In this document: in pieces, positions 1 through 29,734 of the stretch
Numbering within the stretch: the first letter of the stretch is position 1
How the letters are laid out: every line of letters begins with the position of its first letter
Source: a virus
DNA length: 29,734 bases
Virus record (IMG/VR): IMGVR_UViG_3300044681_000028
Span: 1-29,734 of that record
Direction: 5' to 3' (one strand)
Position numbers and translations under genes: made by a program
The notes under the pieces: generated by a model
Seen by the model: the letters and a program-made list of their open reading frames with translations, nothing else
Told to the model about the DNA's origin: nothing
The model's database searches: none

Positions 1-1244
1 ACACCACCGACAGAACCTTTAAGTGCCGCCTGAGCGTCTTTGGTCTTGCTATCAACGCCAGCATCTTCCTGAGTTTGTACAACTTGCAGCCCTACTTTCT
101 CGCGGATTTCCGCTTCTGTCATTACCGAAGTTACGGTAGACTCGGAGAATTGTACGCTAATCGGCTCTGTGTCTTGAATGTATAGGCGATTTGATAAGCC
201 TTGAATCGAAGCAAGGTCGTTAAACACTCGTTCGATGAATTGCTGTCTTCCGTTTACGTAGGTGTTTTGGAACAACTCGAAGCTGTCAACCAATTGGTTT
301 CGGCTCGTGAAGATTCCGTCCTCTTTGATTCCGAATAAAGCTGGGTCGGTTACCGAATGACCAGCGTAGATTTCCCTTTGAACGGTCTTGTTTAGAATGT
401 CAAAACGCTTGTCGAAGTCGTTACCATTCAACTGCTGAATCTCTACTCCTCTGTCCCTTGAATCAGCAAAGTTCAGAACGATTGAATTTGCGTTGTCCGT
501 TCCCGTGAACTTGTCCTTTATCTGTCGCTCGATTTCTTCTTGTTCCTCAAGTGTAGGTTCGCCATTGTAGAAAGAAACAATTGTGCCGCCAACAAAGTTA
601 TTCTTGACCGCGTTGAGGTGGAAATTTGCAATCTCTACGTCTAACTCAATGTAACCCGTTGACCCAAGATAGGTCGGCAATGGGTAGTATTTGCAGTCAG
701 GCGAGTAACCTTTGACGTAAAGTAGCTGTTTGCCGCTTGGCTCTTTCCAGTTAAACGCATCAATCTCCTCAACAACTGGGTTGTGTTTCTTCCAATCTTC
801 GGAGTAATAGTATTTAGTACCATCCTCGTTTGAACGATAACGCGCGAAGTCAGCGTGATAAATAGCCGCTATCTTGTCGTTGAGTTGGTTATAAACGATT
901 TCTAACGCGAAGCCGTTGTATAACTCGTAATCAAGCGCAACCTTCTCAAGGATGTCGTTAAGGCTCTCGTATTGGTTAGGCTCGTTGATGAATTGCTGAA
1001 GCCTCGCAAGTCCCATCGTGTCCAGCCCCTCTTTATCAACAGCCCAGCCCTGACCGACAACGTAGTCTTTCTTGGAGTTGATAATGGCGTGATGCTTCGC
1101 GCTTCTGCGATAAAGGTTCAGAAGGTACTCAGGATAGCGGTTCTTATACTCGCCTTCGTCTCCGAATAGAATCCAATCCTTGCCTCTCGCCTCTTTGAAG
1201 GTCGGTACTTTATGCGCTCCGAAATTCAATATCTTAAGAGCCAT
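1..1244 (-). CDS. Phage portal protein, N-terminal 414 codons (continues at the other end of the window)
   Basis: The portal forms the dodecameric DNA gate of the head. Translation from ATG at 1244 gives 414 codons that run off the window at base 1. The protein has the usual portal course: an early segment with residues IINSKKDYVVGQGW, a middle with AGHSVTDPALFGIKEDG and a late segment ending DAQAALKGSVGG. The window ends share 8 bases (acaccacc); merging them joins this frame to 28910-29728 and completes the motif AALKGSVGGVTGI, which I recognise as conserved in Bacteroidota phage portals. The full protein would be 686 aa, longer than the usual 400-550, because of a C-terminal extension described in the other half. 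The ATG overlaps the end of the preceding gene by 11 nt. It lies downstream of the capsid gene, an unusual position for a portal. Confidence 0.93.
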   Translation of the reverse strand, partial: MALKILNFGAHKVPTFKEARGKDWILFGDEGEYKNRYPEYLLNLYRRSAKHHAIINSKKDYVVGQGWAVDKEGLDTMGLARLQQFINEPNQYESLNDILEKVALDYELYNGFALEIVYNQLNDKIAAIYHADFARYRSNEDGTKYYYSEDWKKHNPVVEEIDAFNWKEPSGKQLLYVKGYSPDCKYYPLPTYLGSTGYIELDVEIANFHLNAVKNNFVGGTIVSFYNGEPTLEEQEEIERQIKDKFTGTDNANSIVLNFADSRDRGVEIQQLNGNDFDKRFDILNKTVQREIYAGHSVTDPALFGIKEDGIFTSRNQLVDSFELFQNTYVNGRQQFIERVFNDLASIQGLSNRLYIQDTEPISVQFSESTVTSVMTEAEIREKVGLQVVQTQEDAGVDSKTKDAQAALKGSVGG

Positions 1245-1620
1245 ATACTACATAGTTAGAGTTGCCGCCTGAGTAGGTGGTAACTGGTGTTGATGTTCCC
1301 GTTACTTTCACGATTCCCGATTCTAATTCGGTTAATCCAGTAGGGTCTAAATTTGAACTTGATGAGTTAGCGTAAACGAAGTACCGCCATTGTCCCTCCG
1401 TTGGTAATTCAACCTCCGCGTTCAAGTTGTCAGGGCTTGTGGTTTCCGTGATGGTAAACTTGTTGAAGCGGTCCGGGTAAAGACTTGAGTCAGTAGCAAT
1501 GCAGTACTCCACCGCCTCCGTGTTATCCGATTGAAACTTGAAGAGGTAGTAAGTAGCCGTTCCCTTTTCAGTAAGGGTCAACGCCACATCATTAGCCGTA
1601 TTTCGTGCGATGTTTATCAA
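1234..1620 (-). CDS. Small beta-rich structural protein, unknown role
   Basis: A 128-aa protein rich in Thr, Ser and Tyr with alternating polar and hydrophobic residues. This is compatible with an Ig-like or beta-sandwich head or tail decoration protein; no family was recognised. The only usable start is TTG at 1620, which overlaps the TGA stop of the preceding gene (TTGA); there is no internal Met, so the TTG start is forced. Its stop overlaps the portal start, so translational coupling in the head operon is likely. Being placed between two structural genes argues for a virion role. The function is inferred from position only. Confidence 0.75.
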   Translation of the reverse strand: MINIARNTANDVALTLTEKGTATYYLFKFQSDNTEAVEYCIATDSSLYPDRFNKFTITETTSPDNLNAEVELPTEGQWRYFVYANSSSSNLDPTGLTELESGIVKVTGTSTPVTTYSGGNSNYVVYGS

Positions 1621-2069
1621 ACTGCAAACACTACGTATTCGATGTCGCAGTCTGCTGTGTCAGCTTGTGCGCTTATCACATCAATGTCAACGAATGCGCT
1701 GAACGCTCCAGCACCCGTGTCTGCATCCATGCTTCCAGTAGATAGCATGAAGGTAGCCCCAGCATCAACCTTAACGTCTGCCGTTTCTGCCCCGCTATTC
1801 TTGAACCTTACCCGAATGAAGTTGGTGTTGTCCAAGTTTGTGATGCGGATGTAACGGATAGCTGAACGGATGAACTTCCCTTGCCCGTTGCTGCTATTGA
1901 GTTCGATGATGTCAATCTCGTTAGCCGAGTCTATTGTCATAACTCTACGGTCAGCTTCTGCCACGTTTGAAATTGAACGTGTGTGTGTGCCTCCTCTGTC
2001 AACTCCTCCGAGCGTTAGAGATTCAACTATTTGAACCGTTGCGGTTGCTGGTGTTACGGTCGATGCCAT
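1617..2069 (-). CDS. Structural protein, probable head or head-tail component
   Basis: A 150-aa beta-rich protein with no recognised catalytic motif. It has a Thr/Ala-rich N-terminus and a central segment (about residues 68-120) of alternating hydrophobic residues (IRYIRITNLDNTNFIRVRF). It is the first gene after an intrinsic-terminator-like hairpin (2115-2140) and a copy of the TGGCACAA-N8-TTTTGC-TATTTA element (2083-2110). The element's TATTTA box ends 13 nt before the ATG at 2069, so the gene probably has its own late promoter and a very short leader, which fits a protein needed in high copy. The role is inferred from neighbours. Confidence 0.8.
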   Translation of the reverse strand: MASTVTPATATVQIVESLTLGGVDRGGTHTRSISNVAEADRRVMTIDSANEIDIIELNSSNGQGKFIRSAIRYIRITNLDNTNFIRVRFKNSGAETADVKVDAGATFMLSTGSMDADTGAGAFSAFVDIDVISAQADTADCDIEYVVFAV

Positions 2070-2082
2070 GCTTGTTTTTCTT

Positions 2083-2110
2083 TAAATAGCAAAAAGACGA
2101 AATTGTGCCA
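2083..2110 (-). promoter_or_regulatory. Candidate phage late promoter (two-box element, copy A)
   Basis: On the minus strand the site reads TGGCACAA, then 8 nt, then TTTTGC TATTTA. Read as a promoter this is a -35 TGGCAC, a 16-bp spacer and an extended -10 (TGC-TATTTA). It stands just downstream of a terminator-like hairpin and 13 nt before the ATG at 2069. Five more sites in this genome have the same spacing. The promoter role is inferred. Confidence 0.6.
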
Positions 2111-2114
2111 AACG

Positions 2115-2140
2115 AAAAAGGGTCAGCGTTAGCCGACCCC
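2115..2140 (-). terminator. Intrinsic terminator after the 173-aa structural gene
   Basis: On the minus strand GGGTC-GGC-TAAC-GCT-GACCC folds into a stem (5 bp, one mismatch, then 2 bp) with a small loop, followed directly by TTTTTCGTTT. It sits in the 114-bp gap between the genes ending at 2184 and starting at 2069, immediately upstream of a candidate promoter, so it would separate two late transcripts. Confidence 0.7.
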
Positions 2141-2183
2141 CTTCCAACAGAACAATGAAAAAGAGAAAGTGTGAAGATACGAA

Positions 2184-2705
2184 TTAGTTTGTAATCGCAG
2201 CAACGTCTGCGGCATCAATTGAAAGCATTTGCTCGGCTTCCATTCCGCTAAACGTCAAGCTGTAACCCGAAAGGTCAGCGAAAGCCGTGCCCGTTGCAGA
2301 TGTTCCAGCGTTGAGTTCAAGACCGTTTTGGTAACCGACAACCCAGTAAGAACCATCGTTAGTTTCAACGATAGCCACCAAACGCTGTTGAGCCAATACC
2401 TTGATTTCGTTGCGCTTGTCAACATCCAATTTTGAAAGCACTACAACCACCTCAGGAGTGAAGTAAACCGTTCCGTTCTGACTGTTACCGTTGATGGTTT
2501 CCGTCAAAGAGGAAGTTTCCTTTAGCTGCTCGTACTTATAAAAGGTAGGCGTTCCTGTGATTGAAGTAACCGCTCCAGCAGATACAACAGGTGTCAAAGC
2601 AATGTAATCGTCAAGGTTCGCAAATCTAACGCTCTTCACTCCGCCTACGGCATCGCGGCAATCAAGGTCGAAACCCGTAGTTAGTGCACATCCAGTATAT
2701 GCCAT
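2184..2705 (-). CDS. Structural protein following the capsid, possible tail tube or head-tail protein
   Basis: A 173-aa protein whose opening (GCALTTGFDLDCRDAVGGVKSV) and middle (about residues 75-130: statements such as DVDKRNEIKVLAQQ and SYWVVGYQNGLEL) resemble a protein found next to the capsid gene in many Bacteroidota phages and prophages, usually annotated only as structural. The fold looks like a beta-barrel with one helix, as in tail-tube-like proteins. ATG at 2705 follows an A-rich leader and a stable hairpin at 2727-2748; a terminator-like hairpin follows the stop. Tail tube is my favoured guess because no other tube candidate is evident, but this is not demonstrated. Confidence 0.8.
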   Translation of the reverse strand: MAYTGCALTTGFDLDCRDAVGGVKSVRFANLDDYIALTPVVSAGAVTSITGTPTFYKYEQLKETSSLTETINGNSQNGTVYFTPEVVVVLSKLDVDKRNEIKVLAQQRLVAIVETNDGSYWVVGYQNGLELNAGTSATGTAFADLSGYSLTFSGMEAEQMLSIDAADVAAITN

Positions 2706-2726
2706 GTTTTTAGTTTTTAGAGTGAA

Positions 2727-2748
2727 GGGGAGAGTCGAAGCCCTCCCC
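2727..2748 (-). promoter_or_regulatory. GC-rich hairpin between capsid and next gene
   Basis: On the minus strand GGGGAG pairs with CTCCCC around a short loop containing TTCG. It lies in the 50-nt gap between the capsid stop (2756) and the ATG at 2705. No T-tract follows (the next bases are CTTCACTC), so it is more likely an mRNA 3'-end stabiliser or processing or attenuation hairpin than a full terminator. Confidence 0.5.
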
Positions 2749-2755
2749 GATTAGA

Positions 2756-3754
2756 TTAAAGAGATACAACAGAGATTTGGTCAGGGAACGCAACCTGTGC
2801 GCCAACTGTCAATTCAACCGCAATTTTGAACTTACGGTCGTCCTGAGAGTACCAAGACTCGATGCGTGAAGCATCTTCTTCCAAGTCCATTCCAACGTAC
2901 ATATTGCTGGTACGAGCAAGGTAAACATCGTTAATTGCGCTAAGTCCGCTTGTGGCTTGAATCTTCAAGTTAGTTCCCGGCATAACCATTGACAAAGAGC
3001 CCATTTCAGTTTGGTAGCCTTGAAGCTGACCTCCAGCAGTTACGTAAGATGCGCCAAGACCGTTCTGAATAGCAATCGCCAACGCTCTGAATTTGTCAGC
3101 ACCAACGAACACAACAGCATCGTCGTTTTCGATAACAGCATCAGCAGCCGCTTCGTAAACTCTTTGTACTGCCTCAATCATATTGTTAGCAGTCAAAGCC
3201 GTAGCAAGTGGAGTTCCCGAACCGAAAGAAGCTGTGTTTGCATCGATGTAAGAGCCTCCAAGAATAGCATCACGGAATCCGTTGAAGAATTGGTAGTTAC
3301 CCGACCCAGTTGGAAGGCTTGAAGTAGGTACAGCACCAACAGATTTCCAAATCATCTTCTCCAACTCAGCAGCGATTTTGCTTACCAAGTAGTTAGCGAA
3401 GAACTCCTCGAAAGGGATTGTTTCGTAATGCGCTCCGCTTGGAAGTTGAGTTCTAAGATAGATAGCCTCAAGTTCCTTTGGGCAGAACTCCATATTCAAC
3501 TTAAGTTTAGCTGGGTCGATGAATCTCTGCGTTAGAGTGATGTCTCCATCTTCGTTCCAAGCACATCCGCTTCCATCTTGGAATGTAACGTCAATGTCAG
3601 CTAAGTTGATGGCACTTTTGCCCTTGACTCCTACTTGCTTTTCAACAAGAGCCATTGTTGGCGAAGAAGTTAGAGCCTTCGCGATTAACGGAAAATTCTG
3701 CTCTTCAATGTAAGCCTGAAGTCCGCTTGTTAGTGGTGATGGTGAAAATCCCAT
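2756..3754 (-). CDS. Major capsid protein (HK97-like fold expected)
   Basis: At 332 aa it has the right size and position: directly after protease and scaffold. The N-terminal arm is followed by a central acidic/aromatic region (residues about 95-150) and the C-terminal stretch with VYLARTSNMYVGMDLEEDASRI and WYSQDDRKFKIAVELTVGAQ, a pattern typical of HK97-fold capsids of Bacteroidota phages (P-domain strands ending in a conserved F/Y-x-A-x2-TVG-x-Q). ATG at 3754 has an A/T-rich leader without a Shine-Dalgarno sequence, as is usual in this phylum. The product would be the main shell protein, built with the scaffold at 3776-4357 and probably matured by the protease at 4406-4966. Confidence 0.9.
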   Translation of the reverse strand: MGFSPSPLTSGLQAYIEEQNFPLIAKALTSSPTMALVEKQVGVKGKSAINLADIDVTFQDGSGCAWNEDGDITLTQRFIDPAKLKLNMEFCPKELEAIYLRTQLPSGAHYETIPFEEFFANYLVSKIAAELEKMIWKSVGAVPTSSLPTGSGNYQFFNGFRDAILGGSYIDANTASFGSGTPLATALTANNMIEAVQRVYEAAADAVIENDDAVVFVGADKFRALAIAIQNGLGASYVTAGGQLQGYQTEMGSLSMVMPGTNLKIQATSGLSAINDVYLARTSNMYVGMDLEEDASRIESWYSQDDRKFKIAVELTVGAQVAFPDQISVVSL

Positions 3755-3775
3755 TTTGGTATAATGTTTTTTGGT

Positions 3776-4357
3776 TTATTTCTTGGTGATTGCTCGCATC
3801 TTCTCAACCATCTCGGTGTAGTCGATGCCTTTGTTAAATGGGTTGGCTACCTTCTTTGAAGGCTCTTCCTTTGGAGTTGCTGCCATCTTCTCAACGATGT
3901 CGGTAATTAGTCCAACAGCTTTCTCGATGTCGGTTACCTTCTCGGTCTTGGCGAATTTAGCTTCTGCCATTCTGCTTTCAATCAATTCAGATACAGCAGA
4001 AAGAATGTCGGCTTTGAATCCTTCAGCATCGAACTTCTCCTCACTCGCCATTTCTTCCTCAACTTCTTCTTCTGCTTCTTCCTCAACTGGCTCAGGACTC
4101 ATAATCTCCACGATAACACCGCCTTCAGTTCTTACAACCTCACCGCTTTCGAGTTCATGTTCTCCATCTGGAGCTGGTACGGTTTCGCCATCCTCTCCGA
4201 TAACGGCAACAGATGCACCGATTTCCAAAGCTGGTTCAACTCGGACGATAGTACCGTCCACAAGTTTAGCATCGACAAAAGCCTCTTCGGTTGTCTCGCT
4301 GAAAAGTAGTTTCTTGATTTCGGGCAATTTAGACCCTACAAGTTCTGAAATGTTCAT
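3776..4357 (-). CDS. Acidic scaffolding protein
   Basis: A 193-aa, strongly acidic protein. Residues about 25-95 contain a small beta domain with the pattern VDGTIVRVEPALEIGASV and APDGEHELESGEVVRTEGG. Then comes a Glu-rich run (EPVEEEAEEEVEEE), a helical segment (about 110-160) predicted to form coiled coil, and a basic tail. This architecture is typical of scaffold proteins preceding the capsid gene in Bacteroidota phages. An in-frame upstream extension to 4390 exists, but the ATG at 4357 is preferred because a candidate promoter TATTTA box ends 15 nt upstream. The gene lies between protease and capsid, as expected for an internal scaffold that is cleaved or expelled. Confidence 0.85.
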   Translation of the reverse strand: MNISELVGSKLPEIKKLLFSETTEEAFVDAKLVDGTIVRVEPALEIGASVAVIGEDGETVPAPDGEHELESGEVVRTEGGVIVEIMSPEPVEEEAEEEVEEEMASEEKFDAEGFKADILSAVSELIESRMAEAKFAKTEKVTDIEKAVGLITDIVEKMAATPKEEPSKKVANPFNKGIDYTEMVEKMRAITKK

Positions 4358-4372
4358 GCGTTGTTTTTTTAG

Positions 4373-4400
4373 TAAATAGCAATTATTCAAAGGTGTGCCA
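4373..4400 (-). promoter_or_regulatory. Candidate phage late promoter (copy B)
   Basis: Minus strand: TGGCACAC, 8 nt, AATTGC TATTTA, with the same 8-nt gap as the other copies. It lies in the short gap between the protease stop (4406) and the scaffold ATG (4357), giving an expected leader of under 10 nt. It would give scaffold and capsid their own transcript. Confidence 0.6.
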
Positions 4401-4405
4401 CTTGG

Positions 4406-4966
4406 CTATGCTCTGAGTGCTTTTTCCACCTCTTCGATTATCATCTTGTCTACGTCCATTTGGCGGCTTTCGCTGAACACTCCCTCAACGCTGAACCCTC
4501 TCCACGTTCCTTTCTTAATATCCTCCCAAACCTCATCGTTATCGACTTTGTAACTCACAAACCATGACCCGTTCGGCAGCTTGTCGAATCCCTTTGGCGT
4601 TGGCTTCATCTCGTCAATCAAGAAGGACTCAAACATAAACACGCCTTCTACATCTGTTGAGTGGTCTAAGTTGGTCGCGTTGGTCTTGCCTTCCTTCATA
4701 AACTTGTAGGCTATCTTTCTAATAGCATCCGAGTCAAAGACTACGTAATACTCGCGCCCATCCTCGTCCCTTCGGTATATTGGATAGTCGGCAACCATTG
4801 CCGCTCCGCTTACGATTCTCTTCTCTTCGTTTAGCGCGAACTTGTGCTGCTTATTGAACGCCATCCAATTACGCTCTATGGCTGGATGGTCAACGAGTGA
4901 AATAGCATCGAGACCCGTTTCGTGGTCTTCGTCAATTGTTAGATAGATTACTGGTAGCTTGTTCAT
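4406..4966 (-). CDS. Prohead protease, XkdF-like serine protease
   Basis: A 186-aa protein that starts with the family-typical YLTIDEDHETGLDAISLVDHPAI. A His in NLDHS (about residue 100) and a Ser in TWRGFSVEG (about residue 160) are the likely catalytic pair of the prohead protease fold seen in XkdF/S78-type phage proteases. Such proteases cleave scaffold and capsid arms during prohead maturation. The ATG overlaps the tape measure stop (ATGA) and the next gene is the scaffold, which fits. The catalytic assignment is from pattern only. Confidence 0.85.
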   Translation of the reverse strand: MNKLPVIYLTIDEDHETGLDAISLVDHPAIERNWMAFNKQHKFALNEEKRIVSGAAMVADYPIYRRDEDGREYYVVFDSDAIRKIAYKFMKEGKTNATNLDHSTDVEGVFMFESFLIDEMKPTPKGFDKLPNGSWFVSYKVDNDEVWEDIKKGTWRGFSVEGVFSESRQMDVDKMIIEEVEKALRA

Positions 4967-6693
4967 CCTCCGAATGTTGCTTGTGATTCTATTTGGTTTA
5001 TGTTATTCTGGTTGCCCGTTACTTCTGTCTCCACGACATAGGCTTGAATAGGTGCGAGTTGGGCTTGTTCAACTCCTCCGAGTTCGGTTGTTCCCGCAGT
5101 CGCTTGTTGGATAGCTGGAGCAGTTGCCACTTGTGGAGCGGTTGGCGTTGCCGCACTTCCGCCCGGTACATTGGCAGAGTTTAATGTTGAAACTGCCGAA
5201 GCAATACCAGCAACAACTGCCGCGACCCCCGTAGCTATTGCCACAAGGTTGCCCGGATAAGGTACGCTCTGCGCCTGAGCAATAGCCCCGACTATCGCCT
5301 TTGCTGTGTCGATAGCTATTTGAGCAATGGCTAACGTCTTTTGTAGAACAACCGCCTCGCGAGATTGGCTGCCACTTGCCTCAACGAGTTGATTAATAGA
5401 GTTTAGAACTCCGCCCGTAGCCGTAAGATAGGATTCTTGAAGTTTGACCTTTGCGTCCCTCAGTTCCTTCTCCTTCTTTAAATCCTCATCTCTGAACTTC
5501 TTTCGTAGTTTGGCAAGTGCTTCTTGCTTTGCCCCTTCTATATCTGTCTCTGTGTCCCCAGCTAACCGTGCCATCTCCTCAAGTGACGCGTAATGTTGTT
5601 CGAGTTCAAGGAGTTCGAGTTCTCGTTGTTCCTTTCCAACCTTTGCTAATTCTTGTTGGATGTCGAATAACTCTTTTTCGAGAGCAGCTTGGTTAGTCAT
5701 CTGCTCGGACTTCTGCCCATTTATACGCTCATCCAAATCTGCTAACTCCCCCTTAGCTTGTGCAACAGCAGCCTGTGCCTCTACTGATGTTTTGTTTATT
5801 GCGAGTTCAGCATTGGCAAGGTCTAACTTTCTTTGAAAGATAACCCTTTCCGATTCGCTTTGTTCTTCGAGTATTTTGCCGAGTTTTTCGTTGGCTTCGA
5901 TACGTTCTGCAAGCGTCTTTCTGACATCATCACGAATCTGCCTTTGGTCTTCTGCCTCTTTCTGATAGGTCATCTGAACCAACTTCTGCTGTGCCTCGAG
6001 TTTTATCAGTTCGTTGCGTAGGTTGATAATAGCGTCCGCTTGATTGTATGCCTCTTTGGTTGTTTCGGCAAACGACTTTACGCCTTCTTTGAATGAATCA
6101 ACAACACCCGTTACAGCTTCCTTTGCTTCTTCATATTTCACACCGAGTTCTCCTACACCTTCCGCAACCTCCGCCCAATCGAATGTAAGCACCCCCTCTA
6201 TTATTTTACCAGCACTTCCAGCAATCTCACCCAAGTACTGAACAACAGGAATCGCTCTGTTTTTAACTCCATCTACGAAGTCTGCTATGGCTTGCTTTGG
6301 GTTGTTGAAAGCATCATATAACGCTTCGCCCAAAGGTGCTGCAAGGTCAATCAACTTACGCATGACAATTTCAACGGTAAGCATGACCTTACCGAATCCA
6401 TCTGCAACAGATTGGTTTGAAAGAAATATATCTTTCAGCTTATTAAAAGCCGCCACAATAACCGCAACTACCCCAAGCGATTTGACCAACGAGCCTATCC
6501 CGTTACCAAGAGATTTGATTCCTTTTCCCGCGTTCTTTGCTCCTTTTTCTGCCGCCTCGAAACCAGCCTTGAACTGGTCTCCCATCTCCTTCTGCGTAGC
6601 CTTTACCTTTTCGAGTTCCTCACGTAACGAGATTATCTCATCGCTGGCTTCGCCCGTTTTTACGTCTACCTCTATTGCAACCTTTGTAGCCAT
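4963..6693 (-). CDS. Tail tape measure protein
   Basis: A 576-aa protein with the hallmarks of a tape measure: long helical coiled-coil stretches rich in Lys/Glu/Ala (about 225-430), a hydrophobic segment at about 68-83 (LVKSLGVVAVIVAAF) and another near 475-500 (NLVAIATGVAAVVAGIASAV), and a low-complexity Ala/Thr/Pro/Gln tail. At 576 residues, and assuming the usual 1.5 angstrom per residue, the tail would be short, about 85 nm. The N-terminal start (VAIEVDVKTGEASDEI) is typical of Bacteroidota tape measures. It lies after the fibre gene and before the head protease; in most siphoviruses the tape measure precedes the distal tail genes, so the order is rearranged here. Confidence 0.85.
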   Translation of the reverse strand: MATKVAIEVDVKTGEASDEIISLREELEKVKATQKEMGDQFKAGFEAAEKGAKNAGKGIKSLGNGIGSLVKSLGVVAVIVAAFNKLKDIFLSNQSVADGFGKVMLTVEIVMRKLIDLAAPLGEALYDAFNNPKQAIADFVDGVKNRAIPVVQYLGEIAGSAGKIIEGVLTFDWAEVAEGVGELGVKYEEAKEAVTGVVDSFKEGVKSFAETTKEAYNQADAIINLRNELIKLEAQQKLVQMTYQKEAEDQRQIRDDVRKTLAERIEANEKLGKILEEQSESERVIFQRKLDLANAELAINKTSVEAQAAVAQAKGELADLDERINGQKSEQMTNQAALEKELFDIQQELAKVGKEQRELELLELEQHYASLEEMARLAGDTETDIEGAKQEALAKLRKKFRDEDLKKEKELRDAKVKLQESYLTATGGVLNSINQLVEASGSQSREAVVLQKTLAIAQIAIDTAKAIVGAIAQAQSVPYPGNLVAIATGVAAVVAGIASAVSTLNSANVPGGSAATPTAPQVATAPAIQQATAGTTELGGVEQAQLAPIQAYVVETEVTGNQNNINQIESQATFGG

Positions 6694-7268
6694 TAAGCTG
6701 GGATAAGTCTGTAGTTAACGTAAACTGTAATGTCGGAATCTCCAGCCGTTGGGTTTCCGCCAGCAACATACACATGAAGGTCTGAGTTTGTAAGCAATTG
6801 CGTGTCCGATGCCAAAGAAGCGGTTGATTGCTCCCCCACCCTATGGCTTGTCGTTGTAGCATTTAGACAGGCATTTATTCTATATTGAACAGAACTTGCA
6901 CCGCTACATATTAGACTAACAGTTGTATTGGTTGCGTATGCTGCGCTGTTGAAGTCAATCTTAACACTTGCAGAAACGACCTCAATAGCGTAACCAGCAA
7001 CCGCACCGACAATAGTGATAGGTGTTGAGTTCAGCGTTAGAACGTCTGCGCTTGCAATGGTCAAAGAAGCAGAGCCGCCCAAACAAGTAACCCCGTTGTC
7101 GTCCCGTGACCAAAGAACGCCATCGGCTTGATTAAAGAATAGTTCCCCTTTGTATATGTCCGTAGCTATCCAAGTGCCGTCCGTGTGGTCATTTGAACTT
7201 GGTACTGTTGGAACGGTTGCCGTTATGGTTGACCTTTTAATTTTAATTCGTGAGTCTTGTGTTGCCAT
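6693..7268 (-). CDS. Short tail fibre or receptor-contact protein
   Basis: A 191-aa protein. Its N-terminus IKIKRSTITATVPTVPSS, followed by KGELFFNQADGVLWSRDDNG, is the attachment module found at the start of many phage fibres and tropism determinants. The rest is beta-rich and ends in a compact region (STASLASDTQL, VYVAGGNPTAGDSDITVYVN) resembling a trimeric head domain. The ATG at 7268 overlaps the stop of the large Tal-like gene (TAATG) and lies 24 nt after a candidate late promoter. A role in host contact is inferred from the N-terminal module and position. Confidence 0.75.
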   Translation of the reverse strand: MATQDSRIKIKRSTITATVPTVPSSNDHTDGTWIATDIYKGELFFNQADGVLWSRDDNGVTCLGGSASLTIASADVLTLNSTPITIVGAVAGYAIEVVSASVKIDFNSAAYATNTTVSLICSGASSVQYRINACLNATTTSHRVGEQSTASLASDTQLLTNSDLHVYVAGGNPTAGDSDITVYVNYRLIPA

Positions 7269-10111
7269 TATTGTTCGCCTCCTTCTATTGTATAAATAGC
7301 TATTTCGCTAAATTGTGTCTGTACGATGTCCTCGCCACCGTCAACCGTGAAGATGTTAGTGCCTCCATTCAATGCCCGGACCTCATTCAATCCACCTTCC
7401 AACACCTCCACGTTGTCCTGTTCCTTGCCGTTGATGTAGGTAGTGTTTGACTGGGTAACAATTACACCATTGGTATTGATGAGTTGGACGTTGTGAAGCC
7501 CTCCAATTACCTCATTGTCATTGCCGAATATGGTAATGTTCTTCGAGCCTTCGCCTATTGTGTTTCGGCTTCCTACCACTTTGAAAGCTGTAACGCTCTG
7601 CCCTACGTTATTGTCCGCTCCGCTCACCTTTCCTTGAAACGGAGGATACTTGTTTCCGTTTGTTTTTATTTCGGTGGAAGGAGATGGCATCTTTTCCTTA
7701 CCTAAATAACCCCCAGCGTTCAAACTTCGGCTTCCCTTTTTGAAGGTAACAGCCTCCTTAATCTTGATGAGTTCCACCTTCGTTAACCCCTCTTTGAACG
7801 GGTTGTAATTCATTACTTTGTTGAGCCTCCAATAGCTGTTATCTATTACTATTTGGTCGCGGAAATCTAAGGTGTTGATGTCGGTCGGTTCAAGGTAGAA
7901 CATCGCAGTCATTACCTTCGAGTCCTTATCCGTTACCTCGTTTATGTAATTGCGGTGGTAGATGTTGTAAAGGTTCGCGTTCGTTACTTGGAGCGTTCCC
8001 GTGTATCCATTCGCTTGGTAATAGAGTTCGTAAGGTAGCCCGAAGTTGATGTCGATGGTTGGCGTTATTGGCTCGTCCCAATGTCCAGCGTATGGATAAG
8101 TTGAGTTGTAAGTGTCTTGTAGGTTTATTGTTCTTCGATGTACCCAAGTCGGGTCGCTTGGTATTAGACCGCCATAGTAAAGAATCCGAATATTTGCGTC
8201 CGTTGGCTTTGCTCCTTCTTCAATGTCAGCGTCCCAAATTGCTGGGATAATTCGATTCGATGGGTTGTCATTGACTAATGGCGAAGGGGAAAAAACAACC
8301 TCTACCTCTTTGGAACTCTGCACAAAGTCGTTATCTACCTCTATCCGCGAACGTCCATAAGCGTGTCCTCTGTTTGACTGATAACGCTCGTTATAATAGT
8401 CCCCATCCTCCGAATATGTGTAGATGTATTCCCTATCGGTAAGAACTCCCAACGGTTCAAGGGTAATGTCTCTGTCCCTTGCCAGCTTGTACGTCCAGTC
8501 CTTTATCCCCCCCTGAGAGTAGAATGTGTCGCGGGTTTCAATGAGCAGATTCTTCTCGTTGTTCGGGTCTACCTCAACGTAAAGATTGAACATTTTAAAT
8601 AAAGACGTTAAGAACTCGCTCATTTCAACATCGGGCAAGTTATCCGTCATGTCCACAAACTCGCCTTCGGTAATTCCTTCGTTCAAGTATTCATTGTAGA
8701 ACTCACCGCCCACAATGTCGAAGTCAAGATAATAGGGGATATTAGGCGGTGTCACATTACCCGTGTCGGGATGAAACAGAATGAAATAGTTAGTGTAACC
8801 GATTCCCGGTTCGTCAGCTATCAAATCAACATAATACTCATCGCCCTCTAACGCTTGTACGTTTGTAGCCGTTATGACGTATGTATTCTGCACCACGTTT
8901 TGAGAAAGGAACGGTGGTGTTGTATAGCCAGACGTTAGTCCAAGTGTAAATCCCCAGTCCGTTTCTGCCATTACTTCCACCGAGTTGTTGCGTTTTCTCA
9001 TTATCCTCAGCTTTCCTGAGAATTGATTTCGTCCTGACTCTCCAGTTTGCGCTCTGAGTATTGCAATAGAACCCCATTCTGTACACCTAAGGTCAACCGA
9101 TGCAGTTAGGTCGTAGAATCCAGTCGCTTCACTATCCACAAGCCATTTGTAATTTTGAGAAGCTGGAGAGAAAGGGTCTGACGGAACTAAGTAGTTTCCA
9201 GTTACAGACTGTCCATTGTCGAAGAATGGAGTAACTTCATTTGAATAACAAACTCTTGGCGTTGAATTTGGATTCACCCAAAAGCCCTGATTCCCAACTA
9301 CGATAGCTGGGTTGGTTGTTGCATTTATAATGGCATTTTGAGTAACCGTTTTCCCTACTCTGTACAATTTCTCTTGTAGGTTGTCCTCTGAAATTGTCAA
9401 AGGCTTAGTTACTGGGACAATCAATCTATTGAATAGAACTGAGTCAAAGAATGAACTCTGATAAGTGAACCCCGCAAAGTCGAAAATCTTGTTGAGTATC
9501 GTCTTAGCGTAGTAAGCGGGTCGCAAATCTCCGACCTCATAAATTCTATTTCCTTGATTTGTGAACTCCGCACCTCCGCCCCAATCAATTAACGGGTAAA
9601 CGTAACCGTCTCCGACTGGTGCGCTCCAGCTATCGACTTGGTTTTGATAGGTGTAATAGTGGTCAAACTCTGAGAAGTCTAAGTAATTGACATTGCTCTC
9701 ATCCACTCCGCTAAGTTCCTTGTCTCCAAGAACCGAGAAGATGTTGAGCAACTTACCGATAAATACCACCTCGTAGGTGTAGGCGTGTCCCTTTTGGACA
9801 ATCTTCCGAAGTTGGACAACCCCAGCCATTACCTCCACCCCGTCAGCTATTACTCGCGCCTCCGCTTTCTTATTAGGGTTGAAATTAACGCTAATGTTAG
9901 TAGTGTTAGCATCGTAGTTGTTTGAGATGTTAACGTCGTATATATGCCCGAAGAGTTCATCGTTGTTCTTCGTTGCCGGGCATTTGATGGTCTTGGAGTA
10001 TTCCGTGCTTCTCTTCTCAGGGTTACGGATGTCAGCAATGCCGTAGTTGAAGGAGAAATCGAACCCCTCGAATACGTCTAAACGTCTGCCCTCTATTCTA
10101 ACTTCAACCAC
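7268..10111 (-). CDS. Large tail tip protein (Tal-like) with C-terminal beta-solenoid
   Basis: A 947-aa protein, the largest gene. The N-terminal 450 residues (beginning VEVRIEGRRLDVFEGFDFSFNY) look like a tail-hub/Tal domain as seen after Dit-like proteins in Bacteroidota phages. Residues about 450-780 continue the baseplate-type region. The C-terminal 150 residues are Asn/Gly/Val-rich short repeats (VVGSRNTIGEGSKNI, IFGNDNEVIGGLHNV), a left-handed beta-solenoid pattern like trimeric adhesin heads. Start is GTG at 10111, overlapping the previous stop. The last 20 codons contain a candidate late promoter for the next gene. The likely role is tail tip hub plus host surface contact. Confidence 0.8.
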   Translation of the reverse strand: MVEVRIEGRRLDVFEGFDFSFNYGIADIRNPEKRSTEYSKTIKCPATKNNDELFGHIYDVNISNNYDANTTNISVNFNPNKKAEARVIADGVEVMAGVVQLRKIVQKGHAYTYEVVFIGKLLNIFSVLGDKELSGVDESNVNYLDFSEFDHYYTYQNQVDSWSAPVGDGYVYPLIDWGGGAEFTNQGNRIYEVGDLRPAYYAKTILNKIFDFAGFTYQSSFFDSVLFNRLIVPVTKPLTISEDNLQEKLYRVGKTVTQNAIINATTNPAIVVGNQGFWVNPNSTPRVCYSNEVTPFFDNGQSVTGNYLVPSDPFSPASQNYKWLVDSEATGFYDLTASVDLRCTEWGSIAILRAQTGESGRNQFSGKLRIMRKRNNSVEVMAETDWGFTLGLTSGYTTPPFLSQNVVQNTYVITATNVQALEGDEYYVDLIADEPGIGYTNYFILFHPDTGNVTPPNIPYYLDFDIVGGEFYNEYLNEGITEGEFVDMTDNLPDVEMSEFLTSLFKMFNLYVEVDPNNEKNLLIETRDTFYSQGGIKDWTYKLARDRDITLEPLGVLTDREYIYTYSEDGDYYNERYQSNRGHAYGRSRIEVDNDFVQSSKEVEVVFSPSPLVNDNPSNRIIPAIWDADIEEGAKPTDANIRILYYGGLIPSDPTWVHRRTINLQDTYNSTYPYAGHWDEPITPTIDINFGLPYELYYQANGYTGTLQVTNANLYNIYHRNYINEVTDKDSKVMTAMFYLEPTDINTLDFRDQIVIDNSYWRLNKVMNYNPFKEGLTKVELIKIKEAVTFKKGSRSLNAGGYLGKEKMPSPSTEIKTNGNKYPPFQGKVSGADNNVGQSVTAFKVVGSRNTIGEGSKNITIFGNDNEVIGGLHNVQLINTNGVIVTQSNTTYINGKEQDNVEVLEGGLNEVRALNGGTNIFTVDGGEDIVQTQFSEIAIYTIEGGEQ
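7293..7320 (-). promoter_or_regulatory. Candidate phage late promoter (copy C), inside the 3' end of the tail tip gene
   Basis: Minus strand: AGACACAA, 8 nt, AATAGC TATTTA; its first box is the AGACAC variant shared with the copy at 13022-13049. It overlaps the last codons of the 947-aa gene and precedes the fibre ATG at 7268 by 24 nt. This is the weakest match in its TTTTGC part, but the spacing and TATTTA are intact. Confidence 0.45.
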
Positions 10112-11393
10112 GTTGTCGTCTGTTTTTAATTGAGTAATTCAGTTCGAAGGTGTACTGCATCAGCTTGTCGTTCAAGGATGTCTTGCGCTGGATTCTGCGC
10201 GGGTCAAGATTGACCGCTATCAGTTCGTTATCCTGTTCGATGTAAACGCTCGGAGATGTTGCCAAATCTTCCATCCAAATGCTTTCCGCTTCGCTCAGGT
10301 AGTCGGTGTTGATGGTAACCTTTTTATTGAGTGCCACGTTATACTCGGTCGTTCCTCGCGCTTGCTTATCGTAGCTGTAGGTGTTTCCCGTCCAATCGTG
10401 GTGTTGTTGGTCGAAGGTGTCCTTCTTAATGTCTGTCGTGTGTATCGACTTCATGTAGAAGTTGAAGGCATCGTAGCCGCCCAAACGATTAAGCCAATGC
10501 ACCCGAACCTCGTTGTACTTTGAGCAGGTTTGGTTGACGTTGAAAGTGAACCGCTCCGATGTCTGCGCGTTGGTGTTGTCCTCCAAATGGATGGTGTAAG
10601 ATGCAGCCCCATTGAGTGCCGTTGAAGGTGTAGACCCAAGTAGCGAATCGGTGTAGAGTGATGGGTCTATGTTCCCGATGTCGTAAGTGCCGACTGGAAT
10701 ACGGAAATAAATCTTGTCCCAAGAATCGGCAACCGCGATATTGTTGGAAACGATGCCATCGGCTAAAAGTGTACCCGTTGCGTTATACCCTGAGTAGGCT
10801 TTGATATTGTACTGATATGCTCCGAACCGTTCGTTCGCTATGAAGTACAGATGATAAGACTGGTCTGAGTCTATTCTGATTGTTCTCGGGGAATCGGTCA
10901 GGAATTTCTTGGTAACGCTTGGCGTGTTGTTTACGATGTAGTCGGTATAGTCGAAGTCCAGCCATTCAATCTCGTTACGCACTCCGTTCCATACGCTCTT
11001 TACCTTCGAAATAAATAGGTCTCCATTCTGATATACCCCGCTCGCATCCTTTTCTTCTTCTTGGATAGCTAAGTAGTATTCCTTGTGCATCTGATTCGAC
11101 ACATAGAACCCGTTATGGTTTGCGCCCTTAATGTCCACCTGACCGTTGACGTAAGACTGTAGAAACCTCGACGGGTCGAAGAAAGCCCTATCCAAAAACT
11201 GCCCATCATTCGAACGAGTCGGGTAAACTCTTACCTGACCAATGGCTGGACTTATTGGGTAGTCAATTGGAAGGATTGCAACTCTAAACCGAACCGTTGG
11301 CGTGTAGTTGGTCGTTTTGATAACGTAGGCGTTGTCATTGTAAACAAGCCCGTATTCTTCAGGTTCTCCGTTCTGTGTTAGAAATATCGCCAT
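10104..11393 (-). CDS. Distal tail protein (Dit-like) or tail tip component
   Basis: A 429-aa beta-rich protein with regularly spaced aromatic residues. Its start (FLTQNGEPEEYGLVYNDNAYVI) and the middle segment CSKYNEVRVHWLNRLGGYDAFNFY match, in my recollection, a conserved protein preceding the large tail-hub gene in Bacteroidota siphophages. The phrase N-x-L-G-G-(Y/W)-D-x-(F/Y) is its most recognisable part. It ends ELNYSIKNRRQRG and its stop overlaps the GTG of the Tal-like gene. The position between tail completion protein and hub supports a distal tail role; the exact name is uncertain. Confidence 0.72.
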   Translation of the reverse strand: MAIFLTQNGEPEEYGLVYNDNAYVIKTTNYTPTVRFRVAILPIDYPISPAIGQVRVYPTRSNDGQFLDRAFFDPSRFLQSYVNGQVDIKGANHNGFYVSNQMHKEYYLAIQEEEKDASGVYQNGDLFISKVKSVWNGVRNEIEWLDFDYTDYIVNNTPSVTKKFLTDSPRTIRIDSDQSYHLYFIANERFGAYQYNIKAYSGYNATGTLLADGIVSNNIAVADSWDKIYFRIPVGTYDIGNIDPSLYTDSLLGSTPSTALNGAASYTIHLEDNTNAQTSERFTFNVNQTCSKYNEVRVHWLNRLGGYDAFNFYMKSIHTTDIKKDTFDQQHHDWTGNTYSYDKQARGTTEYNVALNKKVTINTDYLSEAESIWMEDLATSPSVYIEQDNELIAVNLDPRRIQRKTSLNDKLMQYTFELNYSIKNRRQRG

Positions 11394-11926
11394 TACTTGG
11401 TTTCGATTAGTTTCTTGATTTCTTCAAATGTGAGTTCGATGTCTTCAGCAATTGCCGCCTCAACAACTCCCGCTATTTTAGGTGTTACCTTGTCAAAGGC
11501 TGGTTGAATCCAGTTCTTACCCCTTGTTGGATAATTCAGTTTCTTATAGACAATCCACTCAGCCCACTTGGTTTTTTTCTTGTCTGTCCATTGCTTGTCA
11601 TCCCCTCCAAGTCTCGCCAATACGTTAGGGTATGTCAACCACTTTTTAATATCTCCAACAGATGGCGCATCTTCTCCAGCAGCCCGACCTTCGTCAAGGC
11701 TGATTCCGTAGTCTGCCATTCTTATTTGCAGCTTGTATATCTGCCCGAATAGCCTGACTTTCGGTTGTGCGTCAAGTGATAATGTTGTCAATAGGTTTCC
11801 AGATGCAACGTAACCCTGACCTTCGCCAGTTCCTAAAGTTGAGCCGCCTTGTAACGAATCGGCTAACGCTTTGGTGTACTCGCCCCTAAACTCATTCAGA
11901 GCATCTATCAGTTTATCGAACGCCAT
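11393..11926 (-). CDS. Tail completion / HK97 gp10-like neck protein
   Basis: A 177-aa protein with the organisation of HK97 gp10-type tail completion proteins of Bacteroidota phages: N-terminal helix (MAFDKLIDALNEFRGEY), a beta-hairpin region with LFGQIYKLQIRMADYG, then the signature DEGRAAGEDAPSVGDIKKWL, and a C-terminal helix. The ATG at 11926 lies inside the final codons of the frameshifted chaperone extension. Its stop overlaps the Dit-like start. It probably helps join or finish the tail. Confidence 0.75.
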   Translation of the reverse strand: MAFDKLIDALNEFRGEYTKALADSLQGGSTLGTGEGQGYVASGNLLTTLSLDAQPKVRLFGQIYKLQIRMADYGISLDEGRAAGEDAPSVGDIKKWLTYPNVLARLGGDDKQWTDKKKTKWAEWIVYKKLNYPTRGKNWIQPAFDKVTPKIAGVVEAAIAEDIELTFEEIKKLIETK

Positions 11927-12182
11927 TCTGTTTCATTTGGTGGTACTCGTGATTTTGTTTGGCTTTCTGAAAGGATATAAGGTTGAGGAACTCCCGTAAT
12001 GGTAACGCGAAGAAGTAACCCCACTTGGTTGCATCGTTATTTGATAGGTTATTAACCACGTTCAGCCAGCCGTATTTCGATTCAAACGTTTCAACCTTCG
12101 CTCCGCTTGTCTCTTGATTTTCTCCGCTTTCCTCACCGAAGATTCCAGTATATGTTTGGCGGACATCAGATAACTGCTTAAA
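11913..12182 (-). CDS. -1 frame extension of the tail assembly chaperone (probable programmed frameshift product)
   Basis: No separate start is needed. At a run of nine T on the mRNA strand (12180-12188) the 206-aa frame can slip -1; the shifted frame then stays open for 89 codons to TAA at 11913. The peptide begins FKQLSDVRQTYTGIFGEE and contains KYGWLNVVNNLSNNDATKW and ALPLREFLNLISFQKAKQN, which match the small YGW/LSF-type protein found in this position in Bacteroidota phages. The fusion would be 167 + 89 = 256 aa. This parallels lambda gpG/gpGT and fits the location just before the tail structural genes. Transcriptional slippage at the T9 tract is the alternative mechanism. Confidence 0.78.
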   Translation of the reverse strand, partial: FKQLSDVRQTYTGIFGEESGENQETSGAKVETFESKYGWLNVVNNLSNNDATKWGYFFALPLREFLNLISFQKAKQNHEYHQMKQNGVR

Positions 12183-12682
12183 AAAAAAGCCGACAACGGT
12201 TGTACTATTGTCATTGGTGCTTGAAGCATTGCCTCCGAAACTTCCTTGTGTTTCTCAGGGTCGTACTTACCTTTTTTCCATCCGTACCAAGTTTTCTTCT
12301 TCGGCACTAAGAACACCGCCATCACTTCGTGTAGCTGGTCGATAACTTTGTCTGGGTCTTTCATCAAGTGCATCAGCGTAATGTACTGACCTCCGTTCAA
12401 GTTGTAAACGTCTGTTATAACATCGTATTTCTGACCTCCAAATTCCACTACCTTCTGTACCTCTCCGACAAGTTGCTCGGTAAGGAAAGAAAGCGTCTGC
12501 ATGCACTTAGCGTATGTCTTTAGTGAGTAGGTTTCAATCTCGTCAACTGGAACGCCTGACATTATCGAAATGATAGCCACGTTGGTCGGGTACTCTTCCC
12601 CCTTCTCTGCGAGGATTCTTTGAATTGCTTGGAACTGCTCAACGGTTACGCCCGCCCAGCTATTTGGTAGTTCAATCTTCAT
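12062..12682 (-). CDS. Tail assembly chaperone (G-like), 206 aa zero-frame product
   Basis: A mostly helical protein opening with IELPNSWAGVTVEQFQAIQ, a pattern common in Bacteroidota phage proteins before the tail genes, with a second helical block around residues 90-130. Residues 165-168 (AFFL) are encoded over nine consecutive T, where a -1 shift leads into an 89-codon extension. The zero-frame tail after the shift site is very basic (KAEKIKRQAERRLKRLNRN). By analogy with lambda G/T it would assist polymerisation of the tube around the tape measure. The ATG at 12682 overlaps the preceding gene by 11 nt. Confidence 0.75.
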   Translation of the reverse strand: MKIELPNSWAGVTVEQFQAIQRILAEKGEEYPTNVAIISIMSGVPVDEIETYSLKTYAKCMQTLSFLTEQLVGEVQKVVEFGGQKYDVITDVYNLNGGQYITLMHLMKDPDKVIDQLHEVMAVFLVPKKKTWYGWKKGKYDPEKHKEVSEAMLQAPMTIVQPLSAFFLSSYLMSAKHILESSVRKAEKIKRQAERRLKRLNRNTAG

Positions 12683-13013
12683 TCTTTATCTGTTCTATTT
12701 TCTTGATTGCCCAGTTAACGCCCTCATCTCCGCCCCAAGCAAGCCACATCAAACGTCCGCAACCTTCGCCCAGCTTTCGGGTAGAGTTGCGTTTGTGTCG
12801 GATAAATGCAGCCATTCGCTCAATGGTTTCTAAACTGATAGGTTCACGGTTTGCTAATTGGTTAGCCCTTGCCTTTCCAACGGCAGTACCGCATCCTTTC
12901 CATCCGTTTTTCTCCGCCCAATTTAGAGCAGTTTTGGCGTTATCGCTTGCGGCTTTCGGGTAATCCGTGTAAGCCTCTTGCATCCGCCATATTTTGTTCA
13001 GTCTTTCAAGCAT
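12672..13013 (-). CDS. Small conserved phage protein with a GTAVGxARANQLANREPIS domain
   Basis: Residues about 30-105 (pattern WGTAVG/ARANQLANREPISLETIERM...GCGRLMWLAWGG) form a small helical domain that I recognise from phage head or capsid-associated proteins and sometimes from fusions to proteases; the biochemical role is unknown. The reading frame is open to an ATG at 13139, but that part encodes an odd repeated peptide (MAFMAFMA) over a 9-bp repeat. I prefer the ATG at 13013 (113 aa) because a candidate late promoter ends 8 nt upstream, implying a leaderless or nearly leaderless mRNA; 13022 is also possible but overlaps the -10 box. It sits between the large terminase and the tail genes. 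Confidence 0.72.
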   Translation of the reverse strand: MLERLNKIWRMQEAYTDYPKAASDNAKTALNWAEKNGWKGCGTAVGKARANQLANREPISLETIERMAAFIRHKRNSTRKLGEGCGRLMWLAWGGDEGVNWAIKKIEQIKNED

Positions 13014-13021
13014 CTCAATCA

Positions 13022-13049
13022 TAAATAGCGAATTTACACTTTTGTGTCT
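13022..13049 (-). promoter_or_regulatory. Candidate phage late promoter (copy D)
   Basis: Minus strand: AGACACAA, 8 nt, ATTCGC TATTTA, the last A being shared with an ATG at 13022. It lies downstream of the large terminase and would head the tail operon. The first box is the AGACAC variant also seen in copy C. Confidence 0.55.
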
Positions 13050-13139
13050 GAGCATAAAAAAAGCCAGTTGGCACTTGGCACAAGTGGCATTAGTGGCATT
13101 TCGCAAATCTCTTTGTGCCATAAATGCCATAAATGCCAT
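13050..13139. repeat. Array of TGGCA half-sites, direct then inverted
   Basis: This gap between the terminase stop and the next gene holds TGGCA at 13069, 13076, 13085 and 13094 on the plus strand (steps 7, 9, 9), followed by TGCCA at 13116, 13125 and 13134 (steps 9, 9). CACTTG-gca-CAAGTG at about 13073-13087 is a perfect inverted repeat. A run of seven T on the minus strand follows. It could be a packaging (pac) or protein-binding site; nothing in the sequence decides this. Confidence 0.5.
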
Positions 13140-14324
13140 CTACCGTATTGTGTACTTTCCAGCGTTCGCCTTCAGCTTCTCCATTGCCACGTAGCGGAGC
13201 GCATCGAGTGCGTGGTTGTTGTCATCTTCGGGTTGGTTCGTTACTTGGTTGGTCTTGTAGTCCCGTTTCCATGCGTAGTTCCTCAGTTCTCGGATGATGT
13301 TAACCGAGTCTTGGTGTACCATTATTTGAACGCTCTTTAGCTTATCGATGCCTGACCTTACGCTGTCCTGACCTTTGGCAACTGGTCGGATTCTGAAGCC
13401 AGCCCTTCGGATTTCTTCGATGCTCTTGGGCTCTGCTGAATCGGCTATGATTTCGTCCGACCTTTGTAGCCCGCACTTCCTTGCAATGTCTGCGTTCGTT
13501 AACCCTGTTTCGTAAAGCACTTCACGAACCCATAATTTACCTTCTTGATAGAGTACCTCCACGAGTGCAGTCGGGTCGTTCGTAAACCCGAAGTCGAGTC
13601 CGTATGCTTTCCACTTGTACCCGGTCGGAAACTCTTTGGTTTCTTGCCAGTTCTCGTATATCGCGCCTTCTCTTCTTGACCTTTGCCCAAGTCCGTAAAC
13701 CTTCCACTTGTATTCGTCAGCCGTGCCTCGTGATACGTTAAAAGGTGTCGGCTCGTAGCTGTTTATCTTGTCGCGGATGTGCTGGTCGAGGAAGGTGTTG
13801 TCCAGCATCGTGGAATGTATAAGCACCACATCATCCCGTTTCAGAACGTTGTCGTATATCCAATGCTCGTCTGTGGAAGGGTTGTAGTCGAGAATCCACT
13901 TGCCTTTGCATCGCTGCTCTAATTGGTCGAAATCATCCTTGCTTGTTTCAATGGCTTCATTCAACCAAAAGTAATCTGTTTCGATACCGTGAAGCTTCTG
14001 AGAATCGTCAAGCCCGTAGAACTCAAACGTAGACCCGTGAGCAGAGTAAATTAAATCAGTCTTGTTAAACGCCTCATCCTCCCAAACCTCAAGGCTCTGG
14101 AGTACTTTCTTGAACGTGTCGAGTACCGTTGGTTTAATCCACGTCCTCCTAAACCTCGCAATTGCGATTCTCTTCGGTTCTTGTAATCCTGTAAGGTAGA
14201 TGGCTTGACAGATGCTCCACGTTTTCGAGGAACGGCTTCCACCCTCAAGCACAATTCCCCGAATGGATTTATCATTAAGGGCTTGCCACAGGTCATCAAA
14301 TACGCCAGTTCCTTCAATTTTCAC
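13140..14324 (-). CDS. Terminase large subunit
   Basis: The packaging motor and nuclease, 394 aa. The ATPase half shows a Walker A variant GGSRSSKT (28-35) and Walker B YFWLNE (118-123). The RNase H-like nuclease half shows acidic residues in YGLDFG (D244), IIADSAEPKS (D295) and DDNNHALDALRY (368-374). It belongs to the PBSX/Terminase_3 type. Start is GTG at 14324, overlapping the stop of the preceding small gene (GTGA). The circular assembly with no defined end fits a headful packaging enzyme. It follows the small terminase candidate with one small gene between. Confidence 0.95.
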   Translation of the reverse strand: MKIEGTGVFDDLWQALNDKSIRGIVLEGGSRSSKTWSICQAIYLTGLQEPKRIAIARFRRTWIKPTVLDTFKKVLQSLEVWEDEAFNKTDLIYSAHGSTFEFYGLDDSQKLHGIETDYFWLNEAIETSKDDFDQLEQRCKGKWILDYNPSTDEHWIYDNVLKRDDVVLIHSTMLDNTFLDQHIRDKINSYEPTPFNVSRGTADEYKWKVYGLGQRSRREGAIYENWQETKEFPTGYKWKAYGLDFGFTNDPTALVEVLYQEGKLWVREVLYETGLTNADIARKCGLQRSDEIIADSAEPKSIEEIRRAGFRIRPVAKGQDSVRSGIDKLKSVQIMVHQDSVNIIRELRNYAWKRDYKTNQVTNQPEDDNNHALDALRYVAMEKLKANAGKYTIR

Positions 14325-14506
14325 GTAAGGTTATTGGTTGACTTTTTGGTAGGTTTCGTCAGTCTTTGACCTGACTGCTTATTAGCTTCTGACATGAACA
14401 CCGTCACCTTCTGCGTTGGGCAGCTCATCTTGTGATAACCGCAACCTCCGCAGTATTCACATTTGATGTTGACGTTACCGTTCTTGATGTTCGTTGCTTT
14501 CTTCAC
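14321..14506 (-). CDS. Small zinc-finger-like protein between the terminase genes
   Basis: A 61-aa protein. A CxxCGGCGxxxxxC pattern (CEYCGGCGYHKMSC) around residues 16-29 suggests one metal site. The N- and C-termini are basic, with Lys/Thr/Asn-rich tails, so nucleic acid binding is possible. The GTG start at 14506 overlaps the preceding TGA, and the stop overlaps the terminase GTG, so translation is likely coupled. No family was recognised. Confidence 0.65.
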   Translation of the reverse strand: MKKATNIKNGNVNIKCEYCGGCGYHKMSCPTQKVTVFMSEANKQSGQRLTKPTKKSTNNLT

Positions 14507-14904
14507 TTCTTCTCAGGTCGATGTATTACTATCTCTACCTTGTCAGGCTTGCCTCCGTTAACCGTCTGCTCAACCTCTTCTTTCGGCTTGCCGTAGACCC
14601 TATCGAACAGAACGTCCAATATGTGGATGCTTCCTTTCTCGTAGTCTCGTTGGGCTTTCTTCGCAATAAGAGCAATCCAAAACGGCAACTGGTCGTTCTT
14701 TGCCAACTCCACCAACTCGCTTCTTGACTTGCCGAGTACGTTCTTGATGATGTCCTGAACCTGACCCTTCGACAGCTTGACATTATGCTCATCAAGGAAG
14801 TGTTCCTTTAGTAGCGTTTCCACGTTTTTCGGTCTCCCTTTCGGGTTGCCGCTCTGTCCTTTCTTGAAGGGTTTTAGGTTCTCAGGTGTTCCGCCTTCGT
14901 TCAT
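14503..14904 (-). CDS. Terminase small subunit candidate (DUF5681-like)
   Basis: A 133-aa protein. The N-terminal motif FKKGQSGNPKGRPK is the signature of a family found immediately before large terminase genes, assigned as a DNA-recognising small subunit. Residues 25-130 are helical with a basic middle. The ATG at 14904 overlaps the stop of the methyltransferase gene. Its position one small gene upstream of the large subunit supports the assignment. Confidence 0.75.
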   Translation of the reverse strand: MNEGGTPENLKPFKKGQSGNPKGRPKNVETLLKEHFLDEHNVKLSKGQVQDIIKNVLGKSRSELVELAKNDQLPFWIALIAKKAQRDYEKGSIHILDVLFDRVYGKPKEEVEQTVNGGKPDKVEIVIHRPEKK

Positions 14905-16388
14905 TGTTCAATCGCTGTTTTAACGTACTCTTTTCCGTTTATCTTAACGCTCAAAGTCGGGTCGAGTTTCGTCATTCTGTCGATAATTACTTGGCAGTAT
15001 TTAGGGTCAAGTTCCATGCCATAGCATTTGCGTTTCAGTTGATGGGCGGCTACCATTGTTGAGCCTGAGCCTAAGAAGAAGTCTACCGTTAAGCCATCTT
15101 CGGGACAACTGCTTTTAATTGCCCGTTCGCATAGTGGTATGGGCTTTGGTGTTGCGTGTCCTCCTTCAGTTCCGTTTTTAACGTGTCGGCTAAAATGCCA
15201 AACGTTATTCATATTGTCGTGCGTGTTGTCAAAGTACGCTCGGGTTGAATAGTATTCTTTTTTTAACGCATCGTATTCTTTTTTTAACGCATCGTATTCT
15301 TTGTGAAACGCATCGCCCTTTGCTTCGTTTCTCATTGAATTATAGTGCTCTCGTGTTGGAAAATGCCACTGACTTGTTGTAAAGTAATGCGAAGCAGATG
15401 TTTTTCCTGTAATTTCTATAACCTTCTTGACGTTCCACCCAAGCTTATTTTTTTGCGTATTTAAATATTCTCTTATTGGTTCAAACCCTTCAAAATAATT
15501 GTGTGAATTATTGTTAAAACCTTGAACCCCGAGCATAATAAAAAGGCATTTTTCATCAGCCGTTGCGTAACTTCTTGTATTGTCTGAATTTTGGCTTTGC
15601 CCGTGTCCCTTGTCCCAAGTTATCAAATTTCTGAATGTTGCTTTTTCGTTCTTTATGTAAGGCTTCAGAACTCCGCTATAAATATCCATCAAAGGTTCAT
15701 CAATACCCCAGCAATACCAACTACCGTTTTCCTTCAAATGAGTAAACTGCAAGGCTATCCACTCTTTATTGAACTCCAGTAAATCCGCATAGTTTAGATT
15801 GTCATTAAGTACCCCCTCGCTTTCTTTTTTCATTCCGTAGGGCGGGTCATTGTGGGCGAGGTCAGCCTTCTCTCCATTCATCAGCTTTGCCACTTGGTCA
15901 GAGTCCGTTGAATCTCCACAAAGCAAACGGTGTTCTCCTATCTCGATAAGGTCGCCAAGAACAACGTCTGTCTTTAGTTCTTCGGGCACTTCGTAATCGT
16001 CCTCTTCTGCTTCCAGTTCTTCTGCTTTCCAATTATCAGGAGTGTCAAGCCCCCACTCGTTCAGTTCTTCAGCATCCCAAGTATTCGCCAGTTCGTCCCA
16101 GTCCCATTCCCCGAATCCTACGTTGTCTTTGATGATGAACTCGCGCTGTTTCTCCTCTGACCAATCAACAACCTCTACGGGTACTTCTGACCATCCAGCT
16201 TCTTGCATTGCCTTGAGCCGCATATTGCCGCCCAAGACTATCATCTCTGTGTTAACGACTATCGGTCTGACGTTAGCCATCTCAGGAAAGTCCCGAAGGC
16301 TCTGAACCAGCTTCTTAAACTTCTCGTCTTTGATGTATCTCGGGTTCTCCGAGTTTGGTCTAACCTTGCTTATTGCTATTGTTTCCAT
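14901..16388 (-). CDS. ParB-like domain fused to N6-adenine/N4-cytosine DNA methyltransferase
   Basis: A 495-aa protein. Residues 1-115 are a ParB/Srx-like domain (IAISKVRPNSENPRYI, GGNMRLKAM at 53-61). The methyltransferase domain follows: motif IV is DPPY (180-183) and motif I is FLGSGSTM (437-444) near the C-terminus, the order of the beta class. Residues 361-377 include a duplicated YDALKKE heptad encoded by 21-bp repeats. This fusion is common near phage terminases and probably protects phage DNA from restriction; the ParB part may target it. ATG at 16388 overlaps the preceding small gene. Confidence 0.9.
   Translation of the reverse strand: METIAISKVRPNSENPRYIKDEKFKKLVQSLRDFPEMANVRPIVVNTEMIVLGGNMRLKAMQEAGWSEVPVEVVDWSEEKQREFIIKDNVGFGEWDWDELANTWDAEELNEWGLDTPDNWKAEELEAEEDDYEVPEELKTDVVLGDLIEIGEHRLLCGDSTDSDQVAKLMNGEKADLAHNDPPYGMKKESEGVLNDNLNYADLLEFNKEWIALQFTHLKENGSWYCWGIDEPLMDIYSGVLKPYIKNEKATFRNLITWDKGHGQSQNSDNTRSYATADEKCLFIMLGVQGFNNNSHNYFEGFEPIREYLNTQKNKLGWNVKKVIEITGKTSASHYFTTSQWHFPTREHYNSMRNEAKGDAFHKEYDALKKEYDALKKEYYSTRAYFDNTHDNMNNVWHFSRHVKNGTEGGHATPKPIPLCERAIKSSCPEDGLTVDFFLGSGSTMVAAHQLKRKCYGMELDPKYCQVIIDRMTKLDPTLSVKINGKEYVKTAIEQ
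15253..15315 (-). repeat. Three 21-bp tandem repeats inside the methyltransferase gene
   Basis: The units 15253-15273 and 15274-15294 are identical (plus strand tattctttttttaacgcatcg); the third, 15295-15315, differs in three bases. They encode the YDALKKE repeat in a probable helical insertion. Each complete unit carries a run of seven T, so the copy number is likely to vary between isolates. Confidence 0.85.
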
Positions 16389-16506
16389 CTAACCTTCGTT
16401 TTATTTCGATTGCGACCCCCGCTTTCTCCGCTTCCTTTTTGGAGTCGTAGATGCAGTCTCCGTTTCCCCACCTCCATTTTCCGTTATCGCATTGTCTTGC
16501 TGGCAT
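16360..16506 (-). CDS. Small overlapping protein, 48 aa
   Basis: Starts at an ATG inside the preceding gene and reads PARQCDNGKWRWGNGDCIYD followed by SKKEAEKAG. The pattern QC-x-NGKWRxGNG-x-C-x-(Y/F)D-(S/T)KK-x-AE resembles small phage proteins I have seen elsewhere, so the frame looks genuine. It overlaps the 124-aa gene by 106 nt in another frame, and the methyltransferase by 29 nt. The function is unknown; two Cys may bind metal or form a bond. Confidence 0.6.
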   Translation of the reverse strand: MPARQCDNGKWRWGNGDCIYDSKKEAEKAGVAIEIKRRLDGNNSNKQG

Positions 16507-16775
16507 TGGTAAAAGTTTAAAAGTGCAACACTCATCAGTTGAGGAGTTCGACCACAAGTGAAACAGACCTTAGCTTTCGGGTCGATGTAACTCCACGCTT
16601 CTTGGTAGAGTTTCTGTTCATCTCGTGTTATCCGTCCCGAATACCGCCCCTGTCCCATCATCGTGATTTGGTCGAGCCTCTCAGCTATAAATAGCAAAAC
16701 TTCGTTTTTGTCCATGCTTAAAATTTCATGCCACCCGTTTTCCTTCAGGTAGTCGGTTATAGTTCGAACCTCCAC
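16401..16775 (-). CDS. Protein with a Cys motif and basic tail, unknown role
   Basis: A 124-aa protein with a helical N-terminal half and the segment KAKVCFTCGRTPQLMSVALL around residues 68-87, then a low-complexity, Lys/Arg-rich tail (PKRKRRKRG). The tail is co-encoded with the 48-aa gene in another frame and may simply be read-through of shared sequence. Start is GTG at 16775, overlapping the preceding gene by 19 nt. A copy of the late promoter element lies inside at 16688-16714, so a shorter product from M34/M35 (about 16676) is conceivable. Function is unknown. Confidence 0.65.
   Translation of the reverse strand: MEVRTITDYLKENGWHEILSMDKNEVLLFIAERLDQITMMGQGRYSGRITRDEQKLYQEAWSYIDPKAKVCFTCGRTPQLMSVALLNFYQCQQDNAITENGGGETETASTTPKRKRRKRGSQSK
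16688..16714 (-). promoter_or_regulatory. Candidate phage late promoter (copy E), within a gene
   Basis: Minus strand: TGGACAA, 8 nt, TTTTGC TATTTA. The TTTTGCTATTTA part is identical to copy A and the spacing is the same, but the first box deviates and the site is in coding sequence, so chance cannot be excluded. It would drive the methyltransferase and terminase genes. Confidence 0.4.
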
Positions 16776-17008
16776 ATCAATCTCTCAAATAACACACTCA
16801 GCAAAGGAACGTAAATAAGAGCCTCAGGGTCGTTGACGCAATAAAGAACCCCGAACCAAAAAGACATACAAAGCCGACAGTCCAACGGTTTAAACGAATA
16901 ACTCTCGTCCATCCCAATCCACTTTTTAATAAGTAGGTCGATTGCCAGTACCTCAATCCAAAGGTAAGCGGCAACGCTCGCGGATAATGCGCTCAAGATG
17001 TATAGCAT
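16757..17008 (-). CDS. Small membrane protein
   Basis: An 83-aa protein with two hydrophobic segments: residues 1-27 (LYILSALSASVAAYLWIEVLAI) and about 48-75, separated by the motif KPLDCRLCMSFWFG. The P-L-x-C-x-x-C-x-S-F-W-x-G pattern recurs in small phage membrane proteins of unknown role. The ATG at 17008 lies 56 nt inside the preceding sigma-like gene. Confidence 0.65.
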   Translation of the reverse strand: MLYILSALSASVAAYLWIEVLAIDLLIKKWIGMDESYSFKPLDCRLCMSFWFGVLYCVNDPEALIYVPLLSVLFERLMWRFEL

Positions 17009-17477
17009 AGTAATTATCTCTTAGTTGTTCAAGTGCTTTGACTACTGTGTTTCCGATTGACTTGTAAGGAATATCGACCTTCTTGCCGACCTTTCGATAG
17101 CTTCCTTCTTCCAGCCACAATTTAAGTACCTCGCGGTCGTACCAATGCAGCTCGTCCATCAGGGTTTCCAAAAGTGCAATGTCGTCCTCTTTCTCCCAGT
17201 CGTAGTCCTCTCGCTCGTGGTCAACCTTCTTGTGATTGTGTAGGTCGTAGAGTTTTGAGAAGCTGGAGCGTTTACTGGTAGCCATTGTCATCATCGTCCG
17301 AACTACGTAGAATCTCAGATAGCCACCTTCGTTTATCTGTTGCCACTTCTCTTCGGGCATCTCCAGCAGAAGAAGAACCACCTCTTGTATAAGGTCATCC
17401 GGGCAATTACATAGCTTCTGAGCGAGTTCGTATAACTCTTGGTCAGATAGTAGGTCGATTGCCGCTTGTTCTTTCAC
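16953..17477 (-). CDS. Sigma-factor-like transcription regulator
   Basis: A 174-aa protein. Residues 20-75 (DDLIQEVVLLLLEM, GGYLRFYVVRTMMTM) resemble sigma region 2. Residues 112-155 (YDREVLKLWLEEGSYRKVGK, KVDIPYKSIGNTVVKALEQL) form a region-4-type helix-turn-helix. An acidic linker lies between them, as in ECF-type factors. The size fits the ECF class. GTG start at 17477. A repeated two-box promoter-like element in this genome makes it the natural candidate for a late sigma factor; that link is inferred. It could also be a terminase-like or other HTH protein with a sigma-related fold. Confidence 0.72.
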   Translation of the reverse strand: MKEQAAIDLLSDQELYELAQKLCNCPDDLIQEVVLLLLEMPEEKWQQINEGGYLRFYVVRTMMTMATSKRSSFSKLYDLHNHKKVDHEREDYDWEKEDDIALLETLMDELHWYDREVLKLWLEEGSYRKVGKKVDIPYKSIGNTVVKALEQLRDNYYAIHLERIIRERCRLPLD

Positions 17478-17487
17478 GGGCTTAAAT

Positions 17488-18039
17488 CTACAAACAATTT
17501 TTCTTATACCAATCTTGCGTAACCCTTATATACAAATCCTCCTCAGTTTTAAATCGGTTCGGCTTCTCTTTCACTACCGCCTTGATAAGATTGTTTTCAA
17601 GTAGGTAGGTGTATGCTAAGTAATACGGAGCAGCAAACGGAAGTTTGCCGTCTCTTTTAATCCATCCAAGTATCAACTCATGCGCTTCTTGCGGAGTGAT
17701 AGGTTTCTTTTTAAACTCAGGCAACTGAATAGGGTTATAACCATGATTCGCTTTGCCTTGCCGCTTGTGTTCCTTGTAAGCCGTCAGCACCTGACCGACC
17801 ACGTTGACAGAAAGGTGTTGTCCAAAGGTGGAAGGGTCTACTCGTTTGCCATCTAAGTACAGTTCTCTTTTGACTGCCATCGTAAACGCTTCTTTTACTT
17901 GCGCCCCCGTGTATCTGTACTCCGAGTTGATGAAGTCCTGAATCATCTTGATCAGACCCATTCCCTGAGGCGAGTTCGGGAAATCTGCGCAGCCTATCAG
18001 CTTAGGCAATTCGGTAATTGTTGTTATCAGGTTGTACAT
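17488..18039 (-). CDS. Conserved protein of the replication block, unknown role
   Basis: A 183-aa protein. It contains INSEYRYTGAQVKEAF and KRVDPSTFGQHLSVNVVGQV around residues 37-85, then a Lys-rich linker and a helical C-terminal half ending IRVTQDWYKKN. The pattern is familiar from Bacteroidota phages next to the initiator-like gene, but I know no assigned function. It may be a helicase loader or replisome accessory factor by position. The ATG at 18039 overlaps the initiator gene by 38 nt. GATC at 17950, one of only three in the window, is in this gene. Confidence 0.7.
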   Translation of the reverse strand: MYNLITTITELPKLIGCADFPNSPQGMGLIKMIQDFINSEYRYTGAQVKEAFTMAVKRELYLDGKRVDPSTFGQHLSVNVVGQVLTAYKEHKRQGKANHGYNPIQLPEFKKKPITPQEAHELILGWIKRDGKLPFAAPYYLAYTYLLENNLIKAVVKEKPNRFKTEEDLYIRVTQDWYKKNCL

Positions 18040-18730
18040 CGAAATTAAATTTAGCGTTGGCGGAATCCTCTCCGTAGAGTGTCTTGTGCGTGTTGTAGTC
18101 GTTTATCATCTGCATGAACTCGCGGGCTTCCTTTTCCTCTTGTGTTTCCAAAGATGATGATTTGTTTTTTAACTCCTCCGAAATCCATTGGTTCAGTTTC
18201 GGCTGCCACTTGTGGATGCGTTGCCCGTTTATCTCCCAGCCTTTGGATTCGTAGTTATCGTGGAATCGCTGGGCAAGGTCTTCAACTGGAAATGATACCG
18301 ATGCAATGCCGCGAGTAAACAAGTTATTACATATCTCCTTTTCGACTTCTTCGCGTGTGGGCGTATTACTTACACTCCCATTAACATTAGCATTAACATT
18401 TACATTATCATTAACACTTACATTAACACTATCAGGTTTTTTGGGTTCTGAAATAACCGACTGGGTTTTTTGGGTTTTCGGTCTACCGCCTTTTGCCCCA
18501 TTCTCTCGTGCCCTTTCCGCCCGTTCCTCGTATTTCACAAGGTCGCGTTTCAAACTCTGCTTGATTGGAATGAAGCACATCTTGGTTATCTTGTCAGGTG
18601 CTTCGGGGTTAAGGTCGTTGACGTATCGAAATAGATGCTTGGCAAGTCTGCCAGCTTCTTCGTCCGTCAATTCCTCAAATGATTCTAACCAGTCGCAATA
18701 AGCTACAAAGGATTTCTTGTCTTTCGCCAT
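18002..18730 (-). CDS. Replication initiator-like protein (DUF6291 / O-like organisation)
   Basis: A 242-aa protein. The N-terminal domain (residues 1-85: KKSFVAYCDWLESFEELTDE, GRLAKHLFRYVNDL, CFIPIKQSLKRDL) resembles DUF6291-type phage proteins, followed by ENGAKGGRPK, a low-complexity linker of alternating Asn and Val (about 110-135), and a C-terminal helical domain with FHDNYESKGWEINGQRIHKW. This arrangement parallels phage replication initiators. The linker is encoded by 12-nt A/T-rich repeats at about 18370-18432 that could be iterons. I chose ATG at 18730; an upstream extension to 18769 has no support. The structured 175-bp leader lies upstream. Confidence 0.7.
   Translation of the reverse strand: MAKDKKSFVAYCDWLESFEELTDEEAGRLAKHLFRYVNDLNPEAPDKITKMCFIPIKQSLKRDLVKYEERAERARENGAKGGRPKTQKTQSVISEPKKPDSVNVSVNDNVNVNANVNGSVSNTPTREEVEKEICNNLFTRGIASVSFPVEDLAQRFHDNYESKGWEINGQRIHKWQPKLNQWISEELKNKSSSLETQEEKEAREFMQMINDYNTHKTLYGEDSANAKFNFDVQPDNNNYRIA
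18366..18432 (-). repeat. Iteron-like A/T-rich repeat inside the initiator gene
   Basis: On the minus strand GTTAATG recurs four times, with variants such as GTAAATG and GCTAATG, in a roughly 12-nt period. It encodes the Asn/Val linker. Repeats within an initiator gene are the arrangement of the lambda origin inside gene O. An origin role here is inference. Confidence 0.5.
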
Positions 18731-18869
18731 GATAAAAAGAAAGGAGGTCGGGTTGACAGCCCGAAACAAAGTGAGCCGACAAGGTAGCTGCGACCTCTGT
18801 TACTTCCTCCTGTGTTTGGTGTGTTTATCATTCCTTGCCATTATCGAACGCTTGTCAGGCGTTCATTAG
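18731..18869 (-). promoter_or_regulatory. Structured leader upstream of the initiator gene
   Basis: The gap holds several pairing segments, given on the plus strand: GAACGC (18846-18851) with GCGTTC (18859-18864); GAGGTCG (18744-18750) with CGACCTC (18791-18797); AGGAGG (18742-18747) with CCTCCT (18806-18811); and a local hairpin TCGGG-ttgacag-CCCGA (18748-18764) that competes with the long pairing. A 13-codon ORF (MARNDKHTKHRRK) runs 18841-18800. This could be a cis-acting regulatory RNA, an attenuator or part of the origin. Confidence 0.45.
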
Positions 18870-18897
18870 TAAGTAGCAAAATTAACAATTTGTGCCA
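18870..18897 (-). promoter_or_regulatory. Candidate promoter (copy F) upstream of the initiator leader
   Basis: Minus strand: TGGCACAA, 8 nt, TTTTGC TACTTA. The same stretch also matches the host consensus (TTTTG-N22-TAATTTTG), so it might be recognised by either polymerase form. It follows the C5 methyltransferase stop (18906) and would start the leader at about 18862. Confidence 0.5.
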
Positions 18898-18905
18898 CTT
18901 GGAAG

Positions 18906-19592
18906 TCAAAATAATTCAGTTTGCTTAACGTCTTTCTTGCGAATTATTCCAAGTGCTGTTTCGAATATGGTTCGCCCAGCTTCGTAGTCTACGAGGTTAC
19001 GGGCTATCTTATCTGTTCTTTGTTCACCTTTATACTTTCTAAAGTCGTAATCGTGAAATTCACACCACACATTAACCTCATCTTTTGCGCCTCCAATTAT
19101 CCCGTTACCTTCCTTTCTTTCATTGATGCTGCTCGGTAAATTGAAGTTCGTCCAGTACAAATGCCTTCCTCGTTTCTTTGCAGGTATCAAAGGCTCATAA
19201 AATGGAATAACATTCTCAACAACATATTGACCTTCAAAGTAGTTATCAAGAAAGATAACCTCCTCATAAAGTTTCATATCAGGATAAACAGCTTTGAACG
19301 TTTCGCGTGACTTTTGACTAATACGCACCCTTGAATGACTCGGACAAGGCGGTGAAGTCCAAATAAAATCAAACTCCTTGTAGTGGTCAAGAAGATACTG
19401 GTGTGCATCTGCCACAACTACCGTATCATTAGGAAACCTTTCTTGGTACAACCTAGCTAACTCAGGGTCTAATTCAACAGCAGTAACTTCCATATCAATA
19501 CCAGCTTCTTCGGCTACCTCATCCCACTTGTATCGGTTGCCGCCTAAACAAGCGTATAGATTTAATACTTTAAACTTCCTCATCTCTTTCAT
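18906..19592 (-). CDS. DNA cytosine-5 methyltransferase (Dcm-type), compact
   Basis: A 228-aa protein. Motif I is LNLYACLGGNRYKW (10-23), motif IV PPCPSHS (81-87) with the catalytic Cys, motif VI ENV (126-128). The target recognition region is short compared with the usual 300-400 aa enzymes. The C-terminus is QTELF, which resembles the beta-sliding-clamp binding motif QLxLF. ATG at 19592 is preferred over a TTG two codons upstream. It would methylate phage DNA, perhaps at replication forks; the recognition sequence is unknown, though GGCC is nearly absent from this genome. Confidence 0.88.
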   Translation of the reverse strand: MKEMRKFKVLNLYACLGGNRYKWDEVAEEAGIDMEVTAVELDPELARLYQERFPNDTVVVADAHQYLLDHYKEFDFIWTSPPCPSHSRVRISQKSRETFKAVYPDMKLYEEVIFLDNYFEGQYVVENVIPFYEPLIPAKKRGRHLYWTNFNLPSSINERKEGNGIIGGAKDEVNVWCEFHDYDFRKYKGEQRTDKIARNLVDYEAGRTIFETALGIIRKKDVKQTELF

Positions 19593-19615
19593 ATCCAAAC
19601 ATTAACATCACAAAG

Positions 19616-20059
19616 TCAAGCACTCTCAGCTTCCAGTTCTCCATATTTCGTATGAATTGATTTGACCAGTTTGTCATTGCATTGCAACGCCCACTTCATC
19701 GTCTTGATTGAATAAAGAACAGTTGAGTGGTCGCGGGAAAACATCTTGCCAATATCTGATAAAGAGTAGCCGCTTCCGTATAACTCCCGATGCACCATGT
19801 AGATAGCATACTGCCGAGCAATGGTTACATTCCTGAGTCGCGCTGGTGATTTCATGGCTGAATAGCCGATTCCAGTAGCTTGTTCTACACGGTGAATGAT
19901 GTCCTTCGCGCTCTTGTCGATGTGCTTTTCACAGTAGACTCCTTGAATTGCTGCCAGTAGCGTTTGGCAATCCTCGCCGAAGTAGCCTTGATGTAGGTCT
20001 ATTATCTTCACAAGCTGCTCCTTGTGGTCTTTCGTTAGTCTTATCACTTGCATCTCCAT
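19616..20059 (-). CDS. Stand-alone DnaA domain IV-like DNA-binding protein
   Basis: A 147-aa protein. The C-terminal half is the DnaA box-binding domain: LRNVTIARQYAIYMVHREL, GYSLSDIGKMFSRDHSTVLY (RDHSTV at 109-114) and SIKTMKWAL. No AAA+ ATPase domain is present; residues 1-60 are a different helical segment. Chromosomal DnaA uses this domain to bind TTATCCACA boxes. A phage version could bring the host replisome to the phage origin or regulate it. It overlaps the preceding gene by 16 nt. Confidence 0.88.
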   Translation of the reverse strand: MEMQVIRLTKDHKEQLVKIIDLHQGYFGEDCQTLLAAIQGVYCEKHIDKSAKDIIHRVEQATGIGYSAMKSPARLRNVTIARQYAIYMVHRELYGSGYSLSDIGKMFSRDHSTVLYSIKTMKWALQCNDKLVKSIHTKYGELEAESA

Positions 20060-20349
20060 ACGTTTATCTGTTTACCGAAATCGCCTTCTATCTTGTACCC
20101 GGTTTTCTCAATCAACCCTTTCTTGTGGAGGTTGCTGAACGACCTTCGGATGGAAGTAATCGGAGTCTTTGCCCACTTGTCGGAAGATAACGGCTCCATG
20201 ATTTGAAAGTGCCGCAGAACTCGCTCAGGAGTTACGCCAAGCTGGTCATGGTTTCTGAAGTAAATCAAGACAAGTTCGTCCTGACTCTTTGCTTTTTCTT
20301 GGGACTTCTTGAGTTCTGTCCCGATTTCGTTGTTCGTGTTGTAGTACAT
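20044..20349 (-). CDS. Small winged-helix-like DNA-binding protein
   Basis: A 101-aa protein. Residues 25-95 read as a winged helix: DELVLIYFRNHDQLGVTPER, then TPITSIRRSFSNLHKKGLIE as recognition helix and KTGYKIEGDFGKQINVWRC as wing. It overlaps the HTH protein by the four bases ATGA. A regulatory or replication role is likely from context, but not shown. Confidence 0.7.
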   Translation of the reverse strand: MYYNTNNEIGTELKKSQEKAKSQDELVLIYFRNHDQLGVTPERVLRHFQIMEPLSSDKWAKTPITSIRRSFSNLHKKGLIEKTGYKIEGDFGKQINVWRCK

Positions 20350-20528
20350 CAGTTCTGATTTATGTAGTTGATTATTTTCTCTTGAGTTCTTACGCTGACC
20401 TTCTCGCCAGCAAAGTAAGCGTACACGGTTTGAGTTGACAGTCCCGTGTCTTTGGCTATTCTGTAAGCGGTTATCTTCTTGGCGTTCGCCTCCGCTATCA
20501 CGTCATCAATCTTGACTATTTGAATCAT
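20349..20528 (-). CDS. Small helix-turn-helix protein, possible early repressor
   Basis: A 59-aa protein containing one clear HTH: KKITAYRIAKDTGLSTQTVY and AYFAGEKVSVRTQEKIINYI, the form of XRE/lambda-repressor-type domains. I use ATG at 20528 instead of the TTG at 20534. As the only stand-alone HTH of this type, it is a candidate to bind the 18-bp palindromes at 21457-21474 and 23774-23791. That assignment is inference. Confidence 0.72.
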   Translation of the reverse strand: MIQIVKIDDVIAEANAKKITAYRIAKDTGLSTQTVYAYFAGEKVSVRTQEKIINYINQN

Positions 20529-20664
20529 CTTCAATTAAAGTTATTGGTTCTTGTTCTTCTGTCCAGTACTCAATGATAGGTTCATCAAGTGAGTGGTCGA
20601 TATAATAGGTGCGCCCATCAATTATGATGTAAACACTCTTTTCACTTCTAACGTCTATTAACAT
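20506..20664 (-). CDS. Small acidic protein, 52 aa
   Basis: Reads MLIDVRSEKSVYIIIDGRTY, then DHSLDEPIIEYW and an acidic tail. ATG at 20664 overlaps the preceding stop at 20658 (ATGTTAA) and its end overlaps the HTH gene start by 23 nt. The tight overlaps and clean frame between two genes support it. No family was recognised. Confidence 0.6.
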   Translation of the reverse strand: MLIDVRSEKSVYIIIDGRTYYIDHSLDEPIIEYWTEEQEPITLIEDDSNSQD

Positions 20665-20840
20665 TGTTCTTCAGTTTTATAAGTGTAACAATCAATGCAC
20701 TCGTAATCATTGTCAGGAGCGCACTCTTCAAAGTTCAATTCTCCGCAAGTTTCGCACTCGTAGCAGTCGCAACCATCGCAAGCGCGGATTGATTCCCCGC
20801 AGCATTCGCGGTAAGTGTATTCGTTCAATGCCCACTCCAT
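20658..20840 (-). CDS. Cysteine-rich small protein, probable multi-zinc-ribbon
   Basis: A 60-aa protein with 11 Cys, several as CxxC pairs (ACDGCDCYECETC, ECIDC). This suggests at least two metal sites or a zinc-ribbon-like fold. ATG at 20840 overlaps the preceding stop (TAATG); the same frame is open further upstream but has no reason to start there. Role unknown; small phage zinc proteins are often host-takeover or regulatory factors. Confidence 0.7.
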   Translation of the reverse strand: MEWALNEYTYRECCGESIRACDGCDCYECETCGELNFEECAPDNDYECIDCYTYKTEEQC

Positions 20841-21103
20841 TAGTTCAAGTTTACAAGTTTGATTTCTCCTTTGTTTATTGCTTCCTTGACTTCTTGGTTG
20901 CTTAGACCCAGCCAACGATTTCTGTACTTGCTCGTGGTTTTTGAAAAAGTCCAATAGTATTCGTCAAGGTAGATTGTTCCATCTTCCCACTTTCCAATTA
21001 TGGTATCGTAAGATGAGAACCACTCTGTTCCGTTGTATCTAATTACAACTTGACTTGCTACTGGTTTGCCCGTGTTGGGACTTGTTAAACTACATACTTC
21101 CAT
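20840..21103 (-). CDS. Small conserved phage protein (DUF8033-like)
   Basis: An 87-aa protein with the pattern VVIRYNGTEWFSSYDTIIGK, LDEYYWTFSKTTSKYRNRWL. The arrangement x-FxSYxxxI...D...W-x-(F/Y)SKTT-x-KYRN is familiar from small phage and plasmid proteins of unknown function. It starts at an ATG 24 nt after a pair of tandem stem-loops at 21128-21180. Confidence 0.65.
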   Translation of the reverse strand: MEVCSLTSPNTGKPVASQVVIRYNGTEWFSSYDTIIGKWEDGTIYLDEYYWTFSKTTSKYRNRWLGLSNQEVKEAINKGEIKLVNLN

Positions 21104-21127
21104 TCTTCTTGTTTTATCTCGCGTTAC

Positions 21128-21180
21128 GGATGCGCGACCCCCGTTTGATTAATGAGGTGTAGGATGCCTCGCCCCGTTTT
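21128..21180 (-). ncRNA. Tandem stem-loops with conserved flank and loop but different stems
   Basis: Two 34-bp-spaced copies on the minus strand: AAAACGGGGC-GAGG-CATCCTACA-CCTC and AAACGGGGGT-CGCG-CATCCGTAA-CGCG. The AAACGGGG flank and CATCC loop start are conserved while the 4-5-bp stems differ compensatorily. They lie between genes ending at 21183 and starting at 21103. This looks like a structured RNA element; the role is unknown. Confidence 0.45.
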
Positions 21181-21182
21181 GA

Positions 21183-21401
21183 TTATGCTAATTTTTCGTA
21201 TGCAACGTAAGCAGCACTGAAGTTGTGACTTATTTGGTCGTAACTTACAACAATCTTACCGCCAACCTTAAATCCTGCCATGTTTGCAAGTATCACCCTT
21301 TGACCAAGCGAAAATGACCACCACCATTTTTGAACGTGTTGTGAATATTCAACGGTTCTGATGCTTGGCTCTTGTTGTTTGTTTGGGTCTTTGTAGTTCA
21401 T
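21183..21401 (-). CDS. Small early protein, unknown
   Basis: A 72-aa protein, first gene after the early promoter P1. Residues include VQKWWWSFSLGQRVILANMA and QISHNFSAAYVAYEKL. No family was recognised. Its A-rich leader resembles that of the first gene after P2, indicating shared regulation. Confidence 0.65.
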   Translation of the reverse strand: MNYKDPNKQQEPSIRTVEYSQHVQKWWWSFSLGQRVILANMAGFKVGGKIVVSYDQISHNFSAAYVAYEKLA

Positions 21402-21425
21402 AACTCTGTTGCTTTAGTGGTTTAA

Positions 21426-21489
21426 CCGTTAATGATGGCTCAAATATAAAACAATTGTTTTGAATATCCAAAACACTACGGCAAAAAAA
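21426..21489 (-). promoter_or_regulatory. Early promoter P1 with palindromic operator
   Basis: The minus strand carries TTTTG (21473-21469), a 20-nt spacer and TATATTTG (21448-21441), an excellent match to the Bacteroidota housekeeping promoter TTG-N17-23-TAnnTTTG. The -33 element is inside a nearly perfect 18-bp palindrome (21457-21474, GTTTTGAATATCCAAAAC on the plus strand). The same unit recurs at 23743-23807. It serves the replication block starting at 21401. Confidence 0.78.
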
Positions 21490-21513
21490 TATTACTCAGG
21501 AAGTTTAGCGGGT

Positions 21514-21903
21514 TCAGGATTCTAAGGATTTGACCTTCTGTTTGTACTCCTTTAGCATCTCCTCAAGTTCCCAAGTTGCGAACTTTACCGTAGTTAAGCT
21601 AAGCTGGTGCATCTCTTCCGCCAACCCTTCGCGCTCTCGGTCAAGGTTCAGCCCGAAGTCGTATTGTCTGCCTTGCTGCATTACATTACAGCCGTAGCAT
21701 TGTGGTCGGCAGTTGTCCTCGTGCCATCTCGTGGCGTAACGGGACCGGGACATAAAGTGTCCGCATTGAATCTTCTTCCAATGGTAAGACCGTCCGCAAG
21801 TGTAGCACTCACAGTACCCATCAAGATTAACCGCCCTCAACCGAATGTAACGGCTGAAGGCGGCATCTAACTCTTTGACTACCTTAGAACGGGAGGTCGT
21901 CAT
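21514..21903 (-). CDS. ninG: NinG/Rap-like recombination nuclease factor
   Basis: A 129-aa protein. The Cys/His pattern CECYTCGRSYHWKKIQCGHF (31-50) and NCRPQCYGCNVMQQGRQYDF are the hallmarks of the lambda NinG (Rap) family, which acts on recombination intermediates. Shorter than lambda NinG but with the core complete. It overlaps the SSB-like gene by 20 nt and ends the recombination operon that starts at P2. Confidence 0.85.
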   Translation of the reverse strand: MTTSRSKVVKELDAAFSRYIRLRAVNLDGYCECYTCGRSYHWKKIQCGHFMSRSRYATRWHEDNCRPQCYGCNVMQQGRQYDFGLNLDREREGLAEEMHQLSLTTVKFATWELEEMLKEYKQKVKSLES

Positions 21904-22174
21904 CGTCTACGGTTACGGCTTTGGCAGTTACCTCCGCTTTCAACTTCGGCTCGTAGGTGTCAACGCTTGCGTAGAGTTTGCCTTGTGCTGACTGCTTGAC
22001 CTGAAGACGAACCTCAAGACCGTGCTTGCCTTCTTTAAGGTACTGGTCGTTCTGCTCCAGCCACTTGATTAGCTTGGTCGGGTTGATAACCATGTCAGCT
22101 TTGACCCACTCAGGAGCGTTTGTCGATGGTGTGTAGATGTTCAAGCCATCCACAAAAATCACTTTGTTTTCCAT
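21884..22174 (-). CDS. Single-stranded DNA-binding-like protein
   Basis: A 96-aa protein, beta-rich with alternating residues (KVIFVDGLNIYTP, KHGLEVRLQVKQSAQGKLYA), compatible with an OB-fold. It ends DDDDLPF, an acidic hydrophobic tail like the SSB C-terminal tip (DDDIPF) that recruits replication and repair proteins. It lies between the exonuclease and NinG. The SSB role is well supported by the tail and context, though the fold is shorter than cellular SSB. Confidence 0.75.
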   Translation of the reverse strand: MENKVIFVDGLNIYTPSTNAPEWVKADMVINPTKLIKWLEQNDQYLKEGKHGLEVRLQVKQSAQGKLYASVDTYEPKLKAEVTAKAVTVDDDDLPF

Positions 22175-22809
22175 TATTTGATGTTTAAAAGGTTACGAAG
22201 ATAATCATTTGCAAACGCTAAACGTTCGCGGAGTTGTTCTTGCATCTCAATGTCTGCTTCTACTCTGATTTCAATCAATTTGAAGCGTTCATCTTGAATG
22301 CGTGGGTCGAAGCTAATAAACCGACAAGCTAACGCCCCAGTTGCCAGCATTTGACCTTGCATCTGCCAAATGTACTTAGGGTCAATGTAACCCTCGAAAG
22401 CTGTCTTGAGATGGTTCGTAGTGTTGTACGGGCATTTGATTTCGATGAGTTCTCCGTCTACCATTCCGTCCGGGCTTGCACCTGAGTAGTCGTTTATCAA
22501 AGTGAACGGCATCTCTTCAATGGTTACGCCTTTCAACTCTGAGTAGTACGCCTTACATATTGGTTCGTACTCGTTGCCCCAGTCCAATGCCTTGCCGAAG
22601 ATTTCGGTTCGTTGCCCGGTCAGTAATTCCGCAGCTTTCTCGTAGATGTAACTGATAGCGGTCTGTCCAAACACTTCGTCTTTCTTGCGTCCGTTGGTCA
22701 TCAAGTCGCCAAAGCGGGAAGCCGTAAACTTCCCTAACCTTTGCGCGTACCATTCCTCTGAGCGTTGCTGAGTTTCGCTTATTGCTTCATAGATTCCTTG
22801 CTCTTCCAT
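22174..22809 (-). CDS. YqaJ-like viral recombinase exonuclease
   Basis: A 211-aa protein with the YqaJ/lambda exonuclease signature: RSEEWYAQRLGKFTASRFG (16-34), GNEYEP (78-83), SPDGMVDG (112-119) and LIEIKCP (121-127) contributing the metal-binding D and E-x-K. It degrades one strand of double-stranded ends for annealing recombination. The ATG at 22809 directly follows the stop of the annealing-protein gene (TAAGATG), so I prefer it to the in-frame codons at 22830 and 22854. Partner genes flank it. Confidence 0.92.
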   Translation of the reverse strand: MEEQGIYEAISETQQRSEEWYAQRLGKFTASRFGDLMTNGRKKDEVFGQTAISYIYEKAAELLTGQRTEIFGKALDWGNEYEPICKAYYSELKGVTIEEMPFTLINDYSGASPDGMVDGELIEIKCPYNTTNHLKTAFEGYIDPKYIWQMQGQMLATGALACRFISFDPRIQDERFKLIEIRVEADIEMQEQLRERLAFANDYLRNLLNIK

Positions 22810-22810
22810 C

Positions 22811-23212
22811 TTACGCTCGTTTAAAGTCATCAGATTCATCTTCACCAAATACACCGACCTCGTAAAGTCCTGACAGTTTCAGAACTACTCTTGATAGTGC
22901 GCGCTTCTCCGCCATCGCTACTGGGTAGGTTTGGCGCGTGTTAGCTGGTGCCGACTCTCCGAATGTTTCCATTTGAACGGGTAGACCGTTGCCGTTGGAC
23001 ATTTCCCCGATGGCTTTGATAACTACGAACTTGCAGTCGTCTGTCAGGTGTACCATTTCATACCTAACTCGGATGCCCTTGTGCGCTTGGATGCGCTCAA
23101 TGCCTTGTCGGGTGATTATTACGAACCCTTGTGGTGATTTAAAAAAGTGGTCTTTGTTTAGACCGTTCTCGGTTGCGAGGTGTTGTAACCTCTCTTTCTG
23201 TGTTTGATTCAT
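22811..23212 (-). CDS. Putative single-strand annealing protein
   Basis: A 133-aa protein with VIITRQGIERIQAHKGIRVR, and the segment QTYPVAMAEKRALSRVVLKL followed by GVFGEDES. The A-E-K-R-A-x-x-R-x-x-L-K-x-x-G-L pattern occurs in ERF/Rad52-like annealing proteins, and its placement directly upstream of a YqaJ exonuclease strongly suggests an SSAP partner. It is shorter than the usual ERF proteins (about 200 aa), so other recombination accessory roles cannot be excluded. Confidence 0.68.
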   Translation of the reverse strand: MNQTQKERLQHLATENGLNKDHFFKSPQGFVIITRQGIERIQAHKGIRVRYEMVHLTDDCKFVVIKAIGEMSNGNGLPVQMETFGESAPANTRQTYPVAMAEKRALSRVVLKLSGLYEVGVFGEDESDDFKRA

Positions 23213-23242
23213 CTGTTCTGTTTTTTATGATGAGTATTAAAG

Positions 23243-23500
23243 TTACGAATTTAAGCATTGAATATCAACCGAATTATGCTCTTCGTCATATATCCGAATG
23301 AAGGTGTAAAGCCCTGACTTGATAGGCTCCGCGCCTGAGTGCTTGACAATCTGCCAAAACTCAAACGGTTGTACTCGTATTGTTCCAGCATTAACTGGAG
23401 CGGTGCGTAAGTCGTTGAGTGCTTTACTTGCGACTAACCGAACGAACGCTGGTATTGTCTTGTCGTGAAGAACTCTCTCTTGGAAGGTTAAGTGGTTCAT
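23243..23500 (-). CDS. Small protein of the recombination operon
   Basis: An 85-aa protein reading NHLTFQERVLHDKTIPAFVR and then VQPFEFWQIVKHSGAEP; no catalytic motif seen. It sits between the first early gene and the annealing protein, with the A-rich leader (CCACTAAAAACC) shared with other early starts. No family recognised. Confidence 0.6.
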   Translation of the reverse strand: MNHLTFQERVLHDKTIPAFVRLVASKALNDLRTAPVNAGTIRVQPFEFWQIVKHSGAEPIKSGLYTFIRIYDEEHNSVDIQCLNS

Positions 23501-23524
23501 AGTTTTGGTTTTTAGTGGTTATCG

Positions 23525-23716
23525 CTATCCGTTTAGTTCTTCAAATGTCAATTCATTGAAACCCGTAATAGCCTTGTGGTAATGTATTTTACTGAAATCC
23601 ATATCCCCCCAAATTTCAGCCTCTTCAACTTTGTCAGTTACATTGATGCTATTACTTAAAGAGGGAGCGATATAAATCGGTGAACCAAATTCGCGTGTTA
23701 CCATTACCATTTTCAT
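23525..23716 (-). CDS. First gene after early promoter P2, small protein
   Basis: A 63-aa protein with MVMVTREFGSPIYIAPSL and a C-terminus ending GFNELTFEELNG. Its first position in the operon hints at an immediate-early role. The ATG has a leader nearly identical to that of the P1 first gene. No family recognised. Confidence 0.62.
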   Translation of the reverse strand: MKMVMVTREFGSPIYIAPSLSNSINVTDKVEEAEIWGDMDFSKIHYHKAITGFNELTFEELNG

Positions 23717-23742
23717 TTTTCTGTTGTTTTTAGTGGGTTACC

Positions 23743-23807
23743 CCGTTAATGATGGCTCAAATATAAAATAATTGTTTTGAATATTCAAAACATTTAGGGC
23801 AAAAAAA
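23743..23807 (-). promoter_or_regulatory. Early promoter P2 with perfect palindromic operator
   Basis: The minus strand has TTTTG (23790-23786), 20 nt, TATATTTG (23765-23758). The -33 lies inside a perfect 18-bp palindrome, GTTTTGAATATTCAAAAC (23774-23791). It is nearly identical to P1 over about 56 bp and is preceded by a T-tract (TTTTTTTGCC). It would drive the recombination block. Confidence 0.8.
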
Positions 23808-23830
23808 GTGAAATTATTTTTGGTTTGAAC

Positions 23831-24031
23831 TCAATTCTGCTTGAAATGGGCGTTCATTATCGCCTCTTGGTTCATCTCAATTTCCTTGTACATCTCCTCC
23901 GCATTTACTGCCGCATCAAAGATTACGTCTTGCGTGTCCATCAATGCCCGGACAGCGTAAAGAAGATAAACCAACAACCCCACAACCAGCAGAACAAGAA
24001 ACAGAATAGCGGTCAAAAGAAAGACAATCAT
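23831..24031 (-). CDS. Small membrane protein with N-terminal transmembrane segment
   Basis: A 66-aa protein. One long hydrophobic helix covers residues 2-27 (IVFLLTAILFLVLLVVGLLV), followed by a helical soluble tail (AEEMYKEIEMNQEAIMNAHF). Could be a holin or antiholin partner, or an unrelated membrane factor. The ATG overlaps the exonuclease gene (ATGA), and the gene ends just before early promoter P2. Confidence 0.65.
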   Translation of the reverse strand: MIVFLLTAILFLVLLVVGLLVYLLYAVRALMDTQDVIFDAAVNAEEMYKEIEMNQEAIMNAHFKQN

Positions 24032-24834
24032 GCGGTTTGTTTTTTTGCCCAGTCGTCCTTCAGCTTATCCTCCCAAACTTTGTTGGATATGGTGAAATGC
24101 TTTCCGCAGTATTGCTCGTGGCACTTCAAAGTATGCCGAAGAACGCCCGTCATAGTGTAACGCTTGCGCTGGTGTGTTACATTTTCCGAACCGCAGTTAG
24201 GGCAAGAGAAACGACCTCCACCAGTAGCCGCTCCAACGTGTGTGTTATGGTTAACGTATGGCTGTAATTTGTGGAATACGTCCTCCAAAAGTCTAACGTC
24301 CTGTTTGCAATAAGTTACCATCTTTTCCATCGCCTCCGAGCAGTTGTCCAAGCAAATGGCTTTCCAATCTCCGAAGCCCATCGGGTTCTTACCTTCTCCG
24401 AAAAATAGGTTTCCCAAATAGTCCAACCGATTTGAATTGAATCTGAAGTGCGTTCGTGCCTTCTTCAAGGTGTCGTAGCTGTTCAGCTTTGGCGGCATCT
24501 CAATGCCGTGAATCAAGCACCGGGTACGAATCCACTTCTCGTCGAAGTTATCACCGTTGTGAGCTACCAATTCATCAGCCATTAAAGCAACCTCCATAAA
24601 ACGTTTAAGGGCTGCCTTGTCGCAACCCTCATCCCACTCAACGCTATGTACCTCATCCTGACCCTCCCACTTCCAACAGATGCAGATAACCGCTCTTTCT
24701 TTTATGATGTTGTCGTGTGGTATGTTAGCCTTGTAACTGGATGACCAAAAGAACCCTATGTTCGGGCTGGTTTCGATGTCGTAGAATAGCCTCTTGAAAC
24801 CGTCGGGCGGCATTTGAAAGTTGAGCAATTTCAT
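24028..24834 (-). CDS. DnaQ/PolB-type 3'-5' exonuclease with C-terminal zinc ribbon
   Basis: A 268-aa protein. Exo motif I is FYDIETSP (D19, E21), motif II HNGDNFDEKW (92-101), motif III YCKQDVRLLEDV (YxxxD, 175-186), giving a DEDD set as in polymerase B exonuclease domains. The C-terminus has CPNCGSENV (211-219) and KCHEQYCGKHF (238-248), a zinc ribbon. No polymerase domain follows. ATG at 24834 overlaps the preceding stop (ATGA); an upstream start at 24909 is unnecessary. It may trim DNA during replication or recombination. Being placed among lysis genes is unusual. Confidence 0.85.
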   Translation of the reverse strand: MKLLNFQMPPDGFKRLFYDIETSPNIGFFWSSSYKANIPHDNIIKERAVICICWKWEGQDEVHSVEWDEGCDKAALKRFMEVALMADELVAHNGDNFDEKWIRTRCLIHGIEMPPKLNSYDTLKKARTHFRFNSNRLDYLGNLFFGEGKNPMGFGDWKAICLDNCSEAMEKMVTYCKQDVRLLEDVFHKLQPYVNHNTHVGAATGGGRFSCPNCGSENVTHQRKRYTMTGVLRHTLKCHEQYCGKHFTISNKVWEDKLKDDWAKKQTA

Positions 24835-25040
24835 CTGTGCTGTGCCATTATTCGTTCGCGGTAAAACTTCGGGTCTATTTCGTTTATCTTCTTTGCCAGT
24901 TCCATCCATTGCCGTTTAGCTTCCGCTCGTTCTTCGGTCGTGGAGTCTGTGCCTAAGTTAGCTTGAATGGTTGCGTTCTGCTGGAGTAGTTCGTCTATCT
25001 GTGCGCGAACTTCAGCATCTTGATAATAGTAGTAGTTCAT
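24831..25040 (-). CDS. Small helical protein of the lysis/exonuclease operon
   Basis: A 69-aa protein, predicted helical: YYQDAEVRAQIDELLQQNAT, then STTEERAEAKRQWMELAKKI. No motif recognised. It overlaps the spanin-like gene start (ATGA) and the exonuclease (ATGA). Confidence 0.62.
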   Translation of the reverse strand: MNYYYYQDAEVRAQIDELLQQNATIQANLGTDSTTEERAEAKRQWMELAKKINEIDPKFYRERIMAQHR

Positions 25041-25687
25041 CTACTTATTATGTTTCGACCAATGCCAACACCGATAAAGTGTTGACCATTGAAGCCGTAG
25101 TTTGCGCTAAGATAGGTCTTTTTAATTGTACCATGCAAACCAACCCCGAACATCGGCTTGGTGTTTTGGATGAAATCGGTCTGAACTCCGACCAACCCAT
25201 GAAGTCCAACGCTGAACTTCTGCTCTTTCCTTTTGTATTGTACGGTCAGTCTCTCGGTTCTGTTCTGATAATTTGACCAAGTTAGGCGGACATCGTTTAC
25301 AGTCGTGTCGTAATTAGCCACCTCAGCCAGCCATGTTTGAACTATACTAACTGTATCTATCAATAACAATGTATCTAAACGAGTAACTACTTTTTCAGAA
25401 TAGATAGTATCATAACGAGTAACGAGTTCTCTACGGACAAACCTTACCGTATCAACCTTCCATCTGTCAACGTATTGGATTTGAGGAACTGGCTTCTCAA
25501 TGGTTACGGTTTCAATTTTACCGCTTCCGCACCCTTGCCAAGCCACAAGAACGCCAAGCAAGAACGCCAAAATGTAAGGTGTGTAGACCTTAGCTAAATG
25601 TATCGTGACGTCCCTGTCCACAGTTCGATTTCTGCTTCTCGCCTTCTTACTAAACCGTTCAGAACCTTGCCGCCTCCTTTGTTCCAT
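25037..25687 (-). CDS. Spanin-like envelope protein with beta-rich C-terminus
   Basis: A 216-aa protein: basic N-terminus, one transmembrane helix near residues 36-50 (YILAFLLGVLVAW) followed by QGCGSG, a stretch with repeated DT and RLDT elements, and a C-terminal part with GLHGLVGVQTDFIQ and FIGVGIGRNI, strand-like and outer-membrane-like. Cys52 does not sit in a canonical lipobox. Position after the endolysin favours a Rz-like or envelope-bridging role. ATG at 25687 overlaps lysozyme by 94 nt out of frame; no clean alternative start is visible nearer the TM helix. Confidence 0.6.
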   Translation of the reverse strand: MEQRRRQGSERFSKKARSRNRTVDRDVTIHLAKVYTPYILAFLLGVLVAWQGCGSGKIETVTIEKPVPQIQYVDRWKVDTVRFVRRELVTRYDTIYSEKVVTRLDTLLLIDTVSIVQTWLAEVANYDTTVNDVRLTWSNYQNRTERLTVQYKRKEQKFSVGLHGLVGVQTDFIQNTKPMFGVGLHGTIKKTYLSANYGFNGQHFIGVGIGRNIISR

Positions 25688-26085
25688 CTGCGGAATTGTT
25701 CGGGTATTCTCGGAAACTCAGGGTTTGAATTTAACCAAGCCAGCAGAGTTGAGTTTGAAAAGTTCCCGATGCCCACGTTGTACGTGAATGAAATGAGAGC
25801 AGCCAACTTATGCGCTGGAAGTTTGACCTCCACCACGTTTTTAACTTGCTTCTCAACGCTCTTGATAGTGTCCAGTAGCATCTTCTCCGCTTCCGCATTG
25901 TCAATCTCAGGGTCGTCCATTGTAACCCGTTCGCCGTTCAGGTACATGGTATTTCCGTAGCCGATTGTCGGAATGTTTGCCGGGCACAGATAAGGCTTTG
26001 AAGAGTAGCCCTCAAACTCCTTTATTACCTCTGCGGCTATCTTTGCCGCGCTTGGTCTTGGTGTCTTTTTGGTCGCAGTTTCCAT
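25594..26085 (-). CDS. Endolysin, GH24-type lysozyme
   Basis: A 163-aa protein. The catalytic triad region EFEGYSSKPYLCPANIPTIG matches the E-x8-(D/C)-x5-T arrangement of phage T4/P21 lysozymes with Cys in the middle position (E25, C34, T40). YNVGIGNFSNSTLLAWLN and GLVRRREAEIELW complete the family profile. It would cleave peptidoglycan glycosidic bonds at lysis. No signal peptide; release through the upstream holin-like protein (26125-26352) is likely. ATG at 26085 is preferred over a TTG at 26112. Confidence 0.93.
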   Translation of the reverse strand: METATKKTPRPSAAKIAAEVIKEFEGYSSKPYLCPANIPTIGYGNTMYLNGERVTMDDPEIDNAEAEKMLLDTIKSVEKQVKNVVEVKLPAHKLAALISFTYNVGIGNFSNSTLLAWLNSNPEFPRIPEQFRRWNKGGGKVLNGLVRRREAEIELWTGTSRYI

Positions 26086-26124
26086 CTTTACAATCGCATT
26101 CTCGCGGTGCAATAGCGCACCATT

Positions 26125-26352
26125 TTACATTTTGCAACGGCTGTCTTTCAGTTCGCCCCTCATCTCAACTAACGCTTTGGTGTTCTCGGCTATCACGTCC
26201 GAGAACTTCTCAACGTGCTTATCGTTTGCTATTTGCCATTCCTTGCGCTCATCTCGATGTATGTCGGTTAACTTGTTAAGGTAGTAAACCAACACAGCAA
26301 GGAAGATTCCCGCTATTCCGTACGATGCTAATGCTTCAAGTATTGCATCCAT
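26125..26352 (-). CDS. Holin-like protein
   Basis: A 75-aa protein with one transmembrane segment (AILEALASYGIAGIFLAVLV, 3-22) followed by a charged helix (DIHRDERKEWQIANDKHVEK). The layout fits single-TM XhlA/BhlA-type holins. It sits directly before the endolysin. ATG at 26352 overlaps the preceding stop (TAATG). Confidence 0.75.
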   Translation of the reverse strand: MDAILEALASYGIAGIFLAVLVYYLNKLTDIHRDERKEWQIANDKHVEKFSDVIAENTKALVEMRGELKDSRCKM

Positions 26353-26570
26353 TATAACACTAAGTTGCCTTGTTCGTCAATGTCAGGAACGACACCGTAC
26401 TCAAGCAGTCTTGCAAGCCAAACGGCTTCGTCCGTTGTGGTCTCCCATACGTGAATTGTGTCTGTCCGTTGATTCGGGTCTGTCCATCCATAACCTAATA
26501 CAGATGCTTTGTCTTCACCATCAAAGGTAATCCAATATGTTCTAACTGGTGGGTAATCTATTGTGTTCAT
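26352..26570 (-). CDS. Small protein between adhesin and holin
   Basis: A 72-aa acidic protein with PPVRTYWITFDGEDKASVLG and EAVWLARLLEYGVVP. No recognised family. The A-rich leader (AAAAATTAAGAAAC) at 26571-26582 has no Shine-Dalgarno sequence. Confidence 0.6.
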   Translation of the reverse strand: MNTIDYPPVRTYWITFDGEDKASVLGYGWTDPNQRTDTIHVWETTTDEAVWLARLLEYGVVPDIDEQGNLVL

Positions 26571-26582
26571 GTTTCTTAATTT

Positions 26583-27632
26583 TTAAACGGCTCCTCCGTC
26601 TGTTATTGTCCAACCAAATGTTGAAATAAGTGATGCTCTTGCCGCATCTGCCGCTCCACCGCCAGTATATGTGCTGGTCCAGAAACTAACAGTTGGTGAA
26701 TATGGGTAACCTACTCCACCTGGATACGCTGCCTGTAAAGAGGCTTCCCACGCTATAAGTGTGGCGTCATAATTAGCTGTTGATAATGTGCCGCCTAGGA
26801 ACATAAAGTTCCCAGCGTCAGTAATCTTTGAAACATCCCAACCGTCAAGAGCCTGATTAAAGGCTGTGGCATAGGACAGCATGCCATTTATATTCGTTAG
26901 GGCTGTGGTAGCCCATCCTCCGATGTTCTGATTAAACGAGGCGGCTTGGCTAAACATTCCACTCATGTTTGTAACACTTGAAACGCCCCAATTGTCCAAG
27001 GGTTGATTGAATGCCGATGCTGATCTGAACATCCCTGCATTTATGCCTCCCATTAAGGTAACATTGGAGACATCCCAGTTGTTTATACTGTCGCTTCCCC
27101 CGTTGTTAAATATGGAACATAGGTAAAACATAAGTTGCATGTTAGTCACCGCGCTAACATCCCAATGGCCTATGTCTGAGTTCATCAAACTGCATGCAGT
27201 GAACATCCTATTCAATGAAGTAGATGTTATGGTTGGTGCATCGGTAGCTGTAATGGTCATGTTCGAGCAACCATCAAAAGCCCTATCGTTAACTACATTG
27301 AATGTACCCCAATTTGAGATATCTGTTATCTTCAATCGATCTCCAGCATAGGCAAATTGCCACCCCTCAATTGTTCCAGAGATAGTAATGGTGTACGTTC
27401 CACTTGATGCGTAAACGTGTGTCCTATTTGCATAACTTAAAGCGTCAGAATTACCATCTCCCCAATCAATCGTGCCTGAGTACGTGCCTCCTGACAATAA
27501 AGGAAGGACTACCGTATTGGAAGCAGAACCTGCCTTTGTCGTATCCCAAGTTGAAACGAAGTCAAGATTGACAGGAGGTGCGCCTCCGCCTCCGCGATAT
27601 GCGGCAACACATATTTGGCTAACGCCTATCAT
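26583..27632 (-). CDS. BspA/DUF285-repeat surface-binding protein, probable receptor-binding or adhesin
   Basis: A 349-aa protein. Residues about 20-110 resemble a PKD/beta-sandwich module (SGTIDWGDGNSDAL, THVYASSGTYTITISG). Residues 115-290 are DUF285/BspA-type repeats of about 25 aa with the recurring pattern W-D-V-S-x-V-T-N-M-x-x-M-F (HWDVSAVTNMQLMF, NWGVSSVTNMSGMF). BspA repeats mediate surface contact in Bacteroidota. It shows a different word composition: two of three GATC, and the only GGCC, lie here. This indicates recent acquisition or exchange. Position between structural and lysis genes fits a tail-decorating binding protein. Confidence 0.85.
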   Translation of the reverse strand: MIGVSQICVAAYRGGGGAPPVNLDFVSTWDTTKAGSASNTVVLPLLSGGTYSGTIDWGDGNSDALSYANRTHVYASSGTYTITISGTIEGWQFAYAGDRLKITDISNWGTFNVVNDRAFDGCSNMTITATDAPTITSTSLNRMFTACSLMNSDIGHWDVSAVTNMQLMFYLCSIFNNGGSDSINNWDVSNVTLMGGINAGMFRSASAFNQPLDNWGVSSVTNMSGMFSQAASFNQNIGGWATTALTNINGMLSYATAFNQALDGWDVSKITDAGNFMFLGGTLSTANYDATLIAWEASLQAAYPGGVGYPYSPTVSFWTSTYTGGGAADAARASLISTFGWTITDGGAV

Positions 27633-27895
27633 TGGTTATAGATTACAACGCTTCCGCTTGACATTGTGATGGCTGTAATAGCATCACCCGAAGGCACTAC
27701 TATGTACGCCCCAGCTTTTAAGGTTGCGCCCGAAAGTCCAAAGGCGGCAAGGCTATCAACTCCATCCACTTCGAAAGTTGTTAATACAGTGTCCTCTTGA
27801 GCGATGAATGCGTAGCCTTTTAAGCCAGTCAATGCTCCAGTTCCTGTAAGGAGTTTGCAGCCGCGTGTTCCAATTAGTTTTTGAGATTCTGTCAT
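27629..27895 (-). CDS. Small structural protein, possible fibre-like or tail protein
   Basis: An 88-aa protein with GTRGCKLLTGTGALTGLKGY, and IVVPSGDAITAITMSSGSVV. Glycine/threonine-rich, beta-prone. The pattern appears in Bacteroidota phages near tail genes. ATG at 27895 overlaps the previous stop (TAATG); its end overlaps the adhesin start, so the two may be translated as partners. Confidence 0.68.
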   Translation of the reverse strand: MTESQKLIGTRGCKLLTGTGALTGLKGYAFIAQEDTVLTTFEVDGVDSLAAFGLSGATLKAGAYIVVPSGDAITAITMSSGSVVIYNQ

Positions 27896-28323
27896 TAGTT
27901 AGGTATTTGGCACTTGTTATAGTCGTATGGTTGTGTGATTGATAAAACGCAAGAATGCCCGCTTACCTTGTCATCGAATCGTTCGGTAAATGGCTCAAGT
28001 GTTACGCTCGTTTGAATGCTTAATTCTGTCGTGTGTAGCTGTCGAAAGTAAGCCACGAAATCAAGTAGCACTTGGATGGTGTCGCTCATTACTTCTTGCT
28101 CGTTTTCCTCTCCGGGAAGAACCCTATCCATTGCCAACAGTCGGATGTTGTAGGTCAATGTTCGCTCAGATAATACAACGCTCTCCTCGATTGCCCACAG
28201 AACTAAATAATCAAGTTCCTTTGGGTTGATTTCCCAAACGTCCCCCTGACCGTACTGCTTCACTTGCAGATGAGCGTTCGCCTGAGTTTCGATTATGGTT
28301 AGTATTTCGTTGAGCGTGTACAT
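27895..28323 (-). CDS. Tail terminator-like protein
   Basis: A 142-aa protein (YTLNEILTIIETQANAHLQV, VWEINPKELDYLVLWAIEES and VMSDTIQVLLDFVAYFRQ). The alternating alpha-beta layout and the position right after the head-tail connector match gpU-like tail terminators of Bacteroidota phages. The assignment is by position and composition; catalysis is not expected. Confidence 0.65.
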   Translation of the reverse strand: MYTLNEILTIIETQANAHLQVKQYGQGDVWEINPKELDYLVLWAIEESVVLSERTLTYNIRLLAMDRVLPGEENEQEVMSDTIQVLLDFVAYFRQLHTTELSIQTSVTLEPFTERFDDKVSGHSCVLSITQPYDYNKCQIPN

Positions 28324-28349
28324 ACTTCTTTAGCTTCGCTTGATTTCTC

Positions 28350-28910
28350 TTACTTGCGTTTGTACTCATATTTGTCCTCTAAGCTGATGAACTTCGGTCT
28401 GCGCCCCAAGAACATTCCTGTCGTGTAGGTTCGTGTATCGGGTTGGATTGTATCAAGACCATCGTCAGGGTTAGCGTAGCTTGGGTAGTCTGTTTCGTTC
28501 TCAAGAAGGAAACGAACGAGCCTCTCGGTGTACCACTCCGCCTTATCCTTGTAACGCTTGGATATGAAGTTGATTTCGTCAAGTGAAGCGTTGGAACTGT
28601 TCTCAGAACTCTGCTGGTGTAGCCCCTTGTTCAGAAACTTGTAGCTTATCGCAGTCGGTGCTTCGCTTTGAACCCAATGAAGTAACGCTGGCTGGATGTA
28701 ATCCTCCAAAAGAGTAGTATTCGCAGCCGTTAACGTGGAGTTGGTTATCTGCGTTTTGAGTTCGTTGTATAAAGTAGTGCCAATCTTGTGCTGGATGTGG
28801 ATGTCTTGGCACATCAACACGACTGGTCGCAAGTACTTGAAGTCGATATTCTCGTGGAGCAAAGTGTTGTCCTTCAAGAATGTTTCCGATATGAATAAGA
28901 CGTTAGCCAT
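28350..28910 (-). CDS. Head-tail connector, DUF6712-like
   Basis: A 186-aa protein. It begins ANVLFISETFLKDNTLLHEN and continues with CQDIHIQHKIGTTLYNELKT, the recognisable opening of the DUF6712 family of Bacteroidota phage neck proteins. Helical throughout, with basic C-terminus (SLEDKYEYKRK). ATG at 28910 overlaps the portal stop (TAATG). It probably docks on the portal as the adaptor of the neck. Confidence 0.85.
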   Translation of the reverse strand: MANVLFISETFLKDNTLLHENIDFKYLRPVVLMCQDIHIQHKIGTTLYNELKTQITNSTLTAANTTLLEDYIQPALLHWVQSEAPTAISYKFLNKGLHQQSSENSSNASLDEINFISKRYKDKAEWYTERLVRFLLENETDYPSYANPDDGLDTIQPDTRTYTTGMFLGRRPKFISLEDKYEYKRK

Positions 28911-29734
28911 TACTTCTTAATTCTCATAAGTTTCTGCTCCCAATAGTGGCGGCAATGGTAGGATTTGCCCCAAAAGCCACCGCCTCGCATCCATACATTT
29001 CTGTTTTGGCTTACTCCGATGTTTTGAATCTCGGTCAACTTCCAACTCTTACCAGCTTCTGTTTCCGTTACGAGTTCGCGGCAGAATTGTCGGGTAGTTG
29101 GAATTATAGCCGCACCACTTGCTTCGGGTCGTTTAGAGTAAACGTAACGAATTACAAACTCCTCTTCGACTGGTGGTATCTCCTCAAGCAACCGTTCGCC
29201 TTCTTTGGTTACTTCCACTACTCGTTGCGTTGAGTCAAGTACATTGTCGACAGCTATCTTAATTGCATTGGCTTCGTTGAGTGCTTGCAGTCCAGCCATT
29301 ACCCTCTCAATTGAAAGTTGTAGCTGCTCGGCTATTGCCAAGAATGGAGTGGATGGATTCTCCTTAAGGATGTTCAGAATAGCCGTATCTAACGGGTCTA
29401 TCTCTGCAAACCAATACTTTCGGTTCAGTTCCTCGTGAAGTCTTGCGGAGGTTTCGCTTTCAAAGTTTAACGCCTTGCCGTTTCCGACTGGTTCGTAGTC
29501 CGTAGAGCCGCAGTTCTTGAAGTACTCAACAAGAATAGCATCCTCGTCTTGCTTCTCAAATACCGCCCGCATCTCTGCCGCCACGTTCTCAGGTATAACC
29601 TCGCCCGTAATAGTAGCCCTTGCAATCTCAGGGCTGAATCCGTACAACTCAACCAATACAGCGATAGCCGAGTTCTCAGCGATAAGACCCTCTTTGACTT
29701 GCTGAAGTAACGTAATGATTCCCGTAACACCACC
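28910..29734 (-). CDS. Phage portal protein, C-terminal part with embedded winged-helix domain and CRH-type end
   Basis: The frame is open to the window end at 29734 and continues into 1-1244 once the 8-bp overlap is removed (total 686 aa). After the conserved VTGIITLLQQVKEG and FSPEIARATITGE, residues about 525-596 of the whole protein read as a winged helix: DPLDTAILNILKENPSTPFL, AIAEQLQLSIERVMAGLQAL, and VTKEGERLLEE. The last 65 residues (TTRQFCRELV, WMRGGGFWGKSYHCRHYWEQ) match the Cys/His ending typical of Bacteroidota phage portal and minor-head proteins. A TTG-started shorter product is not needed. The wHTH may bind packaged DNA or simply be an extra head domain. Confidence 0.9.
   Translation of the reverse strand, partial: GGVTGIITLLQQVKEGLIAENSAIAVLVELYGFSPEIARATITGEVIPENVAAEMRAVFEKQDEDAILVEYFKNCGSTDYEPVGNGKALNFESETSARLHEELNRKYWFAEIDPLDTAILNILKENPSTPFLAIAEQLQLSIERVMAGLQALNEANAIKIAVDNVLDSTQRVVEVTKEGERLLEEIPPVEEEFVIRYVYSKRPEASGAAIIPTTRQFCRELVTETEAGKSWKLTEIQNIGVSQNRNVWMRGGGFWGKSYHCRHYWEQKLMRIKK

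Follow-up and report, generated by a model that had tools for sequence, protein, structure and literature searches.

The window, that is, the whole stretch of DNA analysed here (29,734 nt), comes from the virus record IMGVR_UViG_3300044681_000028. Its two ends (1-1240 and 29467-29734) share 8 nt and, when joined, give one 687-aa portal-like ORF; since this ORF is uninterrupted in relatives, the contig probably represents a whole genome, circularly permuted. The host is probably a member of the Bacteroidota, judging from the promoter type and from the terminase relatives, which are found in Pontibacter, Adhaeribacter, Flavobacteriales and Bacteroidales records. The recognisable genes are borne by the minus strand, and the same strand carries all six copies (P1 to P6) of a two-box element. 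The features discussed below are:

2083-2110, minus strand: predicted late promoter P1, TGGCACAATTTCGTCTTTTTGCTATTTA, 13 nt before the ATG at 2069
2115-2146, minus strand: terminator-like hairpin with a T run, directly upstream of P1 (MFE -22.3 kcal/mol, z -4.4)
4373-4400, minus strand: predicted late promoter P2, TGGCACACCTTTGAATAATTGCTATTTA, 15 nt before the ATG at 4357
7293-7320, minus strand: predicted late promoter P3, AGACACAATTTAGCGAAATAGCTATTTA, 24 nt before the ATG at 7268
13022-13049, minus strand: predicted late promoter P4, AGACACAAAAGTGTAAATTCGCTATTTA, 8 nt before the ATG at 13013
16688-16715, minus strand: late promoter candidate P5, ATGGACAAAAACGAAGTTTTGCTATTTA, covering the first ten codons of ORF 16401-16715
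16953-17477, minus strand: putative ECF-like sigma factor, 174 aa, with regions 2 and 4 (profiles and AlphaFold fold match)
18870-18897, minus strand: predicted late/autoregulatory promoter P6, TGGCACAAATTGTTAATTTTGCTACTTA, with the TACTTA variant
21441-21471, minus strand: predicted host-type early promoter, TTGGATATTCAAAACAATTGTTTTATATTTG, TTG-N20-TATATTTG
23758-23788, minus strand: predicted host-type early promoter, TTGAATATTCAAAACAATTATTTTATATTTG, TTG-N20-TATATTTG

All six copies were found where the original prediction had placed them. In the whole window, ACA-N15-TA(T/C)TTA occurs six times on the minus strand and not once on the plus strand, and the fuller consensus of the six copies is WGRCACAA-N8-WWTTGCTATTTA. 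The 8-nt spacing, predicted to be invariant, holds in all six, but the gap introduced into the 16688 copy was an error: this copy aligns ungapped as ATGGACAA, with box 1 starting from 16715. Four copies stand 8-24 nt before gene starts, as had been proposed. The base A is found at +7 past TAYTTA at 6/6 window sites and at 91% of 100 distinct clade A sites.

The element is far too frequent to be a product of chance. With up to three mismatches allowed, the fuller pattern matched the six sites and no others (shuffle mean 0.03; none of 100 shuffles reached six). Since this pattern was built from the six sites themselves, the simpler ACA-N15-TA[TC]TTA was tested as well; in 1000 order-3 Markov sequences it occurred 0.41 times on average and never more than three times, against six observed. 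Random sequence, the guard suggested with the prediction, thus puts the expectation at 0.03-0.4. When the gap between ACA and TA[TC]TTA was scanned from 8 to 23, a gap of 15 gave six matches and all others gave 0-2.

The element does not fall into the standard promoter classes. The Bacteroidota primary-sigma pattern TTG-N18..21-TAnnTTTG is absent from the six sites and has two matches elsewhere; none of the six is among the consensus matches to the E. coli-type sigma-70 promoter (TTGACA-N16..18-TATAAT) in 1-20000; the GG-GC distance is wrong for a sigma-54 (-24/-12) promoter; and no RNA polymerase gene that could serve T7-like promoters was recognised among the ORFs scanned. The claim that the element differs from the host-type TTG-N20-TAnnTTTG of the early promoters is borne out: TTG-N20-TATATTTG occurs exactly twice, both times in the early region. 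In both early promoters (21441-21471 and 23758-23788) the boxes are separated by sequence that contains one and the same near-palindrome (AAAACAATTGTTTT-like), which might be an operator; a 61-aa Cro/C1-like HTH protein is encoded at 20349-20534.

Conservation was followed in ~120 viral loci retrieved with the major capsid candidate and the terminase as queries. In dozens of these relatives the box sequences recur at corresponding places along the genes, whereas the 8-nt spacer between them has drifted. Upstream regions were taken from homologues of window genes, so that loci were not picked by motif, and the element was found in 12/12 distinct regions for the P1 gene, 16/16 for the P3 gene and 20/20 for the P4 gene, compared with 0/17, 1/17, 2/25, 0/16, 0/19, 0/54, 0/29 and 0/49 for eight other gene families. 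A blind IMG/VR scan with GRCACAA-N12-GCTATTTA found at least 80 loci. Among the 80 listed, 62 are relatives of the phage, and 71 of the 74 sites in these listed relatives stand before an ATG; the other 18 look like chance background. The element is strand-specific, and relatives have it before the same genes.

The individual sites lie in different contexts. The hairpin directly upstream of P1 was absent from the output of a terminator scan and was revealed by folding; in relatives it is exchanged for unrelated hairpin sequences. The region upstream of P4 in the window itself folds no better than shuffles, and relatives have clear hairpins upstream of the P4 equivalent. The element can follow an interchangeable terminator hairpin, forming a terminator-promoter module. 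P2, kept at the same position in relatives, precedes the gene with its ATG at 4357, which in turn precedes the major capsid candidate. P3 sits within the 3' end of a 947-aa ORF, where its box codons are frozen (ACA 16/16, GCT 16/16, ATT 18/18), synonymous positions included, and the flanking codons vary. P4 lies directly past the terminase gene, and an equivalent post-terminase site is present in other clades. Between the terminase gene and P4 (13049-13139) there are dense direct and inverted TGGCA/TGCCA repeats, which many relatives lack or have replaced.

P5, upstream of the methyltransferase and terminase genes, is the weakest of the six because the site is also coding; the codons CTA (31/31) and TTT (31/34) are conserved there, a weaker constraint than at P3. 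A single protein, encoded at 14901-16388, has matches to ParB-like partition families as well as to those of DNA methyltransferases. P6 is located ~140 nt before a DUF6291/primosome-like gene, at the head of an operon made up of the DUF6291 gene, ORF 17488-18039 and the sigma gene. Its TACTTA variant is retained in relatives even when the downstream gene is swapped. RNA started at the predicted P6 +1 would begin with a hairpin, AACGC...GCGTT (18838-18864), whose stem is kept in relatives with different loops; it is a possible 5' stabiliser or operator. A conserved 13-codon ORF (MARNDKHTKHRRK, 18800-18850), possibly a leader peptide, follows P6 in relatives that retain the DUF6291 gene.

The likely reader of P1-P6, judged from profile matches and the modelled fold, is the product of ORF 16953-17477. 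It matched TIGR02937 (sigma70-ECF) with an E value of 2.2e-8 and 33.9 bits, below the curated cut-off of 42.9, and Pfam Sigma70_r4_2 with an E value of 0.013 and 15.6 bits, below the cut-off of 25.7. Neither curated family score is reached, and by its sequence the protein is a distant ECF relative, outside the curated family; its best profile matches are Bacteroidota ECF sigmas. Searched against PDB by phmmer, the sequence alone gave no meaningful match, and its identity came from profile and structure: the profile of its homologues (alignment A1) matched 9n9q, the ECF sigma RpoE, with an E value of 1.6e-4. Among the 21 members of this alignment, 19 matched TIGR02937 at E<=0.1 (best 8e-13), 11 the PHROG "RNA polymerase sigma factor" and seven Pfam Sigma70_r2. 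The AF2 model (pLDDT 86.5, pTM 0.46) has sigma factors as its top PDB fold rows, with region 4 superposing at 1.5-2 A; the whole-chain rmsd is large because the relative placement of the two domains is not confidently predicted. ECF sigmas were defined as having region 2 and region 4 only, ~170-200 aa and no long region 1 or 3. The phage protein has this architecture: it is 174 aa long, and solved sigmas are matched in region 2 by its helices 2-67 and in region 4 by its helices 94-166. A tblastn search of 50,697 deposited phage genomes with four queries found no relative of the sigma. The sigma gene is overlapped at its 3' end by a gene for an 83-aa protein (16757-17008) that probably spans the membrane. 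This protein is not recognisable as an anti-sigma factor, and the small genes at this position seem to differ in relatives.

Sigma homologues are encoded upstream of the terminase in several deep terminase clades, with 16-30% identity in the distant ones, and four or five sigma-bearing lineages have their own two-box versions. For example, directly past the terminase gene, clade C has TGTACAA or TATACAA-N14-TATTTA and clade B has ACAYCAAACC...TATATTTA; clade D has AACAA-N14-TATTTA past the terminase, recurring further downstream. At most clade C and D sites the ATG lies 5-8 nt past the -10 box. Three copies of ACAAA...GTATATTTAC are present in L174, a locus of a Bacteroidales MAG that has the sigma and was left out when the box versions were defined. 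In sigma-bearing loci the matches number 119 on the coding strand versus 10 on the reverse, and those just before a start codon 102 versus 1.

Among distant terminase relatives, the exact-spacing motif was found near a start in 3/17 loci with the sigma versus 0/17 sigma-less loci with at least 5 kb upstream, which is not significant (p 0.23, phylogeny uncorrected). The relaxed-spacing motif, whose spacing was set after clade B had been inspected, co-occurs with the sigma in 13/17 versus 1/17 loci (p 6e-5, again uncorrected for phylogeny). The most divergent sigma loci (L082, L084, L111, L118) had no convincing site, and the Bacteroides phages with the closest terminase (BC679P3, and the half of SJC10 that was examined) had neither sigma nor motif. 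A blind search for exact two-word repeats in each distant locus was too noisy to be of use. One may tentatively envisage an old phage sigma/promoter system that diversified in several deep lineages of uncultured Bacteroidota phages, its region 4 changing in step with the -35 box; the late mRNAs of this system would be leaderless or nearly so.

Other readings of the element have to be weighed. The sites might be promoters of a host alternative sigma of the ECF type that the phage exploits, its own sigma-like protein doing something else. Bacteroidota encode several ECF sigmas, seven of them in F. psychrophilum (PMC9723704), and the phage protein is nearest to Bacteroidota ECF profiles. This reading is nevertheless unlikely: the boxes change together across phage clades, each with its own sigma homologue; the sole mapped ECF-type promoter class of F. 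psychrophilum has a CGT -10 box, unlike GCTATTTA (PMC9723704); and the IMG/VR matches listed outside the phage group looked like background.

A very improbable alternative is that the sites are operators at which an activator or repressor of the phage acts together with the host primary sigma. The host -7 element TAnnTTTG is not in register at any of the six sites, element orientation strictly follows the genes, and the second box lies 5-24 nt before ATGs with A preferred at +7. Two boxes at fixed spacing could also be a bipartite binding site, and several HTH proteins are encoded by the phage, but the boxes and their spacing resemble -35 and -10 elements. It is scarcely credible that the element acts in RNA, as a translation or processing signal in the leader. 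Its closeness to start codons, in a phylum without Shine-Dalgarno signals (PMC6847099), would suit such a role, whereas the box-to-ATG distance is variable (8-24 nt in the window), P3 and P5 coincide with coding sequence and P6 is kept though its downstream gene is swapped. Furthermore, P1 is immediately preceded by terminator hairpins, so that box 1 would be present in little of the RNA.

A phage-specific promoter class, as first proposed, is the best reading of an element that is strand-specific, has fixed spacing, stands before the same genes in relatives, is of non-host type and can follow terminator hairpins. What the proposal overlooked is the probable recognition factor, the sigma at 16953-17477, and the autoregulatory sense of the 18870 site. 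P1-P6 are probably late promoters read by host core RNA polymerase with the phage ECF-like sigma, host promoters starting the early genes; the analysis establishes the sites with their conservation, the sigma-type fold and the co-occurrence of sigma and sites, and promoter activity, sigma-site pairing, timing and start sites are what we infer. The two host-type promoters, read by the host sigma, would drive early transcription, and read-through would lead to sigma synthesis. The sigma would then redirect host RNA polymerase to the six late promoters, region 4 contacting the -35 box WGRCACAA and region 2 melting the -10 box GCTATTTA; transcription would start seven bases on, at the A. Firing P6 would transcribe the sigma's own gene, and since P6 is upstream of the DUF6291 gene, ORF 17488-18039 and the sigma gene, positive feedback is predicted. 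Firing P1-P5 would serve the packaging, head and tail genes, P5 to P1 being spread through the methyltransferase/packaging, tail and head genes.

The conserved A at +7 is suggestive of the expected place of +1. If it is the +1, the leaders would be 2-18 nt in the window and ~0-2 nt at most clade C and D sites, so the original description of the late transcripts as nearly leaderless is plausible. Such transcripts would contrast with a phylum where most mRNAs carry leaders: flavobacterial mRNAs are mainly leadered (PMC6847099; PMC9723704), with 5.5% leaderless in F. psychrophilum (PMC9723704).

For a group of small Bacteroidota phages known here from metagenomes only, the analysis provides a full scheme of early-to-late transcription that can be tested. 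The natural series of sigma/promoter pairs could show how region 4 selects the -35 box. To our knowledge, standard promoters fail in Bacteroidota; the pairs could be used as orthogonal expression parts in these bacteria. The motif together with the sigma also offers a way of recognising such phages in metagenomic data.

Phage sigma-dependent late promoters are marked by the repeated occurrence of one non-host consensus ahead of late genes in a phage that encodes a sigma, and the window, with its putative sigma, shows this arrangement. The closest experimental precedent is Salmonella phage 7-11, in which the sigma SaPh711_gp47 reads eight bipartite late promoters, GTAAtg-(16)-aCTA, before late genes, early genes being transcribed by the host primary sigma (PMC8948821). 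Common to both are a lytic-phage sigma, predicted here, that redirects host core RNA polymerase, and bipartite late promoters. In contrast to 7-11, the consensus here is WGRCACAA / GCTATTTA, the genome is much smaller and one-directional, the host is a presumed member of the Bacteroidota, the sigma is nearest to ECF profiles and the system is known from sequence. The phiEco32 sigma gp36 recognises the single-box promoters tAATGTAtA, and no region 4 homology is reported for it (PMC8948821); the regulatory logic of a phage sigma for middle and late genes is the same, whereas the phage studied here has two boxes and a region 4. With Bacteroidota ECF sigmas (TIGR02937; the GFO_1088/PG0214 family NF058625; Sig70_bacteroi1, TIGR02985) the phage protein shares two-domain size and fold, but it scores below their curated cut-offs, no adjoining anti-sigma was recognised, and the mapped host ECF class differs by its CGT -10 box (PMC9723704). 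Bacteroidota primary sigma promoters (TTTG / TAnnTTTG) are represented by the two in the phage early region, whereas the six late sites have no -7 element and a much shorter box-to-box distance. By analogy, the system appears to work like late transcription in 7-11 and phiEco32, with a consensus unrelated to theirs and in an uncultured phage group.

What the first reader, a model, noticed from the sequence alone, without database searches (positions are those of the whole stretch)
11913..12188. Probable -1 frameshift at a T9 run making a long tail chaperone
Nine T at 12188-12180 within the 206-aa frame allow -1 slippage. The shifted frame is open for 89 codons to 11913 and encodes KYGWLNVVNNLSNNDATKW and LNLISFQKAKQN, a conserved YGW-type peptide with no start of its own. 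The arrangement equals lambda G/GT. The last codons overlap the next gene's ATG at 11926. Because the run is a homopolymer, transcriptional slippage is an alternative.
Basis: partly seen in the sequence, partly recalled or inferred. Interest (0 to 1): 0.7.

Follow-up and report, generated by a model that had tools for sequence, protein, structure and literature searches.

The report
Nine-T frameshift in phage tail-chaperone gene
A phage gene carries a run of exactly nine T's at which the reading frame slips, so one gene probably makes two tail-building helper proteins with different ends; the same nine T's are kept in every related phage checked, including two grown in the laboratory.

Summary
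The T9 run (12188-12180, minus strand), the 206-aa zero frame and a start-less -1 frame ending at 11913 are all present. It is not an error or chance. The run is exactly nine T's in 189 of 189 loci that span it (178, 10, one new one; 133 non-redundant), down to about 22% N-part identity. These include the cultured seawater phages P12024S and P12024L (host Persicivirga), reached by predicted fold rather than by the run. Both frames after the run are under constraint. In 118 of 119 testable loci the shifted frame has no ATG of its own before the YGW motif.

Best reading: programmed frameshifting gives a short chaperone ending in a zero-frame tail (basic helix in the window) and a long one ending in a YGW helical domain. 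Tail-chaperone identity is likely but rests on weak fold and profile matches plus tail-gene neighbours. No conserved RNA structure was found, and the run slid one base relative to the codons while staying nine T's. This leans to RNA-polymerase slippage over a ribosomal U UUU UUU slip, but does not settle it. Verdict: new variant of a known kind.

The parts
12062..12682 (-). Zero-frame ORF, 206 aa: common N-terminal domain (residues 1-165) plus a 41-aa zero-frame tail (short isoform)
   Evidence: AlphaFold2 model mean pLDDT 81.6 with the tail as part of one long helix, residues 157-200
12180..12188 (-). T9 slip site; zero frame GCT TTT TTT TTA, -1 frame TTT TTT TTT AAG
   Evidence: exactly T9 in 189 of 189 loci that span it; zero Fitch changes at all nine positions in four groups
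11913..12188 (-). -1 frame: 91 codons from the first T (linker plus YGW helical domain) and a stop; C-terminal part of the long isoform
   Evidence: conserved family; no ATG before the YGW motif in 118 of 119 testable loci
12062..12179 (-). Stretch after the run read in both frames: basic zero-frame tail and the linker/start of the -1 domain
   Evidence: codon-position diversity; zero-frame tail net charge about +7.4 against -1.1 for the -1 frame, group A means over the first 41 aa
11393..11926 (-). Next gene, 177 aa; its ATG overlaps the last 14 nt of the -1 frame
   Evidence: homologue found at about +300 nt in 40 group A, 16 C and 10 A2 loci
13140..14324 (-). Terminase large subunit, upstream of the gene in all groups
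   Evidence: PF04466 E 3.6e-22; found upstream of the run in 37 A, 11 A2, 49 B and 16 C loci and in P12024S
4963..6693 (-). Candidate tape-measure protein, 576 aa
   Evidence: BLASTP E 7e-14 to P12024S_49, which itself matches PHROG 58 'tail length tape measure protein' at E 2.2e-4
7268..10111 (-). Large tail protein between the chaperone and the tape-measure candidate (947 aa)
   Evidence: BLASTP E 2e-12 to P12024S_45; same PHROG 38559

Best explanation
One gene of a tailed phage, probably of a marine or estuarine Bacteroidota host, makes two tail-assembly chaperone isoforms by programmed frameshifting at a run of nine T's. Normal decoding gives the 206-aa short form: a common domain that ends in a basic helix. 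A minority of events enter the -1 frame and give a form of about 256 aa with the same common domain, an acidic linker and the conserved YGW helical domain. By analogy with lambda, the common domain would coat the tape-measure protein and the YGW domain would recruit the tube protein. The slip most likely happens when RNA polymerase adds one U to the U9 stretch (about 55%), otherwise by a ribosomal -1 slip on U UUU UUU (about 40%). Shown here: the frames, the invariant T9, constraint on both frames, absence of an ATG and of a conserved RNA structure. Inferred: that both proteins are made, their ratio, the chaperone role, and the level of the slip.
For: Exactly T9 in 64 of 64 loci, 178 of 178, 10 of 10 near P12024S and 80 of 80 of a separate scan, 79 already seen. 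Several scans used patterns away from the run. In group A2 the invariant stretch is the nine T's alone, with both neighbours varying. The zero-frame third position inside the run has no change in any group, while only 12 of 160 (A), 8 of 159 (A2), 45 of 160 (C) and 3 of 160 (B) third positions of the N part are that constant. Both frames constrained: in group A overlap codons 4-38, third-position diversity of the -1 frame is 0.12-0.18 against 0.37 downstream, where only the -1 frame codes. No ATG start in 118 of 119. Phase slide with the length kept: GCT TTT TTT TTN and variants (72) against CTT TTT TTT TGC (52). No consensus RNA structure: alifold -7.5, -2.8, -2.3 and -0.6 kcal/mol over 110 nt, mean z -0.76 to +1.01. 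Chaperone: HK97 tail assembly chaperone 2OB9 is rank 1 in Foldseek PDB (E 1.1) and VIA-align (Z 3.6, rmsd 2.9, 61 residues); PF10109 Phage_TAC_7 weak hits in 6 of 11 and 5 of 16 members; tail genes downstream.
Against: No expression data. Fold and profile matches to known chaperones are weak: Foldseek E 1.1, PF10109 at best E 0.001, hhalign to a P2 gpE set prob 0.4%, no useful PDB sequence match. The gene is not directly upstream of the tape-measure candidate. U UUU UUU is present in the zero frame in every group, so the data do not exclude a ribosomal slip. The two extra T's are also constrained by the proteins. In the P12024S group an in-frame ATG precedes the KWSW/KWGW motif, so a separate product is possible there.
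Confidence: 0.8

Rival explanations
1. Ribosomal -1 programmed frameshifting on U UUU UUU alone, as in other phage tail chaperones; the T9 length is a by-product of Phe/Leu codons in two frames.
For: A U UUU UUU heptamer sits in the zero frame in both phases. P2 gpE/E+E' uses GGT TTT TTG at its annotated -1 site. The tail-chaperone frameshifts in the review passages I read are ribosomal.
Against: No conserved downstream structure or upstream Shine-Dalgarno-like element seen. Total length stays exactly nine through a one-base slide against the codons.
Confidence: 0.4
2. Sequencing or assembly error, or a decayed gene: the true run is T10 and the frames are one ORF.
For: Homopolymers are error-prone and the window is a metagenomic-type virus record. 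L029 does carry an upstream indel.
Against: T9 in 133 non-redundant sequences and no T10; T9 in isolate genomes P12024S and P12024L; zero-frame tail under constraint beyond the run.
Confidence: 0.01
3. The shifted frame is a separate gene with its own start, or made by reinitiation.
For: In P12024S the -1 frame holds an ATG at the zero-frame stop (TAATG), annotated as P12024S_39.
Against: 118 of 119 testable loci of the window's groups lack any ATG in that frame before the motif, and 51 of 119 lack ATG, GTG and TTG, the window among them. A separate start would not explain the invariant T9.
Confidence: 0.04
4. The frameshift is real but the protein is not a tail chaperone (for example a head-tail connector or packaging cofactor next to TerL).
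For: It follows TerL and one small gene, not the major tail protein; matches to known chaperones are weak.
Against: HK97 chaperone is the top PDB fold in two programs; weak Phage_TAC_7 hits in several members; tail genes follow.
Confidence: 0.2

Closest known systems
Lambda gpG/gpGT tail assembly chaperones
   Same: Short product plus a minority -1 frame extension that shares its N-terminus; shifted frame without a start
   Different: Nine-T homopolymer with no conserved stimulator found; zero frame runs on 18-91 codons past the slip and is conserved itself; gene lies near TerL rather than directly before the tape measure. Lambda details are from passages of PMC5009743 and recall
P2 gpE/gpE+E' (Pfam PF10109, Phage_TAC_7)
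   Same: -1 shift at a T-rich site (GGT TTT TTG) in a tail gene; weak PF10109 hits
   Different: P2 run is six T's; hhalign between the two sets gives no match
Transcriptional slippage at 9A/9T runs in bacterial genes and IS elements
   Same: Run length of nine, conserved shifted extension in homologues (Baranov 2005, PMC1088944, passages)
   Different: That paper's main text has no occurrence of the word phage; transcript heterogeneity not tested here
tssM of the type VI secretion system (Citrobacter rodentium)
   Same: Polymerase slippage makes two length variants of a part of a tail-like machine, both needed (PMC4256274, abstract and passages)
   Different: Run of 11 A's, few species; here T9 across a whole phage lineage
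Persicivirga (Nonlabens) phages P12024S and P12024L
   Same: Cultured homologue: TerL neighbour, T9, -1 extension; N part hhalign prob 93.7%
   Different: Zero tail 27 codons; in-frame ATG in the -1 frame; annotated as two separate hypothetical proteins

Membership tests
Tailed-phage tail assembly chaperone frameshift pair (lambda G/GT type) | Second frame in -1, overlapping the first, without its own start | tested here: met
Tailed-phage tail assembly chaperone frameshift pair (lambda G/GT type) | Conserved slippery site at the overlap | tested here: met
   T9 in 189 of 189 loci
Tailed-phage tail assembly chaperone frameshift pair (lambda G/GT type) | Position just upstream of the tape-measure gene | tested here: not met
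   Genes of 177, 429, 947 and 191 aa lie between it and the 576-aa candidate; same region of the genome only
Tailed-phage tail assembly chaperone frameshift pair (lambda G/GT type) | Fold or sequence kinship to a known chaperone | tested here: inconclusive
   2OB9 rank 1 but E 1.1 and Z 3.6
Tailed-phage tail assembly chaperone frameshift pair (lambda G/GT type) | Both products made in a set ratio and needed for tails | not testable with these tools
   needs infection experiments
PF10109 Phage_TAC_7 (P2 gpE) | Significant match of the window protein to the family model | tested here: not met
   Not listed for the window protein; best E among relatives 0.0014 in 6 of 11 and 0.001 in 5 of 16 members; hhalign to nine gpE proteins prob 0.4%
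Programmed transcriptional slippage | A or T run of at least nine, conserved, with conserved shifted frame | tested here: met
Programmed transcriptional slippage | mRNA population with varied run length | not testable with these tools
   no reads available
Canonical bacterial -1 ribosomal frameshifting | X XXY YYZ heptamer in the zero frame | tested here: met
   T TTT TTT in both phases
Canonical bacterial -1 ribosomal frameshifting | Stimulatory structure or upstream Shine-Dalgarno-like element | tested here: inconclusive
   None found; pseudoknots not searched, and poly-U heptamers may slip without them

The most novel reading that the evidence does not exclude
In a large lineage of mostly uncultivated phages the RNA polymerase, not the ribosome, sets the ratio of the two tail chaperones, by adding one U at an invariant U9; and the zero frame after the slip is a second conserved coding frame, so the gene makes two chaperones with alternative, dual-coded tails instead of a short form and its extension.
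Probability: 0.5. Interest if true: 0.75.

Novelty: new variant of a known kind. Interest (0 to 1): 0.6.

Why it matters
It predicts, from sequence alone, an unannotated protein in a whole phage lineage and in two isolates whose annotation misses the fusion. It offers a clean natural test of whether polymerase slippage can replace ribosomal frameshifting in the same job, with an exact run length held across a slide of reading phase. It also offers a stretch where two conserved protein tails share one DNA sequence.

Tried and rejected
Sequencing error or T10 gene: rejected, T9 in 133 non-redundant sequences and two isolates. Separate start: rejected for the window's groups (1 of 119 with an ATG, upstream of the run), open for the P12024S group. 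RNA stimulator: none found; single-sequence z-scores near zero and weak alifold energies. P2 gpE kinship: weak Pfam hits, but hhalign to nine gpE proteins gave nothing. Rfam and tRNA scans of the window: none. Named genomes: two genome-contig scans found no relative; tblastn of the window's two parts in the phage collection found none, L155's N part found none and its shifted part gave two weak Lactobacillus phage hits at E 0.5-0.7. The window's major-capsid candidate had no match in the phage collection. Flavobacterium phage 6H, a weaker fold match, has an overlapping -1 ORF, but the nearby run is T6 and lies upstream of a stop in that frame, so it is not the same arrangement. Bacteroides phages BC679P3 and BT50, chosen by TerL, showed no matching run with a -1 overlap. 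NCBIfam: nothing useful. The YGW-domain model was poor (pLDDT 65.7) and its best BFVD match was E 1.5e-2. The null (random synonymous codons) ignores relatedness and overstates zero-frame conservation; I rely instead. Conserved T8/T9 positions alone do not tell ribosome from polymerase, because both proteins constrain them.

Rows left out of counts: four loci end before the run (L182, L197, L315, L323) and L254 begins inside it. One search kept 80 of 92 relatives and one search kept 80 of 295, so the rest were not seen. One search was given the new loci, not their repeats of known contigs, and the loci were not examined apart from those that one search also gave. One search used 121 of 124 non-redundant loci (those with at least 300 nt after the run). 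One search used 117 of those 121 (N part long enough); there the shared T of the two parts is counted twice in the joined string. could not test 5 of 124 (truncated or no motif) and capped the upstream search for L029, which has an indel.

Full report
What is there. On the minus strand the 206-aa frame runs 12682-12062. It contains TTTTTTTTT at 12188-12180. The -1 frame is open from 12254 to 11913 and reads 91 codons from the first T. It ends 14 nt inside the next gene (11926-11393). The run is the only T9 in the record on either strand. In 500 synonymous-codon shuffles of the window's 40 listed CDSs, 21 gave a T run of nine or more in a sense strand.

Relatives. Scans of viral contigs with the shifted peptide, the zero-frame protein and profiles of each gave several groups. 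Group A holds the window; A2, C and B are progressively more distant. N parts of the window and group B are 21-28% identical. A last group, D, is around phage P12024S. The run is exactly nine T's in 64 of 64 loci of the first scan, 178 of 178 loci in the pooled set (124 non-redundant), 10 of 10 loci around P12024S (8 non-redundant), and 80 of 80 loci of the last profile scan, one of them new. That makes 189 loci and 133 non-redundant sequences. Several scans used patterns that do not touch the run. The base before the run was C in 121 and G in 3 of 124; after it G 66, A 33, C 25.

Cultured phages. A model of the zero-frame product (mean pLDDT 81.6) searched against predicted viral structures gave 39 matches with E up to 0.001. 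Among them was a protein of Nonlabens (Persicivirga) phage P12024S. I took its gene to be the 175-aa CDS that follows TerL directly, by length and position; it carries T9 at 23578-23586 and has a -1 frame open for 83 codons from the run. The second isolate, P12024L, is the same. Its N part matches the profile of our family with probability 93.7%, E 1.9e-7, and its -1 part with probability 66%, E 5.6e-5. PHROG 32199, the P12024S family, also matched 6 of 16 family members by sequence, best E 5.1e-5. The isolates make an assembly artefact untenable and point to a Flavobacteriia-type host (that placing of Persicivirga is recalled). The window's own host is inferred, not shown. Nearest cultured TerL proteins are from Bacteroides phages at about 39% identity.

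Dual coding. In group A the -1 frame's third codon position has diversity 0.12-0.18 in overlap codons 4-38 but 0.37 in codons 42-85, where only the -1 frame codes. Zero-frame third positions upstream are at 0.37-0.39. So both frames are constrained after the run. The zero-frame tail is 41 codons in most of A, 83-84 in A2, 91 in C, 38-48 in B and 18-27 in D. In group A it is strongly basic (about +7.4) while the -1 stretch is slightly acidic; in group B the zero tail is neutral on average, so the charge is not a family-wide trait. In the window model it is part of one long helix, residues 157-200.

Need for the run. On trees of each group, all nine T's show no change (A 38, A2 11, C 17, B 51 sequences), while Phe third positions elsewhere in the gene show 0 to 11 changes. 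In A2 the invariant stretch is the nine T's alone. Groups A, A2 and C read GCT TTT TTT TTN (or GGT, ACT, TCT for the first codon). Group B reads CTT TTT TTT TGC. The run thus slid one base relative to the codons while its length stayed nine.

Start codons. Between the upstream stop and the YGW-type motif, 118 of 119 testable loci of the window's groups have no ATG in the -1 frame, and 51 of 119 have no ATG, GTG or TTG; the window is among the 51. Five of 124 were truncated or lacked the motif. Group D differs: an in-frame ATG precedes the motif, and in P12024S it overlaps the zero-frame stop.

Level of the slip. No conserved structure follows the run: RNAalifold energies over 110 nt were -7.5, -2.8, -2.3 and -0.6 kcal/mol with negligible covariation, and mean z-scores of the downstream stretches ran from -0.76 to +1.01. 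No Shine-Dalgarno-like element is evident upstream in the consensus. Baranov et al. 2005 (PMC1088944, passages) place the length at which selection against A/T runs is evident at nine in many bacteria. The case of tssM, a tail-like machine, shows that such slippage can set a needed ratio (PMC4256274, abstract and passages). Against this, U UUU UUU is in frame in every group, and ribosomal frameshifting is the mechanism described for tail chaperones in the review passages I read (PMC5009743). I give polymerase slippage about 55% and the ribosome about 40%.

Identity. HK97 tail assembly chaperone 2OB9 ranks first among PDB folds in Foldseek (E 1.1) and in VIA-align (Z 3.6 over 61 residues, rmsd 2.9). 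Both are weak in absolute terms. PF10109 (Phage_TAC_7) gives weak hits in several members, but a profile comparison with nine P2-type gpE proteins failed. TerL lies upstream in 37 A, 11 A2, 49 B and 16 C loci and in P12024S. Downstream lie homologues of P12024S tail genes, including the 576-aa protein (E 7e-14 to P12024S_49), itself weakly matched to a tape-measure PHROG (E 2.2e-4). I put the chaperone role at about 75-80%.

Print. Searches for 'tail assembly chaperone' with 'transcriptional slippage' (4 papers), 'transcriptional slippage' with 'bacteriophage tail' (9), 'transcriptional frameshifting' with phage and tail (6) and tail assembly chaperone, frameshift, Flavobacteri (0) were made in an open-access library only. 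From the listings, and the passages read in five papers, I saw no report of polymerase slippage in a phage tail chaperone. I did not read the other listed papers.

Noticed in passing
window 1-8 and 29727-29734; ORFs 3-1244 and 28910-29734: The record's ends share an 8-base repeat, and with it the portal ORF reads on in frame across the ends, so the record is probably a complete circular or circularly permuted genome of about 29,726 bases.
   Followed up: partly
L413:10044-10361 (minus): Flavobacterium phage 6H has an unannotated 105-codon ORF in the -1 frame just after the gene that is a weaker fold match to the window protein; no T9 there, so it may use another recoding route or reinitiation.
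   Followed up: partly
L414:23579-23830: In P12024S the -1 extension is annotated only from an internal ATG (P12024S_39) that overlaps the zero-frame stop as TAATG; reinitiation could add a third product in this group.
   Followed up: partly
L029, about 40 codons before the run at 2366: This metagenome contig has an indel upstream of the run that puts the upstream part into the -1 frame; probably a sequencing error.
   Followed up: no
window 14901-16388: A 495-aa protein joins a ParB-like N-terminal region to a DNA methyltransferase (PHROG 498, E 1.7e-88).
   Followed up: no
window 26583-27632: 349-aa protein with repeated matches to large PHROGs of unknown function (phrog_22899, phrog_3649), possibly a repeat-type surface protein, near the lysis genes.
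   Followed up: no

Follow-up and report, generated by a model that had tools for sequence, protein, structure and literature searches.

A predicted phage-encoded ECF-like sigma factor and its candidate late promoters in an uncultivated, probably Bacteroidota-infecting phage lineage

The locus

The DNA analyzed here (the window) comprises 29,734 nucleotides, positions 1 to 29,734 of IMG/VR virus record IMGVR_UViG_3300044681_000028. An earlier note, made from its sequence alone, had singled out a 174-amino acid protein as its only obvious sigma-type product, and a scan of 37 window ORFs against PHROGs likewise yields a single sigma-factor match. The gene (Table 1) begins with GTG; in contrast to this minus-strand ORF, the plus strand of the same interval contains many stop codons. 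As the ORF is present at 47 IMG/VR loci (best-segment identity 82-99%), it is not a chance reading frame. It lies ahead of the packaging and structural genes, as had been noted: genes for the terminase, a head protease and the capsid follow on the same strand. A smaller ORF just before the terminase gene (14503-14904, 133 aa) gives a very weak match to SigZ (NCBIfam, E 0.0096); its product is possibly a terminase small subunit with a helix-turn-helix (HTH).

Table 1. Genes, protein domains and promoter-like elements of the window (nucleotide positions; residue numbers refer to the 174-aa protein).
Feature	Position	Strand	Remarks
Predicted phage sigma factor gene	16953..17477	minus (17477->16953)	GTG start at 17477, 174 aa
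Sigma region-2-like domain, residues 12-73	17259..17444	minus	AlphaFold2 helices 13-22, 26-39, 42-50, 54-67; host ECF alignment
DLIQE core-binding-type motif	17396-17382	minus	within region-2-like domain
Acidic linker, residues 78-93	17199..17246	minus	low confidence, pLDDT <50 at 83-89
Sigma region-4-like domain, residues 94-154	17016..17198	minus	AlphaFold2 and superposition; HTH at 17105-17028
Terminase large subunit	13140..14324	minus	downstream of sigma gene
Head protease	4406-4966	minus	downstream of sigma gene
SU10-type capsid protein (weak assignment)	2756-3754	minus	downstream of sigma gene
Putative late promoter, exact consensus	2083..2110	minus	13 nt before ATG of gene 1617-2069
Putative late promoter, exact consensus	4373..4400	minus	15 nt before ATG (4357) of gene 3776-4357, then capsid gene
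Putative late promoter, variant AGACACA-N11-TAGCTATTTA	7293..7320	minus	before gene 6693-7268
Putative late promoter, variant AGACACA-N11-TCGCTATTTA	13022..13049	minus	before likely true ATG (13013) of gene 12672-13013
Weaker site, 3 mismatches, shifted upstream box	16688..16715	minus	inside first codons of gene 16401-16715
Putative late-type promoter TGGCACA-N11-TTGCTACTTA	18870..18897	minus	heads operon DUF6291 protein - 183 aa ORF - sigma gene
Putative host-type (Bacteroidota) promoter TTTG-N20-TATATTTG	21441..21472	minus	before early gene 21183-21401
Putative host-type (Bacteroidota) promoter TTTG-N20-TATATTTG	23758..23789	minus	before early gene 23525-23716

Relatives were gathered by gene order. 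A search with the window terminase returned 598 loci, the best 80 of which were retained, and a profile built from the close family of the sigma-type protein was then used to pick similar ORFs upstream of the terminase gene. Among these 80 loci, 31 extend at least 4.5 kb upstream of the terminase gene, and 29 of them carry a family member by hand count; L186 and L201 do not. Alignment of 33 members (18-95% identity to the window protein) produced the diverse alignment designated A2. Searches of phages and genomes for close relatives of the sigma-type protein found none, and two Bacteroides phages with a related terminase, BC679P3 and BT50, contain no family member at E <= 1. A Bacteroidales MAG contig with a related terminase (L269) encodes, at 8480-8779, a sigma family protein of 100 aa made up of region 2 only, without region 4.

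The 174-aa protein is a member of the sigma-70 superfamily

The NCBIfam model TIGR02937 (sigma70-ECF) matches residues 14-154 of the window protein with E 2.2e-8, and each of the 13 NCBIfam families that it matches at E <= 0.1 is a sigma factor family. Since the score of 33.9 bits falls below the curated TIGR02937 cut-off of 42.9, we classify the protein by its fold and family rather than as a TIGR02937 member; its relative L191 scores 49.8 bits, above the cut-off, and TIGR02937 is matched by 30 of the 33 A2 members (E <= 0.1). PHROG 1740 (‘RNA polymerase sigma factor’) matches the window protein with E 0.0011, along with 12/33 family members. The Pfam scan of the window protein gave a sub-threshold match to Sigma70_r4_2 (E 0.013; 15.6 bits, cut-off 25.7) and none to region 2. 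Against the PDB, phmmer with the window protein retrieved unrelated proteins only and the close-family profile weak or unrelated matches only; the best match of the A2 profile is 9n9q_C, ‘RpoE’ of an RNA-guided transcription complex (E 2.2e-4), with both regions spanned. This profile also finds ECF-type sigmas in 10 of 11 Bacteroidota genomes, and each of the eight host proteins checked among its matches carries Pfam Sigma70_r2 and r4_2 above cut-offs; two phage-borne ORFs scanned together with these host proteins (L263, L269) gave no Pfam match.

Homology to the Bacteroidota ECF sigmas (TIGR02937; Sig70_bacteroi1, the GFO_1088/PG0214 family) is thus seen at the profile level and over the full length of the protein, at only about 14-20% identity to the eight host ECFs that were aligned. 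The two groups have in common the two-domain layout, an HTH in region 4, and a DLxQE/D motif in region 2, where DDLIQE (residues 27-32) of the phage protein aligns with EDLVQD or EDLYQE of the host proteins. The phage protein departs from the host ECFs in a short insertion that separates regions 2.2 and 2.3, and no neighboring anti-sigma gene was recognized. Regions 1 and 3 are absent, and the length of 174 aa is that of the class (about 160-200 aa). We conclude that the protein belongs to the sigma-70 superfamily, with an ECF-like layout of region 2 plus region 4.

Structure prediction agrees with the sequence profiles. An AlphaFold model computed from the close family only (18 near-identical sequences) reached a pLDDT of 56, too poor to be used alone, while alignment A2 gave a model (pLDDT 87.1, pTM 0.46) with two helical domains and a disordered acidic linker; we read the pTM as probably reflecting an open mutual orientation of the two domains. 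Every one of the 50 PDB rows in the Foldseek list is a sigma subunit or domain (best E 5.6e-3, none <= 1e-3), and the same holds for all 50 rows in the VIA-align list, with Z up to 10.4 and residues 1-166 spanned; chain F or a similar chain of an initiation complex was counted as sigma from the entry title. Residues 91-166 superpose on 3mzy (Z 10.2) and residues 94-161 on 2h27 (Z 9.6), at 1.6-1.8 A over 74 and 68 residues, respectively. In the model, both domains fold as sigma domains, bearing out the earlier description of region-2-like and region-4-like segments separated by an acidic linker; the structural outcome that the earlier note had named as refuting its reading, a prediction lacking the sigma 2 and sigma 4 folds, was not obtained.

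The protein might instead be a late-gene activator or antiterminator of the RinA, ArpU or Q type, with sigma-like DNA-binding parts, that aids the host holoenzyme without replacing the host sigma. Regulators of this type also sit just upstream of terminase genes, and among the 33 family members one matches phrog_79 (‘antitermination protein Q-like’) and one Phage_antitermQ, both weakly. However, region-2-like and region-4-like domains are predicted with high confidence, residues 1-166 align with complete sigma factors, the region 2 motif aligns with that of host ECF sigmas, the NCBIfam matches of the window protein, 13 families in all, include no RinA, ArpU or Q model, and the promoters described below combine a non-host -10-type box with an upstream box. 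We regard an activator or antiterminator of this kind as distinctly unlikely.

A two-box element precedes late genes

The motif TGGCACA-N11-TTGCTATTTA occurs at six sites on the minus strand of the window at <=3 mismatches, versus 0.04 expected, and no shuffle reached six. The repeated element to which the earlier note had drawn attention at 2083 and 4373 is accordingly real and non-random, although it extends beyond those two sites: it also heads the sigma operon, and some copies fall within reading frames or right at their borders. Four of the six sites stand 8-24 nt before a start codon. The 13049 site lies within an ORF in the window; because stop codons part the site from the gene in relative L177, gene 12672-13013 probably starts at 13013.

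The 16715 site extends over codons 1-10 of a small conserved gene. Comparison of 36 distinct relatives shows invariant codons at D2, K3, L8 and F9, whereas the codon for L7 varies once and that for I10 three times; 0/13 other invariant, degenerate residues keep one codon (relatedness uncorrected). The relatives seen have another in-frame ATG some 45-60 nt further downstream, so two forms of the protein are possible.

Two established promoter classes were considered for these sites and rejected. In the sigma-54 consensus the boxes lie 5 bases apart, whereas the boxes of TGGCAC...TTGC are, by eye, 12 bases apart; the host housekeeping elements TTTG/TAnnTTTG are absent.

Could the repeats be operators, or packaging or recombination signals on the coding strand, rather than promoters? 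The evidence for promoters is comparative only, and at two of the six sites there is overlap with a reading frame or its edge; the two boxes nevertheless keep a constant spacer and a fixed orientation with respect to the genes, most of them at the short distance from start codons given above. A non-promoter role seems to us highly improbable.

The element is restricted to one phage lineage

A scan of 2.9 million IMG/VR viral contigs for exact matches, with spacers of 10-12 allowed, found at least 119 stretches with at least 150 exact sites. Among the 150 matches listed, 146 lie directly upstream of two orthologous late genes (94 before orthologs of gene 1617-2069 and 52 before orthologs of gene 3776-4357), all with a spacer of 11; the other four, on contigs without these late genes, all have a spacer of 10. 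The concentration of the listed matches at two late genes with a constant spacer indicates that the motif is specific to this phage lineage and has a fixed two-box layout. It is kept in the phages of sigma clade II, whose terminase is only 36-37% identical.

A selection-free check used loci found by their terminase alone (best 80 of 598) that contain the start of a gene 3776 homolog. The site is present in L168, L169 and L170 (0 mismatches) and in L181 (2 mismatches); at the corresponding start in L204, which has another sigma clade, no site was found (7 mismatches).

Sigma clade and motif occur together

Twenty records were checked for the sigma gene: 15 members of the lineage and four unrelated matches from the promoter scan, plus one record (L181) from the terminase search. 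The gene was found in seven, namely six of the 15 promoter-bearing lineage members and L181. These six are all of the promoter-bearing records that reach the sigma position; the other nine have no terminase match or end before the expected position. The terminase check covered 14 of the 15, G014 being left out as its sigma gene was already present.

Relaxed sites follow the sigma clades: five in the clade I window, two in seven clade I' loci, four in four clade II loci, and none in 30 loci (418 kb) of clades III-V. The shuffles used for these counts were first-order random sequences, not exact dinucleotide shuffles. The protein segments expected to contact DNA show a corresponding pattern, with segment borders set by hand from the structure model. 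Clade II proteins match the window protein at 16-17/20 positions of region 2.3-2.4 and 17-19/26 of the HTH, versus 8-9/23 of the linker (for L252: 17/20, 19/26 and 8/23, with 99/174 overall), while clade III proteins, from phages where the motif is absent, match at 6/20 and 11-12/26 positions of region 2.3-2.4 and the HTH. As clades III-V are different phages, the association between motif and sigma clade is confounded by descent. Repeat counting, and a home-made motif finder run on six loci, revealed no convincing promoter of their own for clades III-V; since the finder also missed the window's own motif, its silence on these clades carries no meaning.

Of 21 relatives whose sequence extends 4 kb or more upstream, 20 have the 18897 site at the head of the sigma operon. 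It is absent in relative L016, and the stretches around the sigma genes of G005 and G016 contain no good site. Just after the 18897 site, at the presumed start of the sigma-operon transcript (18846-18864), is a short AACGC...GCGTT hairpin whose stem is kept and whose loop differs among relatives; the 5' leader after this site, taken whole, does not exceed shuffles in predicted fold stability (z 0.21).

Sigma gene and promoter family very probably belong together. Strong circumstantial features suggest that this sigma reads the 2083 and 4373 promoters: the motif is confined to the lineage, keeps one spacer length, follows the sigma clade and is also found ahead of the sigma operon.

Early promoters and the probable host

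Two sites of the form TTTG-N20-TATATTTG precede early genes (Table 1), a sequence that fits the Bacteroidota housekeeping consensus as given in the consulted part of PMC6847099. With 0.53 expected, two such sites are weak on number alone. Both lie in a duplicated 71-nt element (21419-21489 and 23736-23806, 86% alike), and sites of this type recur in L015, L022, L094, L128 and L143, with unrelated single matches in other loci. Between its two promoter boxes the element, which also recurs in relatives, contains the near-palindrome TGTTTTGAATATTCAAAACA; it looks like an early promoter with a putative built-in operator.

Gene starts, 41 of which were printed, are mostly A-rich and mostly without a Shine-Dalgarno sequence; a single start, at 7268, is preceded by one of AGGAGG type at the usual distance. 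The closest cellular terminases include those of Pontibacter, Bacteroidales and Flavobacteriales, with one Dojkabacteria MAG also near the top. Taken together, the promoter consensus, the A-rich starts lacking Shine-Dalgarno sequences and the closest cellular terminases make a Bacteroidota host likely.

A further alternative is that the late element is read by a host sigma (housekeeping or ECF), perhaps in concert with a second phage regulator, for which the AsnC-type HTH protein encoded at 28910-29656 would be a candidate, and that the sigma-like protein does something else, for instance redirecting host transcription. TATTTA in the late sites could pass as a loose -10, and the window does encode at least this one other DNA-binding candidate. 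On the other hand, the late sites do not fit TTTG/TAnnTTTG whereas the phage early promoters do; across 11 genomes of the probable host phylum, Bacteroidota, in which a host regulon should be visible, the late pattern is found 0 times; and the motif occurs with the sigma clade and in the sigma's own operon. A host sigma as reader is in our judgment unlikely.

Proposed mechanism

Our preferred reading, to which we assign a probability of roughly 0.8, is that the phage-encoded sigma of ECF layout directs host core polymerase to the TGGCACA-N11-TTGCTATTTA late promoters, including that of its own operon. In the early phase of infection, the host holoenzyme would start at the two TTTG-N20-TATATTTG promoters, as judged from their sequence, and transcription would cover the early genes and then, by read-through, the sigma gene. 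The phage sigma would bind host core polymerase through region 2 and direct it to the late sites; recognition of the TGGCACA box would fall to region 4 and that of the TTGCTATTTA box to region 2. The late sites would drive packaging genes, the protease, scaffold and capsid genes, and decoration-type genes. The late-type site that heads the sigma operon suggests self-amplification: through the 18897 site, the sigma may increase its own synthesis and so lock in the late program. The earlier picture of a self-contained late-gene switch is thereby retained in part: the phage has its own sigma and promoter family, but host core polymerase would be needed and the early promoters are of host type.

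Comparison with known systems

T4 gp55 and SPO1 gp28/gp33-34 are sigma-type proteins that redirect host polymerase to late or middle promoters, and the proposed role of the window protein resembles theirs in this redirection; T4 late promoters have one box and depend on a sliding-clamp co-activator. Phage-encoded sigma factors across host phyla are treated in a survey, of which part was consulted (PMC9429907).

Closer parallels come from phiEco32-like phages. In the sections of PMC8948821 consulted, gp47 of Salmonella phage 7-11 (SaPh711_gp47) is described as a sigma subunit that, with host core, reads the two-box late promoter GTAAtg-16-aCTA, while early promoters depend on the host sigma. 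The window shares with that system a phage sigma and two-box promoters upstream of late genes, and differs from it in promoter sequence and host; the two are likened here by function. PhiEco32 gp36 (phi32_gp36), a phage sigma for middle and late promoters according to the consulted parts of PMC8948821 and PMC4331800, offers a second parallel. Its promoters have one box (tAATGTAtA), ascribed in those parts of PMC8948821 to a lack of region 4 homology, whereas here there are two boxes and a clear region 4 domain. Phage-type promoters have also been proposed upstream of the sigma gene in the phiEco32 group, so that the sigma would be made from both host and phage promoters (same portions of PMC8948821 and PMC4331800). 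As in phiEco32 and 7-11, the window has a phage-specific motif upstream of late genes that is absent from its host-type early promoters. In the same excerpts, the promoters that had been predicted computationally for phage 7-11 (PMC4331800) disagree with those later mapped experimentally (PMC8948821), a warning for promoter inference of the present kind.

The best reading is by analogy: a late sigma that probably works like phiEco32 gp36 or 7-11 gp47, carried by an uncultivated phage lineage that probably infects Bacteroidota. Because the mechanism is known from phiEco32-like phages, the finding extends rather than overturns current understanding; what it adds in detail is a new lineage, a new motif and a new layout, presumably self-amplifying. 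A search of the open-license PMC literature found no paper on this lineage or motif, which is not proof of absence.

Bacteroidota transcription signals differ from those of E. coli, and the window offers a testable sigma/promoter pair, probably for Bacteroidota, in a phage lineage for which no cultured member was found. If the pair works as we read it, it would explain the order of early and late expression in these phages, would allow late operons of metagenomic phages to be located by the motif, and would supply an orthogonal expression part.

A broader idea, which we put forward tentatively and hold to be somewhat less probable than its negation, is that a large uncultivated group of Bacteroidota-type phages carries mutually orthogonal sigma/promoter pairs. 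The sigma gene would stay ahead of the terminase gene, its recognition segments and the late promoters would change together by clade, and promoters would fix synonymous codons where they enter reading frames. Phages of this kind would then amount to a natural series of expression systems for Bacteroidota, each self-contained and compatible with host core.

Other genes of the window

Three further products gave domain matches. The ORF at 14901-16388 fuses a ParB-like N-terminal domain to a DNA methyltransferase and contains three tandem 21-nt units (15249-15311). The 147-aa protein encoded at 19616-20059 matches only the C-terminal DNA-binding domain of DnaA (Bac_DnaA_C, E 5e-16) and is predicted to be DnaA domain IV without the ATPase. 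At 26583-27632, DUF285 repeats (E 1.6e-41), a family named from Mycoplasma proteins, are found in a phage.

Follow-up and report, generated by a model that had tools for sequence, protein, structure and literature searches.

In phage lambda, Cro blocks RNA polymerase at the promoters of both the recombination and the replication operons (pL and pR), which its operators overlap. The locus analyzed here lies in an uncultivated phage of Bacteroidota-type bacteria (IMG/VR record IMGVR_UViG_3300044681_000028), of which the whole 29,734-nucleotide stretch examined is called the window. It resembles the Cro systems of lambda and 434, with their operators OL and OR, in two respects: a small Cro/C1-type HTH protein is encoded in an early operon, and a common operator is placed over the promoters of the recombination and replication operons, where it overlaps promoter elements. 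Unlike lambda, both operons here are read in the same direction, each promoter has one operator where lambda has three, and the promoters are of the Bacteroidota -33/-7 kind. Nor is there a divergent CI gene with its PRM promoter; the gene calls put no CI-type gene of that orientation between the two operators, because the minus strand carries every gene called in the early region of the window. Neither a tyrosine nor a serine integrase turned up in the 11 records searched for one (the window and ten longer relatives), which may be fragments.

Two other groups of regulators invite comparison. The controller (C) proteins of restriction-modification systems and the HipB-type antitoxins are likewise small autoregulatory HTH proteins, and they are among the nearest folds to the protein described below; unlike them, the HTH gene of the phage has no toxin partner or restriction enzyme identified beside it, and the operators serve phage early operons. 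The promoters themselves agree with the Bacteroidota sigma-A consensus TTTG / TAnnTTTG (PMC7366714, PMC6847099) but carry an extra layer that the general consensus does not have, a palindrome that covers -33 and spacer. Our literature search found little on the control of transcription in Bacteroidota phages, and the present circuit is not described in the papers found.

Twin Promoters of the Early Region

A motif scan of the window revealed two intergenic minus-strand promoters of the Bacteroidota sigma-A type, P1 and P2, both TTTTG-N20-TATATTTG (Table 1). Each has the TTTG-N19/20-TAnnTTTG arrangement ahead of an operon, and a relaxed form of the motif has a single further match in the window, at 18910. 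A previous sequence-only reading of this DNA had noticed the same two motifs, some 56 bp of near identity around them, and an 18-bp palindrome over the -33 element that is perfect in P2 and has one mismatch in P1. These observations were all borne out, with some extension. The similarity runs in register over 71 nt (21419-21489 versus 23736-23806; 86% identical, part of it leader) and has a core, 21428-21475, in which 46 of 48 positions are identical to the counterpart, while the P2 palindrome is perfect over 20 bp (23773-23792) rather than 18. In both promoters the palindrome spans the -33 element and the adjoining upstream spacer.

The chance expectation for a window is 0.05 perfect 18-bp palindromes and about three with at most one mismatch, so that the P1 palindrome taken alone is unsurprising; it is the pairing that is surprising. 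When up to three mismatches to GTTTTGAATATTCAAAAC are allowed, the two operators are its sole copies in the window, and 0.03 would be expected by chance. According to the rule established in F. johnsoniae, which places the G of TAHHTTTG at -5 (PMC6847099), transcription is predicted to start at 23753 (P2) and 21436 (P1), and the palindrome would thus be centered near -29.5, within the footprint of the polymerase.

The P2 operon consists of a series of ORFs with the YqaJ exonuclease and the NinG endonuclease at its end; in the P1 operon, several small ORFs precede the gene of the 59-aa HTH protein, which is followed by a 101-aa ORF and by the gene of a protein with a DnaA C-terminal domain (DnaA-C). 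A search of Rfam gave no match. Elsewhere in the window, three 21-nt tandem repeats (15249-15315), which encode KKEYDAL repeats, were observed within a ParB-N/methyltransferase gene (14901-16388).

Table 1. Promoters, putative operators and genes of the early region, in window coordinates
Feature	Position	Strand	Remarks
P2 promoter	23758-23790	-	TTTTG 23786-23790, N20, TATATTTG 23758-23765; ahead of recombination operon
P1 promoter	21441-21473	-	TTTTG 21469-21473, N20, TATATTTG 21441-21448; ahead of HTH and DnaA-C operon
Putative operator O2	23774-23791	.	Perfect palindrome GTTTTGAATATTCAAAAC
Putative operator O1	21457-21474	.	O2 palindrome with one mismatch; coding strand is TTTTGGATATTCAAAA
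63-aa ORF	23525-23716	-	First of P2 operon; without family match
85-aa ORF	23243-23500	-	P2 operon; homologues behind same promoter in relatives
133-aa ORF	22811-23212	-	P2 operon; adjoins exonuclease gene
YqaJ-type recombination exonuclease	22174-22854	-	Pfam YqaJ, E 3e-19
96-aa ORF	21884-22174	-	P2 operon; acidic tail DDDDLPF; single-strand-binding-like by eye only; without family match
NinG/Rap junction endonuclease	21514-21903	-	Pfam NinG, E 5e-11; phrog_5034
59-aa Cro/C1-type HTH protein	20349-20528	-	Proposed repressor; downstream of P1, several small ORFs between
101-aa conserved ORF	20044-20349	-	After HTH gene; phrog_9069; winged-helix-like by eye; rival regulator
DnaA C-terminal-domain protein	19616-20059	-	Replication initiation type; Pfam Bac_DnaA_C, E 5e-16

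Conservation of the Putative Operator

With the HTH profile and the sequences of the exonuclease and DnaA-C as queries, some 100 related viral contigs were gathered. No close isolate relative was found; among the best matches, terminase identity to Bacteroides phages does not exceed 39%. Conservation of the palindrome in related phages had been proposed as a check, and the twin arrangement is indeed kept in approximately 45 distinct uncultivated relatives.

Likeness to the palindrome, with three mismatches or fewer, yielded 88 distinct operator contexts; YqaJ lies downstream of 41 of them, and another 43 fall in the interval from YqaJ to the HTH gene. In their main forms these contexts all have the same right half-site, TATTCAAAA, and the -33 element, the spacer, the leader and the genes vary. 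The left half-site occurs as TTTTGAA, TTTTGGA, TTGTGAT, TAGTGAT, TGGTGAT or GTTTGAA, with the canonical TTTG sometimes lost; an asymmetric form found in relatives is TTGTGATTATTCAAAA, and two contexts read TTTTGAAAATTCAAAA, in which the center alone is altered. In the relatives the conserved unit comprises 16 bp, of which the right half does not vary; since the left half is variable and the right half fixed, what is most conserved is a spacer half resembling a protein site and not a promoter element. Before the HTH operon the commonest form is TTTTGGATATTCAAAA (19 of 43 contexts). The half-site together with the -7 element is found on the coding strand only, and not once in controls.

As these sites had been gathered by their likeness to the palindrome, conservation was retested starting from a neighboring gene, ORF23831. 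The regions downstream of it contain a site within three mismatches in 45 of 47 cases, versus 8 of 940 shuffles. At one of the two exceptions (L096) the site looks like this operator with additional bases, possibly sequencing indels; the other (L113) is the same contig as L079, whose operator stands in the right place, and was taken as an artefact.

Other matches were set aside. The exact 18-bp palindrome occurs in viral contigs mostly as chance matches in unrelated phages, L011 being the sole true relative, and four other phage contigs (L112, L117, L118 and L123) have one common match, TTTTGAATATTCAAAATCATCTTTATCTTTG, in an identical context, which was also taken as chance. In two relatives, at 11418 in L110 and at 14276 on the reverse strand of L113, operator and promoter occur once more (TTGTGAGTATTCAAAAGAGTTGTATATTTG), a long way downstream of the early region and after runs of TGCCACTAATGCCA; a third regulated unit is possible there.

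The Probable Regulator and Its Rivals

When redundancy is removed and 1,050 bp or more of upstream sequence is required, an operator precedes the HTH gene by 45-1014 bp in 44 of 44 canonical-HTH loci, and where 4.3 kb are available upstream, a second operator stands before the recombination operon in 26 of 26. Two natural variants separate the operator from its neighbors. In the first, L176/L181, no YqaJ was detected (its place is taken by ERF in L176) and DnaA-C is 25% identical; the HTH protein is 76% identical and both operators are retained. In L092/L093/L095 YqaJ is 77% identical and the HTH protein 49%, with the recognition helix VSQQTFYRF in place of LSTQTVYAYF; the palindrome is absent, and another dyad, GGTAGTTAAAAAACTATC, which also occurs in L191, is found at the same place before the HTH operon. 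As judged from these comparisons of sequence, it is the 59-aa HTH gene, rather than the recombination genes, that the operator tracks. The pairing of regulator and operator is supported in both directions, being retained when neighboring genes are exchanged and altered on both sides when the HTH changes. Operator and HTH gene are neighbors, so that linkage accounts for part of their co-occurrence, and this linkage is broken by only two independent contrasts, the module swap in L176/L181 and the changed HTH in L092/L093/L095.

The HTH protein scores 21.4 bits against Pfam HTH_26, just under the curated cut-off of 22 that its divergent L092 homologue passes (22.5 bits), and it matches the transcriptional regulator family phrog_8 (E 8.5e-5). 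Its AF2 model has four helices (pLDDT 87), for which the nearest folds by Foldseek and VIA-align are 434 Cro, HipB and controller proteins; VIA-align gives HipB a Z of 8.3 (rmsd 2.5, 58 aligned) and C.Kpn2I a Z of 7.3. The model supports a predicted Cro/C1-type fold class but not kinship, since matches of this order (Z up to 8.3) fit any small HTH domain, and the protein shows no significant sequence similarity to Cro chains of solved structure. Its profile found no match among isolate phages, nor in 395 Bacteroidota genomes in a search run without a positive control.

Could another product of the HTH operon, the 101-aa ORF or the DnaA-C protein, bind the palindrome? Both genes lie downstream of the HTH gene, in whose company they are usually conserved, and DnaA-C carries a DNA-binding domain. 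Nevertheless, operator and HTH gene are kept in L160 and L162, where the 101-aa ORF is undetectable (the L160 operator was found on direct inspection), and in L062 and L071, where the same is true of DnaA-C. DnaA-type domains are, moreover, known for non-palindromic boxes, which counts against DnaA-C as the binder. We consider this explanation improbable. A host regulator, through which the phage would time or sense infection, is a slightly less likely candidate: P1 and P2 are of the host sigma-A type, but the operator with its promoter occurs in just 13 contigs of 84,980 bacterial genomes, scattered ahead of unrelated genes and taken as chance matches, and changes in the operator track a phage gene, that of the HTH protein.

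A Proposed Early Circuit

We think it probable, on the pattern of conservation described above, that the palindromes are operators of a single Cro-like autorepressor that caps both early operons. Host RNA polymerase would start both of them, P2 supplying the YqaJ exonuclease and NinG, and P1 the HTH and DnaA-C proteins. The 59-aa HTH protein made from P1 would then bind TTTTGAATATTCAAAA, approximately from -37 to -22 and probably as a dimer. It would thereby lie over both -33 and the spacer upstream and exclude RNA polymerase from both promoters. As the protein accumulated, early transcription would fall and its own operon would be capped by negative feedback. The identity of the binding protein, its dimerization, the sign of the regulation and its timing are what we infer. 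That one repressor coordinates both early operons, and that autoregulation is possible, had already been suggested by the sequence-only reading. This view is supported by the twin operators and HTH gene present in every testable canonical-HTH relative, and by L017 and L110, in which an extra operator-promoter stands immediately before the HTH gene. A symmetric dimer would be expected to bind more weakly before the many recombination operons in which the left half-site is degenerate (TTGTGAT, TAGTGAT).

The same protein might instead act as an activator, or as a switch doing both. A weak -33 (TTGTG, TAGTG) or an odd -7 (GATATTGC) is seen at several of the promoters, which could need help. Against activation, however, the operator center lies inside the polymerase footprint, and the HTH protein has no effector domain in its AF2 model. 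The distance between palindrome and -7, moreover, ranges from 6 to 9 bp among relatives; steric repression fits this variation of 3 bp better than activation does. This reading ranks slightly below that of a host regulator.

In many relatives the HTH-operon promoter has the other -7 just mentioned and a different leader, ATCAAACGGGGGTCGCGCATCCGTAACGCG, which in the window is located downstream of P1 (~21118-21149), beside the ORF 20840-21103. The window's P1 combines the usual HTH-operon form of the operator with a P2-like -7 and leader, and this mixed make-up suggests that the long near identity of the promoters probably arose by a rearrangement in this lineage. On this comparison, the extended similarity is specific to this phage, and the operator is the general feature. 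A recent duplication of a strong promoter, devoid of regulatory meaning, could explain 71 nt of similarity that includes leader, but it has almost no likelihood left, given that the palindrome is retained in relatives whose two promoters are unlike in -7, spacer and leader, and that P1 of the window has the form of the operator usual at HTH promoters.

Small hairpins were also observed in the leaders. That of P2 (23717-23753, minus strand) folds into AACGGGGTAACCCACT, GGG-GUAA-CCC. The leader preceding the ORF 20840-21103 (21118-21160, minus strand) has two hairpins recognized by eye, GAGG-CATCCTACA-CCTC and TCGCG-CATCCGTAA-CGCGA, from which the MFE fold differs; the latter recurs in relatives.

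A second promoter-like motif of fixed spacing, TGGCACA-N11-TTGCTA, is found on the minus strand of the window at 2087-2110, 4377-4400 and 18874-18897, with a weaker occurrence at 7285-7320. Of 13 related records, 9 contain such sites, 17 altogether and each on the coding strand, and controls contain none; the sites are candidates for a middle/late promoter class. A 174-aa protein (16953-17477, minus strand) has a weak match to sigma-70 region 4 (E 0.013, below the cut-off) and could be a phage sigma factor for these sites.

Significance for Bacteroidota Phages

Two features of a Cro-type early repressor circuit are present: a common operator at both early promoters and, with weak family scores, a Cro/C1-type HTH gene in one of the operons. 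The genomic evidence thus supports a Cro-like twin-operator circuit, new for this group of uncultivated phages; a lambda-type immunity switch is not shown. More tentatively, and with rather more doubt than confidence, one may envisage a lineage-wide and immunity-free circuit of lytic Bacteroidota phages. Its 59-aa repressor would govern interchangeable YqaJ/ERF modules and replication genes through asymmetric operators with an invariant spacer half-site, regulator and operator would be matched to each other and evolve together, with alternative specificities, and the shut-off of early genes would hand over to the TGGCACA-N11-TTGCTA class read by the phage's sigma-like factor.

The promoters of the Bacteroidota differ from those of model bacteria, and the present analysis defines for them a complete candidate circuit, composed of two promoters, two operators, one repressor gene and a natural variant pair. 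The matched pair of HTH protein and operator could find use as a regulated promoter part in the Bacteroidota. Cro-like logic, apparently without genes for lysogeny, suggests that a coordinated early shut-off may be useful in itself.

Follow-up and report, generated by a model that had tools for sequence, protein, structure and literature searches.

A DUF285 leucine-rich-repeat adhesin gene as the probable occupant of an exchanged receptor-binding cassette slot in phages of likely Bacteroidota hosts

Background

The exchange of receptor-binding modules between phages is a known phenomenon, but its pace and the exact unit exchanged are usually hard to see. A locus that bears on both is found in a stretch of viral DNA of 29,734 nucleotides (IMG/VR record IMGVR_UViG_3300044681_000028), referred to here as the window, in which GATC, GGCC and CTAG are strongly avoided and most of the few remaining sites lie in one adhesin gene. 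The question raised is whether this gene was imported and, if so, how much of it and from where. The reading favoured here, with good though not full confidence, is that the gene is the present occupant of a receptor-binding cassette slot, that this slot is exchanged among Bacteroidota phages, and that the allele it now holds is a recent replacement.

Genome setting

The adhesin gene (26583..27632, minus strand) is a real open reading frame with an ATG start, encoding a 349-residue protein that matches the Pfam profile of the BspA-like leucine-rich repeat (LRR) family DUF285 (PF03382, E 1.6e-41, 141.2 bits against a curated cut-off of 25). Along the minus strand, the gene order runs from the portal gene (3-1244; PHROG portal E 3.4e-36) through a gene at 28910-29656, a DUF6712 gene (28350..28910; PF20459 E 2.6e-24) and a 142-aa gene (27895..28323), the last two belonging to the structural block, to a conserved 88-aa gene (27629..27895) that overlaps the adhesin start by four bases. 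The adhesin gene is followed by a 72-aa gene (26352..26570), a holin-like 75-aa gene (26125..26352) and a phage lysozyme, or endolysin (25594..26112; PF00959 E 3.8e-40), all on the same strand. The adhesin and 72-aa genes therefore lie where the structural genes of this uncultivated tailed phage give way to its lysis genes. As the portal gene adjoins the homologue of the 28910-29656 gene in 128 of the 129 relative loci that contain both, the record, with its ends in 1-1244 and 28910-29734, is taken to be circularly permuted; it is probably near complete.

The 88-aa and 75-aa genes form the upstream and downstream borders of the slot. The former is 69-100% identical among the best 80 of 119 loci, and its product may be a docking partner of the adhesin; its designation as a nozzle protein, based on a weak sequence match (E 0.11), was set aside. 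The PHROG matches of the 75-aa protein are weak, both to holins (E 0.072) and to a bacteriocin-related family (E 0.013). Neither the 72-aa nor the 88-aa protein matched any record of the phage collection searched. A 216-aa gene (25037-25687) overlaps the lysozyme gene and possibly encodes a spanin-like lysis protein. The phage also encodes a YqaJ-type recombination exonuclease (22174..22854, minus strand; PF09588 E 3.1e-19) and a NinG-type endonuclease, which could serve recombination at the slot. A megablast search with bases 1-20000 found no close relative among named phages, but the terminase large subunit (TerL) is closest to those of Bacteroides phages (37-39% identity), which makes a Bacteroidota host likely.

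Restriction sites and composition

A sequence-only reading of the window had stated that the adhesin gene, which makes up 3.5% of the genome, holds two of its three GATC sites, the only GGCC and a CCTAGG, and the exact count agrees. The GATC sites lie at 27338..27341 and 27022..27025, the GGCC at 27167..27170 and the sole CCTAGG of the window at 26794..26799, with its CTAG at 26795; the third GATC is at position 17950. Hence four of the six GATC, GGCC and CTAG sites are inside the gene (binomial p 2.2e-5), and the probability that any 1,050-bp stretch would hold at least four of the six is 0.0025. Markov estimates for the whole window give three GATC against 102 expected, one GGCC against 59 and two CTAG against 56, while the avoidance of CCGG and CATG is milder. 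When synonymous codons were shuffled within each gene, retaining both the protein and the codon use, the adhesin gene was found to contain four sites against 5.7 expected, and the 34 other window genes tested two against 167.3. The adhesin gene hence looks unpurged. All four of its sites lie 3' of codon 90.

The same reading held that the composition of the gene differs from that of all its neighbours, but beyond the sites this is not borne out. GC content (0.456) and GC3 (0.40) are ordinary for the window, and the departure in codon use (p 0.007) is equalled by a 150-aa gene of the structural region and a methylase gene, and is no stronger than that of the capsid gene (p 0.003). Codon use and GC3 were consequently discarded as marks of foreign origin.

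Alternative cassettes in one slot

Relatives were gathered with several queries, among them the adhesin, the 88-aa gene, the DUF6712 gene and the 216-aa gene; as four of these searches each kept the best 80 matches (of 185, 119, 116 and 598), slot frequencies apply to the set of loci fetched. A complete slot, defined as a near-full 88-aa match plus a holin match, was present in 118 of the 159 loci with an 88-aa match, the window included, and these represent 66 distinct sequences. A DUF285 adhesin is found in 31 of the 66 and a different adhesin in the other 35, and a small partner gene in 64, the remaining two having no partner open reading frame by the rule used. Three of ten non-DUF285 adhesins scanned are LamG-type (Laminin_G_3, E 4.2e-18, 1.9e-10 and 1.1e-14). 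Different adhesin types occur on backbones that share an 88-aa gene 91-99% identical to that of the window, and many of the non-DUF285 adhesins begin with a short start (MPSILTRPS or an MIG-type leader) followed by a glycine run.

The proposal that the gene is a recent arrival consequently stands in part. The allele is new to the lineage, but DUF285 genes in general are not, being present at the same place in 31 of the 66 slots. Neither is the same gene with the same history found throughout the relatives, given the 35 slots with another adhesin. Pfam scans of 30 proteins of the window detected no reverse transcriptase domain, and only short repeats, no long ones, were found in 25000-29734; within that coverage, a diversity-generating retroelement or an inversion was provisionally set aside.

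The restriction-site scar across relatives

For the site statistics, slots with an 88-aa gene less than 65% identical to that of the window were dropped, leaving 61 of 66 slots, of which 51 with site-poor and nine with site-bearing flanks were compared and one intermediate was left out; at the level of clusters, 52 of 57 were kept, and 44 and seven compared, with the intermediate L143 left out. The cut-offs separating site-poor from site-bearing flanks were chosen after a first look at the site counts. Across the 51 slots with site-poor flanks, GATC and GGCC together number 58 against 315 expected within the slot, compared with 41 against 1471 in the flanks; the matched windows on either side hold 4 against 226 (immediately upstream) and 3 against 206 (immediately downstream). 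The 44 site-avoiding clusters (85% clustering, codon shuffle) give 41 sites against 178.0 in the adhesins and 5 against 322.4 in the flanking genes (p 6e-14), the adhesin ratio being above that of the flanks in 21 clusters and below it in three. This recurrence in relatives, surviving both the codon-shuffle and the matched-window controls, upholds the suggestion of import from a source not under the same restriction pressure.

In the seven clusters with site-bearing flanks the pattern is reversed, with adhesins at 11 against 28.8 and flanks at 62 against 81.5 (p 0.033). Import of cassettes from other backgrounds would predict such a change of sign, although the sample is small and includes one exception, L002, whose adhesin has 5 sites against 4.4. 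The density of sites in the upstream flank correlates with that in the downstream flank (rho 0.84) more closely than slot density does with flank density (rho 0.42). The scar is not universal, as many adhesins of site-avoiding phages are free of sites; taken alone, GGCC does not reach significance (sign test p 0.65; 11 higher, 8 lower), and CTAG was rejected as a slot-wide scar because its values across the relatives, 0.29 and 0.28, reveal no effect of the slot.

GATC and GGCC are not avoided by L102, L127, L133, L129, L134, L136, L138, L188 and L191. The presence of such relatives implies that avoidance has been gained or lost within the lineage. In the C5 methylase gene of the window (18906-19598) the Pfam match is confined to positions 1-82 of 324; a similarly short match is found in L168, L321 and L174, and full-length versions in the non-avoiding L134 and L188. 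Methylase content was not retained as the cause of non-avoidance: a full-length C5 methylase in two of seven non-avoiding records and none of seven others, the latter including L321, unclassed by its flanks, is suggestive only, and the records may be fragments. The window also encodes fused ParB-N and N6/N4 methylase domains (14901-16388). Matches to N6/N4 methylases occur in five of the 14 records searched, the window's own counted, and PF02086 matched none of the 14.

Extent of the exchanged piece

Relative to the five closest relatives (L005, L011, L010, L003 and L004), synonymous divergence is 0.36-0.74, where measured, in the upstream 142-aa, DUF6712 and 88-aa genes, and hence unsaturated, against 0.97-2.38 in the first 110 codons of the adhesin and saturation in its core, where amino acid identity is 34-54% and dN 0.45-0.73. 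Downstream of the adhesin the picture is less uniform (holin 0.54-1.65). This excess of synonymous divergence over the flanks indicates replacement of the adhesin. Nucleotide matches entering from upstream stop at many different points up to approximately codon 143 and pick up again at about codon 283, with no long match to the relatives within the DUF285 solenoid. The distribution of sites is similarly uneven: over 20 DUF285 clusters (codon shuffle), codons 1-90 are no richer in sites than the backbone, with none against 18.2 expected, whereas the core has 11 against 37.3, the last 60 codons 4 against 12.3 and the partner gene 6 against 18.1. The gene as a whole, treated as the imported unit in the sequence-only reading, is therefore not quite the right one: approximately codons 90-349, together with 26352-26570, appear foreign, while the first 90 codons resemble those of the resident lineage. 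The restriction-site scar is an independent marker of the imported piece, and agrees with both the divergence and the pairing with the partner gene.

The partner gene

The 72-aa gene (model pLDDT 91.4) belongs to one of several partner families, and for each of the 64 slots containing a partner the partner family is matched to that of the adhesin, none crossing from one adhesin type to another. DUF285 alleles are paired with partner family 0 in 30 of 31 cases and family 5 in one, and family 0 is restricted to them; the large second adhesin family has seven partner families of its own; the third, LamG-type, has family 4 in five slots; and there is one singleton. Mantel correlations over the DUF285 alleles relate the last 60 adhesin residues to the partner (rho 0.47) and not to the 88-aa gene (rho 0.01), though part of the former could come from adjacency alone. 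By contrast, residues 1-90 correlate with the 88-aa gene (rho 0.44) and the holin (rho 0.40) more than with the partner (rho 0.24), and the partner shows no correlation with the 88-aa gene (rho 0.00). The partner is conserved, at 83-93% identity in several alleles. That of L002, a member of the group not avoiding GATC and GGCC and the nearest to the window in the first-domain tree, is 93% identical to the window's, while its DUF6712 protein is only 72% identical.

Traces of earlier occupants can also be found. L127 has a non-DUF285 adhesin with its own partner, yet directly before its holin gene it retains the C-terminal 38 residues of that 72-aa protein at 92% identity, and this remnant of an old partner implies replacement within the slot. 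L315 has a 19-residue remnant (74% identical) before the holin gene, and other loci have shorter matches at the same position (E 0.008 to 0.49), which may reflect only upstream signals of the holin gene. Searches of PHROG, of PDB sequences and of folds gave the 72-aa protein no match of known function, its best viral fold match being an uncharacterised marine virus protein (E 3.1e-5). The product is most likely an assembly factor or cap.

Protein architecture

The adhesin model is confident (pLDDT 91.1, pTM 0.84) except for residues 1-20. These form a leader with a glycine run at its end (27573..27632), disordered in the model and common to many DUF285 and non-DUF285 alleles, which may anchor the protein to the virion. 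Residues 24-113 (27294..27563) are modelled as strands of a PKD-like beta-sandwich, the PKD profile itself scoring below its cut-off; residues 114-282 (26787..27293) form the hypervariable DUF285 LRR solenoid, proposed as the part that reads the receptor; and residues 283-349 with the stop codon (26583..26786) form a helix-and-strand C-terminal cap. With VIA-align, LRR proteins ranked first, the best being TpLRR of Treponema (6mlx; Z 13.3, rmsd 4.0, 206 aligned), and variable lymphocyte receptors (VLR) were also matched (Z 10.4). Foldseek alone was weak (best PDB E 0.22) and repeat solenoids easily reach middling Z; model and VIA-align together identify an LRR-type solenoid. Over 115 repeat segments, tryptophan serves as the anchor, the aspartate, serine and threonine positions are nearly fixed, and positions +9, +13, +16 and +10 are very variable.

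Origin of the imported piece

The adhesin matches 109 phage records, all at less than 60% identity, and the highest whole-protein identity among 28 phage proteins aligned is 62%; in viral_contigs the best segments are 50-57% identical among the top matches listed, with no near-identical donor allele there. The best 80 of 566 chromosomal loci, mostly from Flavobacteriaceae but also from archaea and others, are 33-46% identical, mostly from around residue 25. Direct capture of the unit from a surface protein of a host Bacteroidota chromosome, the source favoured by the sequence-only reading, would find some support in the secreted proteins of Flavobacteriaceae, which hold the same sandwich and DUF285 order, often directly after a signal-peptide-like start. 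Those proteins have long extra domains, however, and the phage leader is in none of the best 80 of 566 loci; the nearest proteins among those compared are those of phages, and the first-domain tree groups the adhesin, with support of 96/93, in a set of 42 rows comprising phage sequences only, although the tree has few columns and its bootstrap is unsettled. Direct capture is accordingly quite improbable. The low chromosomal identity and the phage-only placement suggest that the last donor was probably another phage; a host origin of the fold could lie only further back in time. L401:5001-6494 (Flavobacterium rivuli) and L053:6001-7494 (a viral contig) both encode a DUF285 protein whose short leader, MGAILASRMRQR, is a different one, which suggests the same DUF285 body behind another phage anchor.

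Mechanism and alternatives

The favoured reading, exchange of cassettes at the slot, could operate as follows. A flexible leader would carry the beta-sandwich and then the BspA-type LRR solenoid, which most likely touches the cell surface, and the product of the next gene would accompany the adhesin, most likely in assembling or capping it. Homologous recombination between the 88-aa and holin-like genes would swap a whole cassette (DUF285, LamG-type or other) together with its own partner family; alternatively, only the core, C-terminus and partner would be swapped behind the resident first 90 codons. The imported piece would derive from a background avoiding neither GATC nor GGCC, and for that reason would still carry sites purged elsewhere.

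An unlikely alternative is that nothing was imported, the core evolving in place through repeat shuffling and positive selection such that GATC and GGCC arise faster than they are purged. Both the low amino acid identity and high dN of the core and the variability of the four repeat positions are in keeping with this, and the variable part is among those rich in sites. Against it, the conserved partner gene also keeps its sites, adhesins have fewer sites than their flanks where the flanks are site-bearing, and synonymous positions are far more diverged than in the upstream flanks; unrelated folds in one slot and the partner remnant in L127 furthermore point to replacement. It is very improbable that the adhesin acts outside the virion, as a lysogeny or superinfection factor or a protein displayed on the cell. 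Its position beside the lysis genes and the resemblance of its chromosomal relatives to cell-surface proteins would fit such a role, but it also follows the structural genes, with the four-base overlap with the 88-aa gene, and the several adhesin types of the slot share similar leaders and, by eye, lack a signal-peptide-like start.

Exchange at the slot can be extended, tentatively and with considerable doubt, to a pool of LRR cores shared by these phages in a VLR-like layout, in which a fixed leader and sandwich precede a hypervariable solenoid, whose variable positions may share one face, and a partner-matched cap. Cassettes would then flow between sublineages of differing restriction pressure, and leftover sites would serve as a clock dating the swaps and marking their ends.

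Relation to known systems

The gp38 adhesins of the T4 superfamily are modular, their constant and variable parts separated by glycine-rich segments. As generally described, their fold is another one; the window adhesin has a single glycine run close to the leader.

The cassette exchange described here is a real and replicated case of a kind already known. According to PMC10579305, Alteromonas phages A5, V22 and P24 share modules of a tail fibre and a cognate chaperone, and there, as at this slot, a receptor-binding protein (predicted in the present case) and a small downstream gene move together between backbones. The Alteromonas modules consist of fibres with a DUF4376 chaperone, while the window has a BspA-type LRR, LamG or other body with an unnamed 72-aa family, and the likeness carries no claim of homology. 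What is new here is an LRR as the body, the family of partner genes, and a scar of restriction sites by which the exchanged piece can be mapped. For small phages, the BspA-type LRR is proposed as a receptor-reading fold that can be swapped, alongside a family of cognate partner genes.

DUF285/BspA-like open reading frames are tabulated for jumbo phages such as Vibrio phage vB_VhaM_pir03 in PMC7765460; the Pfam family is the same, but the passages on them describe no slot, partner or exchange. The HF1-group haloviruses, according to PMC7230728, avoid GATC and CTAG and have a divergent host-range region near the tail fibre genes; both sites are absent genome-wide, so that this divergent region bears no scar, in contrast to the window. 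A search of largely open-access literature found no published account naming this cassette, and passages in PMC12750041 and PMC4841201 contain nothing relevant to it.

Elsewhere in the window, a capsid-like protein (2756-3754, weak SU10_MCP match) is 66-70% identical where the portal is 97-99% identical, among the relatives listed, and this locus may be a second one subject to exchange.
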